A DNA stretch of 64,000 bases, from the NCBI GenBank assembly GCA_002964805.2, contig PUDQ02000001.1, positions 4,116,001 to 4,180,000 on the forward strand. The letters are read 5' to 3'. Of the stretch, positions 1-64,000 are shown one piece after another. The stretch comes from Trametes villosa. Taxonomy: Eukaryota > Basidiomycota > Agaricomycetes > Polyporales > Polyporaceae. The position numbers and the translations under genes were made by a program. The notes beneath the pieces were generated by a model. It saw nothing but the letters and a program-made list of their open reading frames with translations, ran no database searches and was not told the origin of the DNA. Positions within the stretch are counted from its first letter, which is position 1. Each line of letters starts with the position of its first letter.

Positions 1-600
1 CCAGTGCTCATCGAACACGGCGAACCCAGCACCGCGCGGATATTCTTTGGCCGAGGCGCGGTCATGGCAAAAGCCCTCGGCACGACGCCCGCAGAGGAGC
101 ACAAGCCCGGGCTGCACCAGCTCGCGAAGCAGATCAAGGGCCAGGTCGGGCTCTTCTTCACGGACTCGCCCCCGGCCGAGGTGCTCGAGTGGTTCGCGGA
201 CTTCCAGCAGCCCGACTTCGCGCGCACGGGCAACCGCGCGACGCGCACGGTCGTGCTCCCCGCGGGCCCGGTCATGCAGCAGCACGCGACGCCGCCGGAG
301 CCGTTCCCGCACAACGAGGAGCCGCAGCTGCGCAAGCTCGGGCTGCGCACGCGCATGGACCGCGGCGTGCCGACGCTCGACGTGCCGCACACGGTGTGCG
401 AGCAGGGCAAGGCGTTGACCCCAGAGCAGACGCAGCTGCTCAAGCTCATCGGCATCAAGATGGTCACGTTCAAGGTCGGGCTGCGCGCGCGCTGGGAGGC
501 GGCGAGCGGCGAGGTCGTGCAGATCGAGGGCGAGGCGGTCGACGCGGGTGGGGAGGCCGAGGACGCGGCGGAGGAGAGCGAGGGACAGATGAGCGAGTGA
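1..600 (+). CDS. MRT4: mRNA turnover protein 4 (ribosome assembly factor, uL10-like), 3' part
   Basis: The reading frame enters from the left edge and stops with TGA at 598-600, giving about 199 C-terminal residues. The sequence shows the Mrt4/uL10-type middle: an early RIFFGRGAVMAKALG segment, then GLFFTDSPPAEVLEWF, DFARTGNRATRTVVLPAG, and RKLGLRTRMDRGVPTLDVPHTVCEQGKALTPEQ, ending in an acidic tail of Glu, Asp and Ala. In this family the protein is a nucleolar trans-acting factor that occupies the P-stalk rRNA site on pre-60S particles and is later exchanged for uL10/P0. The start and any upstream introns lie outside the window. The acidic tail is not the P-protein C-terminal signature, which supports Mrt4 over P0 itself. 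Confidence 0.9.
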   Translation, partial: PVLIEHGEPSTARIFFGRGAVMAKALGTTPAEEHKPGLHQLAKQIKGQVGLFFTDSPPAEVLEWFADFQQPDFARTGNRATRTVVLPAGPVMQQHATPPEPFPHNEEPQLRKLGLRTRMDRGVPTLDVPHTVCEQGKALTPEQTQLLKLIGIKMVTFKVGLRARWEAASGEVVQIEGEAVDAGGEAEDAAEESEGQMSE

Positions 601-738
601 TGCTGTTGTACGATTTCTTTGCCCTGGTTGTTTCTGTCATGTTCTCTCGCTTTACTACCACTGCATCATATACAGGTTACTGCTGGTATTGCCACGCCGC
701 AAGCTATGCTGCACTATCATACATCCGCGATACACCTC

Positions 739-1699
739 TCACTCCGTGTCAAACACCAACGCCCTGACCTCGATCGACTGCCGATGCGGCGCGTCTTTCG
801 GGCTCGTCTCGTCCGCAAACGCCGAGTGCGGGGTCAACCTCGCCCGGTCCGTCTCCGAGTCGTAGCACTTGATGAGCGTGACCTCGTCCGGGGTCTGCTG
901 CGCGAGGTGCCACCAGCGGTGCGCGGGGTTGTAGCGCACGCTGAACGTCGCGCCCTCGCGGTCCGGGTAGAGGTAGCGCACCGGCACGAGGTCCGTCTTC
1001 TCGTCGAGGAAGCGCCAGTCCCCGACCGCGAGCGGCTTGTGGAAGACGGGGTTCGCGATCGGCCGCCAGACATTGATGAGCCGCACGCGCGACTGCAGGA
1101 GGCGGTGGGCGTCGTCGCCGACGAGCTGCCGCACGCGCTTCACGGTGGCCTCGTACGTCTGGTCGATGTGCACGCGCTCCTGCGGGCGGGCGGGTGAGTG
1201 AGTTCCTGCGGGTCATGGGCAGGACAGTACGTACCACAGGACCACGCGTTTGGTTCCTGGGGAGTGTGCCGTCCTTCTCGTGGTGACGCCTACCGCGGGC
1301 AGCGTCAGTGAATGGACGCATCCGAGCACCGGTGTTATCCTGGACTTACCTAATGGTATGGTCAAAAATCACGACACGCTTGGCCCCCGTTGCCTCCTTC
1401 AGGAGCGCCTCGACCTCCCTGTAATACCCCGTGCGGATCGCCTCCTCGTCCACGAACTCCTTCTCCGCGCTCACATGGCGCGCGAACTGGAAGCCGTTCA
1501 CGTCGAGGCTGAACTCGCCCTCGCGGCCGCGCGCGTCGTGCACGACGACCGGGTGCGGGTCGTCGCCGAGGTTGTGCTCGGGCTTGCCGGGGGGCGGCGT
1601 GAGGTGGATGTACCGGTACGGCGCCTCGTCCCCGACCGGGGCGAAGTAGTTGAGCGTGGTCGGGACGTCGTGGGGGGTTAGCACGGAGGCGATCGCCAT
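739..1699 (-). CDS. CmcJ/AsaB-like non-heme iron oxygenase (GA4-desaturase family)
   Basis: Three exons join in frame: 1699-1350, a 22-nt microexon 1256-1235, and 1179-739. The protein starts MAIASVLTPHDVPTTLNYFAP. The join reads DHTIR-RNQTRGPV-ERVHIDQT, which matches the family pattern of a DHT-R-R segment followed by VHxDxT. This family covers CmcJ-like and AsaB-like fungal hydroxylases/desaturases, usually cytosolic and often tied to secondary metabolism. I infer that the HID in VHIDQT plus the His in RLTPHSAF form an Fe-binding HxD...H triad. Total length is about 270 aa, normal for the family. A TATA-like element lies near 1802-1811. No biosynthetic cluster partners are visible, so the substrate is unknown. 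The microexon is easy for gene finders to miss; without it the two large exons are out of frame. Confidence 0.82.
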
Positions 1700-3487
1700 G
1701 GCTGCTTGAATGGTGGACTTTGAGGCTACAGGCGGCGTCCCGGCAGGCTTTATGTACCCTGGCAGCCTGAGGCTCTCCGGCCGTGGCTCACTAAGCAGCG
1801 CGGTATATTAAGGCGCAAAGCTTGTCAGTATCTTCCGCCTGAGAATAAGCTGAACGCTGTATTGTTGGAGAGCTATCACAGTGGTATTACTGCCGTCATG
1901 CAGTCCTGAGTTCGCGCCATCGCTCCCATGGGCAGAAAGCGGCCGGTCACATGTACAGCGAGCCTTGGCTCACCGGCTCCCGACGGTATGTGTGGCATAA
2001 AGTACTGCGCTATTAACAAGCATCGATTCCGTGAATCGACTGGGGGTCCACGGATCGCGGGTGGCTTGGCTGCAGGGGGGATAGCTGCAGACGATATGAG
2101 GTTTGTGTAGTGCGCATCCGAGCTGTGGGACATTCCGGTGCGCCAGCCCAATGCACGGAGGACAGGCTAGTCTTTTGATGGTTACAAGCAACATGTACAA
2201 AGCACGGTTTTAGATAGGTGGTCGGTGGCAGTGGCGGAGGAAGGAAGAGAGACTTAGTGCAGTGGCACCGCCGCCGCCGCCCGATGTCCTCGGCAAGGCC
2301 GGCATGGCTTGCATATGTACAACCCGAGTCGTGTGACGTCATACGCGTCTCGTCGACGCGCGCGGCGGCACGCGGGCTCGGTGCCTCTTTCTTCTTGACA
2401 CAACCACTGACACAACCACAAGGGCAAACGCCGCAACGGACAGATCCAAGATGCACGACATTCACTCGCTGAATATCCTTGCTATCTACCACGTCGCACC
2501 ACGGCCGTGCCACCGGCGGTTATTTGCGCCGGAGTGAGGCTGAGGAGGGCGCGCTGCCGCGAAGTTGGGTATGCCTCTGTGACGGGTCGTCGGACAGCAC
2601 CGGCTTGTCAGCAACCACGATCTGCGGCTCCTAACAGTACCGAACCGATGATCTGTGGCAATGTTGGAGCTTGGAAAGACCTGAGCTTGACTGGCTCGTT
2701 TCCCGGCGTCGTTCAGACGTTCGGTTCCGAGATGCCTCCTGCCTGCAGTGCCCCCTCGTTACTGATATTCCCCCCAGTACCAGCTCAAACATACCCTGTA
2801 GCCATGTGAGTGCTCGTACCATCGAAAGCCATGCTATACCAGCTAATCAGTCGCATGGCTCAGGTATGATCTGGTCCATGACATAGCTCATCGCAGTGCT
2901 TCTCGACCGGTTGACCCGGTGGAAATGGCGGCCTATGGGCAAGCAGACGTGTGCTCCGCAGTTGGAAGAAGGAGAAAGACATGAATTTGGCGTAACGAAT
3001 GATCGCTGTCATCGAAGCCGTTCCTACCGAAAAGGAAGCAATCTCTGCGCCCATTCCGGGAAGACATCGCCAGGTGCTATCCCCCTCTCGACACACATGG
3101 GCAGCTGCCCATCATGCCCGCAGCCCCTCTCACCCGTCCCAGCGATTGTTCGTGCAGTCGCGCCATGCCTCGCGCGCGTCGCATACGCCGCGTATGTTGC
3201 GCGAGCGATCCTCTCCTAACCCCGCGCAGACCTCTGCCCGCCCCGTTCGCGTCGCGCACGCTCCCGAATACGGCGGGCAGCGTCGTTGGAAAGGTCGATC
3301 GTGAACTTCGACGGAGCACGCTTCTTTCTTGATAATCTAGCACCTCGCTCGATCGTCCTCATAAGCCCGCGCACATCAACCTCCATCCTCTCCACCCCTT
3401 CCCACATCTCTTCCCACATCCCGCCCCTTCTATACCCTCTGTTTGCGATACCCTTGAACGACACCCCCTGCGTCTCCCATCCTCATC
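1700..3487. other. Intergenic stretch with no supported gene
   Basis: Between the CmcJ-like gene and the DUF6534 gene I see only short overlapping frames in all six registers, with no domain, no convincing splice chain and no RNA gene. The ends should hold the two divergent-facing promoters. The pyrimidine-rich stretch at about 3385-3480 directly precedes the DUF6534 start and looks like a fungal core promoter or 5' leader. Confidence 0.5.
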
Positions 3488-5185
3488 ATGCCCTCTCCGG
3501 CGGCCTTGACGTACGTGCCGTGTTCCGATCCATGATTGTCGCGACTGACCGACCTTGCGCATAGGTACGGCCCCATCTTTGTGGGCGTCGTCTTCAACAT
3601 CCTTCTCTATGGCATCATGATCACGCAGACATTCCTATATTTCACCGTTTACAAAAAGTGAGCGTCGCGCGTACCCCCACAAGTGACCTTCATCTGACGC
3701 CTCGTAGGGACCGCGCATGGATGAAAGTCTTCGTGAGTTACTCATCCCTTTGTCTTTCGCGTCTTTGAAGCCGAATAGCATGCGGGCGTATAGGTGGCGC
3801 TTCTCTTCATATGCGACACCGTGAACTGTGCCTTCGACATAACCTTCTTATACATACCGCTGGTTAACAACTTCGGTACGTACGAGAGCGCTGCGGTGCG
3901 CCGTAAAGTCTGATCTTTTCCCGACAGGCAATCCGTCGACACTGATGTATGCTAGTTGGGGTGAGTTGGCCATGTCGCCGTCCCGCGTTGCTCCCCACTA
4001 ACCCAGTCCAACAGTATTCGCCACCGGTGCGTACTGCCTGCTTTTGATACCGGATGGTTTGCATGAATATCCACTGACAACTGAACACCTTTAGACCCGG
4101 TCATGACGGTCCGTATAGCTCAGTATCCCTTCCCTTACAGAATTGCCCGCTAACACCCGCTACAGGCGTTGATTGGAAGCTTGACCCAAATCTTCTTCGC
4201 GTGGCGGGTGAACGTGCTCACGCACAGTATCCCCGCCGTCATCTTCATCACCTTCTGCGCGCTCTGCCAGTTCTGTAAGTCTATTGAGTCGTCCTGCAGG
4301 AATCGTTTGTGCTGAAGTGCCGCGCAGGTGGTGGTTTGGGCACGTCCATCGCTGTGGGCATGATCCCCGAATTCGTTCACTTCCAGAAGTTCGAGATCAT
4401 CGTGATCGTCTGGCTCGCTTTCTCCGCTGTCGCTGACTGCGCAATTACTATCGCCTTGGTCTGGCACTTGGTGAGCTAGTGTCTTTCACCGTGCGCGCTC
4501 CTAGTTCTAATGGAAGGTTCGATAGAGGAAGCACAAGACGGGCTTCGTTGCTACGGACGATATTGTCAACCGGATTATCCGCTGTGGGCCACTCCCATGT
4601 TTTGTGCCCCTTCAGACCGCTAACGGATCCGATTCTGGGCGCATTCAGTGACTGTGCAGACCGGCTTGATTACTGCGTTATGCGCCGTCATCGACCTTGT
4701 CCTCTTCCTGGCGACAGTGAGTCTCCCCTACTCGGCACTTGTCACATCTATCTGACGCGTTGAGTAGCCGTCCGGACTGCATCTCGTCTTCAACCTCCCC
4801 CTCTCCAAGCTGTACACGAACTCCCTGATGTCCAGCCTGAACTCGCGGGCTGGCTGGAAGTACGGCACCGGAAACGGCGAGACCACCACCGACGACATGA
4901 CCCGCAACGAGGGCAAGAAGAACTTGAACGTCCTCGGAGAAGGAAGCCGCCGGGTCAGCACGATGGTAAGCCACTCACTACGCCCTGCTCAAGAGACCGC
5001 TGACCGTGACGCTGCTCGCCTAGACCCCGAACCATGTGTACATCGACGTCGAGTCCCACGAGATGGTGGACGCCATCGACACGAAGACCGTCCCCTCCGA
5101 CTCGGCGATGGACTCCATGCCGAGCAGGATGTACTCGGAGAAGGGCGGGCGGCTCGCCGCGGCGAGCACTTCGGACTCACTCTGA
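3488..5185 (+). CDS. DUF6534 seven-transmembrane protein
   Basis: A multi-exon gene starting MPSPAALT-YGPIFVGVVFNILLYGIMITQTFLYF. Exons I can place are 3488-3510, 3565-3657, 3708-3732, 3794-3875, 3928-3960, 4015-4026 (12 nt), 4095-4108 (14 nt), 4166-4274 and 4328-4470, with more following to the TGA at 5183-5185. The spliced protein has about seven hydrophobic helices, including VALLFICDTVNCAFDITFLYI, ALIGSLTQIFFAWRV, SIPAVIFITFCALCQF, IIVIVWLAFSAVADCAITIALVWHL and TGLITALCAVIDLVLFLA. A NLPLSKLYTNSLMSSLNSR segment follows, then a polar tail. This is the layout of the DUF6534 family, which is expanded in Agaricomycetes. Its function is unknown. The conserved helix W-VFATDPVMTALIG is split across the two microexons. 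Confidence 0.85.
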
Positions 5186-5665
5186 GTACGGCTGTGGCGT
5201 TCGCGGGTTGAAGAGAGGCTGCCGCTTTCCGGAGCCATTCACATCGGTGCACTATGGCGTACCTTCTATCATTTGTTTCTATATGTTATGCCTCCAGTCC
5301 AACTGTCGAAACCTGTTGACTCGTAATTCAATTGTGTATCTGTAGGCTTCTCGAAATATGAAACTTCACTTTACGCGGTGACTTTCCTTCGTCTGGTGCC
5401 AATGAGGCACGCGTCTCCCGCGTCGAGTTCGCGTACAACCATGTCCGGAAGTACTGTCCCACCCGCTCGGGTTGGTTGCCTGGCAAGTAGGCCGGCTACG
5501 CGGCATGTTCAGCATGACACCGTCAGTAAACCATCCTCACACCCCCTATACTGATGCATACCAATAAAGCAAAAGATGGAACGCTGAGGAGGTTTACTAA
5601 AAGGAGAACAGGAGCAGTTGATGCCCTTGCCCCGGGGTGGGGGAAGAATACCAACTCACACAAAG
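5186..5665. other. 3' flank of DUF6534 gene, no gene seen
   Basis: This 480-base stretch holds the presumed 3' untranslated region of the DUF6534 gene and AT-richer DNA up to the tRNA. No coding or RNA feature is supported. Confidence 0.4.
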
Positions 5666-5736
5666 TGCATTAAGGGGGAATCGAACCCCCGGCGGGTCGA
5701 TGGCAACGACCCAGGTTACCACTACCCCATTAATGC
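5666..5736 (-). tRNA. tRNA-Gly (anticodon GCC)
   Basis: On the minus strand the acceptor halves GCATTAA and TTAATGC pair perfectly. The D-arm region is followed by the anticodon stem GGTCG/CGACC with loop TTGCCAT, placing GCC as the anticodon, and the T-arm GGGGG-TTCGATT-CCCCC is perfect. No intron is present. The 71-nt sequence, including the discriminator base, is identical to the copy at 29047-29117. It lies head to head with the U2 snRNA gene, about 135 bp away. Confidence 0.95.
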
Positions 5737-5843
5737 TTGGCAGTAAGCGACGGCTGCACAGGTCCGGACTCGCGCCTCCTCGCCCACCCCAGCCACAACG
5801 AGTCGTACATACGTACAAATGGTCCGTGCGCCCCTCCCTCCCG

Positions 5844-5850
5844 TATATAA
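5844..5850 (+). promoter_or_regulatory. TATA box of the U2 snRNA gene
   Basis: TATATAA lies about 27 bp before the inferred 5' end of U2, the spacing expected for a Pol II TATA element. No other snRNA promoter element was recognised. Confidence 0.6.
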
Positions 5851-5870
5851 GCCGCCCCCGCGCATCGAGA

Positions 5871-6056
5871 ATCCTCACCACTCTGGCCTTTTGGCTTAGA
5901 TCAAGTGTAGTATCTGTTCTTAATAGTTTAACCACTATTATGGGGCCACCGGCCCCATTATTGGTTATCTAATTTTTGCCGCCCCTGTCCCCTGGGCTCT
6001 GCTTGCAACCCGGGGGCGCGATGACCTTGCCACTGCAGTGCCGGCTTGCGTCGTCG
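5871..6056 (+). ncRNA. U2: U2 spliceosomal snRNA
   Basis: The conserved U2 5' domain is present: CCTTTTGGCTTAGATCAAG, then TGTAGTATCTGTTCTTA, which contains the GTAGTA that pairs with intron branch sites. Stem IIa follows (AATAGT/ACTATT), then a stem built from GGGGCC/GGCCCC. The Sm site AATTTTTG is at 5971-5978. Downstream, a segment with CTGCAGTG and the pairing GATGAC/GTCGTC corresponds to stem-loop IV and suggests a 3' end near 6056. The resulting length of about 186 nt is typical of fungal U2. The 5' end is inferred from the spacing before GGCC and from the TATA box, and may be off by a few bases. It should assemble into the U2 snRNP in the nucleus. Overlapping open frames here are spurious. 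Confidence 0.93.
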
Positions 6057-6517
6057 GGGGATCTGTTTGGTGCTTCGTCTTGTTCTTTTTGTTGCGTCTT
6101 TGTGACTGGCCAGTTGGCTGGGAGCTCGGCGGTGCAAATGGAATGAGATGTGCTCGCTTGCGGTTTTGCTCCGTTCGTGGTGTTACGATATAGACTGGAG
6201 GGTGTTGTAGGATCATATTGTACGCATTTGCAGTGGTGTGGGTGGAGCGCTTCCGTTGTGCACTCGCTAAAGAATCCTTCGGCCAACTGTACTCACCACA
6301 TCGTGCAGGATGAGCCGGTCTCCACCACGTCCGTCACAGCATACGTTTGCAGTTGAACACCTCGCGTCAATGAACAAACTGCAGAGCTTCCGAAGAATCC
6401 ACCTCGATTGCGCGGTATACGAGTACATGATCCGAGAGGAAAGTGACGAACGAGTGCAAATGCGACGACGAGACGATGCAGACCAGCCACCACGACGTAT
6501 ATGAGATAGGAAACAAT
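6057..6517. other. Spacer between U2 snRNA and ERV46
   Basis: No gene is supported. It holds the U2 3' flank and the ERV46 3' untranslated region, which converge here. Confidence 0.4.
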
Positions 6518-8238
6518 TTACATCAGCTTGCCGTTCGTGTACCCGCCGTTCACGGGCGAGCTGTGCCCGGTCTTCTTCAGCGCCTTGCGCGTCGCGAAGA
6601 GCGCGCTGTCGATGAGCGACGCGACGGTGAGCACCCCACCCACGATCGCGCATGTTCTGCAGGGCAAGCCGATTCAGTCAATGACGCGGAAAGGGAGAGG
6701 GGGGAAGAGAGGTGGGGACGTACGAGGTGATGAAGTGCGCGAACGACTGCCGCGTCTCGGCGTGGACGATGCGGAGCGGGGAGATCTCGTAGTTGAAGAA
6801 CGCGCCGGGGATTCCGCCGTTGCCGTGCGAGACGTGCACGCCCGCGGGCGTGTTCTCCTGCGAGCCCTTGTCGAGGTCGCGCTCGAAGTGTGTTGCGCTG
6901 TACTGGTGCGTGTTGATCTGCAAGTGCGCCGGGTGCTCAGTACTGGTACTAATGTGAGCGTGTGACAGTACGTACGGTCTTGCCGTTGAGGGTCCGGAAC
7001 TGGGTGGCGACGACCTTGAGGAAGTACTGGAACATGTATTGCTGCTTGATCGTCTGCATTTGGGATGTCAGTACGCATCTCGGGACGTGCAGCATCCTGG
7101 ACCTACCCGACCGGTGGTGCCGTCAAGCGGGTTAGCAGCGATGCCCAGGCGCTGCTTGAGCTCCTTGCCGAGCTTCGCCTTCGCCAAGTCCCACTCGTCG
7201 TCGCCCTCGAACGCGAGGTGGTGGATCGTGTGCGTGAAGTCGTGGCGGTTGCCGTCGGTGCGGAGGTAGGGCACGAGCTCGTACAGGCTGTGCGAGCTCG
7301 TGCGGAAGGAGCGGCCGGGGGAGAGGTGGATGTTGCCGACGACCTTGTTCACGCGCAGACGGCCGGAGATGTTGCAGCCCTCGGTCGCCTGCTCCTTCAG
7401 CTTCTCTGACCAGCCCTCTTGTACGCACTGTAGGACAGCGTACTGTAAGCACGGGACTCACGAGCATAGCAACATTAGGCACTTGCCTGCTCGATAGAAT
7501 CTGGCCGGTTGAAGCTCCATCCGCGGTTCACGTACGCTTGCCGCACATCCTCACACGTGTTACAGCAGCCGCCCTCGGGCTCGACACCGCCGTAGCAAGA
7601 ACCGCAGTAGCCGCCTTCACGTTGGCTGTTGATCTTGTCCAGGTCGTTTTGGAGCTCGGTGATGACGGTGGTCGGGACAGCGACGCCGCGCTCGTCCAGG
7701 CGCGTCTTGAGGATGTTATGCGTGATGTCGGACTGGGTCTCCCCGCTGATGTCCATGACGTCCAAGCTCAGCACTGGAAGTCGTGAGCACGGTGTTTCCT
7801 TGCGGAGCAAAGCGTTTGTGGGGTAATTGCAGGAAACTACCCGCACATCCCGAGCTAAACGAATACTCACAGTAGCATGGCACGCGGGGGAAGGTGACGT
7901 TCATGTTGACGGTGAGCTTCTCCCCTCTGCTCCTGTCGACCACGATGGACGTGTCGACATTGACGCGGCGGTAGTCGAAGAACTCGATCGTCGTGAACGA
8001 GGTGATAATGGCCGCGGCGATGAGGGTCACTGTGCGCCGCGCGCCTTCAGTACGGCCCGCGCTGGGGAACGAAGGTGTACGCACAGAGCGCGCCAGTCCG
8101 CGTCTTGACCTTGACATCCTCCATCGTCTGCGCGCACGCATCAGCCCCGTCCTACATGCCAAGCCGTGTGCAGAAGCGGTTGCTGACCTTACCGAAGGCA
8201 TCGACGCCCTTGAGGGCGCTCAGGAAGCCCTTTGCCAT
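6518..8238 (-). CDS. ERV46: ERV46-family COPII cargo receptor (ERGIC3-like)
   Basis: The gene starts MAKGFLSALKGVDAFGK at 8238 and ends NGYTNGKLM-TAA at 6518. About seven exons join. The N-terminal membrane helix is TLIAAAIITSFTTIEFF. The lumenal part reads DYRRVNVDTSIVVDRSRGEKLTVNMNVTFPRVPC, then VLSLDVMDISGETQSD. The Cys-rich signature GGYCGSCYGG...GGCCNTCEDVRQAY is followed by GWSF. It continues with GCNISGRLRVNKVVGNIHLSPGRSF, NHTIHHLAFEGD-type sequence and FNYEISPLRI, and ends with a C-terminal helix CAIVGGVLTVASLIDSALF. In yeast, Erv46 pairs with Erv41 and cycles between ER and Golgi as a retrieval receptor. No KKxx-type end is visible on this copy. Several introns are about 50-60 nt. 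Confidence 0.9.
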
Positions 8239-8617
8239 CGTGTCCGTGTGTCCTGTACCGCGCAGCCAGCAGAGAGGTGTAAAGCCGGGTCGAGAGAGAG
8301 TCTTGCCGTGCGGTCGTCCGCAGCAGTGGTGGGCGTTGTCGTGAAGACGGGGCGGGCGGGCAGGCGTGCGGACGTGGAGGCCGGGGACCGGACGCGTCTC
8401 TGGCGGTAATTACATATGGCTGAGCGCGCTGACGTGTCACCGCCACATGATCGAGCCCGTCGTGGCGTGCGCGCGACGCCCACGCGCGCCTGCCCCCCGT
8501 GCATCCGACCATCTCCCAGAAATCAGCCGTCCGACTTTCCGTATTCTGCGCATGTACATGTCCGTAGCCAGCACTACTGCCCCCGTCCCCGCGCGCACGA
8601 AGCCCGACGATACCCCG
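8239..8617. other. ERV46 upstream region / VPS45 3' flank
   Basis: About 380 bases with no supported gene. It should contain the ERV46 promoter and the VPS45 3' untranslated region, since both genes run on the minus strand in tandem. No TATA element was recognised. Confidence 0.4.
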
Positions 8618-11096
8618 CTACGGCTGGGCCGCTATCCGGTCCACCCCCTGCTTCACCTTCCCCAGCAGATTCCGCACGCCGTCCTTGATGCCCTCCGTCT
8701 GCAGGCTCACGCCCTCGCCGCTCGTGCGGTACACCCCAGGCGCGGGTCCACCCAGGCTCACGTTCACCCCGCCGAGGTTCAGGTTCAGCGAGGGCATGTT
8801 CGTCGCCGTCCCGGGCGGCGGCTCGAACACCGACTCGGGGAAGTTCGCGGCCGCGGTGCGGACCATGTCGAGGAAGCTGTACGTGCGTGCCCGCAATTAG
8901 CCTTCCCCGCTCGGGCAATCACGGGGGTGCGGGGGGACCCACCTGGAGGAGTTGTGTATGCAGGTTCCGCCGAGCAGAAGGCGCGAGCCCGCGGCGGCAG
9001 ATGGCCCGCCGGCGGACGACTCCTGGTTGAGCAGCGCGACAACGCGTGCTTCTGCGTACGTTGTTCCGCCGATCATGAAGATGATGACGTCTCCGGGGCT
9101 GGTGCGGGGTAGCGTTTCAGACAGGCGCCGCAGGTCAGATGTGCTGTCAACTTACCGTTGCAATCCAGCGTTTGGTCCAGCGTTGTCTAGGAAGGGATGG
9201 GTGGTGTCTCGTAGCCTACCCTTGAAGAGGTTCTCGAGCGTTTGTGATAGGTGCGGAGTATGCTGCATGTACACGTTCTCGACGCCCTTGAGGCCCTTCA
9301 GCGCGGAGCGCCCCTTCGCGAGCAGAGATTCCGCCGAGAACAGGTCTTCCTGGCGCTGGTCCGAGCCGGCGATGTTCAGAAGCACATACACAAGCTACCA
9401 ACGAAGACGGGGTCAGTTACTGGCGCCGTCGGAGAAATACACGCGTTTACCTTTGCGTCTTCTCGCGAAACGCCGTTCTCGAGCATGAGCGTGATGAGCG
9501 ACGCGACATTCTGCGGCTGCGTCTTCTGGTACCGCAGGGCGTACAGCATCACGAGACGCAGCTTGTTCCACGTCTGTATCGCTGGGTTCGCGATGAGTGC
9601 TTGCACGCTCTGTGCGCATCATCAGCCCCCGTTCTCCACCCGTGCATATCCACCGGAAGCTCACCCTCAAGTCGGCGCCAGACCCCGTGGCAAGTCCCTG
9701 CTCGACCTCACCGAGCTCCAGCAGCTTGTCGCGCTCGACGAGCCGGCTGAGCTCGCCGACGAGCGCGACGTGCTTGCTCACGTTCCCGCCTAGCTTGCGA
9801 AACTCGGGGTACTCCTCGACAAAGCGCTTCATGTCGCTGATCGAGTTGATCGCGGACGGGCTGTGCGCGAGCGAGTGCGACTGGTACGACTGCACGTACG
9901 ACTTCAGCGCCGTGCCGAGGTCGCCGAACGTCGCGAGGTGGTGTGCTTGGAAGAACGGGTCCGTGGTGGTCGTTAGGGTGACTTCCTGACAATGGCTTTG
10001 CGATGAGCGGCATGACTTCCGGTAAGGTCTCGGGGGTGTACCTTCAATTCTGGTCGGATGTCAGGTACCAGACTGAGGTCGACGCGGCCGTTCTGAACAC
10101 CGAGTAGTTCGTGGACCATTGCCTGGTATGTCCACTGCGAGAGCAGCGGTGTAACAGGGTCCCCGCGTCGGTCGAGAATGAGAAGCAGTGGTGGGACTTG
10201 CGTGAGCCGGAAGTCGAACAACTGCGCCTCGGACTGTATCCGGTGCTACACCCGTCCCGTCAGTTATTCCGCTAACGCACAATTACCTTACCGATGACCT
10301 ACCTGGATCTCAACCCCGAGCTTCTTCGCCATCGGGCTACTCTTCTCGTACCTGATCACGGGCTTCTTCTTGAGGCTGAGCAGGACCGCGGTGACGCCTT
10401 GCACTGCGCGCTCGAGTGCCTTTGGATCCCATGCGTTCGGGCTATTCCCGTACAGCGGGCGGTCCGCAGTCGGGGCGTGGTTGAGGGAGAACAGCGAGGG
10501 GAGAACGGGGGCGTAGTCTGCGAAGTATTCCTTGAGGGTGCGCATGAGGAACGGCCCGAGGTAACCATAGTGAGGCTTACCTGGACTTCCCGGACGACCT
10601 CGTACTCGTCCACGTCCGCGAGGCGCTCGATGGCCGTCTTGCTCAGGATGTTGCTAAAGTCTACGGCCGCACACAAAGGGGGAAGGGGACGGGTAGTGTT
10701 GAGAAGCGGAGGGGGCGCGGACGACAGGGAAGGGCCGCTCACTGACAGAGGTAGTATTCGCCGTACTTGGGCTCGCGCAGCTCCGCCTCGAGCGCCTCGA
10801 AGCTCTCCTCGCCCGGCTGGAGGAAGCAGATGCACTTCATGTGCGCCATGCGCTCCCGCTTCCGGTTGTCGATCTTGTCCGTGAGGTAGACCTGGTGCGA
10901 GAGCAGCGTGGACTGCGTTGCGGACAGCGAGACGATCGGGGTCTGCTCACGAGCGTGTCAGTGTGAGGGTGTGGGGGGTGACGGTGGTTGGGGTGGGGGG
11001 ACGTACGGTGTGGTTGTCGAGGAGGAGGACCTTCATGGACGATGGTGTGGAGACCATCTTCGTTATGTAGGTCTCCACCGCTTTCACTACGTCCAT
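8618..11096 (-). CDS. VPS45: VPS45, Sec1/Munc18 protein for endosomal SNARE fusion
   Basis: The gene starts [30 protein letters not shown] at 11096 and ends [15 protein letters not shown] at 8618. It has about nine exons. Hallmarks in order are [34 protein letters not shown], then [40 protein letters not shown]. The Sec1 core [39 protein letters not shown] follows, then [43 protein letters not shown] and [26 protein letters not shown]. In yeast, Vps45 binds the syntaxin Tlg2/Pep12 and promotes Golgi-to-endosome fusion. Length and order match the family. The C-terminal tail with repeated Leu-Gly stretches is poorly conserved and may be disordered. The start is supported by the near-invariant MDVVKAV opening. 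Confidence 0.93.
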
Positions 11097-11439
11097 GGCT
11101 GGGTATATGCCAGGGGCGAGTTACGGGTGTAGAGTTCCGGTATGTGCAGCCCCCACGTAGGCTGTCTTCCTATCCAATCCAGTCGTGTACCAGGGAGATC
11201 AGTGTAGCAGCAGACCCTAGCTGAAGCGAGGGGAGGCCTGGGCTCGGGAACAGAAATTGAATGAGGTGGTGGTGGCTGTGGACGAAGGCTGCGGAGGCAA
11301 TTCACGCGACGCGTCTCGGGCGCGTCTCTCGTCCAGCTTCCACCATGTCATCCTTCTCAGCTCCGCACCACCACCGCTCTCGTCGCTATACGTCCACCTT
11401 CTGGAGCCCCACGGCGGTACTACCGTGACACCAACGCGA
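11097..11439. promoter_or_regulatory. Divergent upstream region of VPS45 and the GSKIP-domain gene
   Basis: About 340 bases separate two diverging starts, so both promoters must lie here. No TATA box or named operator was recognised. Confidence 0.4.
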
Positions 11440-11843
11440 ATGTCTTCCCAGCAACAGTCTGCACCGTCCTCATTCATGCGCGAGGAACTCGAGCGCGCCC
11501 TCGCTGAGCAGTCATTCGGAATCACCAGCTTCGAGGCGACATCATCTTCGCCGCTCAAGGCCACAGCTCGAGTCGTGCTACTGGAGGGAGATGTTGTCCT
11601 CGTATCGCTTACGAGCAGGGGATTCCAGGTGCGTTACAATACTCCTCAGGCGGTACTTCGGGGCGTCGTGCTCATCCCGAGTAGCTGCATAGTCCGTCTG
11701 AAGCACCCATGGACCCTGACCATGATGCGGAGGCCGTCTTTGAGACGATAGAGCAGCTCTTACAGAGCGTCAGCCCCCAGTACGAGTCCAAGAAGAGGAG
11801 CACTCTTATGGCGAAGCTGGAGTCACTCTCGGAGCCCGCCTGA
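11440..11843 (+). CDS. GSKIP-domain (DUF727) small protein
   Basis: Two exons, 11440-11628 and 11685-11843, join in frame across a 56-nt GT-AG intron to give about 115 aa. The first exon reads MSSQQQSAPSSFMREELERALAEQSFGI, then a strand-rich ARVVLLEGDVVLVSLTSRGFQ. The second ends FETIEQLLQSVSPQYESKKRSTLMAKLESLSEPA. This matches the small GSKIP fold (beta strands, then a helix with a Y-LL--SP-Y pattern). Animal GSKIP binds GSK3 and PKA regulatory subunits. Fungal roles are less clear, and the same domain occurs fused in CLU/TIF31 proteins. I assign the domain from this pattern rather than from a key catalytic residue, so confidence is moderate. Confidence 0.62.
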
Positions 11844-12084
11844 ATACGAAGCAGTGGTTTGTCGAGTAGGTACGACCACCATCCCGGAAGCCTGTCTTGG
11901 CTGACCCGTCTGCAAGCATGCGGAGCAAGTCCTTCTTCCACACATCGTGAGTCAACCCCTTGCGTATTGTCCTTGGTCCGTTGGGGAGCTTCCGGGTCAG
12001 CGGTTGTTCGATACCTTGTTGTACAACATGTCTATCCGTGTGATGTCGCCGAGAACCAATTCCCCCACCAAACCCTCGACCCCT

Positions 12085-12977
12085 TCACTCCTCCTCAACT
12101 GTCTCTTTGAGAGAGCCTGTCTCCTTCCGCCTCCCGAGTGCTTCCCGGTAAGCTTCGTCCGTGAAGACGAAATCCTCCGTCCTCGCTTTCCGTATGACCT
12201 CGTTCACCCAAGCCCTCTCCTCTTCGTTCCGCAAGCAGTTCGCCCACCACCTATCCATGCTACTCCTGATGGTTTGCGTGTTGAGCAGGTTGTTTTCGCT
12301 CTGCTCGGCGAGTACGAAGAGCAGGAACCCGGCGTTCAGCCGCTCCAGGCCGAACTCGGACAAGCACTTGAGAATCCGAGAAATACGGAGATTGTTGTGC
12401 GGTGCGCCTGTATGCATTATTAGCCCGGGCTATAGATCCAACGACGATGAAGTACTCACGACTGAGGTTGCGGTACCGTTCCTGCCAATTGTCAGCTCGG
12501 CGTAGCTCCCCAGTCTCGTCCGATACGAGCTCCATGCCGTAGAAGCCCAGCATCAGAGTGTAAGAGCGCTGCAGGTATTGTAGAGCAGCAGGCTCCGTCT
12601 TCAACGCGGCGAGTTCGTGTTTCTGTAGAGGTTGTGCTTGATAGTTCATCCCATATTCTTGTAGAGGGAAGCTGGTGTTGGGGTGAGCACGATCGCCGCC
12701 ACCGCCGATGGGGAGGTTGACATACAGCCACTGAATGTATCCATGCTTGTACTCTAGCTTCTCGTAGTCCGTCTTCCACCTAAGAGAAGATGACCATCGG
12801 GGCGCTGCCCAGAGTCTTAATAGAAGCTCACTGCTCATGTAGCTCCTCGATCAACAGGTTATCCGGTCGACAGCGACCTTTGTTCGTGTAGAACTTGAGG
12901 TTGGCGTTGAGGCGCGAATCATCCGGGACACTCGGGTACCCTGCTAGGAACTCTTGGATGTCCCCAGGAAGCGACAT
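12085..12977 (-). CDS. OGFr-domain protein (opioid growth factor receptor conserved region)
   Basis: The gene starts MSLPGDIQEFLAGYPSVPDD at 12977 and ends KETGSLKETVEEE-TGA at 12085. The core reads NLKFYTNKGRCRPDNLLIEELHEQ-WKTDYEKLEYKHGYIQWLFPLQEYGMNYQAQPLQKHELAAL, then LGFYGMELVSDETGELRRADNWQERYRNLS and NLRISRILKCLSEFGLERLNAGFLLFVLAEQ. This is the OGFr conserved region, found in animals, fungi and some bacteria. Its fungal function is unknown. The GYIQWLFPLQ motif appears only when a 54-nt stop-free intron is removed between GYIQWL and FPLQEYGMN; otherwise 18 extra residues are read through. The gene is divergent from the coiled-coil gene that starts at 13283. Confidence 0.85.
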
Positions 12978-13282
12978 GGAGGAAGCTGAGCGATGCGCAA
13001 AATGAGATGATGCAAGCCTTTGAGCGAGTGTGGGGGCAGGGTGCAGAGGCCGTAAAGCACTGTGGCTAGCTGGAATTCGAAGCACGCGGAGCATGAGGCA
13101 GACGCGTCTCGCCCAGGCGCGCGTCGCGTCATTAGCCCGATAATGTCGGACCACTACTGGTGACCCTTTCGGTTGTTGAAACTGCCTTTCGGAGTTGTCA
13201 GGGTCGACAAGCCGTGGTAACTCACGCGTCTCCAGCGCCACAACCGCGTCGACGTCGCTACCGCTCTTGGTCTAGTACGCCC

Positions 13283-14876
13283 ATGCCAGGCGTAACGAAA
13301 TCCATGCCGTCCGCCTCGTCCTCCTCTAACCCCGTCTCCGACGCGCTTACGAACTTGACACGAGCTGCCACAGGAGCTGTGCGTATGTCCGGCTGCCGTT
13401 CCGGGCGTCATGCTGACCGGCGCGAACATTCCTCCTGCCCAGTTCAATGCCGTACAAGAACAGGCTCAGGCGGCCATCGCGCAAGCCCATGCCGAACGCG
13501 ACGATGCGCTGAGGGTGGCACAGGAAGCTCGACTGGACGTTAAGGATGTGGAGATGCGGGAGGAGGGTTGGCGGGCTGCTGTGAGTACCCTTTCCATTGT
13601 CCCTTCACTATACATTGACTCTGGCATCTGCGGGCTAGCTGGAGAAGTCGGACATGACGGTAAGTGCATACATGTGTCCTTATTCTGCCCTGCTGAAACT
13701 AACAGCAAACAGATCAAACACCAAGCGGAGACAATCGCGCAGCTGCGCAACGAAGTGGACCAGTGGAAGACCCAGCTCACACGTCTCGGAGAGTCTTCGC
13801 GGCAGGAGATAGACGACTGGAAGGAGCAGTATCGCAGAGCGGAGCACGAGCGGACTCGTCTCTCCGCCCGCGTTGACGAACTTATGTCCGGGCAGATGGC
13901 GGTACGTCCACTCTTTGTTGTCTCCCAGGTCATTGCACTCATGCCGCCGCCGTTCAAGTGGAGTGCCGCTGCCCACGCCTACACCACACCATACGCGCCC
14001 CGCATCGCATACACCGACATTCCGGAGCCCTCCACATCCTCTACCAGTTCCAAGAGGGCATCCACGGTATCCCACACTCAGAGGAGAGGCGGCACCCCGC
14101 ACCGGGGTAGCCGGGCATATCCCGACGAGCCCCTCCCCTCCACCTCACGCAAACCCAGAGCGACCGCCGGAGCACATACAGACCGTGATCCCGTGCCTAG
14201 GCCCCGCGCGGGTTCCCCCTCCCGCCCGCCCACCGGCAGACGTAAAGAGCAATTAGTTGCTGTAGAGCTCCCGCGAGCCAGCGGTAGCAAACCTGCACCT
14301 CGCGCTTCTCTCGCACAACCCTCTCCAGCCGGTCGGGAGTCTCGGGCATTCACCGAACCACGGCAGCATGTCATACGTCGGGTCACTGCCATCGTTGACG
14401 TGAAGGAAGAGGAGCCAGATGATGCGCTTGAGGACGCAGGGTCGACACACTCAGGCTCGGTGTATGAACCTGACGAGGACGTTGCGCCCATTCCTCCGAG
14501 CGGTAGGCGACGGCGGGCCTCGCACCCTACGCGGCGAAGGCAGGTAGTGCAGGACTGGGACGAAGATGAGCAGACTCCGGACGTCGGGGACGATGCAGAC
14601 CAGTATGATGAAGAACCGGAAGACGAAGATGACGAGCTCTTGCTTGGTCCTAAGGTGCGTTGCGTCCCTGGCAGCGACTGACTCGTCTTATGAACCGCGA
14701 CACTGACTGTATCACTTCAGAAGAGCAAGCCGCCTGCTGGGAGCGCGCAACAGCCCCGCGCAAACGGTACAGGCAAAGGTCGGGGCGCAGGGAAGACACT
14801 GAAACGCAAGATGGACGCAGACACGAGCACGCCCTCCGGCAGGGCAGGTGCCGCGAAGGCAGCCAAGACTCGTTGA
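13283..14876 (+). CDS. Coiled-coil protein of unknown function with basic, disordered C-terminus
   Basis: The first exon, MPGVTKSMPSASSSSNPVSDALTNLTRAATGA (13283-13378), joins in phase over the intron 13379-13442 to FNAVQEQAQAAIAQAHAERDDALRVAQEARLDVKDVEMREEGWRAA. A 21-nt microexon, LEKSDMT, follows. A second helical block, IKHQAETIAQLRNEVDQWKTQLTRLGESSRQEIDDWKEQYRRAEHERTRLSARVDELMSG, has clear heptads. After the intron 13902-13958 comes a long low-complexity region rich in Pro, Ser and Arg, an acidic block EEPEDEDDELLLGPK, and a final exon with GKGRGAGKTLKRKMDA, resembling a nuclear localisation signal. I do not recognise the family. The layout suggests a nuclear or spindle-associated scaffold, which is inference only. 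Confidence 0.6.
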
Positions 14877-15239
14877 CCGTGCTTGACATTAGTAGGACGT
14901 CATGTTGTAACAGTATTACTTCCCGCATGTTATGCATTGTACTATCACCGCATCGATATCGCGTACAATGCGAACGCTGCTCTATCTGTGCGCGTGTTGT
15001 GCAGGGAGTGAGGCCTAGGACCCGCATTCTCGAGACAGTCCCTGGAACGATCACGGGATCGAGGCTGGAGACGCGTTCGCGCGACGCGCGCGGTGCCAAA
15101 TCGCGACGGCCTCTCACCACAACCATCACAACCACCACCACTTGCAGGGCACCCCCCGCTTCGTCTACATTATCCCTCATACCTCGAATGCACGATACCG
15201 CGCAATAGCATACTGACATTATGTCGACACATTGGGTCT
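14877..15239. other. Spacer between coiled-coil gene and repeat copy A
   Basis: No gene is seen. The left edge of repeat copy A is not sharp, because its 5' part has diverged from the other copies. The boundary at about 15240 is a best estimate. Confidence 0.35.
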
Positions 15240-18200
15240 GGGGTGACAGTGACAGTCCGAACTCGAATCCAACCATGACCATCCCGCCAAAGACCAGAGG
15301 CTGACTTCATGGCTTCGTCGTCTCATGCCAGCCTCCCGGGGGAACGTAATCCTCGCCTCCTCCTCTCTTGGCTCCCATCGCCTCTTTCTCTGGACGTCCA
15401 TCCCCCTCCCTCTGGTTCTGCCGGCTCTTCCCCGCCCCCTCGTTCTCTCGTCGCGCTTGGTGTCGTCTGAGGTGACTCTGCCTCCGACACCGCCCACTTC
15501 TACTGGCATCTGCTCAGTGGGATGCGCGACTTGGGCTCTTGGGCTCGCAGCTTTGGCAGTACCAACCAGCCTTCGTCGACGCCTCAACGGCTCAATGGCC
15601 TGCTCGACGGAGGGCTCATGATCATGGAGGTTCACTTTGTCGACTAGGTCAAGAACGTCGACGAAGGGTTCGTGGAGAGAGGCTTTCGGATTCGGACTCG
15701 TATAGACGGTCGGAGGCACCTCAAAGTACGTTGCTCACCTCTTGTTGAAATCCCCTTGCTCATCGTCCAAAGCCTCCGACCACGTTCATCCTCGCGGGAA
15801 CCTGGACAAGCACGGTCGGCACTTGGTTCATCTGCGGCAAGCTTCGGTCAGCCATCACTCGAGAGCCCAACTAGTTCTGCAACTCGTCTGTCACCCTGGT
15901 CCAGCCGAGTCAATCATATCGGCTTTCAAGACCGCGACCATCCGCATCCTGGATCCGACCCCGGAACGCGGGCTAGGTCATGTCCACTCCTTCGACGGAC
16001 GACGTCTCGCAGCATTGCTCCTTGAGTGTCAACACTGGCTTATTGGCTTCTTGCCCTTCTCTTCTCCTGGCGACGACTCGGACTTGCTTGACTCCAGTAC
16101 CTGCTCAGCTTGTCCTCGTCTCATTATTCAACGCTTCGAGCCGCAGCTCGGTTATCCTCTTTCCGCCTGTTGCTCGAGTCTCCTTTCCGCTCTGGGGCTC
16201 CCTATTGCCCTCTTCCATGCGGCAGACTCTGGCGGCCCCTCCCTCGGCATTCTCGGGGTCGACAACCACTGCAGCTCGTGGCCTTCCTGGGACGTCTTCG
16301 CCAGCCATCCAGAAAACCGAAAAACATTGCCGTATAATCATCAAACCTCGAACAACAGCAGATAACGTCCGAAAATCCAGACATTCCTATCTCCCCTTCT
16401 CCCCTATAATATGTACGATTATACGTAGTAGTGCCCTTACCCCATATGATCCCGTAAGTTGACAGTCCTCTTCACACCACTTTTCAGTTTGCTAACCTCA
16501 GTACCGCAGCCCTCGCTTCGGTCCTACCGGCTTCGCTGCTCGACCGCTGCGACTCGCGATCTCGGTCGGCGCCGACCGACATCGCGACAAAACGTGGTCC
16601 ATTGGACCCGCCCGTTTCCTTCGCCGACGTCCCGCCGTATGTCAAGCAGACCTCGCCCAGTCTCTCCAGCAGCGCATCTCTCGGCAAGGCGACCCGTTCA
16701 TTACCCGTTCATTTCCTTCGACGCTCGACACGTACTGCACTGGCGGCCTTCTCAACCGTCATCCAGTGAGCGCGTGCTCGAGCGTCGAAGTGCGTGCGCC
16801 CCGCCACCTCAAGCCCGACACCTGCAGGGCCTTGGTTGGCACACGATCATGTTCATACCATCGGACGCTTCTTCGTCCGCCTCCGGGCCCATCCTCAACT
16901 CTCGTTGGGCCCTCTGTTCTTCTCGCTCATTCCTTCAACGTTCGATGCGTCCGACGCTGGCGGCTGCTCACCGTCATCCAGTGAGCTCGCGTTTGGTCGT
17001 TGAGGTGCCTGCGCCTCGTCAACCCACGCCCGACATGCAGTACGGCCTTGGCGACCGCTTGACTACTCCTCCCAGGCGATGCGTTGCCTCCCATGTGCCC
17101 TCCTTGTGCACTTCATCGCGCGCCTTCGGCTGCCCACTCCGACATTGGCAAGCTCGTCCGGATACGCCTTTTGTTCATTGTTCATCCTACATCAGGTGAG
17201 CCCGCACAGTCCGATCCAGGCCTAGCTCGAAAACTGACAATACCTTTGCTCCACATAGGCCTCCTCAGGACTTTGTTCGCGTACAGTTCTGGCGGTGACG
17301 GATGTTCCGTCTGTTCTCCCGGCGAGCCAAGTTCGCTAGAGCGTTGGCCTTGGTACCCCTGCTATCTGGTAAGTTCACGATTAAGTTCTGCGCCTTTTAG
17401 CGACTAATGCGCGTCTTCAGCCTCAAACTGGATACGGCGCGGCCGCATCCGCGTCGTGACTCCGGGGAGAAGCCGGTTCTCAGAGATATCGAGACCGATT
17501 CTCGCACTCGCCTCGAGCTTATCCCTTCCGACGTGGCAAGACCGTCCGGATAGGCTCTCCTTGCTCATCCCGCGCCTTGTGAGCTCACTTCAAGCCTTCT
17601 TTGTGATGACGACGCTTACTTCTCGCAGCCTAGCTCTCGACATATGCGCGCGTGCATATAACGCTCGAGAGGTGGAAGGTGCACCCACTGTCCGTCCAAG
17701 CGCGCCAAGGCCGCTCGGACGAGTTCATCGCTCCCTTCCCATCAGGTTGGTCTGCGGCTACTACGGCGCGTTGCACCAGACACTGACGCACATTATTCAG
17801 GCTCGAACTCGGTTCAACAGGTCCGCACAACCTGTCGCTCCGAGGGAGAGAAAGATGTCTTTCCGCGCCGCCTTCCATGCATAGGAGACGTCGCGGAGTC
17901 CCCACTGCCCCTTGTCGGACGTCGCAAACCTGACAAGGGGGTCTGAACCCCGTGCAGGTACGTGGCTCGCTTGCGCATTCGCAATCTATGCTTACTGGGA
18001 CATGCATCGCAGGTATAGCCTGCACACCGACTACGGTCCTCCGGAGGCATCCAACTCTCTGCCTCCCGCTACCCTCCTTCCTCGCTTTCGCCTCGCTATC
18101 AAGATCCGATATACACGATCTCGCGACGACCACACTCCGTCGACGGACCCGCCCGACCAGCGCCAGCCCTTGGGCCCATCTCTCCCCAACTCGCGCCGAC

Positions 18201-18655
18201 CCCGAAATCCTGCGACTGTACGGTGGCACGGCCAGCCACTGTCTCTCATGAGGAACCCAAAAACTCCCTCACGGGAGTACCCAGTGAGTACTACTCTCGC
18301 ATCCGCGTATAGACCTCGACTGACCGCGACCGCAGACGCGCAACCCCGAGGCCAGAGGTTGCACGTCAAAAGGAGTCTTCGGACTCCACCCGCGATCCCG
18401 GACTGGCTCCGGAGCTTGCTCCGCTGTGCTCATACGACGCCCCGGCGCACTCGCACCGACCATTCCATCCACACACGAAGCCGCCGCCGGTCGATACCGG
18501 CACGTGGATGTTGGCCTGTGGCCGGAGCCCCCTCATGGATCTTACTGGTTTTTCTCTTGTCCTTGGTCAATGTAGTAGGACTCGGGACTGGCGTTGCGTC
18601 CGACGCCAGTACCAGGATGAGGCTGCGCCACCAATATAGTCGTTTTGCACAGTGA
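15240..18655 (+). repeat. Hairpin-chain repeat element, copy A
   Basis: First of five related units. It starts indistinctly near 15240 and ends at the shared terminus ...TTTTGCACAGTGA. Hairpins seen: GGTGTCG 15459-15465 with CGACACC 15485-15491, enclosing GAGG/CCTC; CCCACT 15493-15498 with AGTGGG 15516-15521; CTTTGTCGAC 15635-15644 with GTCGACGAAG 15657-15666; a 16-bp stem at 16717-16732/16773-16789 with one bulge; GGACG 16863-16867 with CGTCC 16874-16878; CCCCTTGTC 17908-17916 with GACAAGGGG 17932-17940; ACTCCC 18263-18268 with GGGAGT 18273-18278; GCAACC 18340-18345 with GGTTGC 18357-18362; GGAGTC-TTCG-GACTCC 18372-18387; ACTGGCGT 18587-18594 with ACGCCAGT 18603-18610. Long open frames here are interrupted in the other copies and are not called as genes. 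It is the same subfamily as copy D. Confidence 0.8.
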
Positions 18656-18918
18656 TCCTGTAGCTTGTTTCGGATACGTCGGCCGGACTTACCGAACACT
18701 GAGGGTAAGCATGCGAGCGACTGTGAGAGGATCCGACTAAGTAGTGCAGCTCAGTGCGGGCGGGCGTCTGCTTCAAAGTCGGCGGGAACAAGACTTCTTC
18801 GTACTTGTGCGCGCGGGGGGCGTCGCTCATAGTGAGCAGCGCAGGTCGTAACATCACGGTAAATCAATCCAGGCCCGTGCTCGGAGGTGTGCGTAAGTGC
18901 CTTCGCGGCGGGCAAAGG
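18656..18918. repeat. Spacer between copies A and B, also present between C and D
   Basis: This non-element DNA matches 32758-33009 in inverted orientation; for example, 18841-18876 matches about 32790-32830. Its presence in both arms shows that the A-B pair was duplicated as one block, not that four elements inserted independently. Confidence 0.75.
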
Positions 18919-21900
18919 TGCCGACATTGAATGATATTAATTGCGGTGCTCGATAGCGCCGGGGCTGTCCCATCTGGGCAAGTACGATCGCATACACCCG
19001 CAGTTCGTTCAACGTTGTTCATGACCATCATCTCGCACATCTCCCCTTCCCTCTGTGCGCAAGCACTCATGCGTCTTACGCGGGCTCGAGACTTATATTC
19101 CTGCGGAGGGTGACGACCTCGGATGCAGAGTAGGCCGGATTTGAATCTCAACCACCCGCCGAATTTGGAGGGCGCCCGAACAACGGTCAGCCTCTGTGGC
19201 TGACATGCCAGCCGCCTCCTGCGCTGTCTAATATTCTGTTCCCGCACGTCTGGATGCTTTCGTCTCTTTCCCTCCTGCGACCACCACCCCCCATCTCTGG
19301 CTCTATCCTCGCCTCCTCCTGCTTGTCTATGGCCCACCTAGGTATCGTCTGAGGTGACTCTGCCTCCGATACCGCCCACCTCTTCCGGCATCTGCTCGGT
19401 GGGAGGTGTCATATGCTAGGCTCTTGGATGCTTGCTTGTGTTATTGCTAGCCTTCGTCGACGCCTCACCGGCTCAATGGCCCGCTCGACAAAGACCAACT
19501 GTGGTGTCTGTTTCCTCGACTAGCCAAGCACGTCGAGGGATGGGTGCAGAGACCGGTTACGTTCGGTTACTGTTACTAGACGGCTGGAGGCACCTCAAAG
19601 TACGTCGGTCGCATTCGTTTGGTCGCTCTTGCTGATCTATTACAGCCTCCGGCCATGTTCATCCTCGCGTCTGCCGTCCTTGTCTTGAGCTGCGCTACGA
19701 GCTGGTGCACTGTTCATCTCGTCTTCCGCCTGTCGCCCTAGTCTCCTCTCCGCTCTGGGGGATTATCAGCGTCCCCTCTTCCATGCGGCAGACTATGGTG
19801 GCCCCACCTCCGGCGTAGACAACCACTTCAGCTCGCGGCCTTCCTCGGACGTCTTCGCGACCCACCCAGAAAACCCGAAAACATTGCTCGATAATCATCA
19901 AACCTCGAACAAAAGTAGAAACTGTCCGATAACCCAGATCTTTCCTTTTCTTCTTCTCCCCCTTATAATATGTACGACTACGTAGTAGTGCCCTGCCCAT
20001 AGTGTTCCCGTGAGTTATTCATCCTTCATCATCCTCTTCGCTTCCATTGACCATCTTCGCATCTTAGCCCTCGCTTCTGTCCCTTCGGCTTCAACGCCCG
20101 ACCATCGCGACCCCCGTTCCCCTCGTCTCGCAAACTGCCACTCACGAGTTTGGTCGGCGCCGATCGATATCGTGTTTATCCTTTCCGCAGTCAACGAGAC
20201 CCAACCATCTCCCTCCCCGACGTCCCGCCGCCTGACAAGAAGACTCCGCCCGGTCTTCCCGACGGCGTACCTCTCGAGGACGAGATTGTCTGTTCATTCC
20301 TTCGACACTCGACACGTTCTGCGCTGGCGGCCGCTCACCGTCATCCAGCGAGTGCGTGTTCGAGCGTCGAAGCGCGTGCGCCACACCTTCAACTCAAGTC
20401 CGCCACCCTTTGCGGCTTCGGTGGGCGCTCGATATCACCTCGGCTAGTAGACGCTCTTCGTCTACCGCAAGAGCCCTCCTCAACTCATGTTGGGCCCCCC
20501 AATCATTTTCCTTACGCCCTTCAACTTTCGGCGCATCCGACACTGGCGGCTTCTCCCCGTCTCCCAGTGAGATCTTGTTCGACGGTTGAAGGGCGCGCGC
20601 CTCGCCACTCCAAGCTCGTTACCCCATACGGCCGTGGTGAACGCTCTTCGACTTCTCACCGACACTGCGTTCCTCAAGCAGCAGTCGCCCTTTCTATCTC
20701 TCGCGCGGCTCCGGCTATCCCCCTTGACATTGACAAGATCGTCCGGATGCTACGCCTCGCTCGCTCATCGACCATCCCGCATCTAGTAAGTGACGCCATT
20801 CTGCATATGTTATCTTCTGAACTCTGACAACGCTTTAGTCTGTTTAGGATCTCACGCGCGCGATCCGAAGAACGCCAGATGCCCCCTACCATCTTTGCAG
20901 GCGTGCCAATACCGCTTGGATACGCCTTGGTCTCCTGTTGACCTGGTGAGTCCACAGCTCTGACTAGTGCATCGCAGCCGCTGACGTTAACCTATCAGCC
21001 TCAACCTGGGTACGACGTGCGCGCGAACGCGTCTTCCTCGGGGCAAGGCTGGTTCTCAGGTGTACTGAGGACGATACTCAAGCTCGCCTCGAGCTTGTTC
21101 CATTCGATGTGACAAGATCATCCGGACAAGCTCTCCCTGATCGGCGCACACTTTGTGAGTAAGGATTCTGGCTGCGTTCCGTGCGTCCATACCAACACCT
21201 ATCATTCCAGCCACCGGCTCCTATGTTTCCGCATGCATATGGCAGTCGAGCACCGGACGACGTGTCCCCACTGTCCCCTCTGGCGTGCTAATACCACCCG
21301 GACAAGTGCATTGTTCCCTTTCGCACCCGGTGAGTTCGCTATCACATCGATGCCAGTACTCGAACCAGCCGCTGACACAAATGTTTAGATTCGAACTCGG
21401 CTCGCAGGTCTGCACAACCTGTCGCTCAGAGGGAGAGAAGGGTGCCCCTCCGCGCTGCCTTCTATGCATGGGAGAAAGCGCGGAGTCCCCACCGCCCCTT
21501 GTCGGACGTCAAACATCTGACAAGGGGGTCTGAACCCCGTGCAGGTACGTGCTACAGCTACACGCTCAGTTCAGATGCTTACTAGTATATGCTCCTCAGG
21601 TATAGCCTGCACATACACATTAGACCCCGGGAGGCGTCCTACCCACTGCCTCCCCACCACGCTTTCCATTCGCTATCAAGACTCGCCTTCTGGTATCTAC
21701 ACCGACGACCATACTCCGTCGCCCAACCAGCGCCAGCCAGTGGGCCCACTCTTCCCCTGCTGGCGCCGACCCAAAATCCTGCGGCTGTACGGTGGCTAGG
21801 CCGGCCACTGTCTTCCCTGAGGAACCCAAAAACCCCCTTACGGGAGTACCCAGTGAGTAGCATCCACATACCTCGCGCCTCGTTCCTGACTGACGCCTAG

Positions 21901-22222
21901 CTCAGACGACATCCTAGAGGCCAGAGGATGCTCGTTAAAAGGAGTCCGAGGACTCTACCCTGCGACTCCGGGCTGGCCCCGGAGTCGTCCACCAGTGCTC
22001 ATACGACGCCCCGGCGCCCTCGCACCGACCATTCCATCCACACCCAAGCCGCCGCCGGTCGATACCGGCCCGTGGATGTTGGCCTGTGGTCGGAGCCCCC
22101 TCATGGATCTTACTGGTCTTTCCCATGCCCTCGGTCAATGTAGTAGGACTCGCGGCTGGCGTCGGACGCAACGCCAGGACCAGATGAGGCTGCGCCACCA
22201 ATATAGTCGTTTTGCGCGGTGA
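18919..22222 (+). repeat. Hairpin-chain repeat element, copy B
   Basis: About 3.3 kb, same subfamily as C and E, beginning GTGCCGACATTG and ending ...TTTTGCGCGGTGA. Hairpins at positions equivalent to copy A: GGTATCG 19341-19347 with CGATACC 19367-19373; CCCACC 19375-19380 with GGTGGG 19398-19403; a 9-bp stem 19512-19520/19532-19540; GTAGACG 20447-20453 with CGTCTAC 20459-20465; a 12-bp stem containing CCCCTTGTC near 21494; CATCC 21910-21914 with GGATG 21926-21930; GGAGTC-CGAG-GACTCT 21941-21956; CTGGCGT 22155-22161 with ACGCCAG 22171-22177. Intron-like GT...AG blocks lie at the same places as in copy E. It lies head to tail behind copy A. Confidence 0.82.
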
Positions 22223-22275
22223 GCTAGTCAGTTTTGCGTCGGATGTGTTGAACATACCTCCCATGGCCAGGTACT

Positions 22276-23411
22276 ATTGTTGTGGGCTCAATGCTTTCAC
22301 ATCAAGTGTCTACGTTTGTCAACAACTCCGGGCTTCGGCAGGCGGGCTTATCCTCGCGCCGGATCCCATCGACTGACAGCTGCAGTGCGGGCGGAGTACA
22401 TGCTTGTAGCGAGTGCAGCGTATGTCTTCGGTACGACTCCGAGCCGCGTCTGAATCGAGCGGCGAGCGACGCGCGGGCCCGCACCCACTCTGACGCCCGC
22501 CACCCGCCCCCGTTCCTGGACCTCTCTGGACCCATCTCCATCGATCTCCCCGGGCCCCTATCTCCTCACATCGATCGCCCGCTGCACTCGGGAGTCGGGA
22601 TCTGGAACTCGAATCTGGCGGCGGCCGACGCGGTCAAGTCCCGAGGCCCGACACGGCCGATCGGCGAGAACGCTGAGGCTGGCGGGCGGCGGGCCCAATG
22701 AACGACGAGTACGGCGGACCCGCTGTGATCCCGGGACCCGGGGCGGGCGGGCCTGCCAGCTGTCAGGACTCAGTTACGCTGTCAGGATCCAGGAACTGAG
22801 AGGAACTGTCCGATGTCGTGAGCACGATGTCGAGGGCCGGCTTGGCGACGGCGGGAGCTGTGCTGAAGCTGTCAGCTGGAGGAATGTGCGAGACGCGGGC
22901 GGCGGGTGCGATGAACTTGAACGCGACCGATGTACACATGGTGGTCCTGTTCAGCTCCGAGCTGCCCAGCAGTTGAGCGTGCACGACGTCAAATGCACGG
23001 GAAAGTGAACGGCGATGATGGTATGGCAATTCATCCGATGCGCGATCGTATGTACTATATACAGGTAGTTGAGCAGCGGCCAAGAAAGAAACGGTAAGAA
23101 ACGGCCGGGAAGCGGTCAAAACAGAGCGTATCATTACAGCGAATCGTAACGGTCATTCCGAATATCGTAGCGGGCAGGCATGAGCGCGCACCTCGAGCAC
23201 CTCCTCCGACCCTGCCTCCGAAACCTCCTCCACCACAGCAGAGCGACTGACAAACGGACCCGGGATTGCGCCCCCGTCATCAAGGTATGTCGCAGTGCAT
23301 GCCCTGCCCTCCGCAGCCCCACCCTCGCCTTGCCCAGTATGTCCAAGCCAGGGGGCCCCGCGCCCCTAAAGACTCCTCCACAAGCAGCACTGAGACTAAG
23401 GCCGTTCAGGC
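22276..23411. other. Non-coding stretch between repeat arm and SYLF gene
   Basis: The left arm of the inverted duplication ends near 22275, where similarity to the other arm (GCGTCGGATGTGT block) stops. The rest is GC-rich with short frames. A 123-codon minus-strand frame at 22763-23134 has a weakly hydrophobic start but no domain and is not called. The 3' untranslated region of the SYLF gene lies at the right end. Confidence 0.4.
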
Positions 23412-24449
23412 TCAGTGGCCCTCGGCATCGAAGACCGTGCCGCCGTGCCGAATATCCAGGTGGTCACCCGTCGCGGTCGGCACGTACGCGCTCTCGGGCA
23501 GGCCCGACTCGTCGATGCCCTCTGCGGCCTCGATGACCTCGTACAGCTTCGACGCGACCTCAGGCGGGGGCACGCGCCCGCTTAGGATATCGCGTGCGGG
23601 CACGACAGAACCGTAGAAGTCGCGGTTCGCGTCCTTGCGCTCCAGCAGCACCGTTCCCTCGAGTGAGAGGCCTGCGAACAGACCTGCAGCATGACGTCAC
23701 ACGGTCAGCGCCTCTTCTCCCTCCCGCCACCACGGCCAAACGAAGAGAGAAACGCACCTTTCGACTTCGAGTAAGAAAACATGGGCGCGGGGTGAGCGAG
23801 CGACGCCTGCACCGCGCCTCCAGTGCCAATGGGACCCGCCGCGGCGCTGATGTTCCCGCCGATGGTGACGTTCCCGCCCATCGCGAACGCGCGCACGGCC
23901 TCCTCGCTGTTGAGCACAATGACAAAGTCGGTGATGTCCGCGCCGATCTGCAGCCCCCAGCCGACGCCGCCTGTCGCGATGCACGACGGCGCGGACCACG
24001 AGCCGTCGGGCAGCCGCGCGATGACGATCCCCGAGCCCGCCTTGCCGGAGAACACGAAGCCGGCCTTCACCACGGAGAAGATCGCGAGACCTGCGGTTGG
24101 GCGTGCGCAGTAATGAGCAGCGGGTAGGAGGGGGACCGGAATGGGGGGACGTACCGCGTGCGCGCTGCAGCACGGCCTTGGGGATGGCGTTCAGCGCGGA
24201 TTCAGGGTGCTCGGGATCCGCTGCACGTCCGCCGTGCGCATTAGCCGAGGTACCGTAAGAGCGGCCAGCTGACGCACCGAGGAAGCTCTCCAGGATCTTT
24301 GCAGCCTTCTCCGCCTCGCCGGGGAGGGAGAAGCCCTGCACAAAGTGCTGCGATTCGTTCGCAATCTTGTTCGAGCCCTCCTTCAGAAACGCGGTCGCCT
24401 GGATGCCCGCCTTCGCAGCGCCCTTACGGAACTTGTCCAGCATCGACAT
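23412..24449 (-). CDS. SYLF (Ysc84-like) domain protein
   Basis: Four exons join to a protein of about 280 aa that starts MSMLDKFRKGAAKAGIQATAFLKEGSNKIANESQHFVQGFSLPGEAEKAAKILESFL. Removing a 57-nt intron (24221-24277) gives ESFL-ADPEHPESALNAIPKAVLQRAR-GLAIFSVVKAGFVFSGKAGSGIVIARLPDGSWSAPSCI, then GGVGWGLQIGADITDFVIVLNSEEAVRAF, GPIGTGGAVQASLAHPAPMFSYSKSKG-LFAGLSLEGTVLLERKDANRDFYG and a C-terminus DHLDIRHGGTVFDAEGH. This is the SYLF module, which binds phosphoinositides and F-actin at endocytic sites in yeast Ysc84/Lsb3 and animal SH3YL1. Unlike those, no SH3 domain follows here. The first intron is a multiple of three without stops, so it is easily misread as coding sequence. Confidence 0.9.
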
Positions 24450-26577
24450 CGTGTGTGTGTTCGCAAGCTAAGCTCAATATTTCCAGGGTATTGGGGTGAT
24501 GATGAGCGGTGAGGTGCAAGCGGTGAGGTGAGCGTTCGTACAAAGGTGCAAGACGCCGCCGCCGTTCCCGACGCTGCGCGAATCGTCTCGCAGGCGCCCA
24601 TTACGCCACGACGGCTGTGCTGTCCAGACTCGGCGCATCGGGTTAGGGTTGCGAAGGCTATCACATGCGGCGACAGCGTCGACGCGCGATCGAGCCTTGC
24701 GCTTGACACCGTGCAGTGCCTTTCATTTTGCTAGCGCGAGCGGCGACAGCGATTATTTATCTGCCAGGTGCAGCACCTCCGCGCGCGCTGCGGCGGTTGC
24801 TCGGACTCCGAAGTCGCTCGCACTCGTGGACAGGAACCAGTCGCGATTACGACTCGGACGAGGAGGCGCGGATGAAAATAGCTGCTCGCGACCGGGCCCG
24901 TAGGTGTACCTTGGCAGAGACCTCCTCGGGCATTCCTTGCCCTGCTGATACCTGAGGTCATGCTCAGGGACGTAAGTACGCGCATCACAAGGCCTCCTCG
25001 CAGCAGAGAAGCGCAGCAAAGACCTGAACGAGCAAACCGCCCGCTTACCCGCTGATCGTCTCGCTCTCTCGTAAGGGTGAGGTGGTATGATCGCGCGTAG
25101 CACGCGCGGGCGCACTCGAAATTCAGCGGGGCTCAAACGACGGGTGGCGGCCACGAGGGCAGGCGCGGCTGAGTTGCAACCATGGCCTGTACGTATTGTC
25201 GCTGGGCGTCGGGTGGCCGTAGCGGAACAGACGTGTGCGTCAGAAGCCGGGCGTGTCCTCATGACCAACGAGTTGGTAAGTGACCGGGCGCAGAGAACCC
25301 TGCAGAAGTCCGTTATCGCATACAAGCTCGTCGCTTACCCCGTGGGACGTCTATTCAGATGCGCTTCGTCGAGGCGTTCTTGCCCCTTCCATCCCCTGGC
25401 CCGAGATGTTTTTGGAGGGGTGGCGGGGGTCGGACTGTCGGACTCGGTGTAGGAACCTCCTGGCTAGACGTTAGAGCACCAGTCGTGTAACCTTGCACGC
25501 GAGCCATCCTCAGCAGCAGCACGGATGGCAATGCGAGTGTGTCCGACTACGACAGTGTCCGAGCACGAGGACTTCAATGTTCACTCCTGGTCCTTGAGAA
25601 GGCTGCCCTGCGCAATTGTATAGCATGCTCAGACTGGGGCGGCTTGGTTCGGAACGAGCACGTAAGCAAACGGTGGACCAGAAAAAGGTCAAGTGCAGGT
25701 ACCGGAACAGGTATGAGCGCGGAAGAGTAGTGGAACAGTCTCGAGCAGAGATCGCGTGCCTTGGGCCGAAGGTAAGTGATCGAGCTCGGGTCGGGGCCAG
25801 ATGCGCATGCGGTGGCCGACGGGGAAGATGCAAGGTCGCGGTGCAATTACGAGCAGCACGGCGCGCCGCGAGCAATTTTCGTGTTTCGAAAGCAAAGCGA
25901 GAGAAGAGAAGGCGGCGGGGAAAGCTTGTTGTAACCACGGCGGATAGGAAGGGGGCGGGCGTGTCGTGACGACGGGGCTTGTATGTACGTCGAAGATGCA
26001 CGCGCGCAGCGTGCTCGCGGCTCGCTCGGCGTCGAGAAGCGTGTTCTGGCGACTCAGGGGTCTTTCGGAGGATGCGTGGATAGCTGTGATTGGGGAAAGG
26101 CGGGACGAGCGCGACTGGGACCATGGGGAAGGCGGGGTTGAGTGCGGGAGGCGCTGGGAGACGCCCGGGAGCGGAGGCGCAGCGGTGGCGCTGGATCTCG
26201 ATCGAGGAGCCCGGGCCGGTGATCTCGATTGGGCGGGAGGGGCGCTTGATGGGGGCGGCTGTTCAGATGGCCCAGGTTGGGAGAGGACCTCTGCACTCGG
26301 CCGTTTCTCGTCATGGGATTCGCTCGCTCTCCATTTCTTTCTCCAGCCTTTGCATCACCGTGGGGCGTCACTGGGCCCCCGGCCTTTGCCCTCTCCCGTC
26401 CGATGGATCTCTTCAGGCCCAGCCGCCGCCCGAGTCCCGTCTAATCAGCCCCGGACGCTTCCTTCATATACCTCACTCGCCGCCGCGCTATATAATCATC
26501 TCCTCCTCCTCCCTCTCCAGTCCCTCTCGTCCCGGTTCCCCCGCTCCGCTCTACCCCACACCTTCCCCGCGTTCACC
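24450..26577. other. Large divergent intergenic region upstream of SYLF and aquaglyceroporin genes
   Basis: About 2.1 kb with no supported gene. It lies between diverging starts, so both promoters are here. Frames in this GC-rich DNA show no domain and no consistent splice chain. Confidence 0.45.
26489..26495 (+). promoter_or_regulatory. TATA box of the aquaglyceroporin gene
   Basis: TATATAA lies 83 bp before the start codon, followed by a long pyrimidine tract, which is the usual arrangement for a strongly expressed fungal gene. Confidence 0.55.
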
Positions 26578-28051
26578 ATGTCCTCCCGGTCCCACAAGCG
26601 CGCCGTCACCCCCTCCGACAGCTCTCGCTTCTCGAAGGAGGGCCACTTTTCGGACCATGAACGGATCGAGCACGTCAACGGTGCTCCCCCCTCATTCCAA
26701 GGGACCGACGAAGATCTCTCCGACCACTACACCCGCTACCCGAACAGATGGTCAAGAATACGGTACGCTTTCTGCGCGTTTTCCGCCGTAAACCTATTCT
26801 AATCCCCCTCCAGAGAGTACATCAGGGAACCTGCCGCCGAATTCTTCGGCGTGATGATCCTCATCATCTTCGGTGCTGGTGTCGACTGCCAGGTCGTCCT
26901 CTCGGCCGACACTCGCGTCGCATCCTCACCCAAGGGTGTAAGTGCCGCTATTTCACGAGCAACGTTCATTCGGAACTCACATATTCGTATGCAGGACTAC
27001 CTCTCTCTCAACTTCGGCTGGGCAGTCGGTACTGCCCTCGGTGTCTGGGTCTCTGGCGGCATCTCTGGCGGACACATCAACCCTGCAGTCACTATCGCGC
27101 TCGCAACATTCCGCGACTTCCCCTGGCGCAAGGTCCCCGGCTACATCCTCGCCCAAACCCTCGGCGGCCTCTGCGGCGCCGGCATCGTCTACGCGAACTA
27201 CATCCACGCCATCGACCTCGTCGAAGGCGGCCGGCACATACGCACCGTCCCCGGCACCGCCGGCCTCTTCTCCACCTACGCAGTACGTCCGAGCGCACCC
27301 GGAGCATCTATGCGTGGGCGCGCATTTACTCACACTCGGCGCCTTTGCAGATGGACTACATGACGTCGGTCTCGTGTTTCTTCGACGAGGTTCGCACCCA
27401 CAGTGCCTAATTCGCCGCCGTTCCCTCGCTCACGCTCTTGATACAGTTTGTGGGCACCGCCGTCCTGCTTATCGTCGTCTGCGCTATTGGCGACGCGCGG
27501 AACGGGCCCCCGCCGCCGGGCCTCGCGCCCCTCGTCCTGTTCATTATGATTCTCGGTATCGGTGCCTCTCTCGGAATGCAAACTGGTACGCACGGTCCCA
27601 CTTTCGTATATCGGCGCTCGCTGACAGGTGCACACTCGAACAGGCTACGCCATCAACCCCGCGCGTGACCTTGGCCCGCGGTTGCTGACCGCCATGGTCG
27701 GCTACGGCTCGGACGTTTTCACGTTCCGGAACCACTACTGGCTCTGGTGCCCGGTTATTGCTCCCATCATCGGGGCGCTCGGTGCGTCCGCTTTCTCCTG
27801 CGTTCACGCGCGCGGTGTACTGATCTTGCTTCCTCCTTTAGTCGGTGTTGGCATCTACGACACGCTATTCTTCACCGGCGCCGAGTCCATTCTGAACAAG
27901 CCGTGAGTTTCTTCCCACTCCAGGCTCAGATGCGCAAGCAGTGGTGCTGACGGCTGGCGTTTCTTCTAGTGATGCAAAAGCACGCGCACACCACGAGCGT
28001 GCACGTAACGAAGAGCGCGGCCGGCCCATCGCCGCCGTCGAAAACGTTTAA
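26578..28051 (+). CDS. Aquaglyceroporin (MIP family channel)
   Basis: The gene starts [22 protein letters not shown], with a polar N-terminal tail of about 60 residues. Exons then join as [162 protein letters not shown] and [25 protein letters not shown], and the gene ends AVENV-TAA at 28049-28051. Both NPA motifs are present. The second is followed by Arg-Asp (NPARD), the residue pair typical of glycerol-conducting members, so I infer glycerol and small-solute transport across the plasma membrane. There are six helices and two re-entrant loops, as expected. An intron near 27341-27388 encloses the short exon [13 protein letters not shown]. Confidence 0.92.
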
Positions 28052-29046
28052 CGACGACCCCGACGACCCCTCATGCGCGTCACGACCGCACTCGTTCCCT
28101 CCCTCGCATTCGTTTGCCCCGAGTCCCTTCCCCCCTGCTGTATCTCCTATCTCCTACACGCTTCCCCACCCTCACCCGATACCTCCTGCACCTGCCCCTC
28201 CCTACCGCACGCCCTCCGCGCGCCCGCCCCAGCGCGACCCATCTGCCATCCACCACATACCGTACCCCCCATCTACGCTACTTTCGCCCACGCATCGTCT
28301 CGCATATTTCCTCACTCTTGGGCTTCAGGCGCGTCTTCAGGCTGTTGTACGATCGGCACCTGTAATGTATACTAGCATATCCGCACTCTCCCGCCGCGTC
28401 GAGGCTGCTGCCTCCGCCTCTGTCCTCTTGCGTGAACCTCACGGTACGTATCGTCCACATCCACCTCAGCCTGCTCACGATCCCCCGCGCGCGCTGCTCG
28501 TCCGCTCGCAGCTCAGGGCATGACATCAACGCTCAGGGCGTCGGCGAGCATTCGGCCCGCCCGCCGACGTTCCGACGACCTCCCCGAAAGATCTGCACTC
28601 GCGGCGCGCTCGCGGCACCGTCTCCCTCTGATCGGCGCGGCGCCCGGCGCGTCTGCGCTCCCGTCCCGGATCCCGAATCCCGACGCACCGGGGGCGGCAC
28701 CGACGCTCGGCCTCGGCGGATCGGCGGCTCGCTGCGAGAACAGAACAGCATCCCGGCCGCGCGGGTGTGGTGATGTGCGGTGCGCCCGTGATTGCGAGGA
28801 GTGGCGGTGGAGCATCTCATTGGCGCGGTCGGCGACGGTATCTTCGAGACAGTAGCGGCGCGCTGGTGTCTGGAGCCTGGCAGAGAGCGGTGGTACTTGT
28901 GCGCAAGCTCTTATTGGGCTATGATATGTTGAGAGACTCACATGCTGATCGAGGATCTCGCAGAGACTTGAGAGGCACGCTGAAGGCGAGTTAACACATC
29001 ATTATGTTCAGAAGATTGGAAAAAAGATCACAACATTGGGTTCGAA
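28052..29046. other. 3' flank of aquaglyceroporin gene, no gene seen
   Basis: About 1 kb of GC-rich DNA. The open frames here overlap each other on both strands and have the Arg, Ala and Pro bias of random GC-rich sequence. Confidence 0.4.
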
Positions 29047-29117
29047 TGCATTAAGGGGGAATCGAACCCCCGGCGGGTCGATGGCAACGACCCAGGTTAC
29101 CACTACCCCATTAATGC
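29047..29117 (-). tRNA. tRNA-Gly (anticodon GCC), second copy
   Basis: All 71 bases match the copy at 5666-5736, while the flanks do not match. The cloverleaf is the same, with anticodon loop TTGCCAT. A run of six T on the minus strand, about 22 bases after the 3' end (29019-29024), is a good Pol III stop. The gene sits just inside the right arm of the inverted duplication. Confidence 0.95.
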
Positions 29118-29449
29118 TGTGCAAAGTGGGCGCTGTGTCCGTCTCATACAACGTCTGGCAAGATTAGTATCACAATGCCACTTGATTCACTGCGATACTT
29201 ACAACCATGCAGTCCGCCCGCACTGCCAATCAATGCTTCACGAGGACGAGGAGATTATGTATAGATACTGTGTATATCAAGTCAGTATTTAGGCCTGAAG
29301 CTTGAAGCTGATATCAGAGCTGTCGACGGGTGGAGGCAGCGCTTGACCACAGCAAGTCGTACATTGGCCCGGGAGTCTTGAGCAGTATCTGGGCACGAAT
29401 CCCGCATGCACAGATATGTTCGACACATCCGACGCAGACCCGACGAAGA
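29118..29449. other. Spacer between tRNA-Gly and repeat copy C
   Basis: No gene is seen. The inner edge of the right arm of the inverted duplication lies near 29385. Confidence 0.35.
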
Positions 29450-32400
29450 CACTGTGAAAAACGACTATATTGGTAGCGCAACCTCATCTGGTCCTGGCGT
29501 TGCGTCCGACGCCAGCCGCGAGTCCTACTACATTGACCAAGGACATGGGGAAAGACCAGTAAGATCCATGAGGGGGCGCCGACCACAGGCCAACATCCAC
29601 GGGCCGGTATCGACCGGCGGCGACTTCGTGTGTGGATGGAATGGTCGGTGCGAGTGCGCCGGGGCGTCGTATGAGCACAGCGGAGCAAATGCCGGAGCCA
29701 GTCCGGAATCGCGGGGGTGGAGTCCGAGGACTCCTTTTAACGAGCACCCTCTGGCCTCGGGGATGTCATCTGGGCTCGCTGTCAGTCGAAGGTCGTGCAC
29801 GAGATAGGAGTGCTACTCACTGGGTACTCCCGTAAGGGGGTTTTTGGGTTCCTCAGGGAAGACAGTGGCCGGCCTAGCCACCGTACAGCCGCAGGATTTT
29901 GAGTCGGCGCCAGCGGGGGAAGAGTGGGCCCACTGGCTGGCGCTGGTTGGGCGACGGAGTATGGTCGTCGGTGTAGATACCAGAAGGCGAGTCTTGAGAG
30001 CGAATGGAAAGCGTGGCGGGAGGCAGTGGGTAGGACGCCTCCCGGGGTCTAATGTGTTGGTGCAGGCTATACCTAAGGAGCATGATCCAGTGAGCAACTA
30101 TCTCGAGCAAGCAGCCATAGCACGCACCTGCACGGGGTTCAGACCCCCTTGTCAGATGTTCGACGTCTGACAAGGGGCGGTAGAGACTCCGCACTTTCTT
30201 CCATGCATAGAAGGCAGCGCGGAGGGGCGCCCTTCTCTCCCTCGGAGCGACAGGTTGTGCAGACCTGCGAGCCGAGTGCGAGTCTTGATGGTACGCATCA
30301 GCGGCTTGATCAAGTACTGGCGTTGATGTTGTAGCGGACTAACCGGATGCGAAAGGGAACAGCGCACATGTCCGGGCGGTGTTAACACGCCTAAGGGGAC
30401 AGTGGAGGCACGTCTTCCGATGCCCGACAGCCATATGCATGCGGAAACATAGGAGTCGGTGGCTGGAATGATAGGTGTTAGGATTGACGCACGGAACGCA
30501 GCCAGAATGGTTACTCACAAAGCGTGTGATGATCGGGGAGAGCTTGTCCGGATGATCTTATCACATCGGAGGGAACAAGCTCGAGGCGAGCTTGAGAATC
30601 GTCCTCAGTACACCTGAGAACCAGCCTTGCCCCGAGGAAGACGCGTTCGCGCGCACGTCGTACCCAGGTTGAGGCTGATAGGTTGACGTCAGCGGCTGCG
30701 ATGCACTGGTCAGAGCTGTGGACTCACCAGGTCAACAGGAGACCAAGGCGTATCCAAGCGGTATTGACACGCCTGCAAAGATGGTAGGGAGCATCTGGCG
30801 TTCTTCGGATCGCGCGCGTGAGATCCTAAACAGACTAAAGCTTTGTCAGAGTTCAGAAGACAACATATGCAGAATGGCGTCACTTACTAGATGCGGGATG
30901 GCCGATGAGCGAGCGAGGCGTAGCATCCGGACGATCTTGTCAATGTCGAGGGGGATAGCCCGAGCCGCGCGAGAGATAGAAAGGGCGACCGCTGCTTGAG
31001 GAACGCAGTGTCGGTGAGAAGTCGAAGAGCGTTCACCACGGCCGTAAAGAGCTTGAGGTGGCGAAGCGCGCACCCTTCAACCGTCGAACACGATCTCACT
31101 GGGAGACGGGGAGAAGCCGCCAGTGTCGGATGTGCCGAAAGTTGAAGGGCACAGAGAAACGAACGAGGAGCCCAACAAACGTTGAGGAGGGGCTCCTGGG
31201 GCGGACGAAGAGCGTCCACTAGTTGAGGTGGTATCGAGCGCCCACCGAAGCCGCAAAGGGTGGCGGACTTGAGTTCAAGGTGTGGCGCACGCGCTTCGAC
31301 GCTCGAACACGCGCTCGCTGGATGACGGTCGAGCGGCCGCCAGCGCAGAACGTGTCGAGCGTCGAAGGAATGGACAGACAATCTAGTCCTCGAGAGGCAC
31401 GCAGTCGGGAAGACCGGGCGGAGTCTTCTTGGCAGACGGCGGGACGTCGGCGAGGGAGGTGGTTGGGTCTCGTCGACCGCGGAAGGGATAAACACGAGAT
31501 CGGTCGGCGCCGACCAAACTCGTGAGTGGCAGTTTGCGAGACGAGGGGAACGGGGGTCGTCATGGTCGGGCTTTGAAGCCGGAGAGACCGAGGCGAGGGC
31601 TAAGATGCGAAGATGGTCAATTGAAGCGCAGAGGATCATGAAGGATGAATGACTCACGGGAACACTATGGGCAAGGCACTCCTACGTAGTCGTACATATT
31701 ATAAAGGGGAGAAGGAAAGAGGAAAGATCTGGGTTTTCGGACGGTTTCTACTTTTGTTCGAGGTTTGGTGATTATCGAGCAATGTTTTCGGGTTTTCTGG
31801 GTGGGTCGCGAAGACGTCCAAGGAAGGCCGCGAGCTGAGGTGGTCGTCGACACCGAAGGTGGGGCCGCCATAGTCTGCCGCATGGAAGAGGGGACACTGA
31901 TGATCCCCGGAGCGGAAAGGAGACTAGGGCAACAGGCGTACGACGAGATGAACAGTGCACTAGCTCGTAGCGCAGCTCAAGACAAGGACGGCAAACGCGG
32001 GAATGAACATGACCGGAGGCTGTAATGGATCAGCAAGAGCGACCAAACGAATGCGACCGACGTACTTTGAGGTGCCTCCAGCCGTCTAGTAGCAGTAACC
32101 GAACGTAACCGGTCTCTGCACACATCCCTCGACGTGCTTGGCTAGTCGAGAGAATGGACACCAAGGTTGGTCTTCGTCGAGCGGGCCATTGAGCCGATGA
32201 GGCGTCGACGAAGGCTAGCAGTACCACAAGCGAGCACCCAAGAGCCTAGTATATGACACTTCCCACCGAGCAGATGCCGGAAGAGGTGGGCGGTATCGGA
32301 GGCAGAGTCACCTCAGACGATACCTAGATGGGCCATAGACAAGCAGGAGGAGGCGAGGATAGAGCCAGAGATGGGTGGTGGTCGCAGGAGGGAAAGAGAC

Positions 32401-32757
32401 GAAAGGCATCCAGAAGTGTAGGAGCAGGGTATTAGCTAGCGCAGAGGGAGGCTGGCATGTCAGCCGTCATGGAGGCTGACCGTTGTTCGGGCGCTCGCTG
32501 CGTTCGGCGAGTGGTTGAGATTCAACAAATCCGGCCTACTCTGTATCCGAGCTCGTCACCCATCGCAGAAGCATAATTCTCGAAGCCGCAGAAGACGCAT
32601 GAGTGCTTGCGCACAGAGGGGAGGGGAGATGTGCGAGATGATGGTCATGAACAACGTTGAACGAACTGCGGGTGTGTGCAATCGTACTTGCCCAGATGGG
32701 ACAACCCCGGCGCTGTTATCGGCGAGCACCGCAATATGTCGGCACCTTTGCCCGCCG
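29450..32757 (-). repeat. Hairpin-chain repeat element, copy C
   Basis: About 3.3 kb and inverted relative to A and B. It is closest to copy B. Hairpins seen on the + strand: GGAGTC-CGAG-GACTCC 29719-29734; a 12-bp stem around 30151-30178 whose sides are CCCCTTGTCAGA and TCTGACAAGGGG; an 8-bp AGGAGCCC/GGGCTCCT stem near 31170-31200; a 9-bp stem 32126-32134/32146-32154; CCCACC 32262-32267 with GGTGGG 32285-32290; GGTATCG 32292-32298 with CGATACC 32318-32324. Read on the minus strand, it has the same order of parts and the same intron-like segments as B and E. No frame is open along the whole unit. Confidence 0.82.
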
Positions 32758-33009
32758 CGAAGGCACTTACGCACGCCTCCGAGCACAGGCCTGGATTGAT
32801 TTACCGTGATGTTAGTATTACGACCTGCGCTGCTTACTATGAGCGACGTCCCCCGAGAAAAAGTACGAAGAAGTCTTGTTCCCGCCGATTTTGAAGCAGG
32901 CGCCCGCCCGCACTGAGTTGCACTGCTTAGTCGGAGCCTCTTACAGTCGCTCGTATGCTTAGCCTCAGTGTTCGGTAAGTCCGGTTGACGAATCAGACTA
33001 TCTATGAGA
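32758..33009. repeat. Spacer between copies C and D (inverted match of 18656-18918)
   Basis: The sequence is a diverged reverse complement of the A-B spacer, with several small insertions and deletions. It shows that the right arm is the inverted duplicate of the left arm. Confidence 0.75.
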
Positions 33010-36000
33010 TCACCGTGCAAAACGACTAGATTGGTGGCGCAACCTCATCCTGGTACTGGCGTCGGACGCGACGCCAGTCCCGAGTCCTACTACATTGACT
33101 AAAGACATGGGAAAGACCAGTAAGATCCATGAGGGGGCTCCGACCACAGGCCAACATCCACGTGCCGGTATCGACCGGCGGCGGCTTCGTGTGTGGATGG
33201 AATGGTCGGTGCGAGTGCGCCGGGGCGTCGTAGAGCACAGCGGGGCGAGTCCCGGAGCCAGTCCGGAATCGCGGGGGTGGAGTCCGAGGACTCCTTTTAA
33301 CGAGCATCCCCTGGCCTCGAGGATGACGTCTGTGCTCGCTGTCAGTTGGGGGTCATGATCGAGGGGTTGGAATGATACTCACTGGATACACCCGTGAGGG
33401 CGTTTTTGGGTTCCTCATGAAAGACGGTGGCCGGCCGTGCCAATGTCAGTCGCAGGATTTTCGAGTCGGCGCGAGCTGGGGAGGTGGGGGCCCAACCGCT
33501 GGCGCTGTTCGGGGCAGTCGAGTGACGGAGTATGGTCGTCGCAGGACTGCGTGTGGCGAGCTCGATAGCGGGGCGAAAGCAAGAAGAGCGAGTAGGGCGG
33601 GAGCAGAGAGTGGAGCGCCTCCCGAGGACCTTGTACGATGTGCAGGCTATACCTGCAATGGACAGTGGAATTATTTTCGATCCCGAGTGATCGGCCACTA
33701 GTAGACGTACCTGCACGGGGTTCAGACCCCCTTGTCAGATGTTCGACGTCCGACAAGGGGCAGTGGGGGCTCCGCGACGCCTCCCATGCACGGAAGGTGG
33801 CGCGGAGGGACATCGACCTCGCCTCGGAGCGACAGGTTGTGCGGACCTGTTGAACAGAGTTCGAGTCTGAGTGCTGTGCGTTAGCGTCCGGTGAAACGCG
33901 CCGATAGTAGTCGCAGACTAACCTGATGCGAAGGGAACGATGAACTCGTCCGAGCGATCTTGGCGTGCTGGACGAACGGTGGGTGCGCCTTCCACCCCTC
34001 GAGCCTCATATGCACGCGCGCATATGAGTCGAGCTAGGCTGCGAAACGTAAGCGTCGGTCTTCGTGAAGAGGCCTGAAGAGAACTCACAAGGCGCGCGAT
34101 GAGCAAGGAGAGCCTATCCGGACGTTCTTGCCATGTCGGAAGGGATGAGCTCAAGGCGAGTGCGAGAATCGGTCTCAGTATCCCTGAGAACCGGCCTCTC
34201 CCCGGAGTCACGACGCGGATGCGGCCGCGTCGTATCCAGTTTGAGACTAAGAGACGACCATTAGTCGCTATAACATCCAAACATGGATCGCGGACTTACC
34301 CGATGGAAGGGGTACCAAGAACAACTCTCCAACGAACTTAGCTCGCCGGCAGAGAAGATGGCACATGTGTCGTCCCCAGGAGTGTACGCGAATGAAGTCC
34401 TGAGGAGGCCTACGTGGAGCAAAGGTATTGTCAGTTATCGGGCTAGGCCTGGATCGGACTGGGCGGGCTCACCAGATGTAGGATGAACAAGGAACGAAAG
34501 GCATATCCGGACAATCTTGGCAATATCGGAGGGATAGCCGAAGGCGCGCGTTGAAGTGCACAAGGGCTACACAAACGCGTCGCCAGGGAGGAGTCGTCAA
34601 GCGGTCGCCAAGGCCGTACTAGTTGTCGGGCGTAGGTTGACGAGGCGCAGGCACTTCAACGATCGAACGCGAGCTCACTGGATGACGGTGGGCGGCCGCC
34701 AGTGTCGGACGCGTCGAATGTTGAAGGAATGAACAGAAAGAGCAGAGAGCCCAGTGAGAGTTGAAGAAGGGCCCGGAGGCGGACGAATGATCGTCCGATG
34801 GCGTGAACATGATCGTGCGCCCACCAAGGCCCTGCAGGTGTCGGGCTTGAGGTGGCGGGGCGCACGCGCTTCGACGCTCAAGCGCGCACTCACTGGATGA
34901 CGGTTGAGAAGGCCGCCAGTGCAGTACGTGTCGAGCGTCGAAGGAAATGAACGGGTAATGAACGGGTCGCCTTGCCGAGAGATGCGCCGCTGGGGAGACT
35001 GGGCTAGATCTGCTTGACAGACGGCGGGACGTCGGCGAAGGAGACGGGCGGGTCCAATGGACCACGCTTTGACGCGATGTCGGTCGGCGCCGACTGACAA
35101 CGCGAGTCGCAGCGGTCGAGCAGCAACGCCGGTAAGACCGAAGCGAGGGCTGGGGTGGCGAGGTTAGCAGAACTGAAGAGCAGTGTGAAAGGACGGTCGG
35201 CTTACGGGATCATAGGGGCATAAGGGCACTACTACGTATAATCGTACATATTATAGGAGGAGAAGGCGAGATAGGAATGTCTGGGTTTTCGGACGTTATC
35301 TGCTGTTGTTCGAGGTTTGATGATTATACGGCAATGTTTTTCGGTTTTCTGGGTGGCCGGCGAAGACGTCCCAGGAAGGCCACGAGCAGCAGTGGTTGTC
35401 GACTCCGAGAGCGCCGAAGGTGGGGTCGCCAGAGTCTGCCGCATGGAAGAGGGGTATAGGGAGCCCCAGAGCGGAAAGGAGACTCGAGCAACAGGCGCGG
35501 GAGAGGATGACCGAGCTGCGGCTCGTGGCGTTCGATGATGAGACGAGGACGAGCTGAGCAGGTACTAGAGTTCAGCAGGTCCGAGTCGTCGCCAGAAGAA
35601 GAGCAGGGCAAGAGGCCAGTAAGGCAGTGTTGGGACTCAAGGAGCAGTGCTGCGAGACATCGCCCGTCGAAGAAGTGAACATAACCAAGAGCGCGTCCAG
35701 GGTCGGGTCCAGGAAGCGGATGGTCGCGGTCTTGAAAGCCGATATGGTTGACTCGGCTGGACCAGGGTGACGGACTGGTAGCAGAACTAGTTGGGCTCTT
35801 GAGTGGTGGCTGATGGAAGCTTGCCGCAGATGAACGGCGTGCCGGACCGTGCTTGACGAGATACCAGCGAAGATGAACGTGGTCGGAGGCTAGGGAGGGT
35901 GAGTAAAGGAGCTTTAACGAGAGGTAATGAACGTACTTTGAGGTGCCTCCGACCGTCTATAAGAATCAGAAGGCCTCTGCGATGACCCTTCATCGACGTG

Positions 36001-36602
36001 CTTGACCTAGTCGATGAAGTGAACCTCCAGAATACCCTCCGTCGCGCGGGCCATTGAGCCGGTGAGGCTTCGACGAAGGGGAACACTCCCAAGCAAGCAT
36101 CCAAAAGCCTAGTACATGGCACCTCCCACCGGGCATATGCCGAAAGAGGTGGGCGGTATCGGAGGCAGAGTCACCTCAGACGATACCTAGATGGGCCACA
36201 GACCAGCAAGAAGAGACAAGGATAGCGCCGCAAAGGGGGGGTGGTGGCGGTCGGGGAGCAAGAGGCAAGAAAAATCTAACAGCGCAAAGAGCAGGATCAG
36301 GCGGGGGCGGCTGGCATGTTCATGTCAGCCATGGAGGCTGACGCGCTGACGGTTCAAGTTCCTCGGGCGCTCGCCGAGTCCGGGTGTGCCAGTTGGGATT
36401 GCAATCCAGCCTGGCCTGGGATCGAGCTTGTTACTAAGTAGTCCAACGCCGCACACGAGTTTTCGTATCCACAGGAATCGTGTGAGTGTGTGCAAGGGGG
36501 GCGAGGTTTGGTAGATGGTGGACGTGAACAGCGAGGTGTGGGCGTTTGTGATCGTAGTACTTGCCCCGATGGGACAACCTCGGCGCCGTCGAGCACAGCA
36601 AT
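33010..36602 (-). repeat. Hairpin-chain repeat element, copy D
   Basis: About 3.6 kb, inverted, and the longest and best-preserved member of the A/D subfamily. It has a clear 5' end on the minus strand (ATTGCTGTGCTCGACGG) and the shared 3' end at 33010. Hairpins on the + strand: GGAGTC-CGAG-GACTCC 33279-33294; GGACGA 34781-34786 with TCGTCC 34791-34796; TTCATCGAC 35989-35997 with GTCGATGAA 36010-36018; GGTATCG 36155-36161 with CGATACC 36181-36187. Compared with B, C and E it keeps an extra block of several hundred bases near its 5' third (about 35230-35880). Confidence 0.82.
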
Positions 36603-36605
36603 CCA

Positions 36606-37046
36606 CGTTGTTACGATCTCCCACTCGCTACGGGCAGAATGAGTTCGAAGGGGGAATCGAATCTATGACAGCATAGCTATAGCTGGGCTGTACCGTTTGC
36701 AACTGCGACGACAGCCGGGCAGGAGCAGATACCGGCGACTCGGAGTAGCGCGAGTGCCGGGGAGCGACCCGTCACTCTGAGATCTGATTCTAGAGACCGC
36801 GAGGTGCAAGTAAAGGAGGGACAGCGAGAGCAGATAAATTAGAACGTGCAGCATTGGGTCTTGCACAGTCGTAAGTAGCAGGGTATGCTATACAGCTTGT
36901 AAGCAGTAGATAGTAGCAAATCCAGAGAAAAAAACAAAGACATCGTCTTGACCGTAGGGACAGACGTAGATACAATACGATACAATCTAGGGGACGAGGG
37001 AATCCACCGACTCGCCGCTACAACGCATTCTCGGTGCCGCAGATAC
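36606..37046. other. Spacer right of the inverted duplication
   Basis: No gene is seen. The right end should contain the 3' untranslated region of the minus-strand aspartic protease. Confidence 0.35.
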
Positions 37047-39065
37047 TCAGTACCGCGCGTCCCAAGGGTTCGAGTACGACGGGTTGTACCCTTCGTGCGG
37101 CGGGCCCTGCGGGTTGTACCCCGGCGGGTTATACGGCGGCGGCGCCCCACCCCCATTCCCGACCAGATGCAGATCGTGCGCCTCGGGCGGCGCGGGCTCG
37201 TGCAGCGGCTGGTACATCTGCCCGGGGCGGAAGAACGCCGTCCGCCTGCGCTGGTTGCGCGCGCGGTACCAGCAGCACGCGCCGAGCGCGACGAGCAGCA
37301 CCGCGCCCGCGGCGGCGCTGAGCCCGATGATGAGCGGGAGGCGCGCGCGCACGCGCTCGCCGAACGTCGCGCCCGACGGCGTCCACGGGCTGTTCCCGCG
37401 CACCTTGAGGAAGTCCGCGTGCGCCTCGGCGGTGTCGTTCGTCGTCGGGAGCAGCTGCACGTACGGGTCTGCGGTCGTCGCCGCCGCGCCGTCGACGAAG
37501 TCGCCGAAGTTGATGTACGTGTATGCGTTGCGCACTGCGGGGCGTGTCAGCGGGGCGATCAGGCGATCGAAGGTGGGGGTGGAGGTGGGGGAAGGGCTTA
37601 CGGAAGGCCATGCCGAAGATAATGTCGTATGTGGCGTCGTCTTGTGGTTGCATTGGCTGGAACTGTGCGGAGAGCGTTAGAAATCATAATCTCGGAGCTA
37701 GCGTCAGGGAGGAGAGACGAACCGCGCCAAAACAGACAGGACGGCCCTTGCCGTCTGTCCGGTTCAGATCGAGGTTGGTGTCTAGCGGGTGTATGGGAAA
37801 GCTGACCCCGGCGAACTTAAAGGTGACGTTCACCTCCTTGTTGCAGGGAAGCCGCCAGATCTGGCCGTTGAGTGTAGGGTCGTTGACTAGCTGAGCACCC
37901 GGGACATCCTTGTAGAAGGCTTCCGCAACTCGACTGCATAACAGTCAGCGCAGGCTTTCAGTGCGTGGTGGTCAGATAGACCCACGGTGGTACTTGGGGC
38001 AGGCTGAATCCAGTGTCAAGCACTACCTGTTCGGTGTCAGACAGATAACTGCGTAAAAGCACGTATGACTCACTGTTAGCTGCTTGTCGTTAGACGTCGA
38101 ACTGACGGCCGTCTCGACGTTGAACTGGTCAATCACATTGTTGCCAGCGGGACCCACGATCCCGTCTGCATCGAGGAGGATCTGCCAATGCTGGTTCCCA
38201 TCGTTTGACTTTTGAAGCGTGGTAACAGGGAGCTTCGGCTGGGAAGTTACGCTCTCGTATCCGGGCATCAACTCCCCCACCGTCAGGTCCCCGGTAGGCG
38301 GGTCCGTTGGGTCGCGTATGCGTCCTAGCAGAAAGGTGATGTAGTTGGGCGTGGAAGTATTCTGCCTGAATATCCTGTCGAGGACCGGGTCGCCGGCCGA
38401 TGTGGTTGGGCCAATGTTCGCGTCCTTGATGACCGATCCAGTGTTCGGCCCGAGCCCTATGAGGCCGCTACCCGAGGGGTTGCCCGTGGAGACAGCGACA
38501 TTGACTACATTCGGACCGAACGGCTCAGCGCAAGCTCGAAGCTTTCAGGATTGGTAACCCACGGAAAGCTTGATCTGGCACAGTGTAGCCAGCGAATTCT
38601 AGTGTGGCAGTATTTACGGGTCCTGCGGTGGCGTGCCAAGTTCAAGTTGAAAGGACGCCCTGGTATAAAGGCGGCCATGTTACTTACCTTGTACCCCGTC
38701 CACGGCATATTGTATCTTGGCTGTCTTGCCTGTGTCCTTTGCCCCTGGTACCGTCCCAGCCACCCACAAGTCGGAACTGAGCAGTGTCAATACGATTCGC
38801 CCAGAATGGCAGCATACACCCGGCGCGCTGACCTTCCGGTGTCTATCTGCACAGTGAACTTGTTTCCCCCGAGGGTGATATCCGTTAAATACTTGACGTC
38901 CCCAACGTCGCCCACGGACGTGTTCCCAGCAACGGTCGCTCGCGCGCCCAGGCCACGCCCAACGCGTTTCGGTCTTGGCTGACCGCGTATGCTGAAGTGG
39001 ACCGCACGTGCGAGCTCACTTGACCAGAGCAGGACGAGAGAGAGGGCGAGCGGCGCGGCCTTCAT
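37047..39065 (-). CDS. Pepsin-like (A1) aspartic protease with C-terminal membrane anchor
   Basis: The gene starts MKAAPLALSLVLLWSSELARAVHFSIRG at 39065, a clear signal peptide. A propeptide follows, then KYLTDITLGGNKFTVQIDTG with the first catalytic Asp. The middle carries SGLIGLGPNTGSVIKDANIG and LDRIFRQN. The second active-site segment VVLDTGFSLPQVPP is followed by FKFAGVSFPIHPLD and YDIIFGMAFR. A juxtamembrane region and one helix, PLIIGLSAAAGAVLLVALGACCWY, precede a Pro, Tyr and Gly-rich cytoplasmic tail ending NPWDARY. This is the A1 family, acting outside the cell or in the vacuolar lumen while tethered to a membrane. It has many short introns. It is divergent from, and clearly paralogous to, the gene at 39582-41705, sharing the GLIGLGPNTGSVI block. 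Confidence 0.88.
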
Positions 39066-39581
39066 GCTCGTGGTAGAGTACGGAAGAGTGCAGGAAGCTC
39101 TGGAGGGCAACCGGGGAAGATGCTGTCAGTGTCGGGCTGGCCGGCGCAGCTGCCAGCACCCTGTACGGTGTGGCGGTGGACGGAGACCGCGCTTGCACAG
39201 GTCGCTCGCCGCTCGGGTGGCATTTGCGACACAAAAGCCGCCGGAGTACGGACGGGCAGCGCAGAGCGGGCGTGTCGACGGGAAGAACCTTCACGCCTTG
39301 GCTAGAATGAGATGCTTGGGTCCGAGCGCGACGAGAGGGCCGAGCGGGGCGTGCGGGAGAGACGAGGAGGGCGAGGACGACCGTCGCCGCGTGAGACTCG
39401 GCGCCGCGGCGCGCACGGCCAGGCTCGCCTCCCCGAACAACAGCCCTCCTTCACTCTCTCCCTCCACCACCGCCCTCCTCTCCTCTGCCAGCTCCGGTGC
39501 CCTCGCACTCCCCGCCTCCCGCTCGCCCTCGACGCCGCCCGCAGCCCCGGGCATTCCACTCATTACAGCTCGCTAGACCGG
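39066..39581. promoter_or_regulatory. Shared upstream region of the two divergent aspartic proteases
   Basis: About 515 bases lie between diverging start codons, so both promoters are here. No named element was recognised. Open frames here are short and overlap on both strands. Confidence 0.45.
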
Positions 39582-41705
39582 ATGCGGTCGCTCCTTCCTG
39601 TCCTTTCCCTTCTCGTCCTCCTCGCACACCATGCGCACGCCATCCACTTCGACGTGAACGTCCGCCAGCGCGCTGCCGCCGCCCTCGCTGCGCGTGCAAA
39701 CGGACAGAACACTATCCCCGTTGCGAACACCCGCAACTCGGAGTACATCGCCAATGTCACTCTGAACGGCCGCCAGGTCCCTGTTCTTTTGGATACCGGC
39801 AGGTACGCGCTCCTCTGTACTTCCTCAAAATGTACAGACGTGTTCAGCGCGCTGTAGTTCCGATCTCTGGATCACCGGTAGCGTGCCAAACGCGAAAGAT
39901 CTCGGCAAGTCGGTATCGCTGAGTTATGCTGTGGGGAAGGCTGCTGGTGAGCGTGAATCCTGCCCGCAACGTAACGTTTGATATTCATAGGCCGAAGGCG
40001 ATGTGTACACCGCCAAGTTGGAGTTCGCAAACTACACCGTTCAAGACCAAGCATTTTGTGAGCACTCTGTTTCTAGTATTATCCCAGAATGCGTCCGAGT
40101 TGCCTGGACAACTCTGTAAGCGTGCATGAACTCAGATTCATCGCTTCATCTCCCACTACGCGCTATATGCTACTGCACGCGCTGCGGAAAACCATGTTAA
40201 TCCCAGCCGATCTCTGTACGGAGCGCTATGTCCGCATGATGGCGTGGATGCGGTGGTATTGCACGTTTCATGACGGATGAACCAGTACATTTGCATTTTG
40301 GCTCATGCTAACACCTCCTCACAGTGCTTGTCGAGGACACGAGCTCATTTTCCGTTGACATCAAGTCGCAAGGTTATGAGGGTCTTATTGGCCTGGGCCC
40401 CAACACCGGGTCCGTCATCCGCGACAAAGTGGACGATGCGAGCGGAGCCAGCGTACTCGACCGCATCTTCTCGCAGAACTCCACCGCCGCAAACTACCTC
40501 ACCCTCCTCCTCAACCGCGACGGCGACCCCGACAGCCCCGCGACCGGCGAGCTGACGATCTCGGAGGTGCTCCCCCAGTACAGCAAGATCCTCGACCAGC
40601 CGAAGCTGTCCGTGACGAAGGTGCACAAGCTCACCGACGAGGACCAGCACTGGCAGGTGTACACGGACGTCAACGGCATCATCGGCCCCGACGGCCAGGC
40701 GATCGAGGTCGACTCGATCGTCCCGAAGGCGCCGGATGGCCAGCTCGTCGTCGTCTTCGACTCGGGCTTCACGCTCCCGCAGGTGCCGCGCGCGATGGCC
40801 GACGCTATCTACGGCCGCGTGCGCGGCGCTGAGTACAACGAGGCGTCTGAGATCTGGACCGTGCCGTGCGACCAGCTCTTGAACTTGACGTTCAAGTTCG
40901 GAGGCGTCGAGTTCCCGATCCACCCGCTCGATGTGTCGAGCGACGACTTTGCCATGGTCGACACGCGGGGCAACCCCGTGTGTGCTGGTACCTTCCAGCC
41001 CATCACGTCTGCCTTCAGTTTGCTGGGAGAGTATGATATCATCCTTGGGATGGCCTTCCGTAGGTATCCGTCCTGTCCGTGTATGACAGTTCACTGACCG
41101 GCGCCTTTATTAGTGCGCAACACCTACACGCTCTTCGACTACGGTAACTTCATGGAAAACACCGCGAACGATCGCGGGGACCCCTTCATCCAGCTCTTGT
41201 CCGTTACCGACGCCAACAAGGCGCACCAAGACTTCGTGAAGCTCCGCCTCAACGGTGTGGATACTACCGGCGACTCTGCGCACACCCTCCTCCCTACCGA
41301 CCAGATGCAGCACTCCCCCATCTCGGCAGCGGAAAAGAAGAAGAAGTACGTTATAACAACCGATGTTCGTTGGCAGGATGCTAACCGCCGGGTTTACGCA
41401 GGTACGAGGAGATGATCCTCAGCCGCTGGCCGTACATCTTCGTCGGCTGCCTCGCCTTCGTGATCATCGTCATCGCCCTCATCACCTGGCGCTGCTGCGT
41501 CCGCCGGCGCAAGCAGCGGGAGGCGAAGGCCGCCCGAGCGCGCCTCCTGGACCCGAGCGGGTCTCGCTCGCCCGGCGCGCAGCCGATCTCGTTCGCGCAC
41601 ATGGAGGGCGGGATGATGCCGCACAACATGGAGATGCACGAGACGAAGGCCGGGCACGAGTACGACTACCGCCCCTCGTTCGCGTCGAGCCGCACGCGCA
41701 TGTAG
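39582..41705 (+). CDS. Pepsin-like (A1) aspartic protease with C-terminal membrane anchor, paralogue
   Basis: The signal peptide is MRSLLPVLSLLVLLAHHAHA. The first active site, NVTLNGRQVPVLLDTG-SSDLWITGSVPNAKDLG, is rejoined by splicing near 39804-39856. GYEGLIGLGPNTGSVIRDKVDD and LDRIFSQN follow. The second active site is VVFDSGFTLPQVP, a DSG rather than the DTG seen in the neighbour; both forms occur in active A1 enzymes. It continues FKFGGVEFPIHPLD and YDIILGMAF-LRNTYTLFDYGNF. One C-terminal helix, YIFVGCLAFVIIVIALITW, is followed by the basic stretch RCCVRRRKQR and a tail with MMPHNMEMH. It probably arose with the neighbour by inverted duplication. Substrates are unknown. Confidence 0.88.
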
Positions 41706-42506
41706 GCGCACTTAGCCCGCCCGCCCGCCCGCCCCGCCGTACTCCGCGCGCACGCACCCCCCGTCACTTCCGTGAAGAAGAGGCTCGGACTTCGAGAAGT
41801 TGTGTTACTGCCCCTGCTCGCATACCTTACTGCCCCACAGCTGTTGTAGCTCGACCGTCGCTCTGCCCGTCCTCTTTCTCCGCCGCTCCTGTATCATACT
41901 CGCTGCATCCCGGCAACCACTTGGCACCTCGCTAATCCCCGTCGCTTTCGTGAACCCCCGCCTTCCCGCGGCCGCGTCGCGTGGCCGCGCGCTATCTATC
42001 CCTCCTCCTTACTCGCCGATCAGCTCGGTACACTTCACTACCCTTCGCGCTGCCTGTGGACAGGCGTGCTGCTCGTACTACTTTACCCCGCGCATCGCGC
42101 GCACATCTCATACCGGCCCACCGTTACTGTGGGCATTTACCATTATCTTCTGTCGGATTTTTTCTCTATTTCTGGGATGGTCGTGTACAACACAGTGAAC
42201 AAGGGATCTCGTCAGACAACACTGCTTGAACTTGAGGGGAGGGAGGCGCGTCGCAACGAATTCGAAGTAGCACGCGCGCGCATGTGATCGCGCAGCGGGG
42301 CGTGGGATTACGTAACGCCACACATCCAGGGCGCGTCGGTGGCGGAGCCGCCCACAACGACTCAAGCGGATACCCACCACTCGGTTCTCGGAACACTTAT
42401 CTCTCCCCTCCCTCCTCTCGTACGGCCGCTGGCTCTCTCTCCTCACACTCGCTACTCTTACTAGTCTAATACTTTCAAGCTACTATCTACTGGCTCTGGG
42501 CGTCGT
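41706..42506. other. Spacer between protease and phosphodiesterase genes
   Basis: About 800 bases with no supported gene. It holds the protease 3' flank and, near 42380-42506, a pyrimidine-rich leader for the next gene. Confidence 0.4.
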
Positions 42507-44800
42507 ATGGCAAAGGGCGACTATCGGAAGCTGGCCAACGGGCAGAGCTCCAAGGGCTCGCCCAGTCACACCTTCCCGGTCGAGGACGAGGACGAGGAGC
42601 GCAAGGCGCTCATCTCGCCCGACGAGCGGCGCTTCGACGAGGATAAGCCGTACCGGCCGTACGACGAGGAGGACAACGCGGAGCCCGGGGGACCGCCCCG
42701 GTCGCGGCGGCGCCTCACCTGGATCGTGCTCCTCTTCTCGCTGCTGCTCATCACCGCCGCCATCCCCGTGCGGCGGCTCTTGCTGGGCGGCGGTGCGGAA
42801 TCAGCAACGGCGACGGTGGAGTTGAAGGACGGGCTGTATAGCAATGGCACGCATGAGTTCAAGAAGAGTGCGCTCATCGTGTCGATCGACGGCCTCCGGT
42901 ATGTCCGCTCGAGCGGGAGAGCAGGTGCTATGCGGGCATGCTAATATATGTGTGCGGGTAGGGCGGACTACTTGGATAGGGGCCTTACGCCTCACTTGCT
43001 GGCTATCAGCAAGGACGGTCTGCGCGCAAAGTCCATGAAGCCCGTGTTCCCGGTGAGTCACGTATCGTTGCCCGTAGCAAGCATGCCGCTGACGCTGTAC
43101 AGACTCTAACATTCCCGTAAGTTACCGAGTCCATTGCCTCGAATTCCGTCTGATATTTACGTGCGATAGCAACCACTGGGCTCTAATGTGAGTGCACACG
43201 TTCGTCTGTCAAGAGTAGCCTGGTGAACCTAGTGTATATCAGGACTGGGCTATACGCAGAATCCCATGGCATCGTAGCAAATGTGAGTGCTACAGGATAT
43301 CGAGACCCTATATGAAAGTTAATGCATGTACTGCAGAACTTCTGGGATCCGGCAACCGGCCGTGAGTTCCACTATAACAGAATCGATGCGTCGTGGAACT
43401 CCTCTTGGTGGTATGGCGAACCAGTCAGTTAACATATATTTCAATGAAAGACGAGGAAGGTCGCTGATACACTTTGTGCTTTGACAGATGTGGGAAACCG
43501 CCGAGCGTGCAGGGGTGATCACTGCGAACCTCATGTGGTATGCCAATCCCGCCTCAATGTACCAGGAGTTCTAAGCTGAGTATGCTATAGGCCAGGGCCA
43601 CCAGAGACTCGTACGGGGGCGTCCTCAACCTACTTCATCCCCTGGAAGGTCGGTGGATGTCGATGTGTGACTCGTATAGGCTTCGCTCATATGCGTCTCA
43701 CAGGACAAGGTGTCCTTGGGTGCGAAGCTCGACCAGATTCTAGCTTGGATCGACTTGCCGCTTGAGAAGCGTCCACAATTCATCATGGGTAGGTCCGTTC
43801 CGCCATGCCTACCGTTTCGACCTGTTTACCCTCTCTGCCAGCATATGAGCCATCCCTGGATCAAGCAGGCCACCTCGCCGGCCCCAATTCGACCCTCGTC
43901 AATGTAAGTCAAATTGCATGCAGCCAATGCTGTGTTCTGACAGCTCTCGGCGTATGCAGAAAGTCTTGAAGCAAGTAGACGTGTTCGCGAGGGACCTGCA
44001 TGACGCTATCGAGGCTCGCAACCTCACCGACATCTTCGACATCGTTTTCGTCAGCGATCATGGGATGACGGACATGAGCCACCCTGAGCTGGTCTACGTC
44101 GATGACATACTTGGCGAGGGGTTCGACCGCATCGAGCACGAAGACGGTCTGCCACTATCATCCCGTGCTGTGATACCGTATGCTGAAATTTGAGCTCAGG
44201 CTGGCCAGCAATGGGCCTGCGTTTCTCCTCGAAAGCAGACGAGGAGCGGTATCTCGACGTGCTCCTCGAGGCAGCAGCTCTCAGCGGCGGCAAGTTCGAC
44301 GTCTACACGCATGACACAATGCCCGAGCGCTGGCACTTCGCGCACAACGAGCGTATTGCGCCGATCTATGTCGTCCCCCGCATGGGCTACGCGCTCACGA
44401 ACCGCATCGAGAACGGTGCAGGGATGTCCAAAGGGGTGCGCAGCTCTTATAATCCGCCCTCATCGTGTGCCCGGGACTGATATGCCAATCGACTCTGCAG
44501 AACCACGGGTACGACAACAACTACACGTCCATGCAAGCCATGTTCGTCGCGCACGGGCCCTTCTCCGCCGTCGTGAAGGCGACCGAGGCGGACCGCGCGA
44601 AGTCGCCCGCGCGCCGCCTCGCCGCGCTGCTCGGCCGCGCCCCCGTGCGCGCGGGCTGGCACTCCGTCGCGGGCGACGCGTACGTGATGGAGACGTTCGA
44701 GAACGTGCAGATCTACAACCTCATGATGAAGCTGCTCGGCATCGAGGCGCACGCCGCGCCCACGAACGGCACCGCGGGCTTCTGGGATAAGTACTTCTGA
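42507..44800 (+). CDS. Type II membrane nucleotide pyrophosphatase/phosphodiesterase (NPP family)
   Basis: The protein starts MAKGDYRKLANGQSSKGSPSH. A cytosolic acidic tail precedes one helix, LTWIVLLFSLLLITAAIPV, and the catalytic domain faces the lumen or outside. ALIVSIDGLR carries the first metal Asp. [29 protein letters not shown] carries the Thr nucleophile before FPNH; it is assembled from exons of 14 nt (43103-43116), 18 nt (43170-43187) and 40 nt (43243-43282). The remaining metal ligands are LDQAGHLAGP, FVSDHGMTDM and NHGYDNNY. The enzyme family cleaves phosphodiester or pyrophosphate bonds of nucleotides. All expected ligands are present, so activity is likely. The gene has about a dozen introns and ends GFWDKYF-TGA. 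Confidence 0.92.
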
Positions 44801-44861
44801 GCGCGCCGCGATGGGGCGCGGGGTTTAGACGGTGGACTTGGACTGGGATTCTGTATAGTAT

Positions 44862-46682
44862 TTACAGCGTATTGGAGTCAAACATGGTGACGCTAACGTT
44901 CTGGACGAAGTGCGACAGCCGTGCTGTGTAGAAACCCAACGCTGCGCTCGCCTCGTCCGCCTCGTGGGTCCGCGTGGTAGAAGGATAGCGTTGCCAGATA
45001 ATGAAGGATATCACCAAGGACAGCAGCGAACGTCCTAGCTGAGCCTGGCGCTCTTTCAACGTGCGCGCAATGACATCCGCCGTCTCGCCCTCCCTCTCCT
45101 CCACACTGTTCCGGTCGCGTCGGTATTTGAGAATGGTCAGCTCTTCAAGGGATGGACAGACGACAGCGCCCGACGAGGGCGCTGTGCCTGCAAGAGCGTT
45201 GAGGAGGGTAATCCAATGGTTTCCAGACGGTCCGAAGTCTACAGGCCCAAGTTGCAAGTGGGCAAGATGAGGAAAGGCGTCCAGGACGTATAGTAAATCG
45301 GGCACGTCGGCTTGGGGCGTGGCCAGCATGAGACGCAGCGCTGTAATCGACTGCACCCCATAGAAGGCGCGGTGGATCTGGTGAGCGACGCCGATGCTCT
45401 CCTGCCGCACTGTCAGCAGCTTGCGGCCGCCCTGGAAGGTCTGTATGGTATATTTGGGGATGTCCGCGCTGATCTCGATACGCACTGGCAGTACCTCCTG
45501 CGCGTAGGTGCGGACGTGCACCTGGTCCGCGCCATCGACGGCAGATACAGTGAAGTGTTCGGGCAGGAGATGGCGCAGTCGTCCTTCAACTTCAACATCC
45601 GGGCGTTTACGGTAGGAATAAGGGGGAGAATAGTCGATGAACACCTGCGTGGAGGGACTGAACCGGACGTGCTCCAGGAAGGACTTGATGGACTCCGTAG
45701 TCGCACCTGATAGCTTGAGGTACACCAGGAGCGGGAAATGGAGCGGCGCGGTATCGCTCAATGGAGACCACTTTGCGGGCAGAACTGGAGCGTTCGGTGC
45801 GATACTGAGCCATCGGAGCCGTTTGGAGCAACGACTGAGTGCTTGACGGAGGGAAGAGGCGACTTCTGATTTGGAGTGGATCGCCGAGAGGACGCGGAGT
45901 TTCTCCAGTGATTGGGGCACGAGGAGTGGGAGGAGCTCAGGTGGGCTTACAAGCTCCCGGAGACGAGGGAGAGCGGCATCAATTGCGAACTCCCGAAGAT
46001 GAGGGAGAGCGGCGTCGATTGCGAGATCTTCGTCCGCGATGAGATCGAAGTGCATTCCGAAGGAGTATCGGCCGCAGGAGAGACGCAAGGCGTAGAGGTT
46101 TGTGAACTGGCCGCTCGTGAGGAGCGAGTGCAGCTCCTCGTCGATCAAATCCAGTGACAGGTGGAGGTGGGATACCCGGTGGAGATGCGGGGCCATCATC
46201 TCTCCGTACAAGAGATCGCGTCGAGGAACGAAGGGCATGAGCTCAAATGTATGTGAGCCGGAACGGTAGAGGAGGACCTTCACTAGCTCGGGCTTGTTGT
46301 ACACGTGGGGTGTAGCGAGCATGTCCGCCCAAAACCCCGACGCCTGTAGGAGGATGGATCGCCAGTGCCGGCAGACATGCAGCAGTCTCAGCGCTCGCAT
46401 CGACTGGGATGCACGGCCGGAAACAAGGAGGATGTGCGTCAAGAGCTCGACGGGTAGATAGCGGTGTATGGTGGCGCTAGTGTAGTTTTGGAGGGCCTTC
46501 ATGGCGGCGATGTGAAGTGGATCCCTCTCCCCTTGAGCGGCCTCATGCGCTTCAGAGACACGAAGGGCTGCGAAAACGTGCAATTGCTCGGCTGAAAATG
46601 CGGTATTGATGTCCACAAAGTCGGGAAAGGATAGCCCTTCGCTGAGAAGGTCATGGCGACTCCTAGGAAGGTCGCCGTACAT
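44862..46682 (-). CDS. F-box protein, copy 1 of a local cluster
   Basis: A single exon encodes about 606 aa if started at MYGDLPRSRHDLLSEGLSFPDF, which aligns with the MRG-type starts of copies 2 and 3. An in-frame ATG at 46892 would add 70 unaligned residues. An F-box-like segment at about residues 70-120 reads ATIHRYLPVELLTHILLVSG, RALRLLHVCRHWRSILLQASGFWADML. The rest has irregular leucine-rich repeats such as HLHRVSHLHLSLDLIDEELHSLL and DAFPHLAHLQLGPVDF, and ends in a conserved block SLLSLVISFI...GFYTARLSHFVQNVSVTMF. In the family, such proteins recruit substrates to SCF ubiquitin ligases. Targets cannot be predicted. A short internal repeat, DAALPHLREFAIDAALPRLREL, is visible. Confidence 0.8.
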   Translation of the reverse strand: MYGDLPRSRHDLLSEGLSFPDFVDINTAFSAEQLHVFAALRVSEAHEAAQGERDPLHIAAMKALQNYTSATIHRYLPVELLTHILLVSGRASQSMRALRLLHVCRHWRSILLQASGFWADMLATPHVYNKPELVKVLLYRSGSHTFELMPFVPRRDLLYGEMMAPHLHRVSHLHLSLDLIDEELHSLLTSGQFTNLYALRLSCGRYSFGMHFDLIADEDLAIDAALPHLREFAIDAALPRLRELVSPPELLPLLVPQSLEKLRVLSAIHSKSEVASSLRQALSRCSKRLRWLSIAPNAPVLPAKWSPLSDTAPLHFPLLVYLKLSGATTESIKSFLEHVRFSPSTQVFIDYSPPYSYRKRPDVEVEGRLRHLLPEHFTVSAVDGADQVHVRTYAQEVLPVRIEISADIPKYTIQTFQGGRKLLTVRQESIGVAHQIHRAFYGVQSITALRLMLATPQADVPDLLYVLDAFPHLAHLQLGPVDFGPSGNHWITLLNALAGTAPSSGAVVCPSLEELTILKYRRDRNSVEEREGETADVIARTLKERQAQLGRSLLSLVISFIIWQRYPSTTRTHEADEASAALGFYTARLSHFVQNVSVTMFDSNTL

Positions 46683-46994
46683 GAGGTCGTAGTCGGGTTT
46701 TCGGGCTGGGAATGTCTGGTGGGATGTCTGTTGGAAGGAAAGCGGTAAGGGTAGGCGGCCGAGTCGAAAGGGCAGTCGACACTTGAAAGTAGAGAAGAAG
46801 ACTAGTCCAGGTCGCCACCAGCCAGCTGTCGTAGTGACGCCAATCGATCTGCGTGGGAAAGAGCTCCGACAGGCTCCGACATACCAATTCATTATTAAAG
46901 CCGTACAGGATCATATATGACTTGGTGACGTCGTTACAGTAAGTAGTATCCCTCTTGGGCACCGTAGCGTGACACAGAGGGTGCTACATATTAT
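46683..46994. other. Upstream region of F-box copy 1
   Basis: About 310 bases separating F-box copy 1 and copy 2. They hold the copy 1 promoter and the copy 2 3' flank. No other feature is seen. Confidence 0.35.
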
Positions 46995-48755
46995 CTACAG
47001 TGTGCATGAATCGGAGCATAATGTAGTGACACGAATGTCCTGAACGCAATGGGACAACCGTTCTGTGTAGATCCCCAACGCGGCGTCCGCTCCGTAGGAC
47101 TGCGTGGAGGAAGCGCCATATAGCCCGGGAATGAAGGATACCACGAAGGAGCGGAGCGAGTGTCCCAGCTGCTTCTGACGCTCTTCCAACACAGGTGCGA
47201 TGACATCTGCCGTCTCACCCTCCGCCTTCTCTACGTCGATCATATCGCGCCGCTCCTTGACGACGGTCAGCTCCTCCAAGGAAGGACAGACGACGGCGCC
47301 CGATGATGGTGCTGGGGAAGCAAGCGCGATGAGGTGCGCATTCCAGTATGGGTTGAAAGGCCGGAAGCGGATGGGCCCGAGCTGGAGGTGCGTCAGCCGC
47401 GGAAGCGCATCCAGGACGAGGGGCAGGTCGGGCACGTCCCCGGGTACGGCGATCGTGAGGCGCAACGTCGTGATCGAGGGCACCCCGAGGAAGACGCGGT
47501 GGACGTCGCGACTGATGTTGCGAGACTCCTGCTGTACTGCCAGCAGCTCACGGCCGCCTTGGAAGGTCTGCACGTCGTACTTGAGTCGCATCGTCCCCGA
47601 GTAGGTGCGGATGTGCAGTCGGTCCGCACCGTCGACAGTAGACCTAGCCAGGCGGTCTGGGAGGAGGTGGCGCATCCGCTCTTGTACCGCGCTCAATGGG
47701 CCTGATGAATCATGAAGGAATTTAATGGTGAGTCGGGTGGAAGGAGGAAACTCGACGTGCTCCAGGAAGAATACCGCCGAGTCCGCTTCGGGAAATAGCA
47801 GCTTGAGGTGCTCAAGAACCACAAAACGAAGTGGCGGGACGTCGCCCGGCGGAAACCACCACGCGATGAAGGTATGGCGCGCGAAGGTCACAGTAAGCTG
47901 TCGAAGGTGCCTGGAGCAGCGGGCAAGAGCAACACTGCGGCTTGTTTGAGCGCCCTCGGGAGAAAAATCGGAAGGTGAGAGAACGGTGAGTTTCTGCAGT
48001 GTCTGGGTGACGAAGTACGGTAAGAGCTCAGGTGGGCTCTCGAGCTCCCTGAGGGAAGGGAGTGCGGTTTCGATCATCGATGGATCGTTCATGAGAGAGC
48101 GGAGCGGTTTCCCGTTCAAGCTTCTCTGGGAGGAGAGGTGCAAGGTTTGGAGGCTCGCGAACTGGCCGCGGAACAAGAGCGAGTGCAGCTCCTCGTCAGT
48201 GAGACCCACAGGCGCCTGGAGGTAGGAAATCCGGTGGAAGTGTGGAGCCAGGATCTCTTTATACACTCCTGCCAACAGGCTTTGGCGAGAGAGACGCGAC
48301 GTGATCTGGATGAGCCGGGAGCCGGAGTGACGGAGGAGAATCTCCACTAGTTCGGGCTTGTAGTATACCGCTTGTACGGCGAACATGTCCGCCCAGAACT
48401 CGGATGCCTGTAGGACGACGGATCGCCAGTGCCGGGAGACATGCAGTAGCCTCAACGCCCTGATCGACCGCCATTCCCGCCCAGTCAAAACGAGAATGTG
48501 CGTCAGGAGCTCGATGGGTAGACGGCGGTGAATAGTGGGAACGGCATGGTTCCAACAGGCCATCAGAGCGGCGACGTGAAGCGGGTCCTGCTCCCTGAGT
48601 CTGGCGAGAGCCCAAAGCTCAATCTCTTGCGCGTCGGAGATAGGAACGGTCGTAAGAGCAAGCGTTTCCAGGGATGAAAGCGCGATATCGATTTCGGCGA
48701 AGTCTGGAAAAGACCGCTCTCCGCGTTCACGTCGACCCCGAGGAATGCCGCGCAT
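46995..48755 (-). CDS. F-box protein, copy 2 of a local cluster
   Basis: A single exon of about 586 aa, starting MRGIPRGRRERGERSFPDFAEIDIALSSLETL. The F-box-like segment, about residues 75-125, reads PTIHRRLPIELLTHILVLTGREWRSIRALRLLHVSRHWRSVVLQASEFWADMF. Leucine-rich stretches follow, such as HFHRISYLQAPVGLTDEELHSLLF and DALPRLTHLQLGPIRF, then SSGAVVCPSLEELTVVKERRD and the C-terminal block LRSFVVSFIPG...YTERLSHCVQDIRVTT. A longer in-frame start at 48950 exists but adds unaligned sequence. It is a tandem paralogue of copy 1, about 300 bp away in the same orientation. Confidence 0.8.
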   Translation of the reverse strand: MRGIPRGRRERGERSFPDFAEIDIALSSLETLALTTVPISDAQEIELWALARLREQDPLHVAALMACWNHAVPTIHRRLPIELLTHILVLTGREWRSIRALRLLHVSRHWRSVVLQASEFWADMFAVQAVYYKPELVEILLRHSGSRLIQITSRLSRQSLLAGVYKEILAPHFHRISYLQAPVGLTDEELHSLLFRGQFASLQTLHLSSQRSLNGKPLRSLMNDPSMIETALPSLRELESPPELLPYFVTQTLQKLTVLSPSDFSPEGAQTSRSVALARCSRHLRQLTVTFARHTFIAWWFPPGDVPPLRFVVLEHLKLLFPEADSAVFFLEHVEFPPSTRLTIKFLHDSSGPLSAVQERMRHLLPDRLARSTVDGADRLHIRTYSGTMRLKYDVQTFQGGRELLAVQQESRNISRDVHRVFLGVPSITTLRLTIAVPGDVPDLPLVLDALPRLTHLQLGPIRFRPFNPYWNAHLIALASPAPSSGAVVCPSLEELTVVKERRDMIDVEKAEGETADVIAPVLEERQKQLGHSLRSFVVSFIPGLYGASSTQSYGADAALGIYTERLSHCVQDIRVTTLCSDSCTL

Positions 48756-49138
48756 GGGGCTGCAGTGGGCTCGATTGTTGCGATGGCTAGGTGGGAATGG
48801 GATATCCGTTGTGACAGGGGTGGTAAATGTGTGCGCTGTGCTTGAAGGTAGGACGGTAGGCACTCGAGAACGCGGAAGAGGGGCAAGTCGCTGCAAGTCA
48901 GCCACCCACAGGAGTGCTAGTGATGATCGGTCTTCGTGAGAATGATGCACAGCCGAGGATAAAACTCGTCATACTGACATCTCGCATACAGTGATGTACA
49001 CCGTACTTAGCTTGGCATCGAGAACTGCTGGTAGGCTGTATTCCTCAGTTGGCGGGGCGAGGCTGCACTGTGAGGTAGTGGGTACTCGAACAGACGGAGT
49101 TTCGAACACTACTTACTTAGGCTGAAGTTGTACAATGC

Positions 49139-49327
49139 CAGGACATATAAGCTAGTGGCATTACAAGCTAAAGACCGGCGATTGGGGGTCGCGCTGACGC
49201 TCTGAGCGTACGGGGATAAGCGTGCTGTATAGAGGTCCACCGCTGTGTTCTCCTCATAGGTCGGAGTGAAGAAGGAGATACGGCTAGGGATGTCGATGAA
49301 GGATAGTGCGAAGGAGTAGCGCAATCA
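49139..49327 (-). pseudogene. F-box gene fragment (C-terminal block only)
   Basis: The reading LRYSFALSFIDIPSRISFFTPTYEENTAVDLYTARLSPYAQSVSAT matches the last 50 or so residues of the intact copies, for instance LRSFVLAFIPRQLPFSTPSYEVDAAVNFYAARLLPFVQSVSTT. Similarity stops at 49328, where repeat copy E begins, and no upstream part of this gene is found on the far side of E. This is therefore a truncated remnant. Confidence 0.75.
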
Positions 49328-49328
49328 G

Positions 49329-52300
49329 TGCCAAACATTGCTGTGCTCGACGGCGCCGAAGTTGTCCCATCTGGGCAAGTACGATCGCATACACCCCCAG
49401 GTTGTTGTTTACGCCCATCATCTAGCAGATCTGGCCTCCTCTCTGCGCGTACTCATGCGGCTCCTACACGTTCTAGAACTGGTGTCTGGCGGCTGGCTAG
49501 CAAGCTTGGACGCAGGCTAGGCTGGATTGCAATCCCAACCACCCGCCGGACGCGGCGAGCGCCCGAACAACGGTCAGCCTCCGTGGCTGACATGTCTGCC
49601 CCCTCCTGCACTGTTTATCACCCTGCCCTCTGCGCTTCGGGATGTCTTTCGTCTCTTGCCCCCCAACGACCACCACCACCATCTCTGGCTCTATCCTCGC
49701 CTCCTTCTGCTTGTCTATGGCCCATCTAGGTATCGTCTGAGGTGACTCTGCCTCCGATACCGCCCACCTCTTCCGGCTTTTGCTCGGTGGGAGGTGCCAT
49801 GTACTAGGCTTTTGGGTGCTTGCTTGTGGTATTGGTAGCCTTCGTCGACGCCCCACCGGCTCAATGGCCCGCTCGACCTACACCAACCGTGGTGTCTGTT
49901 CTCTCGACTAGCGAAGCACGTCGAGGGATGGCTGTGGAGACCGGTTTTCTTTTGTTACTGTCACTAGACGGCTGGAGGCACCTCAAAGTACGTCATTCGT
50001 CTTCGCTTGGTTGCTCTTACTGATAGGCTACAGCCTCCGGCCATGTTCATCTTCGCGTCTGCCGTCCTGGTCTCGAGATGCGCTACGAGCTGTTACGCGG
50101 GTTGCTCTCTGACGCCTGCCATCCTGGTCTCCTTTCCGCTCCGGGGATTATCAGCATCCCCTCTTCCATGCGGCAGACTATGGCGGCCCCACCTTCGGCG
50201 TCGACAACCACCTCAGCTCGCGGCCTTCCTTGGACGTCCTCGCGACCCACCCAGAAAACCCGAAAACATTGCTCGATAATCATCAAACCTCGAACAAAAG
50301 TAGAAACCGTCCGAAAACCCAGATCTTTCCTTTCTCCTTCTCCCCCATATAATATGTACGACTACGTGGTAGCGCCCTGCCCATAGTGTTCATGTAAGTG
50401 GTTCGTTCTTCACGAGGCTCCTCACACAGGCTAACCTTCTTTGCGCCTTAGCCCTTGCTTCGGTCCTTCTGGCTTCAATGCCCGACCGTCGCGACCCCAG
50501 TTCCCCCTCGTCTCGAAAACTGCCACTCACGAGTTCGGTCGGCGCCGACCGATTTCGTGTTTACCCCTCCCGCGGTCAACGAGACCCAATCTTCCTCCTC
50601 GCCGACGCCCTGCCGCATGTCAAGCAGACTCCGCCCGGTCTCCCCGGTGGTGGGCCTGTCGGCGACTTGCAAGCGACTTGTTCATTCCTTCGACGCTCGA
50701 TACGTTCTGCGCTGGCGGCTGCTCACCGTCATCCAGCGAGTGCGTGCTCGAGCGTCGAAGCGCGAGCGCCCCGCCAACTCAAGTCCGCCTCCCCTTGCGG
50801 CTTTGGTGGGCGCTCGATGTTACTCCGACTAGTGGACGCTCTTCGTCCACGCAGGAGCCCCTCCTCAACTGCTGTTGGGCCCCTCCTTCATTTTCCTTAC
50901 GCCCTTCAACTTGCGGCACATCCGACATTGGCGGCTTCTCACCGTCTTCCAGTGAGATCGTGTTTAATGGCTGAAGAGCGCGTGCGCCGCCAATTCAATC
51001 TTGTCACCCCATACGACCTTGGCGAGCACGCTTTGACTTCTTCCCGACGCTGTGTTCCTCAAGCAGTAGTCGCCCTTGCTATCCGCCCCCGCACGGCTTC
51101 GGCTATCCCCCTTGACATGGACAAGATCGTCCGGATACGCCTCGCTCGCTCATCGATCATCGGTCACCCCGCATCTGGTGAGTTCTTTCGACGTGCGCTT
51201 GGCTTTCTCTGCGTTCTGACAATGTTTGTCTAGGTCCGCTCAGGGACTCAATCGCACAATCCCGAGACAGCCGGATGCCCCAACCATCTCTACAGGCGTG
51301 TTAATCCCGCTTGGACTCGCCTTGGTCTCCTGTTTATCTGGTAAGTCCGCAGCCAGGTCTGGCGCATCCTAGTTACTGAAGCCTATCGCTCAGCCTCAAC
51401 CTGGGTATGGCATGTTTGCGATCACGTCTTTCTCAGGCCGGGGCCGGTTCTCAGGAGTACTGAAGCCGATGCTCAAACTCGCCTTGCGCTTGTTCCCTCC
51501 GACGTGACAAGACCGTCCGGACAAGCCCTCTGTTATCACGCGTCACGTAAGCCCTTCTCGCCATCGTCGACGACGCGATTCTCATACCTATCTTCTCAGC
51601 CATCCATCCACACCTATGTTTTCGTATGCATAGGGCTGTCGAGCACCGGAAGACGCGTCCCCACTGTCCCCTCAGGCGTGTTAACACCGCCCGGACAAGT
51701 GCACTGTTCCCTTTCGCACCCTGTGAGTCCGCTATCGCATCGATGCCAGTACCCGATCCAGCTGCTGATGCACATCCCTAGACTCAAACTCGGCTCGCAG
51801 GTCTGCACAACCTGTCGCTCCGAGAGAGAGAGAGAAGGGTGCCCCTCCGCGCTGCCTTCTATGCATGGGAGAAAGCGCAGAGTCCCCACCGCCCCTTGTC
51901 GGACGTCGAACATCTGACAAGGGGGTCTGAACCCCGTGCAGGTACGTGCCACGGCTTCTTGCTCGCGATAGTTGCTTACTAGATCACACTCCTTAGGTAT
52001 AGCCTGCACAACACACATTAGATCCCGGGAGGGGTCTTACCCACTGCCTCCCCGCCACGCTTTGATTCGCTCTCAAGACCCGCCTTCCAGTCTCTACATC
52101 GACGACAATACTCAGTCGCCCAACTAGCGCCAGCCATCGGGCACACGCTTTCCCAGCTGGCGCCGACTCAAAATCCTGCGGCTGTACGGTGGCTAGGCCG
52201 GCCAATGTCTTCCCTGAGGAACCCAAAAACTCCCTTACGGGAGTACCCAGTAAGTATTGCTCCTATCTCGTCCACAATCCTCAACTGACAGTCACCCAGA

Positions 52301-52612
52301 CGACATCCTGGGGGCCAAAGGATGCTCGTCAAAAGGAGTCCCCGGACTCCACCCCCGCGACTCCGGGCTGGCCCCGGAGCTCGCCTCTCTGTGCGGATAC
52401 GACGCCCAGCGCCTTGCGCCGACCACTCCATTCACACACCAAGCCGCCGCCGGTCGATACCGGCGTGGATGTTGGCCCGTGGTCGGCGCCCCTCATGCTC
52501 CATACTGGTTTATCTCTTGTCCTTAGTCAATGTAGGGCACGAGTCTGGCGGCGGACGCGACGCCGGGACCAAGATGAGGTTGCGCTCAATGATTAGTCGT
52601 TTCGCACAGTGA
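49329..52612 (+). repeat. Hairpin-chain repeat element, copy E
   Basis: A solo copy inside the F-box cluster, starting GTGCCAAACATTGCTG and ending TTTCGCACAGTGA. Intron-like segments with GT...AG ends lie at 49988-50033, 50394-50451, 51178-51233, 51341-51393, 51547-51599, 51723-51781, 51942-51996 and 52250-52299 (46-59 nt). Several have branch-site-like CTGAC or CTAAC near the 3' end. Hairpins: GGTATCG 49729-49735 with CGATACC 49755-49761; TCTCTCGAC 49900-49908 with GTCGAGGGA 49920-49928; GTGGACG 50832-50838 with CGTCCAC 50844-50850; GGAGTC-CCCG-GACTCC 52335-52350; CATCCT/AGGATG around 52306-52326. It gives an independent comparison for the other four copies because it lies outside the inverted duplication. 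Confidence 0.83.
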
Positions 52613-53107
52613 CTGCTGGTCTCGAGAGGTCGACCGGATTAGCGAATAACAACAAGGTATGTACAGAACGGATGACTATGCTACATGCAAATACAAGACA
52701 GTCCGAGAGATACTAGCGGTGCGAGTCGAGATGAAGGGGAGGAAAGGAGCGAGTGAGTCGTATATCTGGCGCCACGAAGCGCCCTCGGCAAGCGCTGGCA
52801 AATATACCAGCGCCCTCAGTCGAGCGACATGCTTAATCGAAGTCTTAATAGAAATCGTTGCCGTTCATACGTTAACATCTCACCTCCTTATACATGTAAA
52901 CTGGTGAGCAAATCTGATCGCCTTGAAGAGATCCAATCGAGGCTAAGTACAAGTACAAGGAGCGCCCGGCGGACATCGTAAGGTATCATGCACAGAGCAT
53001 GGCGCATGGGAAACAGAAGGGCGCGCCCACGGGCCACGCCACGCTACGCCAAAACAAATGAACATATGAGCCGGGGAAGGCGTATTTAGGACAGCCAGGC
53101 AGCCCAG
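52613..53107. other. Spacer after repeat copy E
   Basis: No gene is seen. It does not resemble the missing part of the F-box fragment on the other side of copy E. AT content is higher than in the flanks. Confidence 0.35.
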
Positions 53108-53365
53108 TCAGAAGGTGATGGCGAGGTTGTCCGCAGGGCCAGTCACCGCAGCAGCGAACGAGGGGGAGGAGACAGGAAGGAGTTCGGTTTCAGGGTATGC
53201 CCTGCAGAAGCTCGGTAGAGAGAGAGAGCGGTGGTGAGATGGTCTAGATAAGGGAGCATATCCAGGGGGAGAACGTGCAGTATTTCTGCGAGACGCCGCC
53301 ATTCATCGCGCAGGAGAGTGTCGCAGCTGCGGACGTACACATTTGACTGAAGGTGCGCGGACACA
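53108..53365 (-). pseudogene. Decayed F-box gene fragment related to copy 4
   Basis: Two frames on the minus strand, read in order, give DVSAHLQSNVYVRSCDTLL...HVLPLDMLPYLDHLTTA and then CRAYPETELLPVSSPSFAAAVTG. They align with the copy 4 stretch DIATALARVFSQTRTIATATLS...SLLDMFPHLGSLTIA...GKAYPETDLLLLSALAFSGSSSG. A frame change lies between them, and no start or F-box remains. It is a broken remnant of the same family. Confidence 0.6.
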
Positions 53366-53420
53366 TCTTGCGCAGAGGACTTAGGAGCTTGTGCTGCACT
53401 CGGCGCTCCTGCCGTGGTGA

Positions 53421-55184
53421 TCAGGATTGGCGGTACGTGGTCGTGCTGACACTCTGGACAAAGGGCAATAAACGTGCCGCGTAGAAGTTCACCGCCGCGT
53501 CCACCTCGTACGACGGTGTAGAGAAGGGGAGTTGCCGGGGGATGAAGGCTAACACGAAGGAGCGGAGCGGGCGTCCCAGCTGTTTCTGTCGCTCTTCTAA
53601 CACAGTCGCAACGACCTCTGCCGTCTCGCCTTCCGCCTTCTCCAGGTCGGGCCTGTCAAGTCGTTCCTTGATGAGGGCCAACGTCTCTAGATTAGGACAG
53701 ACGACCGCAACCGACGACTCGGACGGCGAAGCATTGGCGAGGGAGTTGAGGAGCGTGGCCCATCCATCCCGCTTGATGCGGACATTCCCGAGTTGCAGAT
53801 CAGTGAGCTGCGGGAACGCGTCCAGGACGCGGTGTACGTTGGGCACGTCAGTGTCGGGCGCCTCTAGCATGAGGCGCAAGGTCCGAATCGAATTGGCCCC
53901 AGAGAAGATGCGGAGGACGTCGCCTGTGACGTCGCCAACATTCGGCCGCACCGTGAGCAGCTCTCGGTCGTCCCGGAACGTCTGCAGGCTGTATTGCCCG
54001 TGCATCTTTGGGTAGGTGAGGATGTGTAGGCGGTCGGCGGTGTCGATGACGGATACGCTGAGGCGTTCGGGGAGGAGACTACGCAGTCGGCCTTCGACAT
54101 GCCACGGGCCATTCGGGACGGAGGGGTGGTGGACGTGCCCAAGGTACATCCGTACCGGAAGAGGGTACTGGGTGTGCTCCAGGAAGGACTGTATAGGCCG
54201 CTGTAACACGTCCAGTATCCGGAGGTACTGGAGGGTAGGGAGGTCGAGCGGCGTCTCACTCTTTGACGGGGCCCACTGTGCGGGTAGGATGTTGGGCGCG
54301 ATCGCGAGCCATCGAAGCCGCCTGGAGCAGCGGCGAAGTGCGACCGCGAGAGGGTTTGTCCTATCATCCGCCAAGCGAGGAGGGCTGGCTGATTCGGACG
54401 GTGAGAGGATGGAGAGCCTTTCCAGCGATTGTGCCGCAAGGTATGGTAGGAGATCGAATGGTGTCGTTAGATCCCGAAGACAAGGTAGAGCAGCTTCGAT
54501 CGGGGGGTCGTCCAAGCTCATGAGAGCTCGGAACCCTCCCCCGAGAGCGCTCAGACTCCTGTCGGGTGAGAGGTGCAGGACTTGAAGGCTCCGAAACTGG
54601 CTGCCGGATACGAGCGCATGTAGCTCCCTATCCATCAGCATCGGGGGCAGCCGGAGGTATGATATGCGGTGGAGATGCGGGGCCAGCATGTCGCCATGCA
54701 AGAGTTCCCGGCCAAGAAGGACGGGCTTGAGTTGGAACGTTTGTGAGCCGGAGCGGCGGAGAAGGACCTCCACGAATTCGGGTCGCCTGTACACGGGCGG
54801 CAGTGCGAGCATATCCGCCCAGAACTCGGACGCGTGTAAGAGGATGGACCGCCAGTGCCGGCAGACGTGAAGCAGCTTCAGCGGTGACCTGAGGCCCGGC
54901 CATGCTCGACCCGCGAGGAGGAGGATGTTCATGAGGAGCTCGATGGGTAGGTAGCGGTGAATAGGCGCGACATAGTTCCGGCGGGCGTTCAACGCCGCGA
55001 TATACAGCGGGTCCTGCTCCCCTGTAGCGAGAGCCCAGAGCTCAATCTCTCGTGCACCAGAGACGGGAAGGGTTTCGAGAGCGCGCGCGTCCTCGGCTGA
55101 AAGCTTGGTACATGGCTCGACGAACTCGGGAAAGGATAGCCCCTCCCTGCTTAGGGGCTCGCGTACTGTTGGGGGACCGCGCAT
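53421..55184 (-). CDS. F-box protein, copy 3 of a local cluster
   Basis: A single exon of about 587 aa, starting MRGPPTVREPLSREGLSFPEFVEPCTKLSAEDARAL. The F-box-like segment reads APIHRYLPIELLMNILLLAGRAWPGLRSPLKLLHVCRHWRSILLHASEFWADML. LRR-like blocks include HLHRISYLRLPPMLMDRELHALV and DAFPQLTDLQLGNVRI, then VAVVCPNLETLALIKERLDRPDLEKAEGETAEVVATVLEERQKQLGRPLRSFVLAFIP. The LEKAEGETAxVxAxVLEERQKQLG block is shared with copy 2, making these two closest. A longer start at 55463 is in frame but adds sequence with no match in the paralogues. Confidence 0.8.
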   Translation of the reverse strand: MRGPPTVREPLSREGLSFPEFVEPCTKLSAEDARALETLPVSGAREIELWALATGEQDPLYIAALNARRNYVAPIHRYLPIELLMNILLLAGRAWPGLRSPLKLLHVCRHWRSILLHASEFWADMLALPPVYRRPEFVEVLLRRSGSQTFQLKPVLLGRELLHGDMLAPHLHRISYLRLPPMLMDRELHALVSGSQFRSLQVLHLSPDRSLSALGGGFRALMSLDDPPIEAALPCLRDLTTPFDLLPYLAAQSLERLSILSPSESASPPRLADDRTNPLAVALRRCSRRLRWLAIAPNILPAQWAPSKSETPLDLPTLQYLRILDVLQRPIQSFLEHTQYPLPVRMYLGHVHHPSVPNGPWHVEGRLRSLLPERLSVSVIDTADRLHILTYPKMHGQYSLQTFRDDRELLTVRPNVGDVTGDVLRIFSGANSIRTLRLMLEAPDTDVPNVHRVLDAFPQLTDLQLGNVRIKRDGWATLLNSLANASPSESSVAVVCPNLETLALIKERLDRPDLEKAEGETAEVVATVLEERQKQLGRPLRSFVLAFIPRQLPFSTPSYEVDAAVNFYAARLLPFVQSVSTTTYRQS

Positions 55185-56074
55185 TCTAGTGTGAGTGCAG
55201 GAGCCTGCGAGATGTAAATGAACTCCAGGGTTTTGGCGCCGTAAACCCTTCGAAAAGCGACTCACTCTAATTTCTGTTCGTGTAAGTGTGGCAGGAGATA
55301 CAACGCGCACCACGCTAGCGATACCGTAACGGTAGAAGGCTGCTTGAAGTTGCTCGTGTCGACTGTTGCGGAATCGATGCCTGTGTCCTCCGTGGGAGAA
55401 AGATGTTTGCGCGCGCTGTCCCGAGGGTGATGCTGCGCAATACATCATGGCAACTGGGAACACTCACCAATACTTGGCGGCAACTCGAGCTACACATAGA
55501 TCTCTAACCGTATAGATCACCACATAGCAGCATTGCTTCACAGAGTCGTCTTAAGCCAAGATGAGGAGCTTGCACGGTAGGTAGCCTCGACGCGGTGGTG
55601 GACCGGAGGAAAGCGCGACTGACGCAACACGGTCCCGATGCATCCTCTCGGCAAGCGCCGGCAACCAAGCCATTGGCTTCAACGCTACATACATAAAGTG
55701 TGTCGTCTGAGCGCAAATATTGTTGCCGTCCGTATATTTGACGAACACTAGATGATCCTATGAACTTCAAGCCAAGGCACCGAGCGGGGGTATCTGGAAA
55801 CGGTATCGTCAAGTGCTGCACAACTTTGATGCAAAAGCCATATCAAGGGCGGGTTGAAGGCGTGAACTTATGCGGCTCGGGAGACTCTAGTACCGAGTAA
55901 GTACTACTGAGATGCTCTAAAGTTGAAACGAGAGAAACGAGGGATCCGCTGGCACACCGTACTGAAGGGTTACTACACAATCGAGAACCGTGCGATGAGT
56001 CCGACAACTCTAACGAGATGCCTCTACTCCTAAGCCATGTAATTCCTAACCGATCCATGATGGGACAGTGTCCC
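55185..56074. other. Spacer between F-box copies 3 and 4
   Basis: About 890 bases with no supported gene. It has weak, short resemblance to part of the spacer at 52780-52870 (a CTCGGCAAGCGC-GGCA block), which could be shared old flanking DNA of the F-box cluster. Confidence 0.35.
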
Positions 56075-57763
56075 TTAGCGTCCTGTAACCGAAACCTTGT
56101 CCACAAGAGACTCTAAGTGCTGCGAAAGCACGCTCTCGAAGCGCGCCGCGACATCGCCCTCGTAGGAGAAGTAGGCATCCTCGCGGAGGTCGAACTCGAG
56201 CGCGAGCGACGGGAGCGCACGCCCAAGGACGGCCCGACGTTGCTCCAGGACGGACGCGACGTGGCGCGCCAACGCCTGCGGGTCCAAGAGAGCCGGCCGG
56301 CCCAGGCGGGTGACAGCCAACTCTTCCAGGGCAGGGCACGCTACTGCGCCCGAGGACGACCCAGAAAACGCGAGAGCGGAGAGGAGCAGGAGGTCGGTCT
56401 CAGGGTACGCCTTGCCGAACGTCGCCGCGGGGGCGTGCGCGATGGTGAGACTGCCCAGGTGGGGGAACATGTCCAGGAGGGAGAGCGCCTGCTCCTGCGA
56501 GACGCCGCTGTCCCACCCGCAGGAGAGCGTCGCGGTCGCGATCGTGCGCGTCTGGCTGAAGACCCGGGCGAGCGCTGTCGCGATGTCCGGCGCAGAGGCC
56601 TTTGGGAGCTTGAGCTGCAGAAGCTCCCGCCCGCCTTTGGAGGCGGTGATCTTGATTGCGGCGTGGTTGGCTGAGAGATAGATATCGTCGGGGGCGGCGA
56701 CGCAGGGGTGATCGCAGAGAAGGTCGCGAAGAGCGATCGGGCCACAGCGCCCCTCCCCGAGGATGGTGAGCGCCGAAGAAGGGGGTATCGTCACTGCTGC
56801 TAGGAATGATTCGACCGGCCCGCTCGCGTCTGTGGCGATGAGAAGGTCATCGAGAAGGGGTAAGTCTATCGGCGAGGCGTGGCCCGCGGGAGCCCACCCA
56901 TCGTCCGGGAGTGCAAACTGGATTTGCAGCGATGCCAGGCGGGAAGCACAGCGGCTCAGAACGCGGAGGAGGGCCTGTGGGGATGAGATCGTCTCCGGCG
57001 GAAGCCAGGTAAAGCCATGGCCCGACGAGAGAACGGTAAGGCTCTCCGTAGAGCCGACTACGAGGTGGTCGTCGACAAAGCAAGGAGAGAGCTCCATCCG
57101 CTTGAGGCGCGGGAGGGCGGCGTCTGTGCATCTAGCGCCTTCTTCTTCGAACACCGGCGGGCCGGAGAGTGAGCCTTCGACAGACACCAAGCGAAGGTGC
57201 TCGAGATTGGTAAAATGGCTAGCTTGGAGTAGCTGGAAGAGGTCTTGGAATTCTGCATGTGTGGTGGCTACACGGAGGTCGGTTATGCGATACAGATGGG
57301 GTATCATGAATTTGGCGGAATATACAGGGGGAGGGGCGGCCCGCACCGCGAGCGGGCGGGGGCTGGATAAGAGAAGGATTGCCTGAAGGAGGTCGGGGAT
57401 ATCCCACACCTTGGGTAAGGAGAGCATATCAACCCAGAACTCAGACGTCCGGCCTAAGATAGCACGCCAGGAACGGCAAACGTGCATGAGCCTGATCTCG
57501 CCCAGATCCTTCGGGGTAATGGAGGTGAAGACGTGCATAAGAACCTCGGAAGGAAGACGATGATTGATGGTGGCCGCGGCATTGCAGGCCGAGCGCAGGG
57601 CGCGCGCGTATTCTTCATAGACTTGCGCGCGTGCGAGCGCCCACTGTTGAATGGTGGAAGGGGGGAGTTTGCGGAGTGCATGCGCATCTTCGTCAGGAAG
57701 GCGGAGTGGTGGTCCAGACCAGAAGACGTCCTTGCGCCCTCCATGGTAGGCGTCGATATTCAT
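56075..57763 (-). CDS. F-box protein, copy 4 (divergent member)
   Basis: A single exon of 562 aa, starting MNIDAYHGGRKDVFWSGPPLRLPDEDAHALRKLPPSTIQQWALARAQVYEEY. The F-box-like part reads ATINHRLPSEVLMHVFTSITPKDLGEIRLMHVCRSWRAILGRTSEFWVDMLSLP. The body has weak leucine-rich repeats such as HLYRITDLRVATTHAEFQDLFQLL and DMFPHLGSLTIAHAP, then SSSGAVACPALEELAVTRLGRPALLDPQALARHVASVLEQRRAVLGRALPSLALEFDL. It keeps the same overall plan as copies 1-3 but is clearly more distant. The start has no upstream alternative worth choosing. Confidence 0.8.
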   Translation of the reverse strand: MNIDAYHGGRKDVFWSGPPLRLPDEDAHALRKLPPSTIQQWALARAQVYEEYARALRSACNAAATINHRLPSEVLMHVFTSITPKDLGEIRLMHVCRSWRAILGRTSEFWVDMLSLPKVWDIPDLLQAILLLSSPRPLAVRAAPPPVYSAKFMIPHLYRITDLRVATTHAEFQDLFQLLQASHFTNLEHLRLVSVEGSLSGPPVFEEEGARCTDAALPRLKRMELSPCFVDDHLVVGSTESLTVLSSGHGFTWLPPETISSPQALLRVLSRCASRLASLQIQFALPDDGWAPAGHASPIDLPLLDDLLIATDASGPVESFLAAVTIPPSSALTILGEGRCGPIALRDLLCDHPCVAAPDDIYLSANHAAIKITASKGGRELLQLKLPKASAPDIATALARVFSQTRTIATATLSCGWDSGVSQEQALSLLDMFPHLGSLTIAHAPAATFGKAYPETDLLLLSALAFSGSSSGAVACPALEELAVTRLGRPALLDPQALARHVASVLEQRRAVLGRALPSLALEFDLREDAYFSYEGDVAARFESVLSQHLESLVDKVSVTGR

Positions 57764-58989
57764 TATTACGTATGGCTAGTCCCGAAGCCGGGGAGTTCGC
57801 AGTCCTTCGTGGGCACGCGGGAAGGCCGCGGCGCAGCACGTTCCAGTAGCGTTTGATTGGACGCCGGTTGACAGATGGGCTTTTGTGGCGTTTCAGCATT
57901 AAATGCATCACTAGCTAACGCGCAGCCCCGCACCTCTGGGTCTCTACGGTAAACCCTAACTTGCGTGGAACTGATCCTAGGACGACGTCGCCAGATCCGA
58001 GCGAGGGGCGTTAGGCTATCTATAAACCTGTCGGCGTAGGTGTCCGACCAACGCAGCAGCTAGCGGTAGTCCTCGTAAGTTTGACCAGCGCGTTGCTCAT
58101 AGGTAGAGCCCGAGGGACATGATGGCGAGCGCAAGGAGAGCCGACTGGGATTGTGGGCGTAGGTGGGCGCTATCTACGCGGCACGTCATCACCTCTCTTT
58201 CTGTCGTCCTCCCTTGCCCAGCCAGCTTGGCACAGACCCCGGAGACCCCAGCCCGACTCACGAGCCTCCACTGCATAGCTCGCTCGAAAACATCACTCGG
58301 GCTTATACTCCACGAGTACTCAATTCGTGTTGCTGCTCTCTTCGGAATAAATGGCGCATGGCCAAATATCTTACCTCCAAGCAGCAGGCGTCCCTTGGAC
58401 AAGAGAAGATTGCATGCCCGGCTGCGCCGTCTACCTGGGAACTTGGTCGGTGGACTGGTTCGTACCCGTTGCGCATCCTGTACTACGTCGAGTCTATCTC
58501 CACTCAAGGCGACGCTAGCTCGGGTTATGGGTGGTCGTAAAACTGCCCGTGGTACGAATATCGGGCCTGCAAATCACTCGTAGGTTCAAACTATCATCTC
58601 TGATGTCACTGGGCCCAGCACTTGTCACCGTATTGTATTCTCGACATACAGCACCCTTCCGGATCCCGTATTCTTAGCTTACCCGTGGCATAGTCGGACA
58701 GGGAGCGGGCTACGCAGCTGCGTTCTCTCCGACCGCCATTAAAGCCGGGCGTGCAAACCCAATAGGCGCGTCGTGGCCACGAACGTGCTAGGAACCCCTG
58801 CCTTATCAGCTCCTCCTGTGGCCGCGGCACCCTGAAGTCGCCAGGCTTCTGTGGTCGCCGTCCCCGCCGAATGCACTGCGCACGAATGATGAACTGTGTA
58901 CGGAAGGGCTTGTCTGAAGTACATAGCTAGGACTGCGGCGCCCCCACCCCCGAGCCGCTATCGCTACCATCTCGCCCATCGCAGCAGCC
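57764..58989. other. Intergenic stretch with no supported gene
   Basis: About 1.2 kb. Open frames on both strands at 58097-58583 have no domain and overlap each other. The right end is the promoter region of the next gene. Confidence 0.4.
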
Positions 58990-60641
58990 ATGTCTTCAGC
59001 ATCATCCCTCTGCACGTCTATCTCCTCACCTGACTACCCCACAGCCGGACCTGTGGACTCACACCCTATACAGCAGCCACCCTCGCTCATGCTGGACATC
59101 TCTGCCGCAGAGGGCCACGGGCGCGGTCCGAGTACCGACTCCGGATACGGGTCCTCACCCAGTATACGCTCTTCCCTGAATGGGCCGGCCATCTGGCGCC
59201 TGTACGGAGAGTGGAAGGCCGCCGATGACGCCGCCCAACGTCTTCCCGCAGAACTACAGGCTTTGGAAGCATGCCAATCCCTCCTGTCTGAGGCGAGAAG
59301 GGCGCGCGATGCATCAAGGACTCCGTGAGTTGTTCACTGCCAACACCGCCTGAGGGATAGTGTGCTGAACGGGTTGCATTAGTGCGCGGCCAAAGCGAAG
59401 GCTTTCGTCGATGTCTCTCTCTCCCTTGAAGAAGCGTTCGATCCACGCAGCCCCATCGGTTTCAATGCCCCAGGCAGCTGGGTCCACCGTCTCCGGGACC
59501 TCCTCGAATGCACCGTCACATAATGTAGAGGAGCTCGAGACGCGAGTCGCCGAGCTGCAGCAAGTGGTCAGTTCCTGCATCACGGAAAATCACCATAGAC
59601 ATGCGTGTACTAAGCCCATGCGTGTGCAGGTAAAGGAGTCGCAGCGGACTGCGGGCCTACTGGACGAGTGTTTCGATAGGTTGCTGGCGTCCCTCGACGG
59701 CGAATGTCCCATCTCCCCGGAATCGCTGCGAAGTCCTAGGTGAGCTACGAAGACTTGTGCAGGTATCTACTCAGCTTACTGATCTCTACCCTCAGCATTC
59801 TCAGCAGCTACTCCGGTTCCTCTCCAGGGCCTGATACGTACCGACGAGCACGGAAGACTGTCGCGGCGCGTGATGAAATGTACCTTGTTGTACGTGTAGA
59901 GTCGCCTCAAAGGTTGTCCTCGCACACTCAAGGTTAGCGGCCGCATCAGACAAGGGCAACCACCGAGGCCGTTCGCCGCGCATGTCGCGCTGTTCAGGCA
60001 GCGTACCGTCTCTACCGAGAGGCGAAGGAGAACCTGGACACTGTCTGCGGGCCGGAGAAGAGCAAATTAATGGTGATATTCTCCGACGAAGAAAGCAGGA
60101 ACAAAACGTACTTTGGTGAGCACACTGTCGCCCCCGCACATGTTGTTCAAGGTCCTGAGATCCAATGTCTCTACAACAGAGGCGGCAACACGCTCTCAGG
60201 AAGCGCAGGCTTGCTTTGATGAGTGCTTGAAGTTGCTACAGCCACATTGGGACTACCTCCGACGGCCGGAGCTCGAGGCGTACGAGAACCTACACAACAC
60301 GGGTCTCCTGCAAGCGACAACACTCTACAAGCTCATGTACGGCGGTCCGAATTTCGCGATGGGGATCAAACGTGCGTCTTGCTCCTTTCAAATTTCTATG
60401 AGCCTGTCTGAATACCGCCGAAATCTCGGCAGAGGAGGTGCAGGTCATGGTCCAGCGGCAAAGCGACGTCTTCCAGCAGCTCGCGAACTTCGCGGCGGGG
60501 GTGCAGAGTTGCCTAGCGAACTGTGAGGCGGTCGAGCGCGAGGCGCGGGAGACACGCGATGCCGCACGCAGACAGCTCGTCGCGGCGTATGCGCAGGCGG
60601 ACGAGGAGTTGGAGAAGCATAGCTTGATGACGTTCGAGTAG
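58990..60641 (+). CDS. Helical (coiled-coil) protein of unknown function
   Basis: The gene starts MSSASSLCTSISSPDYPTAGPVDSHP, with a Ser/Pro-rich head carrying STDSGYGSSPSIRSS. An exon follows with AIWRLYGEWKAADDAAQRLPAELQALEACQSLLSEARRARDA, then RPKRRLSSMSLSPLKKRS and NVEELETRVAELQQ-VKESQRTAGLLDECFDRLLASLDGE. Later exons give ATTEAVRRACRAVQAAYRLYREAKENLDTVCG, EAQACFDECLKLLQPHWDYLRRPELEAYENLHNTGLLQATTLYKLMYGGPNFAMGIK and EEVQVMVQRQSDVFQQLANFAAGVQSCLANCEAVEREARETRDAARRQLVAAYAQADEELEKHSLMTFE-TAG. Heptad-like helices dominate. Some exon joins between 59740 and 59970 are uncertain. I do not recognise a named family. KRRLSSMSLSPLKKRS could be a nuclear localisation or phosphorylation site. Confidence 0.6.
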
Positions 60642-61023
60642 CTGGTTATTGATTATCGCGAGTGCTGCTGGCGAGCGCATCGTGGCGCATCATCTTTGCA
60701 GAAATATTATATGAAGGCTGTTGGCTTACTTGTGCGAGCTGCCATGTATTGTATATGTAGAGCCATCCTATAGGATAGTGACAGAATCAGCGCATGGTGG
60801 TACTCGGGAGAGTCTTGTAGTGACGTCGAAGTGCGCGTGAGTACGCGCGGCGCGCGACCGCGTCGCTGGCGCCTATCGAACGCGTCTTGGTGCTCGCCAC
60901 CATCTCGGATTTCAGCTCACAGGCTACCGTCCGGTGCCACTCTTGTCTCTTCCCATAAACTACCCTCTGGTCTTTCTCAACTAAGGTTACATAAAGAAGT
61001 GATCGCGTTCAGCATTTAGCCTG
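60642..61023. other. Spacer upstream of dynactin p62 gene
   Basis: About 380 bases with no supported gene. It serves as 3' flank of the coiled-coil gene and promoter of the next gene. Confidence 0.35.
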
Positions 61024-62962
61024 ATGGCGCCGAAGATCGAATACTACTGCCCTTGTCTCGCGGAATCTCCGCATCCGCCACCGCCGCACCTGCCCTCGTC
61101 CTCCTACAGCTTTCACCCTCTACACAATCTCTTCTTTTGCGAAGAATGCGATGCCATACGATGCAACAGATGCGTGCTGCTAGAAGTCAGCGGGTACTAC
61201 TGCCCGAACTGTTTGTTCGAGGTGCCCAGCGCGAGCGTACGTGCGGAGAAGAACAGGTGAGTAAGCCGCGAGTATGGTCCATCTCTGCCCGCGCATCTCT
61301 AATGACCTCAGGAAGATGCGCGCGAAACTGCTTCATGTGCCCGAACTGCCGCAATACTCTGACCGTCGTGCCATCCGACCCGCCAGACAATGGGGATAGC
61401 AGGATGTCGCCTATCGTCGCGACCGCGCTCGGAGAACCCCCATTCTTCCTGTACTGCAATCACTGCCGCTGGGACTCCGCCGAAGTAGGCATCACATTCG
61501 AGAAGCCAACCGGTCTCGCAGGTACGCCCCACACTCCCCGGCACGCCCGACCCGGATGCACAAAGGCTGACTACACACACCCCCAGCGCAGCTGCAGAAG
61601 TTCGAAGACTCCGCGCCCGAGTCGCTCGAGTTCGAGCGGCTGAAGGAACACTTTGAGCCCTTCCTACGTGCATCCTCTTCCTCCTCCTCCGCGGCCGCGC
61701 CGGCCGCCGCACACCACGTTCACACGAACCCCATCACAGCCGCCGCGTCGTCCGCGCTCGCGCGCGACATCCCCGGGGTCGGCAAGTACAACCCGCTCGC
61801 GCGCAGCCGCGCGGGGCGCGACAAGCACGCGCGCGGGCACGAGCTGCCCGACTACAAGAGCCGCGTCGAGGTCGCGGGCGCCGCGGCGCTCAGCGGCGAG
61901 GCGGACGTCGAGTTTTTGAGGCACTTGGAGACGCTTGGCGAGGTCGCGTCGCTGGAGCAGCGGTGGACGAACAGCTGGGTGTCGTCGTTGCGCGAGAGGT
62001 CGGTTGCTCGTTTCGCGGGTGTTCATGCGTGTCGGCGTTGGCTGACGTCCGGTGGTTCTGCTGTTAGCGATCTAAAGCCGCTGAGGATACCGTTGCAGTC
62101 GAAGAAGTCGAAACGATGTCCGTCGTGCCGACACATCCTCATCAAGCCGGAGCAGAAGGCGCAGTCCGTGCGGTTCAAGATCAAGCTGGTCGCAGCGAAC
62201 TACCTGCCTGCAATTACGGTCACCCTTCCGCATGCGCAGGCGGCGCTCGAGATGATCAAGCGCTCTTCGACACTGGGCAAGTCGACATCGGCGGCGGCGG
62301 CAGTCGAGGAACAGCAAGCCGCAGGTTCTCTGATCGCAGGCCACTCATATTCGTTCCATCTCGCGTTCACGAATCCGCTGTACGACCCCATACAAATTCG
62401 GCTGGCGAAGGCGGCGCCACAGGGGGAGGCCACAGACGCCGAGAAGGCGCGCCGGAACACCTTCCACATCCAACTGCCAAGCAGCGCGTTCCCTGTCGCC
62501 GCGTTCGCCGAGGCATGGGAGTACGATGACGACGATGAGGATATGTTTGGGCTCGACGACGACGGCATGGAAGTCGTAGACACGAGAGGGAAGAAGTCCA
62601 AGGACGGGCGGGGGAAGACCCGTTCGGTGGGCATCGTCGAGAGGCGGGCGAACGTGACGGTCGTGAGCGGCGAGGTGCTGATACCCAAGGAGGCGCGGGG
62701 GGACGTCAAGGTGAGCTCGGTCTTCTGACTTTGACTTCGGTGTGGATGGCTGATGGACAACGCGCGCTGGCAGTTCAACATGCTCGTCTCGTACACATAC
62801 CGGTCAGACGACCCAGAACCCACCGAGGAGGCCGAAGCTGGCACGCCGTCGCGCTCGCACGCGACCAAGGGACCAGAGATGAAGAACTTTTCGTTCTACA
62901 CCGTGGTTGACCTGGGCTCAATCGTGTTCCGGGAGGAGCCCAAGGCGACTGCAGATCTGTAG
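61024..62962 (+). CDS. Dynactin subunit 4 (p62)
   Basis: The gene starts MAPKIEYYCPCLAESPH. A zinc-binding N-terminal part carries LHNLFFCEECDAIRCNRCVLLEVSGYYCPNCLFEVPSASVRAEKNR, then CARNCFMCPNCRNTLTVV and PPFFLYCNHCRWDSAEVGITFEKPTGLA. The middle has FERLKEHFEPFLRA and EVEFLRHLET-type helices with LEQRWTNSWVSSLRE. The C-terminal beta-rich part reads LRIPLQSKKSKRCPSCRHILIKPEQKAQSVRFKIKLVAANYLPAITV, then GHSYSFHLAFTNPLYDPIQIRLA, and ends NFSFYTVVDLGSIVFREEPKATADL. This is dynactin p62, part of the pointed-end complex of dynactin, the dynein activator on microtubules. The repeated CxxC pairs are intact. About five exons. Confidence 0.92.
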
Positions 62963-63401
62963 CCTAGCTTGGTGCGGAGAGGCGCGGGGGGTTTCGATGA
63001 TATTAGTGATCCATCTCTGCGAGCATCACTTCGTTTTGACGGTCATTGGTGAGGCAGCTGCGGCGAATGTGGCGGAGGACGAGTAGCACGAAGGCTACGA
63101 GACGCCATCAGATCGGAGGCGCACGCAGCCAATGGGGGGAGCTATAGGAGGGGATGCCGCTGACCAATCAGGGGAGGCGCCCGCCGAGGATAGGTGGTCG
63201 AGTGGGAGTTGGCCCTGGTTACTCGATGATGGACGCCTCGGTTCGTCGTCGGCGCGCAGCGCGCCCTTGTCCTGCTCTCGTTTCTCGTTCTCTCTCCCCG
63301 GGCTCGCCTCTTCCTTCTCGTCTTTCTCGCCAGTCCCACTAGTTTATGCTGCTGTGTCGGCAGTGCCAGACGCACGCATAACTTTTCACTCGTTATCGGC
63401 A
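62963..63401. other. Spacer between dynactin p62 and last gene
   Basis: About 440 bases with no supported gene. The right half is a pyrimidine-rich leader before the next start codon. Confidence 0.35.
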
Positions 63402-64000
63402 ATGGCGTCGAGCGTCTCATCTGCCGCCCCCCAACCGCTGGCCGAGGCTCCCCCGACACCGACATTGACAGTGACACCCCCGACGGAGGCCACCTCCGAG
63501 TCCAGCGCGGCCCAGGCGGGCTCAGACGAGCCTCCGAGGCCACAGGCGGGTCCGCTTCCGTCCAAACGCGGAGAGATCGGTTACGTAGAGGGCGTACATG
63601 ACCGTGGGGACACCGCACGCGAGGCAAGTGCTTCCTCGACCGACCTCCCCGCACACCACCCCGCAGACCGCGACGGGCCTGCTGCAGCAGCGGCAGCGGC
63701 GGCGGGGACTGGCGCACCCCCACCCGATGCTCCTCGCCCCTCCTCGCCGAACGGATCCACAGACACTGCCGGCAAGCGCAGTCTCATCTCATTCCTTAAA
63801 CCCAAACGGATACCCACCTACGGCGGCCTCCGCCTCACCTCCCTCGCCCTCGTCGTCGCCCAGGTCTGTCTCTTCGGCGGGACGCTCGCCGGCTGGGTGC
63901 TCCTCATCCAGCACATGCAGAAGACGCGCCCGACCCCGGTGGTGTCGACCGACGACCCGAACTCCGGCGGCACCGCAGGGCTATCGCAGATATCGTCGCA
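63402..64000 (+). CDS. Single-pass membrane protein of unknown function, 5' part
   Basis: The frame starts MASSVSSAAPQPLAEAPPTPTLTVTPPTEATSESS and stays open to the window edge. A long disordered head rich in Pro, Ala and Ser includes a nine-Ala run. SLISFLKPKRIPTYGGLRLTSLALVVAQVCLFGGTLAGWVLLIQHMQKTRP then gives one strong helix with basic residues before it. This suggests an inside-facing N-terminus, with the following part outside or lumenal. The rest of the gene, which would identify it, is beyond the window. No family is recognised. Confidence 0.6.
   Translation, partial: MASSVSSAAPQPLAEAPPTPTLTVTPPTEATSESSAAQAGSDEPPRPQAGPLPSKRGEIGYVEGVHDRGDTAREASASSTDLPAHHPADRDGPAAAAAAAAGTGAPPPDAPRPSSPNGSTDTAGKRSLISFLKPKRIPTYGGLRLTSLALVVAQVCLFGGTLAGWVLLIQHMQKTRPTPVVSTDDPNSGGTAGLSQISS

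Follow-up and report, generated by a model that had tools for sequence, protein, structure and literature searches.

A multi-copy gene family in an agaricomycete fungus that very probably encodes a large, spliced, structured noncoding RNA

Introduction

Systems of the roX and Xist type are known for spliced long noncoding RNAs in which structured modules for protein binding are repeated. In bacteria, the large ornate RNAs GOLLD, ROOL and OLE form RNA-only homo-oligomers, as shown by cryo-EM (PMC12286853). In fungi, 17 conserved structural RNAs were identified by covariation (Gao, Jones and Rivas 2021, PMC8216456); the 1,371 genomes of that database are all from Ascomycota, and the abstract places the finds among snoRNAs, intergenic RNAs, and elements of UTRs or introns. 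For a polypore, Ganoderma lucidum, a transcript catalogue of lincRNAs is available, the main text of which makes no mention of secondary structure or multi-copy (PMC4059649). How conserved structure in lncRNAs should be detected is itself disputed, as in ‘Thirteen dubious ways to detect conserved structural RNAs’ (PMC11234323).

Here we analyzed a window of 64,000 nucleotides from an agaricomycete genome, in which a first-pass annotation had described five repeat copies (A-E) built as chains of covarying hairpins and had proposed selection on base pairing, most simply in an RNA. Beyond that description, we found introns, a larger family, a type II subfamily and repeated modules. Taken together, the sequence features very probably define genes, present in many copies, for a structured noncoding RNA that is large and spliced. 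A search of the open-access literature found no description of such a family.

Results

The five copies proposed by the first-pass annotation are real and align almost end to end, at 69-91% pairwise identity (Table 1). The family in this genome comprises 15 near-complete type I genes and six longer type II genes, and a cluster at C1 4.03-4.30 Mb holds 15 of the 21 copies. Most copies have an abrupt 3′ limit of homology, and flank homology is absent in 99 of 105 copy pairs on each side (60 bp criterion, within 600 bp). A non-autonomous transposable element with structured ends, the conservation of which would reflect recent spread, could produce this many copies with such boundaries, and the precise loss of an intron from copies J and K (see below) could be RNA-mediated. 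We nevertheless consider it improbable: closer pairs and groups share flanks (A/F, B/C/M, H/I and J/K; A/D/F and E/N/P), which fits segmental duplication, most copies sit in one cluster, introns are retained in nearly all of them, and exons are constrained relative to introns. No transposase domain was found in the five copy ORFs and ten flanking ORFs scanned, and a check for a known transposon in the five ORFs, from copies A, B and E, returned no transposon domain, nor any Pfam match with E below 0.09. The 3′ ends are mosaic, with copies, all from one genome, exchanging sequence. J and K are without ~370 alignment columns, and some copies may therefore be dead.

Several candidate linked genes were considered and rejected. 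HET-domain genes lie near a few copies, which is unconvincing as a general link. Close relatives of F-box-like proteins, the best named matches of which are from Trametes versicolor at 34-36%, occur among the family loci examined only around copy E, with weaker ones elsewhere in the genome. The pheromone-receptor matches sit on another contig. The top-scoring named relatives of RPB2 are from agaricomycetes, and a placement within Polyporales is tentative.

Table 1 Positions of family features in the window (strand of each copy in brackets)
Feature	Copy A (+)	Copy B (+)	Copy C (-)	Copy D (-)	Copy E (+)	Remark
Type I gene	15249-18655	19122-22222	29450-32547	33010-36422	49509-52612	copy A: conserved 5′ block to conserved 3′ end
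Weaker homology upstream as far as		18919	32757	36602	49329	
First two hairpins, GGTATCG/CGATACC and CCCACC/GGTGGG	15459-15521	19341-19403	32262-32324	36125-36187	49729-49791	
Three-state covarying hairpin (G-C / A-T / C-G)	15636-15665	19512-19540	32125-32153	35989-36018	49900-49928	
9-bp stem across I0 exon junction	15708-15781	19582-19654	32011-32083	35881-35954	49970-50042	
Intron I0 (GT...AG)	15726-15772	19600-19645	32020-32065	35890-35936	49988-50033	in loop of the 9-bp stem
Module 1 hairpin	16163-16250	19726-19818	31848-31939	35409-35498	50112-50203	core GTCTCCTTTCCGC...GCGGCAGAC (copy E)
Exon block downstream of module 1	16303-16452	19860-20008	31659-31806	35207-35358	50245-50392	
Intron I1					50394-50451	
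Module 2, first copy	16716-16790	20300-20372	31294-31367	34869-34943	50688-50760	
Module 2, second copy	16931-17004	20517-20590	31076-31149	34655-34728	50902-50975	
Intron I2					51178-51233	acceptor choice ambiguous in some copies
Intron I3					51341-51393	
10-bp covarying stem, GAGCTTGTTC/GGACAAGCTC type	17515-17557	21091-21133	30540-30582	34110-34152	51486-51528	
Intron I4					51547-51599	
Intron I5					51723-51781	
12-bp stem CCCCTTGTCNGA/TCTGACAAGGGG	17908-17940	21495-21527	30145-30177	33728-33760	51892-51924	
GTGCAG/GTATAGCCTGCAC stem across I6 exon junction	17952-18025	21539-21612	30060-30133	33640-33716	51936-52009	
Intron I6					51942-51996	exactly missing in J and K
Intron I7					52250-52299	
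CATCC/GGATG and GGAGTC/GACTCC hairpins	18340-18388	21909-21957	29718-29766	33278-33325	52303-52351	copy E alone, z -0.70

Type I genes contain up to eight short introns of spliceosomal type, ~53 nt long. At the eight aligned places, all 116 intron instances start with GT and 107 end with AG at a fixed column; a CTRAY branch motif is present in 68 of the 116, compared with 2.9% of 1,156 exon windows, the regular expressions for introns having been composed after the sequences had been seen. In every one of the 105 pairs, divergence is higher in intron interiors than in the exons (median exon/intron ratio 0.49). This is the opposite of what a snoRNA host gene, with conserved introns and unconserved exons, would display, and that candidate was rejected. 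Type II genes have I6, and its exact absence from J and K represents one clean intron loss. From these signals and this loss, the introns are predicted to be spliceosomal.

The exons, in turn, are noncoding as judged from their pattern of change. Only 21 of 126 exon indels over nine pairs are multiples of three (0 of 11 for B/C), 3-periodicity is absent in six pairs (p 0.47-0.94), and four long ORFs, one each from A, C, E and J, are broken by 1-10 stops in each of the 14 other copies, with codon positions diverging alike across them. Relatives of one 248-aa spliced ORF, sought as mis-annotated homologs, were not found. A protein-coding family was thus rejected, as it fails the shared ORF, indel and codon periodicity tests. 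A decayed protein-coding family that kept its introns would account for some features: basidiomycete protein genes typically have short exons and ~53-nt introns, as here, eight of 15 spliced copies have a longest ATG ORF above the 95% point of shuffles, and C and D have a common open frame over part of their 3′ exons. However, decay does not account for exons twice as conserved as introns or for covarying stems, and the indels, the closed ORFs and the missing periodicity also argue against it; we regard it as extremely improbable.

The hairpins named in the first-pass annotation are present in the alignments of the copies, and the paired changes it listed were recovered. Its clearest stem maps to the positions in Table 1 in A, B, D and E; the outer pair takes three states, G-C (A), A-T (D) and C-G (B and E). 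Likewise, GGTATCG/CGATACC alternates with GGTGTCG/CGACACC, CATCC/GGATG with CAACC/GGTTG, CCCACC/GGTGGG with CCCACT/AGTGGG and, between E and B, TGGACG/CGTCCA with TAGACG/CGTCTA, while the GGAGTC/GACTCC stem carries varying four-base loops. Folded alone, seven of ten elements have z below -2, and the other three do not go beyond z -2 against shuffles; the E copy of the 10-bp stem is among the weak folders (z -1.60). In two stems, the arms flank an intron (I0 or I6) and would meet only once the intron is removed or looped out. The I6 junction stem of copy M carries the compensatory form GTGCGG/CCGCAC. Two of the eight junctions lie inside stems of 8 bp or more, compared with 15% of all positions; as this is no enrichment, the fold appears to ignore intron sites instead of marking them.

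Two modules are repeated. Module 1 is a ~93-nt hairpin present in a single copy in each type I gene and in 4-6 copies in each type II gene; 46 distinct copies were found in the stretches examined. Its arms are conserved and its terminal loop is variable, and asymmetric internal loops (5x1 and about 3x8) interrupt the stem. In the exon block that follows it, the first ~70 nt are ~44% A and conserved above the exon average. Module 2 (a 13-bp stem plus CRCTGG/CCAGYG) occurs twice per type I gene, and its pairing is eroding in several b copies. Hairpins of ~93 nt with conserved arms and a variable terminal loop, up to six per gene, recall milRNA-like precursors in a polycistronic transcript, but module 1 has no near-continuous duplex of ~20 bp or more, since its asymmetric loops break the stem, and many conserved hairpins have other shapes, which makes a small-RNA precursor quite unlikely.

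Set against shuffles that ignore the relatedness of copies, paired cells amount to 95.0% in module 1 (25-52% slid, 89.4% shuffled), 92.4% in module 2 (28-40% and 88.4%) and 97.8% in the I0 junction stem (24-59% and 95.3%; 15 distinct rows), and double-change cells to 62 versus 21.3 in module 1 and 35 versus 14.3 in module 2. By the same shuffles, both-sided-change pairs and pair types are weakly above expectation in modules 1 and 2 (28, 19, 35 and 201 of 500 as high) and not above it in the I0 stem (466 and 500 of 500 as high).

The covariation seen by the first-pass annotation held for the stems as a set and not pair by pair. In the spliced 15-copy alignment, 42 stem pairs show a both-sided Watson-Crick change (338 pairs, 49 stems), whereas a tree null gives 11.0 (sd 3.4, max 19; 40 simulations, mean 248 pairs and 37 stems). 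Out of sample, double changes numbered 46 versus 22.5±3.8 and 32 versus 16.4±3.5 (0 of 300 controls each). These tree nulls and the out-of-sample re-pairing replaced a control with swapped pairing rules, in which an {AC,GT}+GC rule gave 243 stems and the real rule 116; it was dropped because the C-rich composition confounds it. The real rule yields 12 stems with two double changes (null 2.0, max 6); under an ‘antisense wobble’ rule the excess is smaller (8 stems, null mean 3.2, max 8). By contrast with the set, a simplified R-scape-style test, consisting of a G-test over all pairs with APC and Fitch-based nulls, found no local pair at E<0.05 among 606,385 in the 15-copy alignment, and none of 4,005 pairs was significant in a 39-copy alignment of module 1, where the top-scoring pairs lie outside the structure. 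When the count is restricted to the 20 pairs of the module 1 structure, two pass under one null and none under the other, and nine and four non-structure pairs, respectively, reach the same scores. We tentatively read the lack of significant single pairs as low power because the tree has one deep split.

A strand signal comes from module 1 only. Its Watson-Crick losses run to G.U in 36.6 events and to A.C in 10.0, compared with 60:69 in unpaired columns (Fisher p 0.00014), for a structure derived with RNAalifold, which favors G.U; such a bias is expected if that strand is the RNA. Applied to module 2 and to the I0 stem, this comparison fell short of significance (p 0.49 and p 0.19, respectively), and G.U was in no clear excess over A.C in the stems of the 15-copy alignment (209:150, null 146:115) or out of sample (90:71 and 67:49, controls 97:81 and 74:56).

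Quasi-palindrome repair, in which template switching keeps arms complementary in DNA with no RNA function, would also give paired changes in short arms, and the stems found here are mostly local; the insignificant strand bias of module 2 suits it as well. However, it leaves unexplained the conserved splice signals of introns in noncoding sequence, exons that change half as fast as introns, stem arms split by introns and the G.U-over-A.C bias of module 1, and we judge it very improbable. Selection on base pairing in an RNA, as first proposed, is supported as the best reading of these sequences: exon stems are kept while introns diverge about twice as fast in all 105 pairs, and the introns themselves strengthen this interpretation.

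Rfam 15 covariance models, run on genomic rather than spliced sequence, matched only U2 in the whole window, outside the copies, so that no family reached gathering within them. At E up to 1, the type II locus L026 gave two matches and copies A and B one, all far below gathering. GOLLD, ROOL and OLE, which presumably have Rfam models, had no model match in the whole window, L026, or copies A and B. Pattern scans of viral contigs and prokaryote genomes gave 0 matches, and a distant search of phages with copy E gave none.

Discussion

The architecture that emerges combines apparently noncoding exons, predicted spliceosomal introns and a conserved repeated module, the evidence for which is at the level of stems, as per-pair tests are not significant. 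In the pathway that we envisage, RNA polymerase II would transcribe ~3 kb from a type I gene or ~5 kb from a type II gene, and the spliceosome would take out up to eight ~53-nt introns from the type I transcript. The joined exons would then fold into a series of hairpins, with two of these spanning exon junctions. As the likeliest mechanism, we tentatively propose that the mature RNA acts as a multivalent protein-binding scaffold or decoy, in which each module might hold a single RNA-binding protein molecule by way of conserved, pyrimidine-rich internal loops (CUCCUUUC and CUCUUCCA).

In the debate on conserved lncRNA structure, ~21 paralogs in one genome provide a natural alignment for testing. 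Module 1, with its many distinct copies, lends itself to the pull-down of a protein partner, and the I0 and I6 stems offer a case of arms joined by splicing or looping-out. It is also possible, although we would not yet lean toward it, that the family represents giant structured RNAs of a eukaryotic class not yet described: nuclear, with a functional fold assembled from several exons by splicing, hairpins that close over exon junctions and repeat modules that vary in number between paralogs, and acting in mushroom-forming fungi as a multivalent RNP or RNA-only particle, a counterpart of the bacterial ornate RNAs.

Similar to the finds of Gao, Jones and Rivas, as described in PMC8216456, this is a fungal RNA candidate with conserved structure, but it differs from them in being multi-exon, multi-copy and from an agaricomycete. 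It would share with the Ganoderma lucidum lincRNAs, as catalogued in PMC4059649, the character of a long intergenic noncoding RNA in a polypore. GOLLD, ROOL and OLE are likewise large noncoding RNAs of many conserved helices; unlike these bacterial RNAs, the present family is nuclear and has spliceosomal-type introns, ~21 copies and repeated modules. As a working model, and compared by description only, its architecture of splicing and repeated stem-loop modules resembles that of the roX/Xist-type RNAs, which come from one or two loci, whereas the present family consists of multi-copy genes.

Results

The first-pass annotation had described five copies (A–E) of a repeat built from covarying hairpins. 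These are genuine repeat copies, alignable over almost their full length at 69–91% identity, and the hairpins and paired changes lie where they had been placed. Searching the 46.7-Mb eukaryotic genome (140 contigs) at the DNA level with copy A gave at least 64 matching stretches, which resolve into at least 15 near-complete genes of one subfamily, type I: A–E and ten more (F–K and M–P). Twelve of the 15 lie at 4.03–4.22 Mb on contig C1, and the other sites are on C47, C79 and C103; family fragments also occur on C79, C99 and C104. In copy G, about 1.4 kb separates the first 109 nt from the remainder. Type II genes are longer, with at least six copies: at 4.25, 4.27 and 4.29 Mb on C1, on C20, and two, 97% alike, on C64. 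These gene counts are lower bounds because the search scores best candidates only. Common to both types are the first hairpin, two introns (I0 and I6) with their junction stems, the recurring hairpin module 1 and some of the 3′ region. Copies C, M and O belong to an E-like clade and have A-like 3′ ends, a mosaic that probably arose by gene conversion between copies, and some copies may be dead. A short derivative and a weak type II match outside the known copies were also seen (Table); the latter has no module 1 match and is possibly a third, more distant family member.

At eight places (I0–I7) in the type I alignment, conserved blocks are separated by segments about 53 nt long whose interiors have diverged. 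GT opens every one of the 116 instances, and 107 have AG at the fixed end column. Near the 3′ end, CTRAY occurs in 68 of 116, compared with 2.9% of 1,156 exon windows, and the looser YTNAY in 108 of 116, compared with 26%; the intron-end regular expressions were drawn up after the sequences had been seen, and the column-based counts rely on them for column choice only. In all 105 pairs the intron interiors are more diverged than the exons, the median exon/intron ratio being 0.49. Thirteen type I copies have all eight introns. In copies J and K, I1 is missing along with some 370 alignment columns around it, and I6 is precisely absent, its flanking exons joined cleanly; since type II has I6, J and K probably lost it. 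An A-rich exon block (Table), whose first part has a conservation of 0.87 compared with 0.78 for the average exon, is also missing in J and K.

Two observations count against a noncoding reading: in 8 of 15 spliced copies the longest ORF starting with ATG is above the 95% point of mononucleotide shuffles, and C and D have a common open frame over part of their 3′ exons. We therefore mapped the long ORFs of copies A, C, E and J onto the remaining copies. When read through, each of them meets 1–10 stops in every one of the 14 others, with codon-position divergence nearly flat (for C 0.167, 0.153 and 0.179). Exon indels are multiples of three in 21 of 126 cases across nine close pairs, a share varying from 0/11 (B/C) to 6/14 (H/I), and none of six pairs has 3-periodic substitutions (p 0.47–0.94). 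Pfam gave nothing better than a single weak match (E 0.09) for five genomic ORFs, and a 248-aa spliced ORF had no relatives at E 10.

Covariation, as claimed in the first-pass annotation, stands as an excess at the level of stems, but no single pair of the 15-copy alignment reaches E<0.05 in a G-test applied pair by pair, with APC and tree-based nulls. Changes on both sides affect 42 pairs in strict Watson-Crick stems, compared with 11.0 (sd 3.4, maximum 19) in 40 nulls; as the real alignment is richer in stem pairs (338 vs 248), the both-sided share is 12% vs 4%. For an out-of-sample test, stems with a minimum of 6 bp were defined on one clade's consensus and scored in the other clade; this gave 46 Watson-Crick double-change states vs 22.5±3.8, and in the reverse direction 32 vs 16.4±3.5. 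The control re-paired partners among same-identity pairs, preserving column variability and the clade split; none of 300 controls reached the observed value in either direction, likewise at minimum lengths of 7 and 8.

Module 1, a hairpin some 93 nt long (core GTCTCCTTTCCGC...GCGGCAGAC), is present once per type I gene; the six type II genes carry 5, 5, 6, 4, 6 and 5 copies. Among 31 sources searched it has 46 distinct matches at E 2.3e-16 or better, most of which also served to build the search model; a copy in two overlapping loci was counted once and an extra match at E 0.99 ignored. In 39 aligned copies, RNAalifold finds 20 pairs, eight of them changed on both sides, a little above shuffles (5.8; 28/500 as high). 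Cells are paired in 95.0%, compared with 25–52% after sliding the partner and 89.4% in shuffles blind to relatedness; double-change cells number 62 vs 21.3, and pair types are slightly above shuffles (24 vs 21.0; 19/500 as high). One pair flips from U-A to A-U. The G-test with APC on these copies gives no pair at E<0.05, with the four top pairs outside the structure; when the 20 structure pairs are counted alone, two pass under a rate-heterogeneous null and none under a uniform null. Branch events out of Watson-Crick pairing comprise 36.6 G.U and 10.0 A.C, compared with 60:69 in unpaired columns (Fisher p 0.00014, with parsimony averages rounded), an excess that is no more than suggestive, since RNAalifold favours G.U. 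Folded alone, the D copy reaches the consensus (z -3.1) and one from type II comes close to it (z -2.1); the E copy folds no better than shuffles (z -0.8).

Module 2, a hairpin whose outer stem has as many as 17 pairs and whose inner stem is CRCTGG/CCAGYG, occurs twice per type I gene (the second truncated in J and K); all but one of the six type II genes have a single match to it. The test set, which excludes the truncated copies and the type II matches, comprises 28 aligned type I copies that give 27 distinct rows. Its cells are paired in 92.4%, compared with 88.4% shuffled and 28–40% slid, the structure having been drawn from copy A, which favours it against slides. Double-change cells (35 vs 14.3) and both-sided pairs (8 vs 5.6; 35/500 as high) exceed the shuffled means; among the changes, one pair flips from U-A to A-U in J and K, and the inner stem has an A-U to G-C change. 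The number of pair types does not exceed shuffles (201/500 as high), nor is G.U vs A.C significant (p 0.49).

Two stems span exon junctions, their arms brought together only by intron removal or looping out. One arm of the 9-bp I0 stem ends the preceding exon and the other opens the next; across 21 copies drawn from the two types (15 distinct rows) its cells are paired in 97.8%, compared with 24–59% slid and 95.3% shuffled. U-A becomes C-G in five distinct rows; a single pair is changed on both sides, no more than in shuffles. The stem folds alone at z -3.3. The I6 stem, GTGCAG|GTATAGCCTGCAC, reads GTGCGG and CCGCAC in copy M and has a mismatch in the type II copy Q. Junction-spanning stems are not clearly enriched (2/8 junctions vs 15% of positions).

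Around copy E lie four long ORFs, three related at 51–52% and the fourth at 32–36%. F-box matches are present in two, one of them under the Pfam cut-off, and absent from the other two; the best named matches of a neighbouring F-box-like protein are from Trametes versicolor (34–36% identity). For RPB2, the named relatives that score highest are agaricomycete fungi. No close relatives of these ORFs were found beside the other RNA gene copies examined. At 174 bp from family fragments on C79, C104 and C99, and roughly 0.6 kb from copy I, there are HET-domain (heterokaryon incompatibility) genes; their proximity could be chance. An IRE1-like ORF sits about 0.5–0.6 kb upstream of copies K and J.

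Table. Features in the window, in extracted loci (L) and elsewhere in the genome (G000)
Feature	Position	Strand	Remark
U2 spliceosomal RNA gene	window 5875-6063		full-length Rfam match
tRNA-Gly(gcc)	window 5665-5736	minus	
tRNA-Gly(gcc)	window 29047-29117	minus	
Four long ORFs flanking copy E	window 44862-57763	minus	
A-rich exon block, copy E (and equivalents)	window 50245-50392		first 70 nt ~44% A; TATAATATGTACGA further on
HET-domain genes	L019 2601-4331; L020; L021; G000:C1:4024731-4026446		
IRE1-like ORF	L018 5439-6851; L017 5581-6843		protein kinase and Ribonuc_2-5A domains (Pfam scan of L018 only)
Short family derivative	L019 4505-4942		only two recognisable type I pieces (A 1877-1991, 3201-3416), ~100 nt apart
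Weak type II match	L029 4044-4168 (G000:C1:4341.5 kb)		

Discussion

The first-pass proposal of base pairing in an RNA holds, and is stronger now that introns have been recognised. Sequence comparison within one genome supports a constrained, intron-bearing, noncoding and structured family. Polymerase II would transcribe its genes, the introns would be spliced out and the joined exons would then fold. Module 1 is copied one to six times, with conserved pyrimidine-rich internal-loop letters and a terminal loop variable in length and sequence; on these grounds the most likely action, which we put forward tentatively, is that of a putative multivalent scaffold or decoy. Pyrimidine-rich internal loops would suit PTB- or KH-type proteins. 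Alternatively, the transcripts could be small-RNA precursors, form an RNA-only particle or act in cis at the cluster.

The family sequences compared with Rfam, the five copies of the window and one type II locus, match none of its families, and a literature search of open-access papers found no description of such an RNA family. Among the closest in architecture are the roX-like RNAs, which we do not claim as relatives. The bacterial ornate RNAs (PMC12286853) are likewise among the closest in architecture, again with no claim of relationship.
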